From assembly GCA_947561715.1 (NCBI GenBank), contig OX387197.1:15559001-15623000 (forward strand): a stretch of DNA of 64,000 nucleotides. Direction: 5' to 3'. Source of the stretch: Ascidia mentula. Taxonomy: Eukaryota; Chordata; Ascidiacea; Phlebobranchia; Ascidiidae. Below, in pieces: positions 1 to 64,000 of the stretch. Under the pieces are notes generated by a model. The model saw only the letters and a program-made list of their open reading frames with translations, was not told where the DNA came from and made no database searches. Both the position numbers and the translations under genes were made by a program. The stretch's first letter is position 1. Each line of letters begins with the position of its first letter.

Positions 1-10
1 CCCAAGCCCA

Positions 11-63
11 CTTAACAATGGGAGACATAGGCTGGACTCTGTTTTTTTCGAGCCCCAAGCCCA
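11..63 (+). repeat. Representative module A (53 bp, short core, long linker)
   Basis: The body is that of module B, but it ends in the 15-base linker CGAGCCCCAAGCCCA instead of the 9-base one, which adds 6 bp. Runs of two or three A modules occur in the left 46.5 kb and break the regular 127-bp period there. I did not see A modules to the right of about 46.53 kb. Confidence 0.92.
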
Positions 64-618
64 CTTAACAATGGGCGACATAGGCTGGACTCTGTTTTTT
101 TCGCGACCAACTTAACAATGGGCGAGATAGGGCCGAAGTTAAGACTGGGTGGGATAGGCTGGACTCTGTTTTTTTCGAGCCCCAAGCCCACTTAACAATG
201 GGACACATAGGCTGGACTCTGTTTTTTTCGCGACCCACTTAACAATGGGCGAGATAGGGCCGAAGTTAAGACTGGGTGGGATAGGCTGGACTCTGTTTTT
301 TTCGAGCCCCAAGCCCACTTAACAATGGGAGACATAGGCTGGACTCTGTTTTCTTCGCGACCCACTTAACAATGGGCGAGATAGGGCCGAAGTTAAGACT
401 GGGTGGGATAGGCTGGACTCTGTTTTTTTCGAGCCCCAAGCCCACTTAACAATGGGAGACATAGGCTGGACTCTGTTTTTTTCGCGACCCACTTAACAAT
501 GGGCGAGATAGGGCCGAAGTTAAGACTGGGTGGGATAGGCTGGACTCTGTTTTTTTCGAGCTCCAAGCCCACTTAACAATGGGAGACATAGGCTGGACTC
601 TGTTTTTTTCACGACCCA

Positions 619-662
619 CTTAACAATGGGCGAGATAGGGCCTCGGTTTTCTTCGCGACCCA
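619..662 (+). repeat. Representative module D (44 bp, 30-bp deletion derivative of C')
   Basis: The module reads GGGCGAGATAGGGC and then jumps directly to CTCGGTTTTCTTCGCG, skipping 30 bases of the C' module from CGAAG to CTGGA. A sister form reads CTCTG at the junction, as the deletion predicts, so CTCGG looks like a later T-to-G change. Nearly every copy is preceded by a B module ending in CACGACCCA rather than CGCGACCCA. D copies occur at 0.6-12.2 kb and 21.1-40.5 kb only. Confidence 0.9.
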
Positions 663-1103
663 CTTAACAATGGGCGAGATAGGGCCGAAGTTAAGACTGG
701 GTGGGATAGGCTGGACTCTGTTTTTTTCGAGCCCCAAGCCCACTTAACAATGGGAGACATAGGCTGGACTCTGTTTTCTTCGCGACCCACTTAACAATGG
801 GCGAGATAGGGCCGAAGTTAAGACTGGGTGGGATAGGCTGGACTCTGTTTTTTTCGAGCCCCAAGCCCACTTAACAATGGGCGACATAGGCTGGACTCTG
901 TTTTTTTCGAGCCCCAAGCCCACTTAACAATGGGAGACATAGGCTGGACTCTGTTTTTTTCGAGCCCCAAGCCCACTGAACAATGGGAGACATAGGCTTG
1001 ACTCTGTTTTTTTCGCGACCCACTTAACAATGGGCGAGATAGGGCCGAAGTTAAGACTGGGTGGGATAGGCTGGACTCTGTTTTTTTCGAGCCCCAAGCC
1101 CAC

Positions 1104-1971
1104 TTAACAATGGGAGACATAGGCTGGACTCTGTATTTTTCGCGACCCACTTAACAATGGGCGAGATAGGGCCGAAGTTAAGACTGGGTGGGATAGGCTG
1201 GACTCTGTTTTCTTCGCGACCCACTTAACAATGGTCGAGATAGGGCCGAAGTTAAGACTGGGTGGGATAGGCTGGACTCTGTTTTTTTCGAGCCCCAAGC
1301 CCACTTAACAATGGGCGACATAGGCTGGACTCTGTTTTTTTCGAGCCCCAAGCCCACTTAACAATGGGAGACATAGGCTGGACTCTGTTTTTTTCGAGCC
1401 CCAAGCCCACTTAACAATGGGCGACATAGGCTGGACTCTGTTTTTTTCGCGACCAACTTAACAATGGGCGAGATAGGGCCGAAGTTAAGACTGGGTGGGA
1501 TAGGCTGGACTCTGTTTTTTTCGAGCCCCAAGCCCACTTAACAATGGGAGACATAGGCTGGACTCTGTATTTTTCGCGACCCACTTAACAATGGGCGAGA
1601 TAGGGCCGAAGTTAAGACTGGGTGGGATAGGCTGGACTCTGTTTTCTTCGCGACCCACTTAACAATGGTCGAGATAGGGCCGAAGTTAAGACTGGGTGGG
1701 ATAGGCTGGACTCTGTTTTTTTCGAGCCCCAAGCCCACTTAACAATGGGCGACATAGGCTGGACTCTGTTTTTTTCGAGCCCCAAGCCCACTTAACAATG
1801 GGAGACATAGGCTGGACTCTGTTTTTTTCGAGCCCCAAGCCCACTTAACAATGGGCGACATAAGCTGGACTCTGTTTTTTTCGCGACCAACTTAACAATG
1901 GGCGAGATAGGGCCGAAGTTAAGACTGGGTGGGATAGGCTGGACTCTGTTTTTTTCGAGCCCCAAGCCCAC
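1104..1971. repeat. 434-bp tandem duplication within the satellite
   Basis: Bases 1,104-1,537 and 1,538-1,971 match with an offset of 434. Both carry the private variant CTGTATTTTT (near 1,131 and 1,565), absent elsewhere as far as I read. The 434 bp decompose as B+C'+C+A+A+B+C (47+74+80+53+53+47+80). One difference seen is ATAAGCTGG near 1,862. This segment is the 'head' of longer higher-order units found further right. Confidence 0.88.
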
Positions 1972-2739
1972 TTAACAATGGGACACATAGGCTGGACTCT
2001 GTTTTTTTCGCGACCCACTTAACAATGGGCGAGATAGGGCCGAAGTTAAGACTGGGTGGGATAGGCTGGACTCTGTTTTTTTCGAGCCCCAAGCCCACTT
2101 AACAATGGGCGACATAGGCTGGACTCTGTTTTTTTCGAGCCCCAAGCCCACTTAACAATGGGAGACATAGGCTGGACTCTGTTTTTTTCGAGCCCCAAGC
2201 CCACTTAACAATGGGCGACATAGGCTGGACTCTGTTTTTTTCGCGACCAACTTAACAATGGGCGAGATAGGGCCGAAGTTAAGACTGGGTGGGATAGGCT
2301 GGACTCTGTTTTTTTCGAGCCCCAAGCCCACTTAACAATGGGAGACATAGGCTGGACTCTGTTTTTTTCGCGACCCACTTAACAATGGGCGAGATAAGGC
2401 CGAAGTTAAGACTGGGTGGGATAGGCTGGACTCTGTTTTTTTCGAGCCCCAAGCCCACTTAACAATGGGAGACATAGGCTGGACTCTGTTTTTTTCGCGA
2501 CCCACCTAACAATGGGCGAGATAAGGCCGAAGTTAAGACTGGGTGGGATAGGCTGGACTCTGTTTTTTTCGAGCCCCAAGCCCACTTAACAATGGGAGAC
2601 ATAGGCTGGACTCTGTTTTTTTCGCGACCCACTTAACAATGGGCGAGATAAGGCCGAAGTTAAGACTGGGTGGGATAGGCTGGACTCTGTTTTTTTCGAG
2701 CCCCAAGCCCACTTAACAATGGGAGACATAGGCTGGACT

Positions 2740-4234
2740 CTGTTTTTTTCGAGCCCCAAGCCCACTTAACAATGGGAGACATAGGCTGGACTCTGTTTTT
2801 TTCGAGCCCCAAGCCCACTTAACAATGGGAGACATAGGCTTGACTCTGTTTTTTTCGCGACCCACTTAACAATGGGCGAGATAGGGCCGAAGTTAAGACT
2901 GGGTGGGATAGGCTGGACTCTGTTTTTTTCGAGCCCCAAGCCCACTTAACAATGGGAGACATAGGCTGGACTCTGTTTTTTTCGCGACCCACTTAACAAT
3001 GGGCGAGATAGGGCCGAAGTTAAGACTGGGTGGGATAGGCTGGACTCTGTTTTCTTCGCGACCCACTTAACAATGGTCGAGATAGGGCCGAAGTTAAGAC
3101 TGGGTGGGATAGGCTGGACTCTGTTTTTTTTCGAGCCCCAAGCCCACTTAACAATGGGCGACATAGGCTGGACTCTGTTTTTTTCGAGCCCCAAGCCCAC
3201 TTAACAATGGGAGACATAGGCTGGACTCTGTTTTTTTCGAGCCCCAAGCCCACTTAACAATGGGCGACATAGGCTGGACTCTGTTTTTTTCGCGACCAAC
3301 TTAACAATGGGCGAGATAGGGCCGAAGTTAAGACTGGGTGGGATAGGCTGGACTCTGTTTTTTTCGAGCCCCAAGCCCACTTAACAATGGGACACATAGG
3401 CTGGACTCTGTTTTTTTCGCGACCCACTTAACAATGGGCGAGATAGGGCCGAAGTTAAGACTGGGTGGGATAGGCTGGACTCTGTTTTTTTCGAGCCCCA
3501 AGCCCACTTAACAATGGGCGACATAGGCTGGACTCTGTTTTTTTCGAGCCCCAAGCCCACTTAACAATGGGAGACATAGGCTGGACTCTGTTTTTTTCGA
3601 GCCCCAAGCCCACTTAACAATGGGCGACATAGGCTGGACTCTGTTTTTTTCGCGACCAACTTAACAATGGGCGAGATAGGGCCGAAGTTAAGACTGGGTG
3701 GGATAGGCTGGACTCTGTTTTTTTCGAGCCCCAAGCCCACTTAACAATGGGAGACATAGGCTGGACTCTGTTTTTTTCGCGACCCACTTAACAATGGGCG
3801 AGATAAGGCCGAAGTTAAGACTGGGTGGGATAGGCTGGACTCTGCTTTTTTCGCGACCCACTTAACAATGGGCGAGATAGGGCCGAAGTTAAGACTGGGT
3901 GGGATAGGCTGGACTCTGTTTTTTTCGAGCCCCAAGCCCACTTAACAATGGGAGACATAGGCTGGACTCTGTTTTTTTCGCGACCCACTTAACAATGGGC
4001 GAGATAGGGCCGAAGTTAAGACTGGGTGGGATAGGCTGGACTCTGTTTTTTTCGAGCCCCAAGCCCACTTAACAATGGGACACATAGGCTGGACTCTGTT
4101 TTTTTCGCGACCCACTTAACAATGGGCGAGATAGGGCCGAAGTTAAGACTGGGTGGGATAGGCTGGACTCTGTTTTTTTCGAGCCCCAAGCCCACTTAAC
4201 AATGGGAGACATAGGCTGGACTCTGTTTTTTTCA
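2740..4234. repeat. Copy 1 of a ~1.5-kb higher-order block (offset 2,714)
   Basis: This block matches about 5,454-6,948 at a constant offset of 2,714. Shared markers include a T8 tract near 3,124, CTGCTTTTTTCGCG near 3,842 and a GGACACATAGG module near 4,078. The match fails on the left where an A module faces a C module, and on the right where a CACGACC/D pair faces a normal B/C pair. Edges are estimated by eye. Confidence 0.8.
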
Positions 4235-5453
4235 CGACCCACTTAACAATGGGCGAGATAGGGCCTCGGTTTTCTTCGCGACCCACTTAACAATGGGCGA
4301 GATAGCGCCGAAGTTAAGACTGGGTGGGATAGGCTGGACTCTGTTTTTTTCGAGCCCCAAGCCCACTTAACAATGGGAGACATAGGCTGGACTCTGTTTT
4401 CTTCGCGACCCACTTAACAATGGGCGAGATAGGGCCGAAGTTAAGACTGGGTGGGATAGGCTGGACTCTGTTTTTTTCGAGCCCCAAGCCCACTTAACAA
4501 TGGGCGACATAGGCTGGACTCTGTTTTTTTCGAGCCCCAAGCCCACTTAACAATGGGAGACATAGGCTGGACTCTGTTTTTTTCGAGCCCCAAGCCCACT
4601 TAACAATGGGAGACATAGGCTTGACTCTGTTTTTTTCGCGACCCACTTAACAATGGGCGAGATAGGGCCGAAGTTAAGACTGGGTGGGATAGGCTGGACT
4701 CTGTTTTTTTCGAGCCCCAAGCCCACTTAACAATGGGAGACATAGGCTGGACTCTGTTTTTTTCGCGACCCACTTAACAATGGGCGAGATAGGGCCGAAG
4801 TTAAGACTGGGTGGGATAGGCTGGACTCTGTTTTCTTCGCGACCCACTTAACAATGGTCGAGATAGGGCCGAAGTTAAGACTGGGTGGGATAGGCTGGAC
4901 TCTGTTTTTTTCGAGCCCCAAGCCCACTTAACAATGGGACACATAGGCTGGACTCTGTTTTTTTCGCGACCCACTTAACAATGGGCGAGATAGGGCCGAA
5001 GTTAAGACTGGGTGGGATAGGCTGGACTCTGTTTTTTTCGAGCCCCAAGCCCACTTAACAATGGGAGACATAGGCTGGACTCTGTTTTTTTCGCGACCCA
5101 CTTAACAATGGGCGAGATAAGGCCGAAGTTAAGACTGGGTGGGATAGGCTGGACTCTGTTTTTTTCGAGCCCCAAGCCCACTTAACAATGGGACACATAG
5201 GCTGGACTCTGTTTTTTTCACGACCCACTTAACAATGGGCGAGATAGGGCCTCGGTTTTCTTCGCGACCCACTTAACAATGGGCGAGATAGCGCCGAAGT
5301 TAAGACTGGGTGGGATAGGCTGGACTCTGTTTTTTTCGAGCCCCAAGCCCACTTAACAATGGGAGACATAGGCTGGACTCTGTTTTCTTCGCGACCCACT
5401 TAACAATGGGCGAGATAGGGCCGAAGTTAAGACTGGGTGGGATAGGCTGGACT

Positions 5454-6948
5454 CTGTTTTTTTCGAGCCCCAAGCCCACTTAACAATGGGCGACATAGGC
5501 TGGACTCTGTTTTTTTCGAGCCCCAAGCCCACTTAACAATGGGAGACATAGGCTGGACTCTGTTTTTTTCGCGACCCACTTAACAATGGGCGAGATAGGG
5601 CCGAAGTTAAGACTGGGTGGGATAGGCTGGACTCTGTTTTTTTCGAGCCCCAAGCCCACTTAACAATGGGAGACATAGGCTGGACTCTGTTTTTTTCGCG
5701 ACCCACTTAACAATGGGCGAGATAGGGCCGAAGTTAAGACTGGGTGGGATAGGCTGGACTCTGTTTTCTTCGCGACCCACTTAACAATGGTCGAGATAGG
5801 GCCGAAGTTAAGACTGGGTGGGATAGGCTGGACTCTGTTTTTTTTCGAGCCACAAGCCCACTTAACAATGGGCGACATAGGCTGGACTCTGTTTTTTTCG
5901 AGCCCCAAGCCCACTTAACAATGGGAGACATAGGCTGGACTCTGTTTTTTTCGAGCCCCAAGCCCACTTAACAATGGGCGACATAGGCTGGACTCTGTTT
6001 TTTTCGCGACCAACTTAACAATGGGCGAGATATGGCCGAAGTTAAGACTGGGTGGGATAGGCTGGACTCTGTTTTTTTCGAGCCCCAAGCCCACTTAACA
6101 ATGGGACACATAGGCTGGACTCTGTTTTTTTCGCGACCCACTTAACAATGGGCGAGATAGGGCCGAAGTTAAGACTGGGTGGGATAGGCTGGACTCTGTT
6201 TTTTTCGAGCCCCAAGCCCACTTAACAATGGGCGACATAGGCTGGACTCTGTTTTTTTCGAGCCCCAAGCCCACTTAACAATGGGAGACAAAGGCTGGAC
6301 TCTGTTTTTTTCGAGCCCCAAGCCCACTTAACAATGGGCGACATAGGCTGGACTCTGTTTTTTTCGCGACCAACTTAACAATGGGCGAGATAGGGCCGAA
6401 GTTAAGACTGGGTGGGATAGGCTGGACTCTCTTTTTTTCGAGCCCCAAGCCCACTTAACAATGGGAGACATAGGCTGGACTCTGTTTTTTTCGCGACCCA
6501 CTTAACAATGGGCGAGATAAGGCCGAAGTTAAGACTGGGTGGGATAGGCTGGACTCTGCTTTTTTCGCGACCCACTTAACAATGGGCGAGATAGGGCCGA
6601 AGTTAAGACTGGGTGGGATAGGCTGGACTCTGTTTTTTTCGAGCCCCAAGCCCACTTAACAATGGGAGACATAGGCTGGACTCTGTTTTTTTCGCGACCC
6701 ACTTAACAATGGGCGAGATAGGGCCGAAGTTAAGACTGGGTGGGATAGGCTGGACTCTGTTTTTTTCGAGCCCCAAGCCCACTTAACAATGGGACACATA
6801 GGCTGGACTCTGTTTTTTTCGCGACCCACTTAACAATGGGCGAGATAGGGCCGAAGTTAAGACTGGATGGGATAGGCTGGACTCTGTTTTTTTCGAGCCC
6901 TAAGCCCACTTAACAATGGGAGACATAGGCTGGACTCTGTTTTTTTCG
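5454..6948. repeat. Copy 2 of the ~1.5-kb block (offset 2,714)
   Basis: This is the partner of 2,740-4,234, with T8 near 5,838 and CTGCTTTTTT near 6,556. It differs at a few bases, such as GATATGGCC near 6,031, GACAAAGGC near 6,288 and GACTGGATGGG near 6,861. The two copies are not adjacent. The spacer 4,235-5,453 contains two D2-bearing segments offset by 986 bp that share the private variant GATAGCGCC (4,301 and 5,287). Confidence 0.8.
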
Positions 6949-7035
6949 CGACCCACTTAACAATGGGCGAGATAGGGCCGAAGTTAAGACTGGGTGGGAT
7001 AGGCTGGACTCTGTTTTTTTCGAGCCCCAAGCCCA

Positions 7036-7082
7036 CTTAACAATGGGAGACATAGGCTGGACTCTGTTTTTTTCGCGACCCA
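7036..7082 (+). repeat. Representative module B (47 bp, short core, short linker)
   Basis: This is the minimal module: CTTAACAATGGGAGACATAGG, then CTGGACTCTG, T7 and the short linker CGCGACCCA. The linker creates the palindrome TCGCGA in nearly every copy. Common variants read GGCGACATAGG or GGACACATAGG in place of GGAGACATAGG, CGCGACCAA at the linker, or TTTTCTT or T8 in place of T7. Each variant marks particular positions in the higher-order units. Confidence 0.95.
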
Positions 7083-7162
7083 CTTAACAATGGGCGAGAT
7101 AGGGCCGAAGTTAAGACTGGGTGGGATAGGCTGGACTCTGTTTTTTTCGAGCCCCAAGCCCA
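7083..7162 (+). repeat. Representative module C (80 bp, 27-bp insert plus long linker)
   Basis: This module equals module B plus two changes. A 27-bp block starting GCCGAAGTTAAG and ending GGGATAGG sits between the first GATAGG and CTGGACTCTG. The linker is 6 bp longer, CGAGCCCCAAGCCCA. The insert is therefore flanked by direct GATAGG copies. CTTAAC at the module start and GTTAAG inside the insert form a perfect 6-bp dyad separated by 21 bases. Common variants are GGGCTGAAG, GGGATGAAG, GATAAGGCC, GATATGGCC and GGTCGAG. Confidence 0.95.
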
Positions 7163-10100
7163 CTTAACAATGGGAGACATAGGCTGGACTCTGTTTTTTT
7201 CGCGACCCACTTAACAATAGGCGAGATAGGGCCGAAGTTAAGACTGGGTGGGATAGGCTGGACTCTGTTTTTTTCGAGCCCCAAGCCCACTTAACAATGG
7301 GAGACATAGGCTGGACTCTGTTTTTTTCGCGACCCACTTAACAATGGGCGAGATAGGGCCGAAGTTAAGACTGGGTGGGATAGGCTGGACTCTGTTTTTT
7401 TCGAGCCCCAAGCCCACTTAACAATGGGAGACATAGGCTGGACTCTGTTTTTTTCGCGACCCACTTAACAATGGGCGAGATAGGGCCGAAGTTAAGACTG
7501 GGTGGGATAGGCTGGACTCTGCTTTTTCCAGCCCCAAGCCCAGTTAACAATGGGAGACATAGGCTGGACTCTGTTTTTTTCACGACCCACTTAACAATGG
7601 GCGAGATAGGGCCTCTGTTTTCTTCGCGACCCACTTAACAATGGGCGAGATAGGGCCGAAGTTAAGACTGGGTGGGATAGGCTGGACTCTGTTTTTTTCG
7701 AGCTCCAAGCCCACTTAACAATGGGAGACATAGGCTGGACTCTGTTTTGTTCACGACCCACTTAACAATGGGCGAGATAGGGCCTCGGTTTTCTTCGCGA
7801 CCCACTTAACAATGGGCGAGATAGGGCCGAAGTTAAGACTGGGTGGGATAGGCTGGACTCTGTTTTTTTCGAGCCCCAAGCCCACTTAACAATGGGAGAC
7901 ATAGGCTGGACTCTGTTTTCTTCGCGACCCACTTAACAATGGGCGAGATAGGGCCGAAGTTAAGACTGGGTGGGATAGGCTGGACTCTGTTTTTTTCGAG
8001 CCCCAAGCCCACTTAACAATGGGAGACATAGGCTGGACTCTGTTTTTTTCACGACCCACTTAACAATGGGCGAGATAGGGCCTCTGTTTTCTTCGCGACC
8101 CACTTAACAATGGGCGAGATAGGGCCGAAGTTAAGACTGGGTGGGATAGGCTGGACTCTGTTTTTTTCGAGCCCCAAGCCCACTTAACAATGGGAGACAT
8201 AGGCTGGACTCTGTTTTCTTCGCGACCCACTTAACAATGGGCGAGATAGGGCCGAAGTTAAGACTGGGTGGGATAGGCTGGACTCTGTTTTTTTCGAGCC
8301 CCAAGCCCACTTAACAATGGGCGACATAGGCTGGACTCTGTTTTTTTCGAGCCCCAAGCCCACTTAACAATGGGAGACATAGGCTGGACTCTGTTTTTTT
8401 CGCGACCCACTTAACAATGGGCGAGATAGGGCCGAAGTTAAGACTGGGTGGGATAGGCTGGACTCTGTTTTTTTCGAGCCCCAAGCCCACTTAACAATGG
8501 GAGACATAGGCTGGACTCTGTTTTTTTCGCGACCCACTTAACAATGGGCGAGATAGGGCCGAAGTTAAGACTGGGTGGGATAGGCTGGACTCTGTTTTCT
8601 TCGCGACCCACTTAACAATGGTCGAGATAGGGCCGAAGTTAAGACTGGGTGGGATAGGCTGGACTCTGTTTTTTTCGAGCCCCAAGCCCACTTAACAATG
8701 GGCGACATAGGCTGGACTCTGTTTTTTTCGAGCCCCAAGCCCACTTAACAATGGGAGACATAGGCTGGACTCTGTTTTTTTCGAGCCCCAAGCCCACTTA
8801 ACAATGGGCGACATAGGCTGGACTCTGTTTTTTTCGCGACCAACTTAACAATGGGCGAGATAGGGCCGAAGTTAAGACTGGGTGGGATAGGCTGGACTCT
8901 GCTTTTTTCGCGACCCACTTAACAATGGGCGAGATAGGGCCGAAGTTAAGACTGGGTGGGATAGGCTGGACTCTGTTTTTTTCGAGCCCCAAGCCCACTT
9001 AACAATGGGAGACATAGGCTGGACTCTGTTTTTTTCGCGACCCACTTAACAATGGGCGAGATAGGGCCGAAGTTAAGACTGGGTGGGATAGGCTGGACTC
9101 TGTTTTTTTCGAGCCCCAAGCCCACTTAACAATGGGACACATAGGCTGGACTCTGTTTTTTTCGCGACCCACTTAACAATGGGCGAGATAGGGCCGAAGT
9201 TAAGACTGGATGGGATAGGCTGGACTCTGTTTTTTTCGAGCCCTAAGCCCACTTAACAATGGGAGACATAGGCTGGACTCTGTTTTTTTCGCGACCCACT
9301 TAACAATGGGCGAGATAGGGCCGAAGTTAAGACTGGGTGGGATAGGCTGGACTCTGTTTTTTTCGAGCCCCAAGCCCACTTAACAATGGGAGACATAGGC
9401 TGGACTCTGTTTTTTTCGCGACCCACTTAACAATGGGCGAGATAGGGCCGAAGTTAAGACTGGGTGGGATAGGCTGGACTCTGTTTTTTTCGAGCCCCAA
9501 GCCCACTTAACAATGGGAGACATAGGCTGGACTCTGTTTTTTTCGCGACCCACTTAACAATAGGCGAGATAGGGCCGAAGTTAAGACTGGGTGGGATAGG
9601 CTGGACTCTGTTTTTTTCGAGCCCCAAGCCCACTTAACAATGGGAGACATAGGCTGGACTCTGTTTTTTTCGCGACCCACTTAACAATGGGCGAGATAGG
9701 GCCGAAGTTAAGACTGGGTGGGATAGGCTGGACTCTGTTTTTTTCGAGCCCCAAGCCCACTTAACAATGGGAGACATAGGCTGGACTCTGTTTTTTTCGC
9801 GACCCACTTAACAATGGGCGAGATAGGGCCGAAGTTAAGACTGGGTGGGATAGGCTGGACTCTGCTTTTTCCAGCCCCAAGCCCAGTTAACAATGGGAGA
9901 CATAGGCTGGACTCTGTTTTTTTCACGACCCACTTAACAATGGGCGAGATAGGGCCTCTGTTTTCTTCGCGACCCACTTAACAATGGGCGAGATAGGGCC
10001 GAAGTTAAGACTGGGTGGGATAGGCTGGACTCTGTTTTTTTCGAGCTCCAAGCCCACTTAACAATGGGAGACATAGGCTGGACTCTGTTTTGTTCACGAC

Positions 10101-12299
10101 CCACTTAACAATGGGCGAGATAGGGCCTCGGTTTTCTTCGCGACCCACTTAACAATGGGCGAGATAGGGCCGAAGTTAAGACTGGGTGGGATAGGCTGGA
10201 CTCTGTTTTTTTCGAGCCCCAAGCCCACTTAACAATGGGAGACATAGGCTGGACTCTGTTTTCTTCGCGACCCACTTAACAATGGGCGAGATAGGGCCGA
10301 AGTTAAGACTGGGTGGGATAGGCTGGACTCTGTTTTTTTCGAGCCCCAAGCCCACTTAACAATGGGAGACATAGGCTGGACTCTGTTTTTTTCACGACCC
10401 ACTTAACAATGGGCGAGATAGGGCCTCTGTTTTCTTCGCGACCCACTTAACAATGGGCGAGATAGGGCCGAAGTTAAGACTGGGTGGGATAGGCTGGACT
10501 CTGTTTTTTTCGAGCCCCAAGCCCACTTAACAATGGGAGACATAGGCTGGACTCTGTTTTCTTCGCGACCCACTTAACAATGGGCGAGATAGGGCCGAAG
10601 TTAAGACTGGGTGGGATAGGCTGGACTCTGTTTTTTTCGAGCCCCAAGCCCACTTAACAATGGGCGACATAGGCTGGACTCTGTTTTTTTCGAGCCCCAA
10701 GCCCACTTAACAATGGGAGACATAGGCTGGACTCTGTTTTTTTCGCGACCCACTTAACAATGGGCGAGATAGGGCCGAAGTTAAGACTGGGTGGGATAGG
10801 CTGGACTCTGTTTTTTTCGAGCCCCAAGCCCACTTAACAATGGGAGACATAGGCTGGACTCTGTTTTTTTCGCGACCCACTTAACAATGGGCGAGATAGG
10901 GCCGAAGTTAAGACTGGGTGGGATAGGCTGGACTCTGTTTTCTTCGCGACCCACTTAACAATGGTCGAGATAGGGCCGAAGTTAAGACTGGGTGGGATAG
11001 GCTGGACTCTGTTTTTTTCGAGCCCCAAGCCCACTTAACAATGGGCGACATAGGCTGGACTCTGTTTTTTTCGAGCCCCAAGCCCACTTAACAATGGGAG
11101 ACATAGGCTGGACTCTGTTTTTTTCGAGCCCCAAGCCCACTTAACAATGGGCGACATAGGCTGGACTCTGTTTTTTTCGCGACCAACTTAACAATGGGCG
11201 AGATAGGGCCGAAGTTAAGACTGGGTGGGATAGGCTGGACTCTGTTTTTTTCGAGCCCTAAGCCCACTTAACAATGGGAGACATAGGCTGGACTCTGTTT
11301 TTTTCGAGCCCTAAGCCCACTTAACAATGGGAGACATAGGCTGGACTCTGTTTTTTTCGCGACCCACTTAACAATGGGCGAGATAGGGCCGAAGTTAAGA
11401 CTGGGTGGGATAGGCTGGACTCTGTTTTTTTCGAGCCCCAAGCCCACTTAACAATGGGAGACATAGGCTGGACTCTGTTTTTTTCGCGACCCACTTAACA
11501 ATGGGCGAGATAGGGCCGAAGTTAAGACTGGGTGGGATAGGCTGGACTCTGTTTTTTTCGAGCCCCAAGCCCACTTAACAATGGGAGACATAGGCTGGAC
11601 TCTGTTTTTTTCGCGACCCACTTAACAATGGGCGAGATAGGGCCGAAGTTAAGACTGGGTGGGATAGGCTGGACTCTGTTTTTTTCGAGCCCCAAGCCCA
11701 CTTAACAATGGGAGACATAGGCTGGACTCTGTTTTTTTCGCGACCCACTTAACAATGGGCGAGATAGGGCCGAAGTTAAGACTGGGTGGGATAGGCTGGA
11801 CTCTGTTTTTTTCGAGCCCCAAGCCCACTTAACAATGGGAGACATAGGCTGGACTCTGTTTTTTTCGCGACCCACTTAACAATGGGCGAGATAGGGCCGA
11901 AGTTAAGACTGGGTGGGATAGGCTGGACTCTGCTTTTTCCAGCCCCAAGCCCAGTTAACAATGGGAGACATAGGCTGGACTCTGTTTTTTTCACGACCCA
12001 CTTAACAATGGGCGAGATAGGGCCTCTGTTTTCTTCGCGACCCACTTAACAATGGGCGAGATAGGGCCGAAGTTAAGACTGGGTGGGATAGGCTGGACTC
12101 TGTTTTTTTCGAGCTCCAAGCCCACTTAACAATGGGAGACATAGGCTGGACTCTGTTTTGTTCACGACCCACTTAACAATGGGCGAGATAGGGCCTCGGT
12201 TTTCTTCGCGACCCACTTAACAATGGGCGAGATAGGGCCGAAGTTAAGACTGGGTGGGATAGGCTGGACTCTGTTTTTTTCGAGCCCCAAGCCCACTTA

Positions 12300-15200
12300 A
12301 CAATGGGAGACATAGGCTGGACTCTGTTTTCTTCGCGACCCACTTAACAATGGGCGAGATAGGGCCGAAGTTAAGACTGGGTGGGATAGGCTGGACTCTG
12401 TTTTTTTCGAGCCCCAAGCCCACTTAACAATGGGCGACATAGGCTGGACTCTGTTTTTTTCGAGCCCCAAGCCCACTTAACAATGGGAGACATAGGCTGG
12501 ACTCTGTTTTTTTCGCGACCCACTTAACAATGGGCGAGATAGGGCCGAAGTTAAGACTGGGTGGGATAGGCTGGACTCTGTTTTTTTCGAGCCCCAAGCC
12601 CACTTAACAATGGGAGACATAGGCTGGACTCTGTTTTTTTCGCGACCCACTTAACAATGGGCGAGATAGGGCCGAAGTTAAGACTGGGTGGGATAGGCTG
12701 GACTCTGTTTTCTTCGCGACCCACTTAACAATGGTCGAGATAGGGCCGAAGTTAAGACTGGGTGGGATAGGCTGGACTCTGTTTTTTTCGAGCCCCAAGC
12801 CCACTTAACAATGGGCGACATAGGCTGGACTCTGTTTTTTTCGAGCCCCAAGCCCACTTAACAATGGGAGACATAGGCTGGACTCTGTTTTTTTCGAGCC
12901 CCAAGCCCACTTAACAATGGGCGACATAGGCTGGACTCTGTTTTTTTCGCGACCAACTTAACAATGGGCGAGATAGGGCCGAAGTTAAGACTGGGTGGGA
13001 TAGGCTGGACTCTGTTTTTTTCGAGCCCCAAGCCCACTTAACAATGGGACACATAGGCTGGACTCTGTTTTTTTCGCGACCCACTTAACAATGGGCGAGA
13101 TAGGGCCGAAGTTAAGACTGGGTGGGATAGGCTGGACTCTGTTTTTTTCGAGCCCTAAGCCCACTTAACAATGGGAGACATAGGCTGGACTCTGTTTTTT
13201 TCGCGACCCACTTAACAATGGGCGAGATAGGGCCGAAGTTAAGACTGGGTGGGATAGGCTGGACTCTGTTTTTTTCGAGCCCCAAGCCCACTTAACAATG
13301 GGAGACATAGGCTGGACTCTGTTTTTTTCGCGACCCACTTAACAATGGGCGAGATAGGGCCGAAGTTAAGACTGGGTGGGATAGGCTGGACTCTGTTTTT
13401 TTCGAGCCCCAAGCCCACTTAACAATGGGAGACATAGGCTGGACTCTGTTTTTTTCGCGACCCACTTAACAATGGGCGAGATAGGGCCGAAGTTAAGACT
13501 GGGTGGGATAGGCTGGACTCTGTTTTTTTCGAGCCCCAAGCCCACTTAACAATGGGAGACATAGGCTGGACTCTGTTTTTTTCGCGACCCACTTAACAAT
13601 GGGCGAGATAGGGCCGAAGTTAAGACTGGGTGGGATAGGCTGGACTCTGTTTTTTTCGAGCCCCAAGCCCACTTAACAATGGGAGACATAGGCTGGACTC
13701 TGTTTTTTTCGCGACCCACTTAACAATGGGCGAGATAGGGCCGAAGTTAAGACTGGGTGGGATAGGCTGGACTCTGTTTTCTTCGCGACCCACTTAACAA
13801 TGGTCGAGATAGGGCCGAAGTTAAGACTGGGTGGGATAGGCTGGACTCTGTTTTTTTCGAGCCCCAAGCCCACTTAACAATGGGCGACATAGGCTGGACT
13901 CTGTTTTTTTCGAGCCCCAAGCCCACTTAACAATGGGAGACATAGGCTGGACTCTGTTTTTTTCGCGACCCACTTAACAATGGGCGAGATAGGGCCGAAG
14001 TTAAGACTGGGTGGGATAGGCTGGACTCTGTTTTTTTCGAGCCCCAAGCCCACTTAACAATGGGACACATAGGCTGGACTCTGTTTTTTTCGCGACCCAC
14101 TTAACAATGGGCGAGATAGGGCCGAAGTTAAGACTGGGTGGGATAGGCTGGACTCTATTTTTTTCGAGCCCTAAGCCCACTTAACAATGGGAGACATAGG
14201 CTGGACTCTGTTTTTTTCGCGACCCACTTAACAATGGGCGAGATAGGGCCGAAGTTAAGACTGGGTGGGATAGGCTGGACTCTGTTTTTTTCGAGCCCCA
14301 AGCCCACTTAACAATGGGAGACATAGGCTGGACTCTGTTTTTTTCGCGACCCACTTAACAATGGGCGAGATAGGGCCGAAGTTAAGACTGGGTGGGATAG
14401 GCTGGACTCTGTTTTTTTCGTGCCCCAAGCCCACTTAACAATGGGAGACATAGGCTGGACTCTGTTTTTTTCGCGACCCACTTAACAATGGGCGAGATAG
14501 GGCCGAAGTTAAGACTGGGTGGGATAGGCTGGACTCTGTTTTTTTCGAGCCCCAAGCCCACTTAACAATGGGAGACATAGGCTGGACTCTGTTTTCTTCG
14601 CGACCCACTTAACAATGGGCGAGATAGGGCCGAAGTTAAGACTGGGTGGGATAGGCTGGACTCTGTTTTTTTCGAGCCCCAAGCCCACTTAACAATGGGC
14701 GACATAGGCTGGACTCTGTTTTTTTCGAGCCCCAAGCCCACTTAACAATGGGAGACATAGGCTGGACTCTGTTTTTTTCGCGACCCACTTAACAATGGGC
14801 GAGATAGGGCCGAAGTTAAGACTGGGTGGGATAGGCTGGACTCTGTTTTTTTCGAGCCCCAAGCCCACTTAACAATGGGAGACATAGGCTGGACTCTGTT
14901 TTTTTCGCGACCCACTTAACAATGGGCGAGATAGGGCCGAAGTTAAGACTGGGTGGGATAGGCTGGACTCTGTTTTCTTCGCGACCCACTTAACAATGGT
15001 CGAGATAGGGCCGAAGTTAAGACTGGGTGGGATAGGCTGGACTCTGTTTTTTTCGAGCCCCAAGCCCACTTAACAATGGGCGACATAGGCTGGACTCTGT
15101 TTTTTTCGAGCCCCAAGCCCACTTAACAATGGGAGACATAGGCTGGACTCTGTTTTTTTCGAGCCCCAAGCCCACTTAACAATGGGCGACATAGGCTGGA

Positions 15201-18200
15201 CTCTGTTTTTTTCGCGACCAACTTAACAATGGGCGAGATAGGGCCGAAGTTAAGACTGGGTGGGATAGGCTGGACTCTGTTTTTTTCGAGCCCCAAGCCC
15301 ACTTAACAATGGGACACATAGGCTGGACTCTGTTTTTTTCGCGACCCACTTAACAATGGGCGAGATAGGGCCGAAGTTAAGACTGGGTGGGATAGGCTGG
15401 ACTCTGTTTTTTTCGAGCCCTAAGCCCACTTAACAATGGGAGACATAGGCTGGACTCTGTTTTTTTCGCGACCCACTTAACAATGGGCGAGATAGGGCCG
15501 AAGTTAAGACTGGGTGGGATAGGCTGGACTCTGTTTTTTTCGAGCCCCAAGCCCACTTAACAATGGGAGACATAGGCTGGACTCTGTTTTTTTCGCGACC
15601 CACTTAACAATGGGCGAGATAGGGCCGAAGTTAAGACTGGGTGGGATAGGCTGGACTCTGTTTTTTTCGAGCCCCAAGCCCACTTAACAATGGGAGACAT
15701 AGGCTGGACTCTGTTTTTTTCGCGACCCACTTAACAATGGGCGAGATAGGGCCGAAGTTAAGACTGGGTGGGATAGGCTGGACTCTGTTTTTTTCGAGCC
15801 CCAAGCCCACTTAACAATGGGAGACATAGGCTGGACTCTGTTTTTTTCGCGACCCACTTAACAATGGGCGAGATAGGGCCGAAGTTAAGACTGGGTGGGA
15901 TAGGCTGGACTCTGTTTTTTTCGAGCCCCAAGCCCACTTAACAATGGGAGACATAGGCTGGACTCTGTTTTTTTCGCGACCCACTTAACAATGGGCGAGA
16001 TAGGGCCGAAGTTAAGACTGGGTGGGATAGGCTGGACTCTGTTTTCTTCGCGACCCACTTAACAATGGTCGAGATAGGGCCGAAGTTAAGACTGGGTGGG
16101 ATAGGCTGGACTCTGTTTTTTTCGAGCCCCAAGCCCACTTAACAATGGGCGACATAGGCTGGACTCTGTTTTTTTCGAGCCCCAAGCCCACTTAACAATG
16201 GGAGACATAGGCTGGACTCTGTTTTTTTCGAGCCCCAAGCCCACTTAACAATGGGCGACATAGGCTGGACTCTGTTTTTTTCGCGACCAACTTAACAATG
16301 GGCGAGATAGGGCCGAAGTTAAGACTGGGTGGGATAGGCTGGACTCTGTTTTTTTCGAGCCCCAAGCCCACTTAACAATGGGACACATAGGCTGGACTCT
16401 GTTTTTTTCGCGACCCACTTAACAATGGGCGAGATAGGGCCGAAGTTAAGACTGGGTGGGATAGGCTGGACTCTATTTTTTTCGAGCCCTAAGCCCACTT
16501 AACAATGGGAGACATAGGCTGGACTCTGTTTTTTTCGCGACCCACTTAACAATGGGCGAGATAGGGCCGAAGTTAAGACTGGGTGGGATAGGCTGGACTC
16601 TGTTTTTTTTCGAGCCCCAAGCCCACTTAACAATGGGAGACATAGGCTGGACTCTGTTTTTTTCGCGACCCACTTAACAATGGGCGAGATAGGGCCGAAG
16701 TTAAGACTGGGTGGGATAGGCTGGACTCTGTTTTTTTCGAGCCCCAAGCCCACTTAACAATGGGAGACATAGGCTGGACTCTGTTTTTTTCGCGACCCAC
16801 TTAACAATGGGCGAGATAGGGCCGAAGTTAAGACTGGGTGGGATAGGCTGGACTCTGTTTTTTTCGAGCCCCAAGCCCACTTAACAATGGGAGACATAGG
16901 CTGGACTCTGTTTTTTTCGCGACCCACTTAACAATGGGCGAGATAGGGCCGAAGTTAAGACTGGGTGGGATAGGCTGGACTCTGTTTTCTTCGCGACCCA
17001 CTTAACAATGGTCGAGATAGGGCCGAAGTTAAGACTGGGTGGGATAGGCTGGACTCTGTTTTTTTCGAGCCCCAAGCCCACTTAACAATGGGCGACATAG
17101 GCTGGACTCTGTTTTTTTCGAGCCCCAAGCCCACTTAACAATGGGAGACATAGGCTGGACTCTGTTTTTTTCGAGCCCCAAGCCCACTTAACAATGGGCG
17201 ACATAGGCTGGACTCTGTTTTTTTCGCGACCAACTTAACAATGGGCGAGATAGGGCCGAAGTTAAGACTGGGTGGGATAGGCTGGACTCTGTTTTTTTCG
17301 AGCCCTAAGCCCACTTAACAATGGGAGACATAGGCTGGACTCTGTTTTTTTCGCGACCCACTTAACAATGGGCGAGATAGGGCCGAAGTTAAGACTGGGT
17401 GGGATAGGCTGGACTCTGTTTTTTTCGAGCCCCAAGCCCACTTAACAATGGGAGACATAGGCTGGACTCTGTTTTTTTCGCGACCCACTTAACAATGGGC
17501 GAGATAGGGCCGAAGTTAAGACTGGGTGGGATAGGCTGGACTCTGTTTTTTTCGAGCCCCAAGCCCACTTAACAATGGGAGACATAGGCTGGACTCTGTT
17601 TTTTTCGCGACCCACTTAACAATGGGCGAGATAGGGCCGAAGTTAAGACTGGGTGGGATAGGCTGGACTCTGTTTTTTTCGAGCCCCAAGCCCACTTAAC
17701 AATGGGAGACATAGGCTGGACTCTGTTTTTTTCGCGACCCACTTAACAATGGGCGAGATAGGGCCGAAGTTAAGACTGGGTGGGATAGGCTGGACTCTGT
17801 TTTTTTCGAGCCCCAAGCCCACTTAACAATGGGAGACATAGGCTGGACTCTGTTTTTTTCGAGCCCCAAGCCCACTTAACAATGGGAGACATAGGCTGGA
17901 CTCTGTTTTTTTCGAGCCCCAAGCCCACTTAACAATGGGCGACATAGGCTGGACTCTGTTTTTTTCGCGACCAACTTAACAATGGGCGAGATAGGGCCGA
18001 AGTTAAGACTGGGTGGGATAGGCTGGACTCTGTTTTTTTCGAGCCCTAAGCCCACTTAACAATGGGAGACATAGGCTGGACTCTGTTTTTTTCGCGACCC
18101 ACTTAACAATGGGCGAGATAGGGCCGAAGTTAAGACTGGGTGGGATAGGCTGGACTCTGTTTTTTTCGAGCCCCAAGCCCACTTAACAATGGGAGACATA

Positions 18201-21100
18201 GGCTGGACTCTGTTTTTTTCGCGACCCACTTAACAATGGGCGAGATAGGGCCGAAGTTAAGACTGGGTGGGATAGGCTGGACTCTGTTTTTTTCGAGCCC
18301 CAAGCCCACTTAACAATGGGAGACATAGGCTGGACTCTGTTTTTTTCGCGACCCACTTAACAATGGGCGAGATAAGGCCGAAGTTAAGACTGGGTGGGAT
18401 AGGCTGGACTCTGTTTTTTTCGAGCCCTAAGCCCACTTAACAATGGGAGACATAGGCTGGACTCTGTTTTTTTCGCGACCCACTTAACAATGGGCGAGAT
18501 AGGGCCGAAGTTAAGACTGGGTGGGATAGGCTGGACTCTGTTTTCTTCGCGACCCACTTAACAATGGTCGAGATAGGGCCGAAGTTAAGACTGGGTGGGA
18601 TAGGCTGGACTCTGTTTTTTTCGAGCCCCAAGCCCACTTAACAATGGGCGACATAGGCTGGACTCTGTTTTTTTCGAGCCCCAAGCCCACTTAGCAATGG
18701 GAGACATAGGCTGGACTCTGTTTTTTTCGAGCCCCAAGCCCACTTAACAATGGGCGACATAGGCTGGACTCTGTTTTTTTCGCGACCAACTTAACAATGG
18801 GCGAGATAGGGCCGAAGTTAAGACTGGGTGGGATAGGCTGGACTCTGTTTTTTTCGAGCCCCAAGCCCACTTAACAATGGGACACATAGGCTGGACTCTG
18901 TTTTTTTCGCGACCCACTTAACAATGGGCGAGATAGGGCCGAAGTTAAGACTGGGTGGGATAGGCTGGACTCTATTTTTTTCGAGCCCTAAGCCCACTTA
19001 ACAATGGGAGACATAGGCTGGACTCTGTTTTTTTCGCGACCCACTTAACAATGGGCGAGATAGGGCCGAAGTTAAGACTGGGTGGGATAGGCTGGACTCT
19101 GTTTTTTTCGAGCCCCAAGCCCACTTAACAATGGGAGACATAGGCTGGACTCTGTTTTTTTCGCGACCCACTTAACAATGGGCGAGATAGGGCCGAAGTT
19201 AAGACTGGGTGGGATAGGCTGGACTCTGTTTTTTTCGAGCCCCAAGCCCACTTAACAATGGGAGACATAGGCTGGACTCTGTTTTTTTCGCGACCCACTT
19301 AACAATGGGCGAGATAGGGCCGAAGTTAAGACTGGGTGGGATAGGCTGGACTCTGTTTTTTTCGAGCCCCAAGCCCACTTAACAATGGGAGACATAGGCT
19401 GGACTCTGTTTTTTTCGCGACCCACTTAACAATGGGCGAGATAGGGCCGAAGTTAAGACTGGGTGGGATAGGCTGGACTCTGTTTTCTTCGCGACCCACT
19501 TAACAATGGTCGAGATAGGGCCGAAGTTAAGACTGGGTGGGATAGGCTGGACTCTGTTTTTTTCGAGCCCCAAGCCCACTTAACAATGGGCGACATAGGC
19601 TGGACTCTGTTTTTTTCGAGCCCCAAGCCCACTTAACAATGGGAGACATAGGCTGGACTCTGTTTTTTTCGAGCCCCAAGCCCACTTAACAATGGGCGAC
19701 ATAGGCTGGACTCTGTTTTTTTCGCGACCAACTTAACAATGGGCGAGATAGGGCCGAAGTTAAGACTGGGTGGGATAGGCTGGACTCTGTTTTTTTCGAG
19801 CCCTAAGCCCACTTAACAATGGGAGACATAGGCTGGACTCTGTTTTTTTCGCGACCCACTTAACAATGGGCGAGATAGGGCCGAAGTTAAGACTGGGTGG
19901 GATAGGCTGGACTCTGTTTTTTTCGAGCCCCAAGCCCACTTAACAATGGGAGACATAGGCTGGACTCTGTTTTTTTCGCGACCCACTTAACAATGGGCGA
20001 GATAGGGCCGAAGTTAAGACTGGGTGGGATAGGCTGGACTCTGTTTTTTTCGAGCCCCAAGCCCACTTAACAATGGGAGACATAGGCTGGACTCTGTTTT
20101 TTTCGCGACCCACTTAACAATGGGCGAGATAGGGCCGAAGTTAAGACTGGGTGGGATAGGCTGGACTCTGTTTTTTTCGAGCCCCAAGCCCACTTAACAA
20201 TGGGAGACATAGGCTGGACTCTGTTTTTTTCGCGACCCACTTAACAATGGGCGAGATAGGGCCGAAGTTAAGACTGGGTGGGATAGGCTGGACTCTGTTT
20301 TTTTCGAGCCCCAAGCCCACTTAACAATGGGAGACATAGGCTGGACTCTGTTTTTTTCGAGCCCCAAGCCCACTTAACAATGGGAGACATAGGCTGGACT
20401 CTGTTTTTTTCGAGCCCCAAGCCCACTTAACAATGGGCGACATAGGCTGGACTCTGTTTTTTTCGCGACCAACTTAACAATGGGCGAGATAGGGCCGAAG
20501 TTAAGACTGGGTGGGATAGGCTGGACTCTGTTTTTTTCGAGCCCTAAGCCCACTTAACAATGGGAGACATAGGCTGGACTCTGTTTTTTTCGCGACCCAC
20601 TTAACAATGGGCGAGATAGGGCCGAAGTTAAGACTGGGTGGGATAGGCTGGACTCTGTTTTTTTCGAGCCCCAAGCCCACTTAACAATGGGAGACATAGG
20701 CTGGACTCTGTTTTTTTCGCGACCCACTTAACAATGGGCGAGATAGGGCCGAAGTTAAGACTGGGTGGGATAGGCTGGACTCTGTTTTTTTCGAGCCCCA
20801 AGCCCACTTAACAATGGGAGACATAGGCTGGACTCTGTTTTTTTCGCGACCCACTTAACAATGGGCGAGATAAGGCCGAAGTTAAGACTGGGTGGGATAG
20901 GCTGGACTCTGTTTTTTTCGAGCCCCAAGCCCACTTAACAATGGGAGACATAGGCTGGACTCTGTTTTTTTCGCGACCCACTTAACAATGGGCGAGATAG
21001 GGCCGAAGTTAAGACTGGGTGGGATAGGCTGGACTCTGTTTTTTTCGAGCCCCAAGCCCACTTAACAATGGGAGACATAGGCTGGACTCTGTTTTTTTCA
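12300..21100. repeat. Satellite domain 2: D-free, higher-order units of 434 + 127n bp
   Basis: Landmark C'-C(GGTCGAG) pairs recur with intervals of 1,069 (12,604 to 13,673), 1,196, 1,069, 943, 1,556 and 942 bp (18,437 to 19,379). The simple intervals equal 434 plus 5, 6, 5, 4 (+1 from a T8) and 4 dimers. The 1,556 interval equals 434 plus two A modules plus 8 dimers. Module counting of 18,437-19,378 gives B C' C A A B C followed by four B C pairs, total 942. No D module lies between about 12.2 and 21.1 kb. Confidence 0.85.
19425..19498 (+). repeat. Representative module C' (74 bp, 27-bp insert, short linker)
   Basis: This module has the 27-bp insert of C but ends in the short linker CGCGACCCA, with the T-tract changed to TTTTCTT. 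In many higher-order units it is followed by a C module carrying GGTCGAG in place of GGGCGAG. The C'-C(GGTCGAG) pair recurs at about 1.2, 1.65, 3.05, 4.83, 5.76, 8.6, 10.9, 12.7, 13.8, 15.0, 16.0, 17.0, 18.5, 19.5, 25.2, 27.9, 29.6, 31.6, 33.8, 34.6 and 39.5 kb. It is the best landmark for the higher-order structure. Confidence 0.92.
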
Positions 21101-23691
21101 CGACCCACTTAACAATGGGCGAGATAGGGCCTCTGTTTTCTTCGCGACCCATTTAACAATGGGCGAGATAGGGCCGAAGTTAAGACTGGGTGGGATAGGC
21201 TGGACTCTGTTTTTTTCGAGCTCCAAGCCCACTTAACAATGGGAGACATAGGCTGGACTCTGTTTTTTTCACGACCCACTTAACAATGGGCGAGATAGGG
21301 CCTCGGTTTTCTTCGCGACCCACTTAACAATGGGCGAGATAGGGCCGAAGTTAAGACTGGGTGGGATAGGCTGGACTCTGTTTTTTTCGAGCTCCAAGCC
21401 CACTTAACAATGGGAGACATAGGCTGGACTCTGTTTTCTTCGCGACCCACTTAACAATGGGCGAGATAGGGCCGAAGTTAAGACTGGGTGGGATAGGCTG
21501 GACTCTGTTTTTTTCGAGCCCCAAGCCCACTTAACAATGGGCGACATAGGCTGGACTCTGTTTTTTTCGAGCCCCAAGCCCACTTAACAATGGGAGACAT
21601 AGGCTGGACTCTGTTTTTTTCGAGCCCCAAGCCCACTTAACAATGGGAGACATAGGCTGGACTCTGTTTTTTTCGCGACCCACTTAACAATGGGCGAGAT
21701 AGGGCCGAAGTTAAGACTGGATGGGATAGGCTGGACTCTGTTTTTTTCGAGCCCCAAGGCCACTTAACAATGGGAGACATAGGCTGGACTCTGTTTTTTT
21801 CGCGACCCACTTAACAATAGGCGAGATAGGGCCGAAGTTAAGACTGGGTGGGATAGGCTGGACTCTGTTTTTTTCGAGCTCCAAGCCCACTTAACAATGG
21901 GAGACATAGGCTGGACTCTGTTTTCTTCGCGACCCACTTAACAATGGGCGAGATAGGGCCGAAGTTAAGACTGGGTGGGATAGGCTGGACTCTGTTTTTT
22001 TCGAGCCCCAAGCCCACTTAACAATGGGAGACATAGGCTGGACTCTGTTTTTTTCGCGACCCACTTAACAATGGGCGAGATAGGGCCGAAGTTAAGACTG
22101 GGTGGGATAGGCTGGACTCTGTTTTTTTCGCGACCCACTTAACAATGGGCGAGATAGGGCCGAAGTTAAGACTGGGTGGGATAGGCTGGACTCTGTTTTT
22201 TTCGAGCCCCAAGCCCACTTAACAATGGGAGACATAGGCTGGACTCTGTTTTTTTCGCGACCCACTTAACAATGGGCGAGATAAGGCCGAAGTTAAGACT
22301 GGGTGGGATAGGCTGGACTCTGTTTTTTTCGAGCCCCAAGCCCACTTAACAATGGGAGACATAGGCTGGACTCTGTTTTTTTCGCGACCCACTTAACAAT
22401 GGGCGAGATAGGGCCGAAGTTAAGACTGGGTGGGATAGGCTGGACTCTGTTTTTTTCGAGCCCCAAGCCCACTTAACAATGGGAGACATAGGCTGGACTC
22501 TGTTTTTTTCACGACCCACTTAACAATGGGCGAGATAGGGCCTCTGTTTTCTTCGCGACCCATTTAACAATGGGCGAGATAGGGCCGAAGTTAAGACTGG
22601 GTGGGATAGGCTGGACTCTGTTTTTTTCGAGCTCCAAGCCCACTTAACAATGGGAGACATAGGCTGGACTCTGTTTTTTTCACGACCCACTTAACAATGG
22701 GCGAGATAGGGCCTCGGTTTTCTTCGCGACCCACTTAACAATGGGCGAGATAGGGCCGAAGTTAAGACTGGGTGGGATAGGCTGGACTCTGTTTTTTTCG
22801 AGCTCCAAGCCCACTTAACAATGGGAGACATAGGCTGGACTCTGTTTTCTTCGCGACCCACTTAACAATGGGCGAGATAGGGCCGAAGTTAAGACTGGGT
22901 GGGATAGGCTGGACTCTGTTTTTTTCGAGCCCCAAGCCCACTTAACAATGGGCGACATAGGCTGGACTCTGTTTTTTTCGAGCCCCAAGCCCACTTAACA
23001 ATGGGAGACATAGGCTGGACTCTGTTTTTTTCGAGCCCCAAGCCCACTTAACAATGGGAGACATAGGCTGGACTCTGTTTTTTTCGCGACCCACTTAACA
23101 ATGGGCGAGATAGGGCCGAAGTTAAGACTGGATGGGATAGGCTGGACTCTGTTTTTTTCGAGCCCCAAGGCCACTTAACAATGGGAGACATAGGCTGGAC
23201 TCTGTTTTTTTCGCGACCCACTTAACAATAGGCGAGATAGGGCCGAAGTTAAGACTGGGTGGGATAGGCTGGACTCTGTTTTTTTCGAGCTCCAAGCCCA
23301 CTTAACAATGGGAGACATAGGCTGGACTCTGTTTTCTTCGCGACCCACTTAACAATGGGCGAGATAGGGCCGAAGTTAAGACTGGGTGGGATAGGCTGGA
23401 CTCTGTTTTTTTCGAGCCCCAAGCCCACTTAACAATGGGAGACATAGGCTGGACTCTGTTTTTTTCGCGACCCACTTAACAATGGGCGAGATAGGGCCGA
23501 AGTTAAGACTGGGTGGGATAGGCTGGACTCTGTTTTTTTCGCGACCCACTTAACAATGGGCGAGATAGGGCCGAAGTTAAGACTGGGTGGGATAGGCTGG
23601 ACTCTGTTTTTTTCGAGCCCCAAGCCCACTTAACAATGGGAGACATAGGCTGGACTCTGTTTTTTTCGCGACCCACTTAACAATGGGCGAG
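20870..23691. repeat. Tandem duplication of a 1,411-bp higher-order unit
   Basis: Copies 20,870-22,280 and 22,281-23,691 are adjacent. GATAAGGCC recurs at 20,870, 22,281 and 23,692, the private CCCATTTAAC at 21,150 and 22,561, and D2 near 21,298 and 22,709. Also shared are CCAAGGCCAC and AACAATAGGCGAG. The copies look identical or nearly so by eye, suggesting a very recent event. Confidence 0.88.
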
Positions 23692-26600
23692 ATAAGGCCG
23701 AAGTTAAGACTGGGTGGGATAGGCTGGACTCTGTTTTTTTCGAGCCCCAAGCCCACTTAACAATGGGAGACATAGGCTGGACTCTGTTTTTTTCGCGACC
23801 CACTTAACAATGGGCGAGATAGGGCCGAAGTTAAGACTGGGTGGGATAGGCTGGACTCTGTTTTTTTCGAGCCCCAAGCCCACTTAACAATGGGAGACAT
23901 AGGCTGGACTCTGTTTTTTTCACGACCCACTTAACAATGGGAGACATAGGCTGGACTCTGTTTTTTTCGCGACCCACTTAACAATGGGCGAGATAGGGCC
24001 GAAGTTAAGACTGGGTGGGATAGGCTGGACTCTGCTTTTTCGAGCCCCAAGCCCAGTTAACAATGGGAGACATAGGCTGGACTCTGTTTTTTTCACGACC
24101 CACTTAACAATGGGCGAGATAGGGCCTCTGTTTTCTTCGCGACCCATTTAACAATGGGCGAGATAGGGCCGAAGTTAAGACTGGGTGGGATAGGCTGGAC
24201 TCTGTTTTTTTCGAGCTCCAAGCCCACTTAACAATGGGAGACATAGGCTGGACTCTGTTTTTTTCACGACCCACTTAACAATGGGCGAGATAGGGCCTCG
24301 GTTTTCTTCGCGACCCACTTAACAATGGGCGAGATAGGGCCGAAGTTAAGACTGGGTGGGATAGGCTGGACTCTGTTTTTTTCGAGCTCCAAGCCCACTT
24401 AACAATGGGAGACATAGGCTGGACTCTGTTTTCTTCGCGACCCACTTAACAATGGGCGAGATAGGGCCGAAGTTAAGACTGGGTGGGATAGGCTGGACTC
24501 TGTTTTTTTCGAGCCCCAAGCCCACTTAACAATGGGCGACATAGGCTGGACTCTGTTTTTTTCGAGCCCCAAGCCCACTTAACAATGGGAGACATAGGCT
24601 GGACTCTGTTTTTTTCGAGCCCCAAGCCCACTTAACAATGGGAGACATAGGCTGGACTCTGTTTTTTTCGCGACCCACTTAACAATGGGCGAGATAGGGC
24701 CGAAGTTAAGACTGGATGGGATAGGCTGGACTCTGTTTTTTTCGAGCCCCAAGGCCACTTAACAATGGGAGACATAGGCTGGACTCTGTTTTTTTCGCGA
24801 CCCACTTAACAATGGGCGAGATAGGGCCGAAGTTAAGACTGGGTGGGATAGGCTGGACTCTGTTTTTTTCGAGCTCCAAGCCCACTTAACAATGGGAGAC
24901 ATAGGCTGGACTCTGTTTTCTTCGCGACCCACTTAACAATGGGCGAGATAGGGCCGAAGTTAAGACTGGGTGGGATAGGCTGGACTCTGTTTTTTTCGAG
25001 CCCCAAGCCCACTTAACAATGGGAGACATAGGCTGGACTCTGTTTTTTTCGCGACCCACTTAACAATGGGCGAGATAGGGCCGAAGTTAAGACTGGGTGG
25101 GATAGGCTGGACTCTGTTTTTTTCGAGCCCCAAGCCCACTTAACAATGGGAGACATAGGCTGGACTCTGTTTTTTTCGCGACCCACTTAACAATGGGCGA
25201 GATAGGGCCGAAGTTAAGACTGGGTGGGATAGGCTGGACTCTGTTTTCTTCGCGACCCACTTAACAATGGTCGAGATAGGGCCGAAGTTAAGACTGGGTG
25301 GGATAGGCTGGACTCTGTTTTTTTCGAGCCCCAAGCCCACTTAACAATGGGCGACATAGGCTGGACTCTGTTTTTTTCGAGCCCCAAGCCCACTTAACAA
25401 TGGGAGACATAGGCTGGACTCTGTTTTTTTCGAGCCCCAAGCCCACTTAACAATGGGCGACATAGGCTGGACTCTGTTTTTTTCGCGACCAACTTAACAA
25501 TGGGCGAGATAGGGCCGAAGTTAAGACTGGGTGGGATAGGCTGGACTCTGTTTTTTTCGAGCCCTAAGCCCACTTAACAATGGGAGACATAGGCTGGACT
25601 CTGTTTTTTTCGCGACCCACTTAACAATGGGCGAGATAGGGCCGAAGTTAAGACTGGGTGGGATAGGCTGGACTCTGTTTTTTTCGAGCCCCAAGCCCAC
25701 TTAACAATGGGAGACATAGGCTGGACTCTGTTTTTTTCGCGACCCACTTAACAATGGGCGAGATAGGGCCGAAGTTAAGACTGGGTGGGATAGGCTGGAC
25801 TCTGTTTTTTTCGAGCCCCAAGCCCACTTAACAATGGGAGACATAGGCTGGACTCTGTTTTTTTCGCGACCCACTTAACAATGGGCGAGATAAGGCCGAA
25901 GTTAAGACTGGGTGGGATAGGCTGGACTCTGTTTTTTTCGAGCCCCAAGCCCACTTAACAATGGGAGACATAGGCTGGACTCTGTTTTTTTCGCGACCCA
26001 CTTAACAATGGGCGAGATAGGGCCGAAGTTAAGACTGGGTGGGATAGGCTGGACTCTGTTTTTTTCGAGCCCCAAGCCCACTTAACAATGGGCGACATAG
26101 GCTGGACTCTGTTTTTTTCGAGCCCCAAGCCCACTTAACAATGGGAGACATTGGCTGGACTCTGTTTTTTTCGAGCCCCAAGCCCACTTAACAATGGGCG
26201 ACATAGGCTGGACTCTGTTTTTTTCGCGACCAACTTAACAATGGGCGAGAAAGGGCCGAAGTTAAGACTGGGTGGGATAGGCTGGACTCTGTTTTTTTCG
26301 CGACCCACTTAACAATGGGCGAGATAGGGCCGAAGTTAAGACTGGGTGGGATAGGCTGGACTCTGTTTTTTTCGAGCCCCAAGCCCACTTAACAATGGGA
26401 GACATAGGCTGGACTCTGTTTTTTTCGCGACCCACTTAACAATGGGCGAGATAAGGCCGAAGTTAAGACTGGGTGGGATAGGCTGGACTCTGTTTTTTTC
26501 GCGACCCACTTAACAATGGGCGAGATAGGGCCGAAGTTAAGACTGGGTGGGATAGGCTGGACTCTGTTTTTTTCGAGCCCCAAGCCCACTTAACAATGGG

Positions 26601-28990
26601 AGACATAGGCTGGACTCTGTTTTTTTCGCGACCCACTTAACAATGGGCGAGATAAGGCCGAAGTTAAGACTGGGTGGGATAGGCTGGACTCTGTTTTTTT
26701 CGAGCCCCAAGCCCACTTAACAATGGGAGACATAGGCTGGACTCTGTTTTTTTCGCGACCCACTTAACAATGGGCGAGATAGGGCCGAAGTTAAGACTGG
26801 GTGGGATAGGCTGGACTCTGTTTTTTTCGAGCCCCAAGCCCACTTAACAATGGGAGACATAGGCTGGACTCTGTTTTTTTCACGACCCACTTAACAATGG
26901 GAGACATAGGCTGGACTCTGTTTTTTTCGCGTCCCACTTAACAATGGGCGAGATAGGGCCGAAGTTAAGACTGGGTGGGATAGGCTGGACTCTGCTTTTT
27001 CGAGCCCCAAGCCCAGTTAACAATGGGAGACATAGGCTGGACTCTGTTTTTTTCACGACCCACTTAACAATGGGCGAGATAGGGCCTCTGTTTTCTTCGC
27101 GACCCATTTAACAATGGGCGAGATAGGGCCGAAGTTAAGACTGGGTGGGATAGGCTGGACTCTGTTTTTTTCGAGCTCCAAGCCCACTTAACAATGGGAG
27201 ACATAGGCTGGACTCTGTTTTTTTCACGACCCACTTAACAATGGGCGAGATAGGGCCTCGGTTTTCTTCGCGACCCACTTAACAATGGGCGAGATAGGGC
27301 CGAAGTTAAGACTGGGTGGGATAGGCTGGACTCTGTTTTTTTCGAGCTCCAAGCCCACTTAACAATGGGAGACATAGGCTGGACTCTGTTTTCTTCGCGA
27401 CCCACTTAACAATGGGCGAGATAGGGCCGAAGTTAAGACTGGGTGGGATAGGCTGGACTCTGTTTTTTTCGAGCCCCAAGCCCACTTAACAATGGGCGAC
27501 ATAGGCTGGACTCTGTTTTTTTCGAGCCCCAAGCCCACTTAACAATGGGAGACATAGGCTGGACTCTGTTTTTTTCGAGCCCCAAGCCCACTTAACAATG
27601 GGAGACATAGGCTGGACTCTGTTTTTTTCGCGACCCACTTAACAATGGGCGAGATAGGGCCGAAGTTAAGACTGGATGGGATAGGCTGGACTCTGTTTTT
27701 TTCGAGCCCCAAGGCCACTTAACAATGGGAGACATAGGCTGGACTCTGTTTTTTTCGCGACCCACTTAACAATGGGCGAGATAGGGCCGAAGTTAAGACT
27801 GGGTGGGATAGGCTGGACTCTGTTTTTTTCGAGCCCCAAGCCCACTTAACAATGGGAGACATAGGCTGGACTCTGTTTTTTTCGCGACCCACTTAACAAT
27901 GGGCGAGATAGGGCCGAAGTTAAGACTGGGTGGGATAGGCTGGACTCTGTTTTCTTCGCGACCCACTTAACAATGGTCGAGATAGGGCCGAAGTTAAGAC
28001 TGGGTGGGATAGGCTGGACTCTGTTTTTTTCGAGCCCCAAGCCCACTTAACAATGGGCGACATAGGCTGGACTCTGTTTTTTTCGAGCCCCAAGCCCACT
28101 TAACAATGGGAGACATAGGCTGGACTCTGTTTTTTTCGAGCCCCAAGCCCACTTAACAATGGGCGACATAGGCTGGACTCTGTTTTTTTCGCGACCAACT
28201 TAACAATGGGCGAGATAGGGCCGAAGTTAAGACTGGGTGGGATAGGCTGGACTCTGTTTTTTTCGAGCCCTAAGCCCACTTAACAATGGGAGACATAGGC
28301 TGGACTCTGTTTTTTTCGCGACCCACTTAACAATGGGCGAGATAGGGCCGAAGTTAAGACTGGGTGGGATAGGCTGGACTCTGTTTTTTTCGAGCCCCAA
28401 GCCCACTTAACAATGGGAGACATAGGCTGGACTCTGTTTTTTTCGCGACCCACTTAACAATGGGCGAGATAGGGCCGAAGTTAAGACTGGGTGGGATAGG
28501 CTGGACTCTGTTTTTTTCGAGCCCCAAGCCCACTTAACAATGGGAGACATAGGCTGGACTCTGTTTTTTTCGCGACCCACTTAACAATGGGCGAGATAAG
28601 GCCGAAGTTAAGACTGGGTGGGATAGGCTGGACTCTGTTTTTTTCGAGCCCCAAGCCCACTTAACAATGGGAGACATAGGCTGGACTCTGTTTTTTTCGC
28701 GACCCACTTAACAATGGGCGAGATAGGGCCGAAGTTAAGACTGGGTGGGATAGGCTGGACTCTGTTTTTTTCGAGCCCCAAGCCCACTTAACAATGGGCG
28801 ACATAGGCTGGACTCTGTTTTTTTCGAGCCCCAAGCCCACTTAACAATGGGAGACATTGGCTGGACTCTGTTTTTTTCGAGCCCCAAGCCCACTTAACAA
28901 TGGGCGACATAGGCTGGACTCTGTTTTTTTCGCGACCAACTTAACAATGGGCGAGAAAGGGCCGAAGTTAAGACTGGGTGGGATAGGCTG
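23420..28990. repeat. Tandem duplication of a ~2.96-kb unit with one 254-bp length difference
   Basis: The first copy is about 23,420-26,379 and the second about 26,380-28,990. The offset is 2,960 through markers such as CCCATTTAAC (24,145 and 27,105), GGATGGG (24,711 and 27,671) and AAGGCCACTT (24,751 and 27,711). It then changes to 2,706 for GACATTGGC (26,151 and 28,857) and GAGAAAGGG (26,251 and 28,957). The change of 254 is exactly two 127-bp dimers, lost from the second copy near 27.83 kb or gained in the first near 24.88-25.13 kb. Confidence 0.86.
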
Positions 28991-31199
28991 GACTCTGTTT
29001 TTTTCGAGCCCCAAGCCCACTTAACAGTGGGACACATAGGCTGGACTCTGTTTTTTTCGCGACCCACTTAACAATGGGCGAGATAGGGCCGAAGTTAAGA
29101 CTGGGTGGGATAGGCTGGACTCTGTTTTTTTCAAACCCTAAGCCCACTTAACAATGGGAGACATAGGCTGGACTCTGTTTTTTTCGCGACCCACTTAACA
29201 ATGGGCGAGATAGGGCCGAAGTTAAGACTGGGTGGGATAGGCTGGACTCTGTTTTTTTCGAGCCCCAAGCCCACTTAACAATGGGAGACATAGGCTGGAC
29301 TCTGTTTTTTTCGCGACCCACTTAACAATGGGCGAGATAGGGCCGAAGTTAAGACTGGGTGGGATAGGCTGGACTCTGTTTTTTTCGAGCCCCAAGCCCA
29401 CTTAACAATGGGAGACATAGGCTGGACTCTGTTTTTTTCGCGACCCACTTAACAATGGGCGAGATAGGGCCGAAGTTAAGACTGGGTGGGATAGGCTGGA
29501 CTCTGTTTTTTTCGAGCCCCAAGCCCACTTAACAATGGGAGACATAGGCTGGACTCTGTTTTTTTCGCGACCCACTTAACAATGGGCGAGATAGGGCCGA
29601 AGTTAAGACTGGGTGGGATAGGCTGGACTCTGTTTTCTTCGCGACCCACTTAACAATGGTCGAGATAGGGCCGAAGTTAAGACTGGGTGGGATAGGCTGG
29701 ACTCTGTTTTTTTCGAGCCCCAAGCCCACTTAACAATGGGCGACATAGGCTGGACTCTGTTTTTTTCGAGCCCCAAGCCCACTTAACAATGGGAGACATA
29801 GGCTGGACTCTGTTTTTTTCGAGCCCCAAGCCCACTTAACAATGGGCGACATAGGCTGGACTCTGTTTTTTTCGCGACCAACTTAACAATGGGCGAGATA
29901 GGGCCGAAGTTAAGACTGGGTGGGATAGGCTGGACTCTGTTTTTTTCGAGCCCTAAGCCCACTTAACAATGGGAGACATAGGCTGGACTCTGTTTTTTTC
30001 GCGACCCACTTAACAATGGGCGAGATAGGGCCGAAGTTAAGACTGGGTGGGATAGGCTGGACTCTGTTTTTTTCGAGCCCCAAGCCCACTTAACAATGGG
30101 AGACATAGGCTGGACTCTGTTTTTTTCGCGACCAACTTAACAATGGGCGAGATAGGGCCGAAGTTAAGACTGGGTGGGATAGGCTGGACTCTGTTTTTTT
30201 CGAGCCCCAAGCCCACTTAACAATGGGAGACATAGGCTGGACTCTGTTTTTTTCGCGACCCACTTAACAATGGGCGAGATAAGGCCGAAGTTAAGACTGG
30301 GTGGGATAGGCTGGACTCTGTTTTTTTCGAGCCCCAAGCCCACTTAACAATGGGAGACATAGGCTGGACTCTGTTTTTTTCGCGACCCACTTAACAATGG
30401 GCGAGATAGGGCCGAAGTTAAGACTGGGTGGGATAGGCTGGACTCTGTTTTTTTCGAGCCCCAAGCCCACTTAACAATGGGAGACATAGGCTGGACTCTG
30501 TTTTTTTCACGACCCACTTAACAATGGGCGAGATAGGGCCGAAGTTAAGACTGGGTGGGATAGGCTGGACTCTGCTTTTTCGAGCCCCAAGCCCAGTTAA
30601 CAATGGGAGACATAGGCTGGACTCTGTTTTTTTCACGACCCACTTAACAATGGGCGAGATAGGGCCTCTGTTTTCTTCGCGACCCATTTAACAATGGGCG
30701 AGATAGGGCCGAAGTTAAGACTGGGTGGGATAGGCTGGACTCTGTTTTTTTCGAGCTCCAAGCCCACTTAACAATGGGAGACATAGGCTGGACTCTGTTT
30801 TTTTCACGACCCACTTAACAATGGGCGAGATAGGGCCTCGGTTTTCTTCGCGACCCACTTAACAATGGGCGAGATAGGGCCGAAGTTAAGACTGGGTGGG
30901 ATAGGCTGGACTCTGTTTTTTTCGAGCCCCAAGCCCACTTAACAATGGGCGACATAGGCTGGACTCTGTTTTTTTCGAGCCCCAAGCCCACTTAACAATG
31001 GGAGACATAGGCTGGACTCTGTTTTTTTCGCGACCCACTTAACAATGGGCGAGATAGGGCCGAAGTTAAGACTGGATGGGATAGGCTGGACTCTGTTTTT
31101 TTCGAGCCCCAAGGCCACTTAACAATGGGAGACATAGGCTGGACTCTGTTTTTTTCGCGACCCACTTAACAATGGGCGAGATAGGGCCGAAGTTAAGAC

Positions 31200-31235
31200 T
31201 GGGTGGGATAGGCTGGACCACTTAACAATGGGAGA
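31200..31235 (+). repeat. Truncated module: 24-bp deletion in linker/T-tract
   Basis: GGCTGGAC is followed directly by CACTTAACAATGG near 31,212-31,220. The expected CTCTG, T7 and CGAGCTCCAAGCC are missing, a loss of 24 bases. The corresponding place in the parallel copies near 24.86 and 33.41 kb is intact. It is the only module I saw that lacks its T-tract entirely. Confidence 0.85.
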
Positions 31236-31865
31236 CATAGGCTGGACTCTGTTTTCTTCGCGACCCACTTAACAATGGGCGAGATAGGGCCGAAGTTAAG
31301 ACTGGGTGGGATAGGCTGGACTCTGTTTTTTTCGAGCCCCAAGCCCACTTAACAATGGGAGACATAGGCTGGACTCTGTTTTTTTCGCGACCCACTTAAC
31401 AATGGGCGAGATAGGGCCGAAGTTAAGACTGGGTGGGATAGGCTGGACTCTGTTTTTTTCGAGCCCCAAGCCCACTTAACAATGGGAGACATAGGCTGGA
31501 CTCTGTTTTTTTCGCGACCCACTTAACAATGGGCGAGATAGGGCCGAAGTTAAGACTGGGTGGGATAGGCTGGACTCTGTTTTCTTCGCGACCCACTTAA
31601 CAATGGTCGAGATAGGGCCGAAGTTAAGACTGGGTGGGATAGGCTGGACTCTGTTTTTTTCGAGCCCCAAGCCCACTTAACAATGGGCGACATAGGCTGG
31701 ACTCTGTTTTTTTCGAGCCCCAAGCCCACTTAACAATGGGAGACATAGGCTGGACTCTGTTTTTTTCGAGCCCCAAGCCCACTTAACAATGGGCGACATA
31801 GGCTGGACTCTGTTTTTTTCGCGACCAACTTAACAATGGGCGAGATAGGGCCGAAGTTAAGACTG

Positions 31866-32065
31866 NNNNNNNNNNNNNNNNNNNNNNNNNNNNNNNNNNN
31901 NNNNNNNNNNNNNNNNNNNNNNNNNNNNNNNNNNNNNNNNNNNNNNNNNNNNNNNNNNNNNNNNNNNNNNNNNNNNNNNNNNNNNNNNNNNNNNNNNNNN
32001 NNNNNNNNNNNNNNNNNNNNNNNNNNNNNNNNNNNNNNNNNNNNNNNNNNNNNNNNNNNNNNNNN
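31866..32065. other. Assembly gap of exactly 200 N
   Basis: The run of N begins after ...GTTAAGACTG and ends before GGTGGGATAGG. Joined directly, the flanks restore an intact C module (GACTG|GGTGGG), so the true gap is in phase with the repeat. A round 200 is a usual scaffold placeholder rather than a measured size. Sequence across it should not be used to predict any open frame. Confidence 0.99.
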
Positions 32066-35000
32066 GGTGGGATAGGCTGGACTCTGTTTTTTTCGAGCCC
32101 TAAGCCCACTTAACAATGGGAGACATAGGCTGGACTCTGTTTTTTTCGCGACTAACTTAACAATGGGCGAGATAGGGCCGAAGTTAAGACTGGGTGGGAT
32201 AGGCTGGACTCTGTTTTTTTCGAGCCCCAAGCCCACTTAACAATGGGAGACATAGGCTGGACTCTGTTTTTTTCGCGACCCACTTAACAATGGGCGAGAT
32301 AAGGCCGAAGTTAAGACTGGGTGGGATAGGCTGGACTCTGTTTTTTTCGAGCCCCAAGCCCACTTAACAATGGGAGACATAGGCTGGACTCTGTTTTTTT
32401 CGCGACCCACTTAACAATGGGCGAGATAGGGCCGAAGTTAAGACTGGGTGGGATAGGCTGGACTCTGTTTTTTTCGAGCCCCAAGCCCACTTAACAATGG
32501 GAGACATAGGCTGGACTCTGTTTTTTTCACGACCCACTTAACAATGGGCGAGATAGGGCCGAAGTTAAGACTGGGTGGGATAGGCTGGACTCTGCTTTTT
32601 CGAGCCCCAAGCCCAGTTAACAATGGGAGACATAGGCTGGACTCTGTTTTTTTCACGACCCACTTAACAATGGGCGAGATAGGGCCTCTGTTTTCTTCGC
32701 GACCCATTTAACAATGGGCGAGATAGGGCCGAAGTTAAGACTGGGTGGGATAGGCTGGACTCTGTTTTTTTCGAGCTCCAAGCCCACTTAACAATGGAAG
32801 ACATAGGCTGGACTCTGTTTTTTTCACGACCCACTTAACAATGGGCGAGATAGGGCCTCGGTTTTCTTCGCGACCCACTTAACAATGGGCGAGATAGGGC
32901 CGAAGTTAAGACTGGGTGGGATAGGCTGGACTCTGTTTTTTTCGAGCTCCAAGCCCACTTAACAATGGGAGACATAGGCTGGACTCTGTTTTCTTCGCGA
33001 CCCACTTAACAATGGGCGAGATAGGGCCGAAGTTAAGACTGGGTGGGATAGGCTGGACTCTGTTTTTTTCGAGCCCCAAGCCCACTTAACAATGGGCGAC
33101 ATAGGCTGGACTCTGTTTTTTTCGAGCCCCAAGCCCACTTAACAATGGGAGACATAGGCTGGACTCTGTTTTTTTCGAGCCCCAAGCCCACTTAACAATG
33201 GGAGACATAGGCTGGACTCTGTTTTTTTCGCGACCCACTTAACAATGGGCGAGATAGGGCCGAAGTTAAGACTGGATGGGATAGGCTGGACTCTGTTTTT
33301 TTCGAGCCCCAAGGCCACTTAACAATGGGAGACATAGGCTGGACTCTGTTTTTTTCGCGACCCACTTAACAATGGGCGAGATAGGGCCGAAGTTAAGACT
33401 GGGTGGGATAGGCTGGACTCTGTTTTTTTCGAGCTCCAAGCCCACTTAACAATGGGAGACATAGGCTGGACTCTGTTTTCTTCGCGACCCACTTAACAAT
33501 GGGCGAGATAGGGCCGAAGTTAAGACTGGGTGGGATAGGCTGGACTCTGTTTTTTTCGAGCCCCAAGCCCACTTAACAATGGGAGACATAGGCTGGACTC
33601 TGTTTTTTTCGCGACCCACTTAACAATGGGCGAGATAGGGCCGAAGTTAAGACTGGGTGGGATAGGCTGGACTCTGTTTTTTTCGAGCCCCAAGCCCACT
33701 TAACAATGGGAGACATAGGCTGGACTCTGTTTTTTTCGCGACCCACTTAACAATGGGCGAGATAGGGCCGAAGTTAAGACTGGGTGGGATAGGCTGGACT
33801 CTGTTTTCTTCGCGACCCACTTAACAATGGTCGAGATAGGGCCGAAGTTAAGACTGGGTGGGATAGGCTGGACTCTGTTTTTTTCGAGCCCCAAGCCCAC
33901 TTAACAATGGGCGACATAGGCTGGACTCTGTTTTTTTCGAGCCCCAAGCCCACTTAACAATGGGAGACATAGGCTGGACTCTGTTTTTTTCGAGCCCCAA
34001 GCCCACTTAACAATGGGCGACATAGGCTGGACTCTGTTTTTTTCGCGACCAACTTAACAATGGGCGAGATAGGGCCGAAGTTAAGACTGGGTGGGATAGG
34101 CTGGACTCTGTTTTTTTCGAGCCCTAAGCCCACTTAACAATGGGAGACATAGGCTGGACTCTGTTTTTTTCGCGACCCACTTAACAATGGGCGAGATAGG
34201 GCCGAAGTTAAGACTTGGTGGGATAGGCTGGACTCTGTTTTTTTCGAGCCCCAAGCCCACTTAACAATGGGAGACATAGGCTGGACTCTGTTTTTTTCGC
34301 GACCCACTTAACAATGGGCGAGATAGGGCCGAAGTTAAGACTGGGTGGGATAGGCTGGACTCTGTTTTTTTCGAGCCCCAAGCCCACTTAACAATGGGAG
34401 ACATAGGCTGGACTCTGTTTTTTTCGCGACCCACTTAACAATGGGCGAGATAGGGCCGAAGTTAAGACTGGGTGGGATAGGCTGGACTCTGTTTTTTTCG
34501 ATACCCAAGCCCACTTAACAATGGGAGACATAGGCTGGACTCTGTTTTTTTCGCGACCCACTTAACAATGGGCGAGATAGGGCCGAAGTTAAGACTGGGT
34601 GGGATAGGCTGGACTCTGTTTTCTTCGCGACCCACTTAACAATGGTCGAGATAGGGCCGAAGTTAAGACTGGGTGGGATAGGCTGGACTCTGTTTTTTTC
34701 GAGCCCCAAGCCCACTTAACAATGGGCGACATAGGCTGGACTCTGTTTTTTTCGAGCCCCAAGCCCACTTAACAATGGGAGACATAGGCTGGACTCTGTT
34801 TTTTTCGAGCCCCAAGCCCACTTAACAATGGGCGACATAGGCTGGACTCTGTTTTTTTCGCGACCAACTTAACAATGGGCGAGATAGGGCCGAAGTTAAG
34901 ACTGGGTGGGATAGGCTGGACTCTGTTTTTTTCGAGCCCTAAGCCCACTTAACAATGGGAGACATAGGCTGGACTCTGTTTTTTTCGCGACCCACTTAAC

Positions 35001-35264
35001 AATGGGCGAGATAGGGCCGAAGTTAAGACTGGGTGGGATAGGCTGGACTCTGTTTTTTTCGAGCCCCAAGCCCACTTAACAATGGGAGACATAGGCTGGA
35101 CTCTGTTTTTTTCGCGACCCACTTAACAATGGGCGAGATAGGGCCGAAGTTAAGACTGGGTGGGATAGGCTGGACTCTGTTTTTTTCGAGCCCCAAGCCC
35201 ACTTAACAATGGGAGACATAGGCTGGACTCTGTTTTTTTCGCGACCCACTTAACAATGGGCGAG

Positions 35265-36962
35265 ATAAGGCCGAAGTTAAGACTGGGTGGGATAGGCTGG
35301 ACTCTGTTTTTTTCGAGCCCCAAGCCCACTTAACAATGGGAGACATAGGCTGGACTCTGTTTTTTTCGGGACCCACTTAACAATGGGCGAGATAGGGCCG
35401 AAGTTAAGACTGGGTGGGATAGGCTGGACTCTGTTTTTTTCGAGCCCCAAGCCCACTTAACAATGGGAGACATAGGCTGGACTCTGTTTTTTTCACGACC
35501 CACTTAACAATGGGCGAGATAGGGCCGAAGTTAAGACTGGGTGGGATAGGCTGGACTCTGCTTTTTCGAGCCCCAAGCCCAGTTAACAATGGGAGACATA
35601 GGCTGGACTCTGTTTTTTTCACGACCCACTTAACAATGGGCGAGATAGGGCCTCTGTTTTCTTCGCGACCCACTTAACAATGGGCGAGATAGGGCCGAAG
35701 TTAAGACTGGGTGGGATAGGCTGGACTCTGTTTTTTTCGAGCTCCAAGCCCACTTAACAATGGGAGACATAGGCTGGACTCTGTTTTTTTCACGACCCAC
35801 TTAACAATGGGCGAGATAGGGCCTCGGTTTTCTTCGCGACCCACTTAACAATGGGCGAGATAGGGCCGAAGTTAAGACTGGGTGGGATAGGCTGGACTCT
35901 GTTTTTTTCGAGCCCCAAGCCCACTTAACAATGGGAGACATAGGCTGGACTCTGTTTTTTTCGCGACCCACTTAACAATGGGCGAGATAGGGCCGAAGTT
36001 AAGACTGGATGGGATAGGCTGGACTCTGTTTTTTTCGAGCCCCAAGCCCACTTAACAATGGGAGACATAGGCTGGACTCTGTTTTTTTCGCGACCCACTT
36101 AACAATGGGCGAGATAAGGCCGAAGTTAAGACTGGGTGGGATAGGCTGGACTCTGTTTTTTTCGAGCCCCAAGCCCACTTAACAATGGGAGACATAGGCT
36201 GGACTCTGTTTTTTTCGCGACCCACTTAACAATGGGCGAGATAGGGCCGAAGTTAAGACTGGGTGGGATAGGCTGGACTCTGTTTTTTTCGAGCCCCAAG
36301 CCCACTTAACAATGGGAGACATAGGCTGGACTCTGTTTTTTTCACGACCCACTTAACAATGGGCGAGATAGGGCCGAAGTTAAGACTGGGTGGGATAGGC
36401 TGGACTCTGCTTTTTCGAGCCCCAAGCCCAGTTAACAATGGGAGACATAGGCTGGACTCTGTTTTTTTCACGACCCACTTAACAATGGGCGAGATAGGGC
36501 CTCTGTTTTCTTCGCGACCCACTTAACAATGGGCGAGATAGGGCCGAAGTTAAGACTGGGTGGGATAGGCTGGACTCTGTTTTTTTCGAGCTCCAAGCCC
36601 ACTTAACAATGGGAGACATAGGCTGGACTCTGTTTTTTTCACGACCCACTTAACAATGGGCGAGATAGGGCCTCGGTTTTCTTCGCGACCCACTTAACAA
36701 TGGGCGAGATAGGGCCGAAGTTAAGACTGGGTGGGATAGGCTGGACTCTGTTTTTTTCGAGCTCCAAGCCCACTTAACAATGGGAGACATAGGCTGGACT
36801 CTGTTTTCTTCGCGACCCACTTAACAATGGGCGAGATAGGGCCGAAGTTAAGACTGGGTGGGATAGGCTGGACTCTGTTTTTTTCGAGCCCCAAGCCCAC
36901 TTAACAATGGGCGACATAGGCTGGACTCTGTTTTTTTCGAGCCCCAAGCCCACTTAACAATG
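35265..36962. repeat. Tandem duplication of an 849-bp unit
   Basis: GATAAGGCC recurs at 35,265 and 36,114, the shortened CTGCTTTTTCGAG at 35,561 and 36,410, and the D2 module near 35,819 and 36,668, all at an offset of 849. Both copies include the D1-D2 pair. Edges are set at the GATAAGG marker and are approximate. Confidence 0.85.
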
Positions 36963-37567
36963 GGAGACATAGGCTGGACTCTGTTTTTTTCGAGCCCCAA
37001 GCCCACTTAACAATGGGAGACATAGGCTGGACTCTGTTTTTTTCGCGACCCACTTAACAATGGGCGAGATAGGGCCGAAGTTAAGACTGGGTGGGATAGG
37101 CTGGACTCTGTTTTTTTCGAGCCCCAAGCCCACTAAACAATGGGAGACATAGGCTGGACTCTGTTTTTTTCGCGACCCACTTAACAATGGGCGAGATAGG
37201 GCCGAAGTTAAGACTGGGTGGGATAGGCTGGACTCTGTTTTTTTCGAGCCCCAAGCCCACTTAACAATGGGCGACATAGGCTGGACTCTGTTTTTTTCGA
37301 GCCCCAAGCCCACTTAACAATGGGAGACATAGGCTGGACTCTGTTTTTTTCGAGCCCCAAGCCCACTTAACAATGGACGACATAGGCTGGACTCTGTTTT
37401 TTTCGCGACCCACTTAACAATGGGCGAGATAGGGCCGAAGTTAAGACTGGGTGGGATAGGCTGGACTCTGTTTTTTTCGCGACCAACTTAACAATGGGCG
37501 AGATAGGGCCGAAGTTAAGACTGGGTGGGATAGGCTGGACTCTGTTTTTTTCGAGCCCCAAGCCCAC

Positions 37568-39387
37568 TTAACAATGGGAGACATAGGCTGGACTCTGTTT
37601 TTTTCGCGACCCACTTAACAATGGGCGAGATAGGGCCGAAGTTAAGACTGGGTGGGATAGGCTGGACTCTGTTTTTTTCGCGACCCACTTAACAATGGGC
37701 GAGATAGGGCCGAAGTTAAGACTGGGTGGGATAGGCTGGACTCTGTTTTTTTCGAGCCCCAAGCCCACTTAACAATGGGAGACATAGGCTGGACTCTGTT
37801 TTTTTCGCGACCCACTTAAAAATGGGCGAGATAGGGCCGACGTTAAGACTGGGTGGGATAGGCTGGACTCTGTTTTTTTCGAGCCCCAAGCCCACTTAAC
37901 CATGGGACACATAGGCTGGACTCTGTTTTTTTCGCGACCCACTTAACAATGGGCGAGATAGGGCCGAAGTTAAGACTGGGTGGGATAGGCTGGACTCTGT
38001 TTTTTTCGCGACCAACTTAACAATGGGCGAGATAGGGCCGAAGTTAAGACTGGGTGGGATAGGCTGGACTCTGTTTTTTTCGAGCCCCAAGCCCACTTAA
38101 CAATGGGAGACATAGGCTGGACTCTGTTTTTTTCGCGACCCACTTAACAATGGGCGAGATAGGGCCGAAGTTAAGACTGGGTGGGATAGGCTGGACTCTG
38201 TTTTTTTCGAGCCCCAAGCCCACTTAACAATGGGAGACATAGGCTGGACTCTGTTTTTTTCGCGACCCACTTAACAATGGGCGAGATAGGGCCGAAGTTA
38301 AGACTGGGTGGGATAGGCTGGACTCTGTTTTTTTCGAGCCCCAAGCCCACTTAACAATGGGAGACATAGGCTGGACTCTGTTTTTTTCGCGACCCACTTA
38401 ACAATGGGCGAGATAGGGCCGAAGTTAAGACTGGGTGGGATAGGCTGGACTCTGTTTTTTTCGAGCCCCAAGCCCACTTAACAATGGGAGACATAGGCTG
38501 GACTCTGTTTTTTTCGCGACCCACTTAACAATGGGCGAGATAGGGCCGAAGTTAAGACTGGGTGGGATAGGCTGGACTCTGTTTTTTTCGCGACCCACTT
38601 AACAATGGGCGAGATAGGGCCGAAGTTAAGACTGGGTGGGATAGGCTGGACTCTGTTTTTTTCGAGCCCCAAGCCCACTTAACAATGGGAGACATAGGCT
38701 GGACTCTGTTTTTTTCGCGACCCACTTAAAAATGGGCGAGATAGGGCCGACGTTAAGACTGGGTGGGATAGGCTGGACTCTGTTTTTTTCGAGCCCCAAG
38801 CCCACTTAACCATGGGACACATAGGCTGGACTCTGTTTTTTTCGCGACCCACTTAACAATGGGCGAGATAGGGCCGAAGTTAAGACTGGGTGGGATAGGC
38901 TGGACTCTGTTTTTTTCGCGACCAACTTAACAATGGGCGAGATAGGGCCGAAGTTAAGACTGGGTGGGATAGGCTGGACTCTGTTTTTTTCGAGCCCCAA
39001 GCCCACTTAACAATGGGAGACATAGGCTGGACTCTGTTTTTTTCGCGACCCACTTAACAATGGGCGAGATAGGGCCGAAGTTAAGACTGGGTGGGATAGG
39101 CTGGACTCTGTTTTTTTCGAGCCCCAAGCCCACTTAACAATGGGAGACATAGGCTGGACTCTGTTTTTTTCGCGACCCACTTAACAATGGGCGAGATAGG
39201 GCCGAAGTTAAGACTGGGTGGGATAGGCTGGACTCTGTTTTTTTCGAGCCCCAAGCCCACTTAACAATGGGAGACATAGGCTGGACTCTGTTTTTTTCGC
39301 GACCCACTTAACAATGGGCGAGATAGGGCCGAAGTTAAGACTGGGTGGGATAGGCTGGACTCTGTTTTTTTCGAGCCCCAAGCCCAC
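37568..39387. repeat. Tandem duplication of a 910-bp unit with private variants
   Basis: Copies 37,568-38,477 and 38,478-39,387 are adjacent. Both carry CACTTAAAAATGG, GGGCCGACGTTAAG and CTTAACCATGGGACAC at equal positions, variants not seen elsewhere in this combination. I saw no difference between the copies, so this is among the youngest events in the window. Confidence 0.9.
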
Positions 39388-41464
39388 TTAACAATGGGAG
39401 ACATAGGCTGGACTCTGTTTTTTTCGCGACCCACTTAACAATGGGCGAGATAGGGCCGAAGTTAAGACTGGGTGGGATAGGCTGGACTCTGTTTTCTTCG
39501 CGACCCACTTAACAATGGTCGAGATAGGGCCGAAGTTAAGACTGGGTGGGATAGGCTGGACTCTGTTTTTTTCGAGCCCCAAGCCCACTTAACAATGGGC
39601 GACATAGGCTGGACTCTGTTTTTTTCGAGCCCCAAGCCCACTTAACAATGGGAGACATAGGCTGGACTCTGTTTTTTTCGAGCCCCAAGCCCACTTAACA
39701 ATGGGCGACATAGGCTGGACTCTGTTTTTTTCGCGACCAACTTAACAATGGGCGAGATAGGGCCGAAGTTAAGACTGGGTGGGATAGGCTGGACTCTGTT
39801 TTTTTCGAGCCCCAAGCCCACTTAACAATGGGAGACATAGGCTGGACTCTGTTTTTTTCGCGACCCACTTAACAATGGGCGAGATAAGGCCGAAGTTAAG
39901 ACTGGGTGGGATAGGCTGGACTCTGTTTTTTTCGAGCCCCAAGCCCACTTAACAATGGGAGACATAGGCTGGACTCTGTTTTTTTCGCGACCCACTTAAC
40001 AATGGGCGAGATAGGGCCGAAGTTAAGACTGGGTGGGATAGGCTGGACTCTGTTTTTTTCGAGCCCCAAGCCCACTTAACAATGGGAGACATAGGCTGGA
40101 CTCTGTTTTTATCACGACCCACTTAACAATGGGCGAGATAGGGCCGAAGTTAAGACTGGGTGGGATAGGCTGGACTCTGCTTTTTCGAGCCCCAAGCCCA
40201 GTTAACAATGGGAGACATAGGCTGGACTCTGTTTTTTTCACGACCCACTTAACAATGGGCGAGATAGGGCCTCTGTTTTCTTCGCGACCCACTTAACAAT
40301 GGGCGAGATAGGGCCGAAGTTAAGACTGGGTGGGATAGGCTGGACTCTGTTTTTTTCGAGCTCCAAGCCCACTTAACAATGGGAGACATAGGCTGGACTC
40401 TGTTTTTTTCACGACCCACTTAACAATGGGCGAGATAGGGCCTCGGTTTTCTTCGCGACCCACTTAACAATGGGCGAGATAGGGCCGAAGTTAAGACTGG
40501 GTGGGATAGGCTGGACTCTGTTTTTTTCGAGCTCCAAGCCCACTTAACAATGGGAGACATAGGCTGGACTCTGTTTTCTTCGCGACCCACTTAACAATGG
40601 GCGAGATAGGGCCGAAGTAAAGACTGGGTGGGATAGGCTGGACTCTGTTTTTTCGAGCCCCAAGCCCACTTAACAATGGGAGACATAGGCTGGACTCTGT
40701 TTTTTTCGCGACCCAATGGGCGAGATAGGGCCGAAGTTAAGACTGGGTGGGATAGGCTGGACTCTGTTTTTGTCGAGCCCCAAGCCCACTTAACAATGGG
40801 AGACATAGGCTGGACTCTGTTTTTTTCGCGACCCACTTAACAATGGGCGAGATAGGGCCGAAGTTAAGACTGGGTGGGATAGGCTGGACTCTGTTTTTTT
40901 CGAGCCCCAAGCCCACTTAACCATGGGAGACATAGGCTGGACTCTGTTCTTTTCGAGCCCCAAGCCCACTTAACAATGGGAGACATAGGCTGGACTCTGT
41001 TTTTTTCGCGACCCACTTAACAATGGGCGAGATAGGGCCGAAGTTAAGACTGGGTGGGAAAGGCTGGACTCTGTTTTTTTCGAGCCCCAAGCCCACTTAA
41101 CAATGGGAGACATAGGCTGGACTCTGTTTTTTTCGCGACCCACTTAACAATGGGCGAGATAGGGCCGAAGTAAAGACTGGGTGGGATAGGCTGGACTCTG
41201 TTTTTTTCGAGCCCCAAGCCCACTTAACAATGGGAGACATAGGCTGGACTCTGTTTTTTTCGCGACCCACTTAACAATGGGCGAGATAGGGCCGAAGTTA
41301 AGACTGGGTGGGATAGGCTGGACTCTGTTTTTTTCGAGCCCCAAGCCCACTTAACAATGGGAGACATAGGCTGGACTCTGTTTTTTTCGCGACCCACTTA
41401 ACAATGGGCGAGATAGGGCTGAAGTTAAGACTGGGTGGGATAGGCTGGACTCTGTTTTTTTCAA

Positions 41465-44400
41465 GCCCCAAGCCCACTTAACAATGGGAGACATAGGCTG
41501 GACTCTGTTTTTTTCGCGACCCACTTAACAATGGGCGAGATAGGGCCGAAGTTAAGACTGGGTGGGATAGGCTGGACTCTGTTTTTTTCGAGCCCCAAGC
41601 CCACTTAACAATGGGAGACATAGGCTGGACTCTGTTCTTTTCGAGCCCCAAGCCCACTTAACAATGGGAGACATAGGCTGGACTCTGTTTTTTTCGCGAC
41701 CCACTTAACAATGTGCGAGATAGGGCTGAAGTTAAGACTGGGTGGGATAGGCTGGACTCTGTTTTTTTCGAGCCCCAAGCCCACTTAACAATGGGAGACA
41801 TAGGCTGGACTCTGTTTTTTTCGCGACCCACTTAACAATGGGCGAGATAGGGCTGAAGTTAAGACTGGGTGGGATAGGCTGGACTCTGTTTTTGTCGAGC
41901 CCCAAGCCCACTTAACAATGGGAGACATAGGCTGGACTCTGTTTTTTTCGCGACCCACTTAACAATGGGCGAGATAGGGCCGAAGTTAAGACTGGGTGGG
42001 ATAGGCTGGACTCTGTTTTTGTCGAGCCCCAAGACCACTAACCATTGGGAGACATAGGCTGGACTCTGTTTTTTTCGCGACCCACTTAACAATGGGCGAG
42101 ATAGGGCCGAAGTTAAGACTGGGTGGGATAGGCTGGACTCTGTTTTTTTCGAGCCCCAAGCCCACTTAACCATGGGAGACATAGGCTGGACTCTGTTCTT
42201 TTCGAGCCCCAAGCCCACTTAACAATGGGAGACATAGGCTGGACTCTGTTTTTTTCGCGACCCACTTAACAATGGGCGAGATAGGGCCGAAGTTAAGACT
42301 GGGTGGGAAAGGCTGGACTCTCTTTTTTTCGAGCCCCAAGCCCACTTAACAATGGGAGACATAGGCTGGACTCTGTTTTTTTCGCGACCCACTTAACAAT
42401 GGGCGAGATATGGCCGAAGTTAAGACTGGGTGGGATAGGCTGGACTCTGTTTTTTTCGAGCCCCAAGCCCACTTAACAATGGGAGACATAGGCTGGACTC
42501 TGTTTTTTTCGAGCCCCAAGCCCACTTAACAATGGGAGACATAGGCTGGACTCTGTTTTTTTCGCGACCCACTTAACAATGGGCGAGATAGGGCCGAAGT
42601 AAAGACTGGGTGGGATAGGCTGGACTCTGGTTTTTTCGAGCCCCAAGCCCACTTAACAATGGGAGACATAGGCTGGACTCTGTTTTTTTCGCGACCCACT
42701 TAACAATGGGCGAGATAGGGCCGAAGTTAAGACTGGGTGGGATAGGCTGGACTCTGTTTTTTTCGAGCCCCAAGCCCACTTAACAATGGGAGACATAGGC
42801 TGGAGTCTGTTTTTTTCGAGCCCCAAGCCCACTTAACAATGGGAGACATAGGCTGGACTCTGTTTTTTTCGCGACCCACTTAACAATGGGCGAGATAGGG
42901 CCGAAGTAAAGACTGGGTGGGATAGGCTGGACTCTGTTTTTGTCGAGCCCCAAGCCCACTTAACAATGGGAGACATAGGCTGGACTCTGTTTTTTTCGCG
43001 ACCCACTTAACAATGGGCGAGATAGGGCTGAAGTTAAGACTGGGTGGGATAGGCTGGACTCTGTTTTTTTCGAGCCCCAAGCCCACTTAACAATGGGAGA
43101 CATAGGCTGGACTCTGTTTTTTTCGCGACCCACTTAACAATGGGCGAGATAGGGCCGAAGTAAAGACTGGGTGGGATAGGCTGGACTCTGTTTTTTTCGA
43201 GCCCCAAGCCCACTTAACAATGGGAGACATAGGCTGGACTCTGTTTTTTTCGCGACCCACTTAACAATGGGCGAGATAGGGCCGAAGTTAAGACTGGGTG
43301 GGATAGGCTGGACTCTGTTTTTTTCGAGCCCCAAGCCCACTTAACAATGGGAGACATAGGCTGGACTCTGTTTTTTTCGCGACCCACTTAACAATGGGCG
43401 AGATAGGGCCGAAGTTAAGACTGGGTGGGATAGGCTGGACTCTGTTTTTTTCGAGCCCCAAGCCCACTTAACAATGGGAGACATAGGCTGGACTCTGTTC
43501 TTTTCGAGCCCCAAGCCCACTTAACAATGGGAGACATAGGCTGGACTCTGTTTTTTTCGCGACCCACTTAACAATGTGCGAGATAGGGCTGAAGTTAAGA
43601 CTGGGTGGGATAGGCTGGACTCTGTTTTTTTCGAGCCCCAAGCCCACTTAACAATGGGAGACATAGGCTGGACTCTGTTTTTTTCGCGACCCACTTAACA
43701 ATGGGCGAGATAGGGCTGAAGTTAAGACTGGGTGGGATAGGCTGGACTCTGTTTTTGTCGAGCCCCAAGCCCACTTAACAATGGGAGACATAGGCTGGAC
43801 TCTGTTTTTTTCGCGACCCACTTAACAATGGGCGAGATAGGGCCGAAGTTAAGACTGGGTGGGATAGGCTGGACTCTGTTTTTGTCGAGCCCCAAGCCCA
43901 CTTAACAATGGGAGACATAGGCTGGACTCTGTTTTTTTCGCGACCCACTTAACAATGGGCGAGATAGGGCCGAAGTTAAGACTGGGTGGGATAGGCTGGA
44001 CTCTGTTTTTTTCGAGCCCCAAGCCCACTTAACCATGGGAGACATAGGCTGGACTCTGTTCTTTTCGAGCCCCAAGCCCACTTAACAATGGGAGACATAG
44101 GCTGGACTCTGTTTTTTTCGCGACCCACTTAACAATGGGCGAGATAGGGCCGAAGTTAAGACTGGGTGGGAAAGGCTGGACTCTCTTTTTTTCGAGCCCC
44201 AAGCCCACTTAACAATGGGAGACATAGGCTGGACTCTGTTTTTTTCGCGACCCACTTAACAATGGGCGAGATATGGCCGAAGTTAAGACTGGGTGGGATA
44301 GGCTGGACTCTGTTTTTTTCGAGCCCCAAGCCCACTTAACAATGGGAGACATAGGCTGGACTCTGTTTTTTTCGAGCCCCAAGCCCACTTAACAATGGGA

Positions 44401-44640
44401 GACATAGGCTGGACTCTGTTTTTTTCGCGACCCACTTAACAATGGGCGAGATAGGGCCGAAGTAAAGACTGGGTGGGATAGGCTGGACTCTGTTTTTTTC
44501 GAGCCCCAAGCCCACTTAACAATGGGAGACATAGGCTGGACTCTGTTTTTTTCGCGACCCACTTAACAATGGGCGAGATAGGGCCGAAGTTAAGACTGGG
44601 TGGGATAGGCTGGACTCTGTTTTTGTCGAGCCCCAAGCCC
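41465..44640. repeat. Higher-order unit duplicated at an offset of 1,863 bp
   Basis: Markers CTGTTCTTTT (41,631 and 43,494), ATGTGCGAG (41,711 and 43,574), the CTCTCTTTTTTTCG tract (near 42,319 and 44,182), GATATGGCC (near 42,407 and 44,270) and GAAGTAAAGAC (near 42,597 and 44,460) all recur at 1,863. The matching parts are about 41,520-42,780 and 43,383-44,640. A scrambled marker GACCACTAACCATTGG near 42,031 is private to the first copy. Confidence 0.82.
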
Positions 44641-45299
44641 ACTTAACAATGGGAGACATAGGCTGGACTCTGTTTTTTTCGCGACCCACTTAACAATGGG
44701 CGAGATAGGGCCGAAGTTAAGACTGGGTGGGATAGGCTGGACTCTGTTTTTTTCGAGCCCCAAGCCCACTTAACAATGGGAGACATAGGCTGGACTCTGT
44801 TTTTTTCGCGACCCACTTAACAATGGGCGAGATAGGGCCGAAGTTAAGACTGGGTGGGATAGGCTGGACTCTGTTTTTTTCGAGCCCCAAGCCCACTTAA
44901 CAATGGGAGACATAGGCTGGACTCTGTTTTTTTCGCGACCCACTTAACAATGGGCGAGATAGGGCTGAAGTTAAGACTGGGTGGGATAGGCTGGACTCTG
45001 TTTTTTTCGAGCCCCAAGCCCACTTAACAATGGGAGACATAGGCTGGACTCTGTTTTTTTCGCGACCCACTTAACAATGGGCGAGATAGGGCCGAAGTAA
45101 AGACTGGGTGGGATAGGCTGGACTCTGTTTTTTTCGAGCCCCAAGCCCACTTAACAATGGGAGACATAGGCTGGACTCTGTTTTTTTCGCGACCCACTTA
45201 ACAATGGGCGAGATAGGGCCGAAGTTAAGACTGGGTGGGATAGGCTGGACTCTGTTTTTTTCGAGCCCCAAGCCCACTTAACAATGGGAGACATAGGCT

Positions 45300-46380
45300 G
45301 GACTCTGTTTTTTTCGCGACCCACTTAACAATGGGCGAGATAGGGCTGAAGTTAAGACTGGGTGGGATAGGCTGGACTCTGTTTTTTTCGAGCCGCAAGC
45401 CCACTTAACAATGGGAGACATAGGCTGGACTCTGTTTTTTTCGCGACCCACTTAACAATGGGCGAGATATGGCCGAAGTTAAGACTGGGTGGGATAGGCT
45501 GGACTCTGTTTTTTTCGAGCCCCAAGCCCACTTAACAATGGGAGACATAGGCTGGACTCTGTTTTTTTCGCGACCCACTTAACAATGGGCGAGATAGGGC
45601 TGAAGTTAAGACTGGGTGGGATAGGCTGGACTCTGTTTTTGTCGAGCCCCAAGCCCACTTAACAATGGGAGACATAGGCTGGACTCTGTTTTTTTCGCGA
45701 CCCACTTAACAATGGGCGAGATAGGGCCGAAGTTAAGACTGGGTGGGATAGGCTGGACTCTGTTTTTGTCGAGCCCCAAGCCCACTTAACAATGGGAGAC
45801 ATAGGCTGGACTCTGTTTTTTTCGCGACCCACTTAACAATGGGCGAGATAGGGCTGAAGTTAAGACTGGGTGGGATAGGCTGGACTCTGTTTTTTTCGAG
45901 CCGCAAGCCCACTTAACAATGGGAGACATAGGCTGGACTCTGTTTTTTTCGCGACCCACTTAACAATGGGCGAGATATGGCCGAAGTTAAGACTGGGTGG
46001 GATAGGCTGGACTCTGTTTTTTTCGAGCCCCAAGCCCACTTAACAATGGGAGACATAGGCTGGACTCTGTTTTTTTCGCGACCCACTTAACAATGGGCGA
46101 GATAGGGCTGAAGTTAAGACTGGGTGGGATAGGCTGGACTCTGTTTTTGTCGAGCCCCAAGCCCACTTAACAATGGGAGACATAGGCTGGACTCTGTTTT
46201 TTTCGCGACCCACTTAACAATGGGCGAGATAGGGCCGAAGTTAAGACTGGGTGGGATAGGCTGGACTCTGTTTTTGTCGAGCCCCAAGCCCACTTAACAA
46301 TGGGAGACATAGGCTGGACTCTGTTTTTTTCGCGACCCACTTAACAATGGGCGAGATATGGCCGAAGTTAAGACTGGGTG
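45300..46380. repeat. Tandem duplication of four dimers (508 bp)
   Basis: AGCCGCAAGCC at 45,391 and 45,899, GATATGGCC at 45,467 and 45,975, and TTTTGTCGAG near 45,639 and 46,147 all repeat at 508, which is 4 x 127. The region is pure B+C dimers, so the exchange was in register. Confidence 0.86.
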
Positions 46381-47519
46381 GGATAGGCTGGACTCTGTTT
46401 TTTTCGAGCCCCAAGCCCACTTAACAATGGGAGACATAGGCTGGACTCTGTTTTTTTCGAGCCCCAAGCCCACTTAACAATGGGAGACATAGGCTGGACT
46501 CTGTTCTTTTCGAGCCCCAAGCCCACTTAACAATGGGAGACATAGGCTGGACTCTGTTTTTTTTCGCGACCCACTTAACAATGGGCGAGATAGGGCCGAA
46601 GTTAAGACTGGGTGGGATAGGCTGGACTCTGTTCTTTTCGAGCCCCAAGCCCACTTAACAATGGGAGACATAGGCTGGACTCTGTTTTTTTCGCGACCCA
46701 CTTAACAATGGGCGAGATAGGGCCGAAGTTAAGACTGGGTGGGATAGGCTGGACTCTATTTTTTTCGAGCCCCAAGCCCACTTAACAATGGGAGACATAG
46801 GCTGGACTCTGTTTTTTTTCGCGACCCACTTAACAATGGGCGAGATAGGGCCGAAGTTAAGACTGGGTGGGATAGGCTGGACTCTGTTTTTTTCGAGCCC
46901 CAAGCCCACTTAACAATGGGAGACATAGGCTGGACTCTGTTTTTTTCGCGACCCACTTAACAATGGGCGAGATAGGGCTGAAGTTAAGACTGGGTGGGAT
47001 AGGCTGGACTCTATTTTTTTCGAGCCCCAAGCCCACTTAACAATGGGAGACATAGGCTGGACTCTGTTTTTTTTCGCGACCCACTTAACAATGGGCGAGA
47101 TAGGGCCGAAGTTAAGACTGGGTGGGATAGGCTGGACTCTGTTCTTTTCGAGCCCCAAGCCCACTTAACAATGGGAGACATAGGCTGGACTCTGTTTTTT
47201 TCGCGACCCACTTAACAATGGGCGAGATAGGGCTGAAGTTAAGACTGGGTGGGATAGGCTGGACTCTATTTTTTTCGAGCCCCAAGCCCACTTAACAATG
47301 GGAGACATAGGCTGGACTCTGTTTTTTTCGCGACCCACTTAACAATGGGCGAGATAGGGCCGAAGTTAAGACTGGGTGGGATAGGCTGGACTCTGTTCTT
47401 TTCGAGCCCCAAGCCCACTTAACAATGGGAGACATAGGCTGGACTCTGTTTTTTTCGCGACCCACTTAACAATGGGCGAGATAGGGCCGAAGTTAAGACT
47501 GGGTGGGATAGGCTGGACT

Positions 47520-48030
47520 CTGTTTTTTTCGAGCCCCAAGTCCACTTAACAATGGGAGTCATAGGCTGGACTCTGTTTTTTTCGCGACCCACTTAACAAT
47601 GAGCGAGATAGGGCTGAAGTTAAGACTGGGTGGGATAGGCTGGACTCTGTTCTTTTCGAGCCGCAAGCCCACTTAACAATGGGAGACATAGGCTGGACTC
47701 TGTTTTTTTCGCGACCCACTTAACAATGGGCGAGATAGGGCCGAAGTTAAGACTGGGTGGGATAGGCTGGACTCTGTTTTTTTCGAGCCCCAAGTCCACT
47801 TAACAATGGGAGTCATAGGCTGGACTCTGTTTTTTTCGCGACCCACTTAACAATCAGCGAGATAGGGCTGAAGTTAAGCCTGGGTGGGATAGGCTGGACT
47901 CTGTTCTTTTCGAGCCGCAAGCCCACTTAACAATGGGAGACATAGGCTGGACTCTGTTTTTTTCGCGACCCACTTAACAATGGGCGAGATAGGGCCGAAG
48001 TTAAGACTGGGTGGGATAGGCTGGACACTA
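47520..48030. repeat. Two-dimer (254-bp) tandem duplication with GAGTCATAGG marker
   Basis: CCAAGTCCAC with GGAGTCATAGG occurs near 47,541 and 47,795, and CGAGCCGCAAGCC near 47,658 and 47,912, both 254 apart. The same marker set reappears near 49.32, 59.36 and 60.76 kb, so this small haplotype has been copied to distant parts of the array. Confidence 0.82.
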
Positions 48031-51000
48031 TTTTTTTGAGCCCCAAGCCCACTTAACAATGGGAGACATAGGCTGGACTCTGTTTTTTTTCGCGACCCAC
48101 TTAACAATGGGCGAGATAGGGCCGAAGTTAAGACTGGGTGGGATAGGCTGGACTCTGTTCTTTTCGAGCCCCAAGCCCACTTAACAATGGGAGACATAGG
48201 CTGGACTCTGTTTTTTTCGCGACCCACTTAACAATGGGCGAGATAGGGCCGAAGTTAAGACTGGGTGGGATAGGCTGGACTCTATTTTTTTCGAGCCCCA
48301 AGCCCACTTAACAATGGGAGACATAGGCTGGACTCTGTTTTTTTTCGCGACCCACTTAACAATGGGCGAGATAGGGCCGAAGTTAAGACTGGGTGGGATA
48401 GGCTGGACTCTGTTCTTTTCGAGCCCCAAGCCCACTTAACAATGGGAGACATAGGCTGGACTCTGTTTTTTTTCGCGACCCACTTAACAATGGGCGAGAT
48501 AGGGCCGAAGTTAAGACTGGGTGGGATAGGCTGGACTCTATTTTTTCGAGCCCCAAGCCCACTTAACAATGGGAGACATAGGCTGGACTCTGTTTTTTTT
48601 CGCGACCCACTTAACAATGGGCGAGATAGGGCCGAAGTTAAGACTGGGTGGGATAGGCTGGACTCTGTTCTTTTCGAGCCCCAAGCCCACTTAACAATGG
48701 GAGACATAGGCTGGACTCTGTTTTTTTCGCGACCCACTTAACAATGGGCGAGATAGGGCCGAAGTTAAGACTGGGTGGGATAGGCTGGACTCTATTTTTT
48801 TCGAGCCCCAAGCCCACTTAACAATGGGAGACATAGGCTGGACTCTGTTTTTTTTCGCGACCCACTTAACAATGGGCGAGATAGGGCCGAAGTTAAGACT
48901 GGGTGGGATAGGCTGGACTCTGTTTTTTTCAAGCCCCAAGCCCACTTAACAATGGGAAACATAGGCTGGACTCTGTTTTTTTCGCGACCCACTTAACAAT
49001 GGGCGAGATAGGGCTGAAGTTAAGACTGGGTGGGATAGGCTGGACTCTATTTTTTTCGAGCCCCAAGCCCACTTAACAATGGGAGACATAGGCTGGACTC
49101 TGTTTTTTTTCGCGACCCACTTAACAATGGGCGAGATAGGGCCGAAGTTAAGACTGGGTGGGATAGGCTGGACTCTGTTCTTTTCGAGCCCCAAGCCCAC
49201 TTAACAATGGGAGACATAGGCTGGACTCTGTTTTTTTCGCGACCCACTTAACAATGGGCGAGATAGGGCCGAAGTTAAGACTGGGTGGGATGGGCTGGAC
49301 TCTGTTTTTTTCGAGCCCCAAGTCCACTTAACAATGGGAGTCATAGGCTGGACTCTGTTTTTTTCGCGACCCACTTAACAATGAGCGAGATAGGGCTGAA
49401 GTTAAGACTGGGTGGGATAGGCTGGACTCTGTTCTTTTCGAGCCGCAAGCCCACTTAACAATGGGAGACATAGGCTGGACTCTGTTTTTTTCGCGACCCA
49501 CTTAACAATGGGCGAGATATGGCCGAAGTTAAGACTGGGTGGGATAGGCTGGACTCTATTTTTTCAAACCCCAAGCCCACTTAACAATGGGAGACATAGG
49601 CTGGACTCTGTTTTTTTTCGCGACCCACTTAACAATGGGCGAGATAGGGCCGAAGTTAAGACTGGGTGGGATAGGCTGGACTCTATTTTTTCGAGCCCCA
49701 AGCCCACTTAACAATGGGAGACATAGGCTGGACTCTGTTTTTTTTCGCGACCCACTTAACAATGGGCGAGATAGGGCCGAAGTTAAGACTGGGTGGGATA
49801 GGCTGGACTCTGTTCTTTTCGAGCCCCAAGCCCACTTAACAATGGGAGACATAGGCTGGACTCTGTTTTTTTCGCGACCCACTTAACAATGGGCGAGATA
49901 GGGCCGAAGTTAAGACTGGGTGGGATAGGCTGGACTCTATTTTTTTCGAGCCCCAAGCCCACTTAACAATGGGAGACATAGGCTGGACTCTGTTTTTTTT
50001 CGCGACCCACTTAACAATGGGCGAGATAGGGCCGAAGTTAAGACTGGGTGGGATAGGCTGGATTCTGTTCTTTTCGAGCCCCAAGCCCACTTAACAATGG
50101 GAGACATAAGCTGGACTCTGTTTTTTTTCGCGACCCACTTAACAATGGGCGAGATAGGGCCGAAGTTAAGACTGGGTGGGATAGGCTGGACTCTGTTCTT
50201 TTCGAGCCCCAAGCCCACTTAACAATGGGAGACATAGGCTGGACTCTGTTTTTTTCGCGACCCACTTAACAATGGGCGAGATAGGGCCGAAGTTAAGACT
50301 GGGTGGGATAGGCTGGACTCTATTTTTTTCGAGCCCCAAGCCCACTTAACAATGGGAGACATAGGCTGGACTCTGTTCTTTTTCGAGACCCACTTAACAA
50401 TGGGCGAGATAGGGCCGAAGTTAAGACTGGGTGGGATAGGCTGGATTCTGTTCTTTTCGAGCCCCAAGCCCACTTAACAATGGGAGACATAAGCTGGACT
50501 CTGTTTTTTTTCGCGACCCACTTAACAATGGGCGAGATAGGGCCGAAGTTAAGACTGGGTGGGATAGGCTGGACTCTATTTTTTCGAGCCCCAAGCCCAC
50601 TTAACAATGGGAGACATAGGCTGGACTCTGTTTTTTTTCGCGACCCACTTAACAATGGGCGAGATAGGGCCGAAGTTAAGACTGGGTGGGATAGGCTGGA
50701 CTCTGTTCTTTTCGAGCCCCAAGCCCACTTAACAATGGGAGACATAGGCTGGACTCTGTTTTTTTCGCGACCCACTTAACAATGGGCGAGATAGGGCCGA
50801 AGTTAAGACTGGGTGGGATACGCTGGACTCTATTTTTTTCGAGCCCCAAGCCCACTTAACAATGGGAGACATAGGCTGGACTCTGTTTTTTTTCGCGACC
50901 CACTTAACAATGGGCGAGATAGGGCCGAAGTTAAGACTGGGTGGGATAGGCTGGACTCTGTTTTTTTCGAGCCCCAAGCCCACTTAACAATGGGAGACAT

Positions 51001-53699
51001 AGGCTGGACTCTGTTTTTTTCGCGACCCACTTAACAATGGGCGAGATAGGGCTGAAGTTACGACTGGGTGGGATAGGCTGGACTCTGTTTTTTTCGAGCC
51101 CCAAGCCCACTTAACAATGGGAGACATAGGCTGGACTCTGTTTTTTTCGCGACCCACTTAACAATGAGCGAGATAGGGATGAAGTTAAGACTGGGTGGGA
51201 TAGGCTGGACTCTGTTTTTTTCGAGCCCCAAGCCCACTTAACAATGGGAGACATAGGCTGGACTCTGTTTTTTTCGCGACCCACTTAACAATGGGCGAGA
51301 TAGGGCTGAAGTTAAGACTGGGTGGGATAGGCTGGACTCTGTTTTTTTCGAGCCCCAAGCCCACTTAACAATGGGAGACATAGGCTGGACTCTGTTTTTT
51401 TCGCGACCCACTTAACAATGGGCGAGATAGGGCTGAAGTTAAGACTGGGTGGGATAGGCTGGACTCTGTTTTTTTCGAGCCCCAAGCCCACTTAACAATG
51501 GGAGACATAGGCTGGACTCTGTTTTTTTCGCGACCCACTTAACAATAGGCGAGATAGGGCTGAAGTTAAGACTGGGTGGGATAGGCTGGACTCTGTTTTT
51601 TTCGAGCCCCAAGCCCACTTAACAATGGGAGACATAGGCTGGACTCTGTTTTTTTCGCGACCCACTTAACAATGGGCGAGATAGGGCCGAAGTTAAGACT
51701 GGGTGGGATAGGCTGGACTCTGTTTTTTTCGAGCCCCAAGCCCACTTAACAATGGGAGACATAGGCTGGACTCTGTTTTTTTCGCGACCCACTTAACAAT
51801 GAGCGAGATAGGGATGAAGTTAAGACTGGGTGGGATAGGCTGGACTCTGTTTTTTTCGAGCCCCAAGCCCACTTAAAATTGGGAGACATAGGCTGGACTC
51901 TGTTTTTTTCGCGACCCACTTAACAATGGGCGAGATAGGGCCGAAGTTAAGACTGGGTGGGATAGGCTGGACTCGGTTCTTTTCGAGCCCCAAGCCCACT
52001 TAACAATGGGAGACATAGGCTGGACTCTGTTTTTTTCGCGACCCACTTAACAATGGGCGAGATAGGGCCGAAGTTAAGACTGGGTGGGATAGGCTGGACT
52101 CTGTCTTTTTCGAGCCCCAAGCCCACTTAACAATGGGAGACATAGGCTGGACTCTGTTTTTTTCGCGACCCACTTAACAATGGGCGAGATAGGGCCGAAG
52201 TTAAGACTGGGTGGGATAGGCTGGACTCTGTTTTTTTCGAGCCCCAAGCCCACTTAACAATGGGAGACATAGGCTGGACTCTGTTTTTTTCGCGACCCAC
52301 TTAACAATGGGGGAGATAGGGCCGAAGTTAAGACTGGGTGGGATAGGCTGGACTCTGTTCTTTTCGAGCCCCAAACCCACTTAACAATGGGAGACATAGG
52401 CTGGACTCTGTTTTTTTCGCGACCCACTTAACAATTGGCGAGATAGGGCCGAAGTTAAGACTGGGTGGGATAGGCTGGACTCTGTTTTTTTCGAGCCCCA
52501 AGCCCACTTAACAATGGGAGACATAGGCTGGACTCTGTTTTTTTCGCGACCCACTTAACAATGGGCGAGATAGGGCTGAAGTTAAGACTGGGTGGGATAG
52601 GCTGGACTCTGTTTTTTTCGAGCCCCAAGCCCACTTAACAATGGGAGACATAGGCTGGACTCTGTTTTTTTCGCGACCCACTTAACAATGGGCGAGATAG
52701 GGCCGAAGTTAAGACTGGGTGGGATAGGCTGGACTTTATTTTTTTCGAGCCCCAAGCCCACTTAACAATGGGAGACATAGGCTGGACTCTGTTTTTTTTC
52801 GCGACCCACTTAACAATGGGCGAGATAGGGCCGAAGTTAAGACTGGGTGGGATAGGCTGGACTCTGTTTTTTTCGAGCCCCAAGCCCACTTAACAATGGG
52901 AGACATAGGCTGGACTCTGTTTTTTTCGCGACCCACTTAACAATGGGCGAGATAGGGCCGAAGTTAAGACTGGGTGGGATAGGCTGGACTCTGTTTTTTT
53001 CGAGCCCCAAGCCCACTTAACAATGGGAGACATAGGCTGGACTCTGTTTTTTTCGCGACCCACTTAACAATGGGCGAGATAGGGCTGAAGTTAAGACTGG
53101 GTGGGATAGGCTGGACTCTGTTTTTTTCGAGCCCCAAGCCCACTTAACAATGGGAGACATAGGCTGGACTCTGTTTTTTTCGCGACCCACTTAACAATGG
53201 GCGAGATAGGGCCGAAGTTAAGACTGGGTGGGATAGGCTGGACTCTATTTTTTTCGAGCCCCAAGCCCACTTAACAATGGGAGACATAGGCTGGACTCTG
53301 TTTTTTTTCGCGACCCACTTAACAATGGGCGAGATAGGGCCGAAGTTAAGACTGGGTGGGATAGGCTGGACTCTGTTTTTTTCGAGCCCCAAGCCCACTT
53401 AACAATGGGAGACATAGGCTGGACTCTGTTTTTTTCGCGACCCACTTAACAATGGGCGAGATAGGGCTGAAGTTAAGACTGGGTGGGATAGGCTGGACTC
53501 TGTTTTTTTCGAGCCCCAAGCCCACTTAACAATGGGAGACATAGGCTGGACTCTGTTTTTTTCGCGACCCACTTAACAATGGGCGAGATAGGGCCGAAGT
53601 TAAGACTGGGTGGGATAGGCTGGACTCTGTTCTTTTCGAGCCCCAAGCCCACTTAACAATGGGAGACATAGGCTGGACTCTGTTTTTTTCGCGACCCAC

Positions 53700-55000
53700 T
53701 TAACAATGAGCGAGATAGGGATGAAGTTAAGACTGGGTGGGATAGGCTGGACTCTGTTTTTTTCGAGCCCCAAGCCCACTTAACAATGGGAGACATAGGC
53801 TGGACTCTGTTTTTTTCGCGACCCACTTAACAATGGGCGAGATAGGGCTGAAGTTAAGACTGGGTGGGATAGGCTGGACTCTGTTTTTTTCGAGCCCCAA
53901 GCCCACTTAACAATGGGAGACATAGGCTGGACTCTGTTTTTTTCGCGACCCACTTAACAATGAGCGAGATAGGGATGAAGTTAAGACTGGGTGGGATAGG
54001 CTGGACTCTGTTTTTTTCGAGCCCCAAGCCCACTTAACAATGGGAGACATAGGCTGGACTCTGTTTTTTTCGCGACCCACTTAACAATGGGCGAGATAGG
54101 GCTGAAGTTAAGACTGGGTGGGATAGGCTGGACTCTGTTTTTTTCGAGCCCCAAGCCCACTTAACAATGGGAGACATAGGCTGGACTCTGTTTTTTTCGC
54201 GACCCACTTAACAATGGGCGAGATAGGGCCGAAGTTAAGACTGGGTGGGATAGGCTGGAATCTTTTTTTCGAGCCCCAAGCCCACTTAACAATGGGAGAC
54301 ATAGGCTGGACTCTGTTTTTTTCGCGACCCACTTAACAATGAGCGAGATAGGGATGAAGTTAAGACTGGGTGGGATAGGCTGGACTCTGTTTTTTTCGAG
54401 CCCCAAGCCCACTTAACAATGGGAGACATAGGCTGGACTCTGTTTTTTTCGCGACCCACTTAACAATGGGCGAGATAGGGCCGAAGTTAAGACTGGGTGG
54501 GATAGGCTGGACTCGGTTCTTTTCGAGCCCCAAGCCCACTTAACAATGGGAGACATAGGCTGGACTCTGTTTTTTTCGCGACCCACTTAACAATGGGCGA
54601 GATAGGGCCGAAGTTAAGACTGGGTGGGATAGGCTGGACTCTGTTTTTTTCGAGCCCCAAGCCCACTTAACAATGGGAGACATAGGCTGGACTCTGTTTT
54701 TTTCGCGACCCACTTAACAATGGGCGAGATAGGGCTGAAGTTAAGACTGGGTGGGATAGGCTGGACTCTGTTTTTTTCGAGCCCCAAGCCCACTTAACAA
54801 TGGGAGACATAGGCTGGACTCTGTTTTTTTCGCGACCCACTTAACAATGGGCGAGATAGGGCCGAAGTTAAGACTGGGTGGGATAGGCTGGAATCTTTTT
54901 TTCGAGCCCCAAGCCCACTTAACAATGGGAGACATAGGCTGGACTCTGTTTTTTTCGCGACCCACTTAACAATGAGCGAGATAGGGATGAAGTTAAGACT
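53700..55000. repeat. Tandem duplication of five dimers (633 bp)
   Basis: The odd C module GGCTGGAATC followed by seven T (near 54,254 and 54,887) and the GGGATGAAG marker (near 53,721, 54,354 and 54,987) repeat at 633. Five dimers would be 635; the two missing bases are explained by the shortened GGAATC module present in each unit. Confidence 0.84.
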
Positions 55001-58000
55001 GGGTGGGATAGGCTGGACTCTGTTTTTTTCGAGCCCCAAGCCCACTTAACAATGGGAGACATAGGCTGGACTCTGTTTTTTTCGCGACCCACTTAACAAT
55101 GGGCGAGATAGGGCCGAAGTTAAGACTGGGTGGGATAGGCTGGACTCTGTTTTTTTCGAGCCCCAAGCCCACTTAACAATGGGAGACATAGGCTGGACTC
55201 TGTTTTTTTCGCGTCCCACTTAACAATGGGCGAGATAGGGCCGAAGTTAAGACTGGGTGGGATAGGCTGGACTCGGTTCTTTTCGAGCCCCAAGCCCACT
55301 TAACAATGGGAGACATAGGCTGGACTCTGTTTTTTTCGCGACCCACTTAACAATGGGCGAGATAGGGCCGAAGTTAAGACTGGGTGGGATAGGCTGGACT
55401 CTATTTTTTCGAGCCCCAAGCCCACTTAACAATGGGAGACATAGGCTGGACTCTGTTTTTTTTCGCGACCCACTTAACAATGGGCGAGATAGGGCCGAAG
55501 TTAAGACTGGGTGGGATAGGCTGGACTCTGTTCTTTTCGAGCCCCAAGCCCACTTAACAATGGGAGACATAGGCTGGACTCTGTTTTTTTCGCGACCCAC
55601 TTAACAATGGGCGAGATAGGGCCGAAGTTAAGACTGGGTGGGATAGGCTGGACTCTATTTTTTTCGAGCCCCAAGCCCACTTAACAATGGGAGACATAGG
55701 CTGGACTCTGTTTTTTTTCGCGACCCACTTAACAATGGGCGAGATAGGGCCGAAGTTAAGACTGGGTGGGATAGGCTGGACTCTGTTTTTTTCGAGCCCC
55801 AAGCCCACTTAACAATGGGAGACATAGGCTGGACTCTGTTTTTTTCGCGACCCACTTAACAATGAGCGAGATAGGGATGAAGTTAAGACTGGGTGGGATA
55901 GGCTGGACTCTGTTTTTTTCGAGCCCCAAGCCCACTTAACAATGGGAGACATAGGCTGGACTCTGTTTTTTTCGCGACCCACTTAACAATGGGCGAGATA
56001 GGGCCGAAGTTAAGACTGGGTGGGATAGGCTGGACTCGGTTCTTTTCGAGCCCCAAGCCCACTTAACAATGGGAGACATAGGCTGGACTCTGTTTTTTTC
56101 GCGACCCACTTAACAATGGGCGAGATAGGGCCGAAGTTAAGACTGGGTGGGATAGGCTGGACTCTGTTCTTTTCGAGCCCCAAGCCCACTTAACAATGGG
56201 AGACATAGGCTGGACTCTGTTTTTTTTCGCGACCCACTTAACAATGGGCGAGATAGGGCCGAAGTTAAGACTGGGTGGGATAGGCTGGACTCTGTTTTTT
56301 TCGAGCCCCAAGCCCACTTAACAATGGGAGACATAGGCTGGACTCTGTTTTTTTCGCGACCCACTTAACAATGGGCGAGATAGGGCTGAAGTTAAGACTG
56401 GGTGGGATAGGCTGGACTCTGTTTTTTACGAGCCCCAAGCCCACTTAACAATGGGAGACATAGGCTGGACTCTGTTTTTTTCGCGACCCACTTAACAATG
56501 GGCGAGATAGGGCCGAAGTTAAGACTGGGTGGGATAGGCTGGACTCTGTTTTTTTCGAGCCCCAAGCCCACTTAACAATGGGAGACATAGGCTGGACTCT
56601 GTTTTTTTCGCGACCCACTTAACAATGAGCGAGATAGGGATGAAGTTAAGACTGGGTGGGATAGGCTGGACTCTGTTTTTTTCGAGCCCCAAGCCCACTT
56701 AACAATGGGAGACATAGGCTGGACTCTGTTTTTTTCGCGACCCACTTAACAATGGGCGAGATAGGGCTGAAGTTAAGACTGGGTGGGATAGGCTGGACTC
56801 TGTTTTTTTCGAGCCCCAAGCCCACTTAACAATGGGAGACATAGGCTGGACTCTGTTTTTTTCGCGACCCACTTAACAATGGGCGAGATAGGGCCGAAGT
56901 TAAGACTGGGTGGGATAGGCTGGACTCTGTTTTTTTCGAGCCCCAAGCCCACTTAACAATGGGAGACATAGGCTGGACTCTGTTTTTTTCGCGACCCACT
57001 TAACAATGAGCGAGATAGGGATGAAGTTAAGACTGGGTGGGATAGGCTGGACTCTGTTTTTTTCGAGCCCCAAGCCCACTTAACAATGGGAGACATAGGC
57101 TGGACTCTGTTTTTTTCGCGACCCACTTAACAATGGGCGAGATAGGGCCGAAGTTAAGACTGGGTGGGATAGGCTGGACTCGGTTCTTTTCGAGCCCCAA
57201 GCCCACTTAACAATGGGAGACATAGGCTGGACTCTGTTTTTTTCGCGACCCACTTAACAATGGGCGAGATAGGGCCGAAGTTAAGACTGGGTGGGATAGG
57301 CTGGACTCTGTTTTTTTCGAGCCCCAAGCCCACTTAACAATGGGAGACATAGGCTGGACTCTGTTTTTTTCGCGACCCACTTAACAATGGGCGAGATAGG
57401 GCCGAAGTTAAGACTGGGTGGGATAGGCTGGACTCTGTTTTTTTCGAGCCCCAAGCCCACTTAATAATGGGAGACATAGGCTGGACTCTGTTTTTTTCGC
57501 GACCCACTTAACAATGGGCGAGATAGGGCCGAAGTTAAGACTGGGTGGGATAGGCTGGACTCTGTTTTTTTCGAGCCCCAAGCCCACTTAACAATGGGAG
57601 ACATAGGCTGGACTCTGTTTTTTTCGCGACCCACTTAACAATGGGCGAGATAGGGCCGAAGTTAAGACTGGGTGGGATAGGCTGGACTCTGTTTTTTTCG
57701 AGCCCCAAGCCCACTTAACAATGGGAGACATAGGCTGGACTCTGTTTTTTTCGCGACCCACTTAACAATGGGCGAGATAGGGCCGAAGTTAAGACTGGGT
57801 GGGATAGGCTGGACTCTGTTTTTTTCGAGCCCCAAGCCCACTTAACAATGGGAGACATAGGCTGGACTCTGTTTTTTTCGCGACCCACTTAACAATGGGC
57901 GAGATAGGGCCGAAGTTAAGACTGGGTGGGATAGGCTGGACTCTATTTTTTTCGAGCCCCAAGCCCACTTAACAATGGGAGACATAGGCTGGACTCTGTT

Positions 58001-58417
58001 TTTTTTCGCGACCCACTTAACAATGGGCGAGATAGGGCCGAAGTTAAGACTGGGTGGGATAGGCTGGACTCTGTTTTTTTCGAGCCCCAAGCCCACTTAA
58101 CAATGGGAGACATAGGCTGGACTCTGTTTTTTTCGCGACCCACTTAACAATGGGCGAGATAGGGCTGAAGTTAAGACTGGGTGGGATAGGCTGGACTCTG
58201 TTTTTTTCGAGCCCCAAGCCCACTTAACAATGGGAGACATAGGCTGGACTCTGTTTTTTTCGCGACCCACTTAACAATGGGCGAGATAGGGCCGAAGTTA
58301 AGACTGGGTGGGATAGGCTGGACTCTGTTTTTTTCGAGCCCCAAGCCCACTTAACAATGGGAGACATAGGCTGGACTCTGTTTTTTTCGCGACCCACTTA
58401 ACAATGAGCGAGATAGG

Positions 58418-61211
58418 GATGAAGTTAAGACTGGGTGGGATAGGCTGGACTCTGTTTTTTTCGAGCCCCAAGCCCACTTAACAATGGGAGACATAGGCTG
58501 GACTCTGTTTTTTTCGCGACCCACTTAACAATGGGCGAGATAGGGCTGAAGTTAAGACTGGGTGGGATAGGCTGGACTCTGTTTTTTTCGAGCCCCAAGC
58601 CCACTTAACAATGGGAGACATAGGCTGGACTCTGTTTTTTTCGCGACCCACTTAACAATGGGCGAGATAGGGCCGAAGTTAAGACTGGGTGGGATAGGCT
58701 GGACTCTGTTTTTTTCGAGCCCCAAGCCCACTTAACAATGGGAGACATAGGCTGGACTCTGTTTTTTTCGCGACCCACTTAACAATGGGCGAGATAGGGC
58801 TGAAGTTAAGACTGGGTGGGATAGGCTGGACTCTGTTTTTTTCGAGCCCCAAGCCCACTTAACAATGGGAGACATAGGCTGGACTCTGTTTTTTTCGCGG
58901 CCCACTTAACAATGGGCGAGATAGGGCTGAAGTTAAGACTGGGTGGGATAGGCTGGACTCTGTTTTTTTCGAGCCCCAAGCCCACTTAACAATGGGAGAC
59001 ATAGGCTGGACTCTGTTTTTTTCGCGACCCACTTAACAATGGGCGAGATAGGGCTGAAGTTAAGACTGGGTGGGATAGGATGGACTCTATTTTTTTCGAG
59101 CCCCAAGCCCACTTAACAATGGGAGACATAGGCTGGACTCTGTTTTTTTTCGCGACCCACTTAACAATGGGCGAGATAGGGCCGAAGTTAAGACTGGGTG
59201 GGATAGGCTGGACTCTGTTCTTTTCGAGCCCCAAGCCCACTTAACAATGGGAGACATAGGCTGGACTCTGTTTTTTTCGCGACCCACTTAACAATGGGCG
59301 AGATAGGGCCGAAGTTAAGACTGGGTGGGATAGGCTGGACTCTGTTTTTTTCGAGCCCCAAGTCCACTTAACAATGGGAGTCATAGGCTGGACTCTGTTT
59401 TTTTCGCGACCCACTTAACAATGAGCGAGATAGGGCTGAAGTTAAGACTGGGTGGGATAGGCTGGACTCTGTTCTTTTCGAGCCGCAAGCCCACTTAACA
59501 ATGGGAGACATAGGCTGGACTCTGTTTTTTTCGCGACCCACTTAACAATGGGCGAGATATGGCCGAAGTTAAGACTGGGTGGGATAGGCTGGACTCTATT
59601 TTTTCGAGCCCCAAGCCCACTTAACAATGGGAGACATAGGCTGGACTCTGTTTTTTTTCGCGACCCACTTAACAATGGGCGAGATAGGGCCGAAGTTAAG
59701 ACTGGGTGGGATAGGCTGGACTCTATTTTTTCGAGCCCCAAGCCCACTTAACAATGGGAGACATAGGCTGGACTCTGTTTTTTTCGCGACCCACTTAACA
59801 ATGGGCGAGATAGGGATGAAGTTAAGACTGGGTGGGATAGGCTGGACTCTGTTTTTTTCGAGCCCCAAGCCCACTTAACAATGGGAGACATAGGCTGGAC
59901 TCTGTTTTTTTCGCGACCCACTTAACAATGGGCGAGATAGGGCTGAAGTTAAGACTGGGTGGGATAGGCTGGACTCTGTTTTTTTCGAGCCCCAAGCCCA
60001 CTTAACAATGGGAGACATAGGCTGGACTCTGTTTTTTTCGCGACCCACTTAACAATGGGCGAGATAGGGCCGAAGTTAAGACTGGGTGGGATAGGCTGGA
60101 CTCTGTTTTTTTCGAGCCCCAAGCCCACTTAACAATGGGAGACATAGGCTGGACTCTGTTTTTTTCGCGACCCACTTAACAATGGGCGAGATAGGGCTGA
60201 AGTTAAGACTGGGTGGGATAGGCTGGACTCTGTTTTTTTCGAGCCCCAAGCCCACTTAACAATGGGAGACATAGGCTGGACTCTGTTTTTTTCGCGGCCC
60301 ACTTAACAATGGGCGAGATAGGGCTGAAGTTAAGACTGGGTGGGATAGGCTGGACTCTGTTTTTTTCGAGCCCCAAGCCCACTTAACAATGGGAGACATA
60401 GGCTGGACTCTGTTTTTTTCGCGACCCACTTAACAATGGGCGAGATAGGGCTGAAGTTAAGACTGGGTGGGATAGGATGGACTCTATTTTTTTCGAGCCC
60501 CAAACCCACTTAACAATGGGAGACATAGGCTGGACTCTGTTTTTTTTCGCGACCCACTTAACAATGGGCGAGATAGGGCCGAAGTTAAGACTGGGTGGGA
60601 TAGGCTGGACTCTGTTCTTTTCGAGCCCCAAGCCCACTTAACAATGGGAGACATAGGCTGGACTCTGTTTTTTTCGCGACCCACTTAACAATGGGCGAGA
60701 TAGGGCCGAAGTTAAGACTGGGTGGGATAGGCTGGACTCTGTTTTTTTCGAGCCCCAAGTCCACTTAACAATGGGAGTCATAGGCTGGACTCTGTTTTTT
60801 TCGCGACCCACTTAACAATGAGCGAGATAGGGCTGAAGTTAAGACTGGGTGGGATAGGCTGGACTCTGTTCTTTTCGAGCCGCAAGCCCACTTAACAATG
60901 GGAGACATAGGCTGGACTCTGTTTTTTTCGCGACCCACTTAACAATGGGCGAGATATGGCCGAAGTTAAGACTGGGTGGGATAGGCTGGACTCTATTTTT
61001 TCGAGCCCCAAGCCCACTTAACAATGGGAGACATAGGCTGGACTCTGTTTTTTTTCGCGACCCACTTAACAATGGGCGAGATAGGGCCGAAGTTAAGACT
61101 GGGTGGGATAGGCTGGACTCTATTTTTTCGAGCCCCAAGCCCACTTAACAATGGGAGACATAGGCTGGACTCTGTTTTTTTCGCGACCCACTTAACAATG
61201 GGCGAGATAGG
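58418..61211. repeat. Tandem duplication of eleven dimers (1,397 bp) at the array edge
   Basis: Copies of about 58,418-59,814 and 59,815-61,211 share GGGATGAAG at their starts, CGCGGCCC (58,896 and 60,293), ATAGGATGGACTC (near 59,077 and 60,474), GGAGTCATAGG, AGCCGCAAGCC and GATATGGCC. The offset is 1,397, exactly 11 x 127. Differences are few, such as CAAACCC near 60,501. The block reaches to within about 70 bp of the end of the array. Confidence 0.88.
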
Positions 61212-61281
61212 GCCGAAGTTAAGACTGGGTGGGATAGGCTGGACTCTGTTCTTTTCGAGCCCCAAGCCCACTTAACAATGG

Positions 61282-61557
61282 ATATGGTGGCCTATATATT
61301 TTTCCATAAGAAAAAAAAATTCGTTTCGAATTTCGTTTTCCCGAAACAAATTTTGTTTTGAAATAATCAATTTTGTTTCCAAAAGCAAAATTCGAAACAG
61401 AGTTCAAAACGAATTTCAGAAAAGGTGGTTATGGTCAAAAACGAAATTCGAAACAAATTTTTTGGAAAAACTTTTTTCAAAAAGTGAATATCGCTTGATG
61501 GAAACAAAGAGCTGATATTTAATATAATGACGTCAGCATTCAAAAACATATTTTTGC
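61282..61557. other. AT-rich non-satellite strip between two arrays
   Basis: This 276-bp stretch belongs to neither array. It contains CCTATATATT, an A9 run near 61,311, and many scattered words such as AAACAAATTTTG, TTTCGAA and CGAATTTC in both orientations, related in composition to the 77-bp satellite. A perfect TGACGTCA sits at 61,528-61,535. A minus-strand open frame of 121 codons crosses it into the 77-bp array. Its start and first third lie in satellite sequence and its residues show no family I recognise, so I do not call a gene. Confidence 0.7.
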
Positions 61558-61631
61558 AAACAAATTTTGTTAACAAATCAAAGACCGTTTTCAAATGCCC
61601 AAATTTTGAAGTATCAAAAATGAAACTGTGA
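61558..61631 (+). repeat. Diverged first unit of the 77-bp satellite
   Basis: The stretch starts AAACAAATTTTGTTAAC and has GTTTTCAAATGCC exactly 29 bases further on, the same spacing as GTTTACAAATGCC in the canonical unit. It is 74 bp long rather than 77, and the second half (AAATTTTGAAGTATC...) is poorly conserved. I read it as the decayed edge unit of the array. Confidence 0.72.
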
Positions 61632-61664
61632 AAACAAAATTTGTTTTCGAAACAAAATTCGTTT
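61632..61664. repeat. Representative 33-bp dyad in the 77-bp unit
   Basis: Two 15-base arms, AAACAAAATTTGTTT and AAACAAAATTCGTTT, flank the triplet TCG. They are inverted complements at 13 of 15 positions. The same dyad is repeated in each unit. Within it TTTCGAAA is a perfect 8-bp palindrome. Such a sequence could extrude as a hairpin or bind a dimeric protein; that is inference only. Confidence 0.85.
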
Positions 61665-61670
61665 ACAAAT

Positions 61671-62950
61671 GCCTTTAGTACGTTACTCACTATGTTGTAA
61701 ACAGTGGGAAACAAATCATGTTTTCGAAACAAAATTCGTTTACAAATGCCTTTGGATCGTTACTATCTATGTTGCCCATAGCGGAAACAAAATTTGTTTT
61801 CGAAACAAAATTCGTTTACAAATGCCTTTGGATCGTTACTATGTATGTTGCCCATAGCAGGAAACAAAATTTGTTTTCGAAACCAAATTCGATTACAAAT
61901 GCCTTTGGATCGTTAGTATCTATGTTGCCCATAGCAGGAAACAAAATTTGTTTTCGAAACAAAATTCGTTTACAAATGCCTTTGGATAGTTACTATCTAT
62001 GTTGCATATAGCAGGAAACAAAATTTGTTTTCGAAACAAAATTCGTTTACAAATGCCTTTGGATCGTTACTATCTATGTTGCCCATAGCAGGAAACAAAA
62101 TTTGTTTTCGAAACAAAATTCGTTTACAAATGCCTTTGGATCGTTACTATCTATGTTGCCCATAACAGGAAACAAAATTTGTTTTCGAAACAAAATTCGT
62201 TTACAAATGCCTTTGGATCGTTAGTATCTATGTTGCCCATAGCGGAAAACAAAATTCGTTTCCGAAACAAAATTCGTTTACAAATGCCTTTAGTACGTTA
62301 CTCACTATGTTGTAAACAGTGGGAAACAAATTATGTTTTCGAAACAAAATTCGTTTACAAATGCCTTTGGATCGTTACTATCTATGTTGCCCATAGCGGA
62401 AACAAAATTTGTTTTCGAAACAAAATTCGTTTACAAATGCCTTTGGATCGTTACTATCTATGTTGCCCATAGCAGGAAACAAAATTTGTTTTCGAAACAA
62501 AATTCGTTTACAAATGCCTTTGGATCGTTAGTATCTATGTTGCCCATAGAAGGAAACAAAATTTGTTTTCGAAACAAAATTCGTTTACAAATGCCTTTGG
62601 ATCGTTACTATCTATGTTGCCCATAGCAGGAAACAAAATTTGTTTTCGAAACAAAATTCGTTTACAAATGCCTTTGGATAGTTACTATCTATGTTGCAAA
62701 TAGCAGGAAACAAAATTTGTTTTCTAAACAAAATTCGTTTACAAATGCTTTTGGATCGTTACTATCTATGTTGCCCATAGCAGGAAACAAAATTTGTTTT
62801 CGAAACAAAATTCGTTTACAAATGCCTTTGGATCGTTACTATCTATGTTGCCCATAGCAGGAAACAAAATTTGTTTTCGAAACAAAATTCGTTTACAAAT
62901 GCCTTTGGATCGTTAGTATCTATGTTGCCCATAGCGGAAACAAAATTTGT
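61671..62950. repeat. 615-bp (eight-unit) higher-order repeat in the 77-bp array
   Basis: The distinctive TTTAGTACGTTACTCAC unit recurs at 61,671 and 62,286, an offset of 615, which is eight units with one 76-bp member. The following units agree in order: CATAGCGG, CATAGCAGG, TTAGTATC, GGATAGTTAC. An extra unit sits between the last two in the second copy. The second copy then continues into a different pattern. Confidence 0.8.
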
Positions 62951-62977
62951 TTTCGAAACAAAATTCGTTTACAAATG

Positions 62978-63765
62978 CCTTTGGATCGTTACTGTCTATT
63001 TTGTTCATAGCAGGAAACAAAATTTGTTTTCGAAACAAAATTCGTTTACAAATGCCTTTGGATCGTTACTATCTATGTTGCCCATAGCGGGAAACAAAAT
63101 TCGTTTTCGGAACAAAATTCGTTTACAAATGCCTTTGGATCGTTACTATCTATGTTGCCCATAGCAAGAAACAAAATTTGTTTTCGAAACAAAATTCGTT
63201 TACAAATGCCTTTGGATCGTTACTATCTATGTTGCCCATAGCAGGAAACAAAATTTGTTTTCGAAACAAAATTCGTTTACAAATGCCTTTGGATCGTTAC
63301 TATCTATGTTGCCCATAGCAGGAAACATAATTTGTTTTCGAAACAAAATTCGTTTACAAATGCCTTTGGATCGTTACTATCTATTTTGTTCATAGCAGGA
63401 AACAAAATTTGTTTTCGAAACAAAATTCGTTTACAAATGCCTTTGGATAGTTACTATCTATGTTGCCCATAGCGGGAAACAAAATTCGTTTTCGGAACAA
63501 AATTCGTTTACAAATGCCTTTGGATCGTTACTATCTATGTTGCCCATAGCAGGAAACAAAATTTGTTTTCGAAACAAAATTCGTTTACAAATGCCTTTGG
63601 ATCGTTACTATCTATGTTGCCCATAGCAGGAAACAAAATTTGTTTTCGAAACAAAATTCGTTTACAAATGCCTTTGGATCGTTACTATCTATGTTGCCCA
63701 TAGCAGGAAACATAATTTGTTTTCGAAACAAAATTCGTTTACAAATGCCTTTGGATCGTTACTAT
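62978..63765. repeat. 385-bp (five-unit) higher-order repeat in the 77-bp array
   Basis: CTATTTTGTTCATAG at 62,996 and 63,381, TCGTTTTCGGAAC at 63,101 and 63,486, and GGAAACATAATTTG at 63,321 and 63,706 all repeat at 385, exactly 5 x 77. Beyond about 63,830 more divergent units appear (TCACCATGATGTCTATACCGGG and TCACCATGTTGTACATAGTGGG), some longer than 77 bp. Confidence 0.82.
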
Positions 63766-64000
63766 CTATGTTGCTCATAGCAGGAAACAAAATTTGTTTT
63801 CGAAACAAAATTCGTTTACAAATGCCTTTGGATCGTTACTCACCATGATGTCTATACCGGGAAACAAAAATTCGTTTACGAAATTAATTTCGTTTTCAAA
63901 TGCTTTGGTTCGTTACTCACCATGTTGTACATAGTGGGAAACATAATTTGTTTTCGAAACAAAATTCGTTTACAAATGCCTTTGGATCGTTACTATCTAT

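Follow-up and report, generated by a model that had tools for sequence, protein, structure and literature searches.

The window, by which we mean the whole stretch of 64,000 nucleotides analysed here (C1:15,559,001-15,623,000, on chromosome 1 of Ascidia mentula), contains a head-to-tail satellite built of two monomer types, termed alpha and beta, and the beginning of an insertion that interrupts it (Table 1). The genome comprises 195.84 Mb in 79 contigs, and C1 is 27.92 Mb long.

Modules were defined over window positions 11-61281 by cutting at the 11-mer anchor CTTAACAATGG with up to two mismatches allowed. The exact anchor is present at 927 sites on the forward strand of the window and at none on the other; with up to two mismatches, 980 sites were found, giving 979 modules. 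A sequence-only reading had described this array as a grammar of five words, namely a 47-bp core to which a 27-bp insert and a 6-bp extension of the linker could be added, each being optional, plus a 44-bp deletion form. The discrete, modular lengths that it claimed were borne out. In total, 922 of the 979 modules are exactly 44 (n = 29), 47 (386), 53 (91), 74 (33) or 80 bp (383) long, and 975 are within 2 bp of these values, the near-class lengths being 48 (27), 78 (2), 79 (21) and 81 bp (3). A broad length distribution, which the same reading had named as incompatible with its proposal, was looked for and did not occur among the 979 modules. The four off-class modules measure 56 bp, 120 bp (anchor lost), 127 bp (anchor mutated) and 280 bp (containing a 200-N gap). 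Identical length classes were obtained when the sample was widened to 12 array segments in both orientations, about 203 kb in all with the window included, where additional lengths of 45 bp (51 times) and 54 bp (four times) appeared. Modules of modal length average approximately 99% identity to the consensus of their own class and therefore chance is no issue for the module lengths.

The insert and the linker extension, in contrast to what had been proposed, do not combine independently. When classes were assigned by length, leaving out the 44-bp modules (delta) and three unparsed modules, the window contained 409 modules with insert and long linker, 33 with insert and short linker, 92 without insert but with long linker and 413 with neither, whereas independence would give 234, 208, 267 and 238, respectively (odds ratio 56, Fisher p 8e-131). 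A single 47-bp core carrying two independent optional segments, a 27-bp insert and a 6-bp linker extension, does predict the presence of all four length classes. It is at odds, however, with an association of this strength and with a linker that is nearly determined by the neighbouring body. This model was rejected, being refuted by the linker rule described in the following, and we attach practically no credence to it.

For the analysis of linkers, the type of each body was read from the 11 bases that follow the anchor, and that of each linker from its sequence; pairs touching the three unparsed modules were left out, which gave 972 pairs in the window. The long linker was followed by a GAGACATAGG-type body in 498 out of 498 cases and the short linker by a GCGAGATAGGG-type body in 471 out of 474. 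The linker is thus not an option of its own module, as had been assumed, but goes with the body of the next one (969 of 972 pairs). Across the 203 kb the rule holds for 3,202 of 3,207 typed pairs, with 8 more pairs having an untyped side, and the linker shares 0.98 bit of mutual information with the body that comes after it versus 0.24 bit with that of its own module (n = 3,205). Since the linker follows the next body, a cut placed before the linker yields two monomers, alpha of 53 bp and beta of 74 bp.

With these monomers, the length classes are junctions: alpha-alpha gives 53 bp, alpha-beta 47 bp, beta-beta 74 bp and beta-alpha 80 bp. All four classes exist, as had been noted, but represent four monomer junctions rather than two independent options. 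Given the two-letter string and the linker rule, the predicted length is exact for 917 of 972 modules and correct to within 2 bp for 969; the modules that fail are the three given as exceptions in Table 1. The original cut lies inside the monomers and, hence, the 2x2 table above is a count of neighbour pairs in a two-letter string; the apparent grammar results from the place at which a two-monomer satellite was cut. In place of five words, re-cutting leaves two, of 53 and 74 bp, plus delta of 44 bp as a deletion variant. The additivity of lengths, from which higher-order lengths were said to be computable, stands, but is expected of any array of intact monomers. Similarly, the discrete lengths do set the array apart from a satellite of one monomer length, yet it is a satellite nonetheless, with few monomer types and a higher-order structure. 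More generally, a dimeric satellite that is cut within its monomers looks like a combinatorial code, and a comparison of own versus next neighbour is a simple test for this artefact.

Table 1. Features of the window (position 1 is the first base of the 64,000 nucleotides).
Feature	Position	Strand	Remarks
Alpha/beta satellite array	1..61281	+	Right-hand part of a longer array, C1:15,430,918-15,620,281
Mixed zone	1..46519	+	AAA, BB and delta-beta blocks among alpha-beta
Alpha monomer, example	51..103	+	53 bp: long linker and body
Beta monomer, example	104..177	+	74 bp: short linker and body with putative 27-bp half-copy
First of 29 delta (44-bp) modules, cut at anchor	619..662	+	30-bp deletion of beta
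Linker-rule exception	23883..23929	+	Alpha-alpha with short linker
Linker-rule exception	26843		Alpha-alpha with short linker
Linker-rule exception	31165		Shortened beta
200-N gap	31866..32065	.	Inside array; module order across gap not established
Strict alternation zone	46520..61281	+	Alpha-beta, 232 modules, period 127 bp
Left arm of ~19-kb insertion	61282..64000	+	~350 bp, then 77-bp tandem repeats; not satellite

When each linker was counted as 13 or 7 bp according to its type, the 502 alpha monomers of the window are 53 bp (472), 54 bp (27) or 47 bp (3) long, while 415 of the 441 beta monomers have 74 bp and 26 have 72, 73 or 75 bp. Alpha of 50 or 51 bp, of which there is none in the window, makes up 55 of 1,668 in the 203 kb; it is a local variant outside the window and leaves the linker rule unaffected. 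Apart from a 27-bp indel, the body consensus of alpha matches that of beta at 38 of 40 positions. The 27-bp segment of beta is identical at 19 of 27 positions to the monomer's own GACCCACTTAACAATGGGCGAGATAGG, with a local-alignment score that was equalled by 10 out of 5,000 shuffles. This segment is likely, though not proven, to be the truncated remnant of an older monomer copy, an origin that rests on 27 bp.

The 44-bp form had been regarded as a shortened 47-bp core, but its consensus corresponds to the 74-bp module minus 30 bp. Among the 30 units called delta, 29 have 44 bp and the remaining one, of 56 bp, is a shortened beta. All 29 sit in the order alpha-delta-beta. The motif TTTTCTTC is present in each of them, in 21 of 33 first members of beta-beta pairs (BB), in 22 of 380 AB and in none of 408 BA. 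Because delta and the first members of BB have TTTTCTTC in common, the deletion probably arose in a beta-beta pair.

The alpha (A) and beta (B) runs in the window number 355 (A1), 19 (A2), 37 (A3), 377 (B1) and 33 (B2), in addition to the 29 delta and three unparsed modules. Alternation is broken for the last time at the junction of the module that starts at 46473. The 127-bp alpha-beta dimer is the base unit, or ground state, of the array, which also contains higher-order copies of several kb. Only 119 distinct module sequences, 59 of them singletons, were found among the 979. The longest exact repeat, with copies at 6575 and 8918, extends over 37 modules or 2,269 bp; it and further exact runs of 29, 28 and 27 modules are spaced by 1.4-2.5 kb, and the favoured lags step by 127 (688/815/942 and 4129/4256/4383). 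The 37 AAA blocks show the bases C-A-C in 25 cases and other combinations in 8, 2 and 2, and the linker CGACCAA occurs in 26 of them. The shared bases of the AAA blocks, together with the distribution of TTTTCTTC, point to few founders followed by copying in blocks, the pattern expected from unequal exchange and conversion and not from a free grammar. The array thus presents head-to-tail monomers over many kb, its 979 modules all lying on one strand. Differences between the two monomer types exceed those within either type, and near-identical multimonomer blocks recur, as in a dimeric satellite with higher-order organisation.

Against a structured RNA gene array, no Rfam family matched at gathering score in the window; there was likewise no such match in 13 flank and chance loci. 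Three open frames of at least 150 aa exist in the window, within repeats or across the gap, and were not taken as genes. T-tracts are spaced by 53, 74 and 127 bp, near 5, 7 and 12 helical turns of 10.5 bp, which we mention as an idea only.

We are fairly confident that these data reflect a dimeric higher-order satellite, presumably shaped by unequal exchange and block amplification, in a chromosome-1 block that may be centromeric or pericentromeric, and with no code-like function. If arrays exchanged with a shift of one monomer, alpha-alpha or beta-beta neighbours would arise; such exchange may have proceeded mostly via the 3' part common to both monomers, CTGGACTCTGTTTTTTTCG, which is the presumed exchange tract. 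As alpha and beta share this part, no hybrid would be visible at such joints. From a joint within the shared CTTAACAATGGG, a wrong linker would be expected, and wrong-linker pairs amount to at most 5 of 3,207 in the 203 kb. Block duplication and conversion could then have spread the few founders, i.e. AAA, BB and delta-beta.

The satellite begins at C1:15,430,918, where LINE sequence abuts, and was met at 15.95, 16.10, 16.20, 16.50, 17.00, 17.10, 17.25 and 17.40 Mb of C1, while none was present at 15.99 (LINE-related sequence), 17.52 and 17.60 Mb. Among the matches listed, variant copies extend to C1:17,503,547. The block therefore measures about 2.1 Mb and is interior, at 15.43-17.50 of 27.92 Mb or 55-63% of chromosome 1. 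Genome-wide, the exact anchor was counted 27,317 times (16,768 + 10,549) versus 102 for the reversed control; at an anchor density of about 154 per 10 kb (loci L020-L024) this corresponds to approximately 1.8 Mb of satellite. Three rare-variant patterns, which reveal only copies carrying the respective variant, gave 7 of 7, 66 of 66 and 100 of 100 listed copies (of 107) on C1, that is 173 of 173 listed, spanning 15.72-17.50 of 27.9 Mb; among these matches no copy lay outside C1. One further pattern was too common to discriminate, the first 100 of its 8,918 matches being on C1.

Five inverted array segments lie upstream of the window (C1:15,485,174-15,542,853). The inversion junctions at 15,513,042 and 15,519,069 read alike, as do those at 15,537,343 and 15,542,764. 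One orientation change coincides with a 200-N gap at C1 15,516,419 and may therefore be a scaffolding matter. This gap, together with that at window position 31866, is what could be held in favour of an assembly artefact, i.e. a short array falsely expanded or shuffled. Such an artefact is very improbable, however, given that the zones carry distinct variants, that the junction rule is valid throughout the 203 kb tested, and that the HiFi assembly, kaAscMent1.1, is reported with a QV of 64.9 (PMC11109543).

The array ends at 61281 at an insertion built of repeats. About 19 kb further on, near C1:15,639,269, it resumes with its orientation unchanged. The insertion (C1:15,620,282-15,639,268) consists of about 350 bp, 77-bp repeats, a 190-bp tandem array and 77-bp repeats in inverted orientation. 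Blocks of the 190-bp repeat were also found at 5.63 Mb of C1 and on C2, C52 and C69 (5 of 516 candidates scored), and the insertion is thus of a dispersed kind. Its left junction occurs again at C1:15,680,933. These two copies gave no support to the idea that the satellite is homogenised faster than the inserted element: the first 350 bp of the element are 97.7% and the adjoining satellite 98.0% identical, 12 random in-phase satellite pairs averaging 97.9%. The 77-bp repeat part of the two copies showed 93.6% identity, possibly being aligned out of register.

On its left, the array is bordered by non-LTR retrotransposons with endonuclease and reverse transcriptase domains. In a survey using one flanking element as query, with 40 scored of 230 candidates, 18 of the 40 matches were on chromosome 7 (C71:12,995,882-13,788,406) and 8 on C1 at 15.28-16.03 Mb, four of these inside the satellite block and four, the query among them, just left of it; a further 8 were scattered on C52. 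Between 13.05 and 13.70 Mb of C71, 7 of 8 sampled points matched the LINE or its non-coding repeats, and no satellite anchor (up to one mismatch) was present at any of these 8 points or at a ninth, at 13.85 Mb. The loci at C1:15.39-15.43 Mb (L038, L037, L036 and L019) are GC-rich (0.47-0.58, versus about 38-40% for the genome) and contain non-LTR elements with long frames and a 284-bp tandem repeat.

Judging from the interior place of the block, its size, its homogeneity and the LINEs that accompany it, we infer as the most likely reading, at roughly even chances, that it is heterochromatin in or around the centromere of chromosome 1. Centromeric satellites are commonly shared by the chromosomes of a set, although this is not required; no such sharing was seen for the 173 listed rare-variant copies. 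Scanning window positions 1-61281 on both strands, with up to two mismatches, for a CENP-B-box-like site gave no match. The lack of listed copies elsewhere and of a CENP-B-like box argues against a general centromere satellite. Also to be weighed against the centromeric or pericentromeric reading are the 9 sampled points of the chromosome 7 LINE island, none of which holds the satellite anchor, and the 8 of 40 scored LINE matches that are scattered on C52.

It is conceivable, if somewhat doubtful, that the array is a functional centromere satellite that carries CENP-A chromatin while other chromosomes use other DNA. The size and position of the block and the homogenised state of the array are in line with this, as is the piling up of the same LINE family at 12.99-13.79 Mb of chromosome 7, and chromosome-specific centromere repeats are described for a stick insect (PMC11691646). 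Opposed to it are the box-free window array, the confinement of the rare-variant matches listed to C1, and a LINE survey limited to 40 scored matches out of 230 candidates, 8 of them scattered on C52. Non-centromeric heterochromatin, such as a knob or a region linked to sex or to a supergene that expanded by drift on one chromosome, can be proposed tentatively; copies on a single chromosome, among the matches listed, and the inverted segments speak for it, but the interior position and the size would suit a centromere region equally. A further scenario, which we regard as unlikely, has islands of one LINE family as centromeres (12.99-13.79 Mb on chromosome 7), the satellite having arisen in such an island on chromosome 1 alone and grown there to about 2 Mb. 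If true, a satellite centromere would have been caught early in replacing a retroelement centromere.

The preferred reading, a dimeric satellite in a possibly centromeric or pericentromeric block, finds its closest kind in the dimeric primate alpha satellite, where A and B monomers, higher-order repeats, unequal crossing-over and conversion are described for SF1, SF2 and the irregular SF5 (PMC4585704). Both satellites alternate two monomer types and form higher-order repeats, and irregular stretches are found likewise in SF5 (PMC4585704). In contrast, the monomers of primate alpha satellite have 171 bp and include CENP-B boxes (PMC4585704), whereas those of Ascidia mentula are unequal, with 53 and 74 bp, and the window array is devoid of boxes. 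A second difference is that listed copies of the Ascidia mentula satellite are on one chromosome only. In Botryllus schlosseri, putative centromeric tandem repeats are described, with Bs3 at 16-17 Mb (PMC12448946); set beside our block by description, tandem repeats there too occupy a long stretch in the interior of an ascidian chromosome, a stretch that was called likely centromeric on account of its repeats. The clustering of non-LTR elements beside and inside the block resembles the Drosophila centromeres, described as having islands of retroelements (PMC6516634), although the LINE is a different one.

No description of this satellite was found in the mostly open-access literature, in which papers on Oikopleura and Botryllus mention centromeres; those pairing Ascidia mentula with satellite do not, judging by title and the start of the abstract, deal with its repeats. 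For tunicates, the satellite offers a clean array of two letters as well as a candidate centromere locus. As a side observation on the same assembly, COX1 is located on a 19,461-bp contig, and glycines at the conserved positions are obtained only if AGR is read as Gly, i.e. with the ascidian code.
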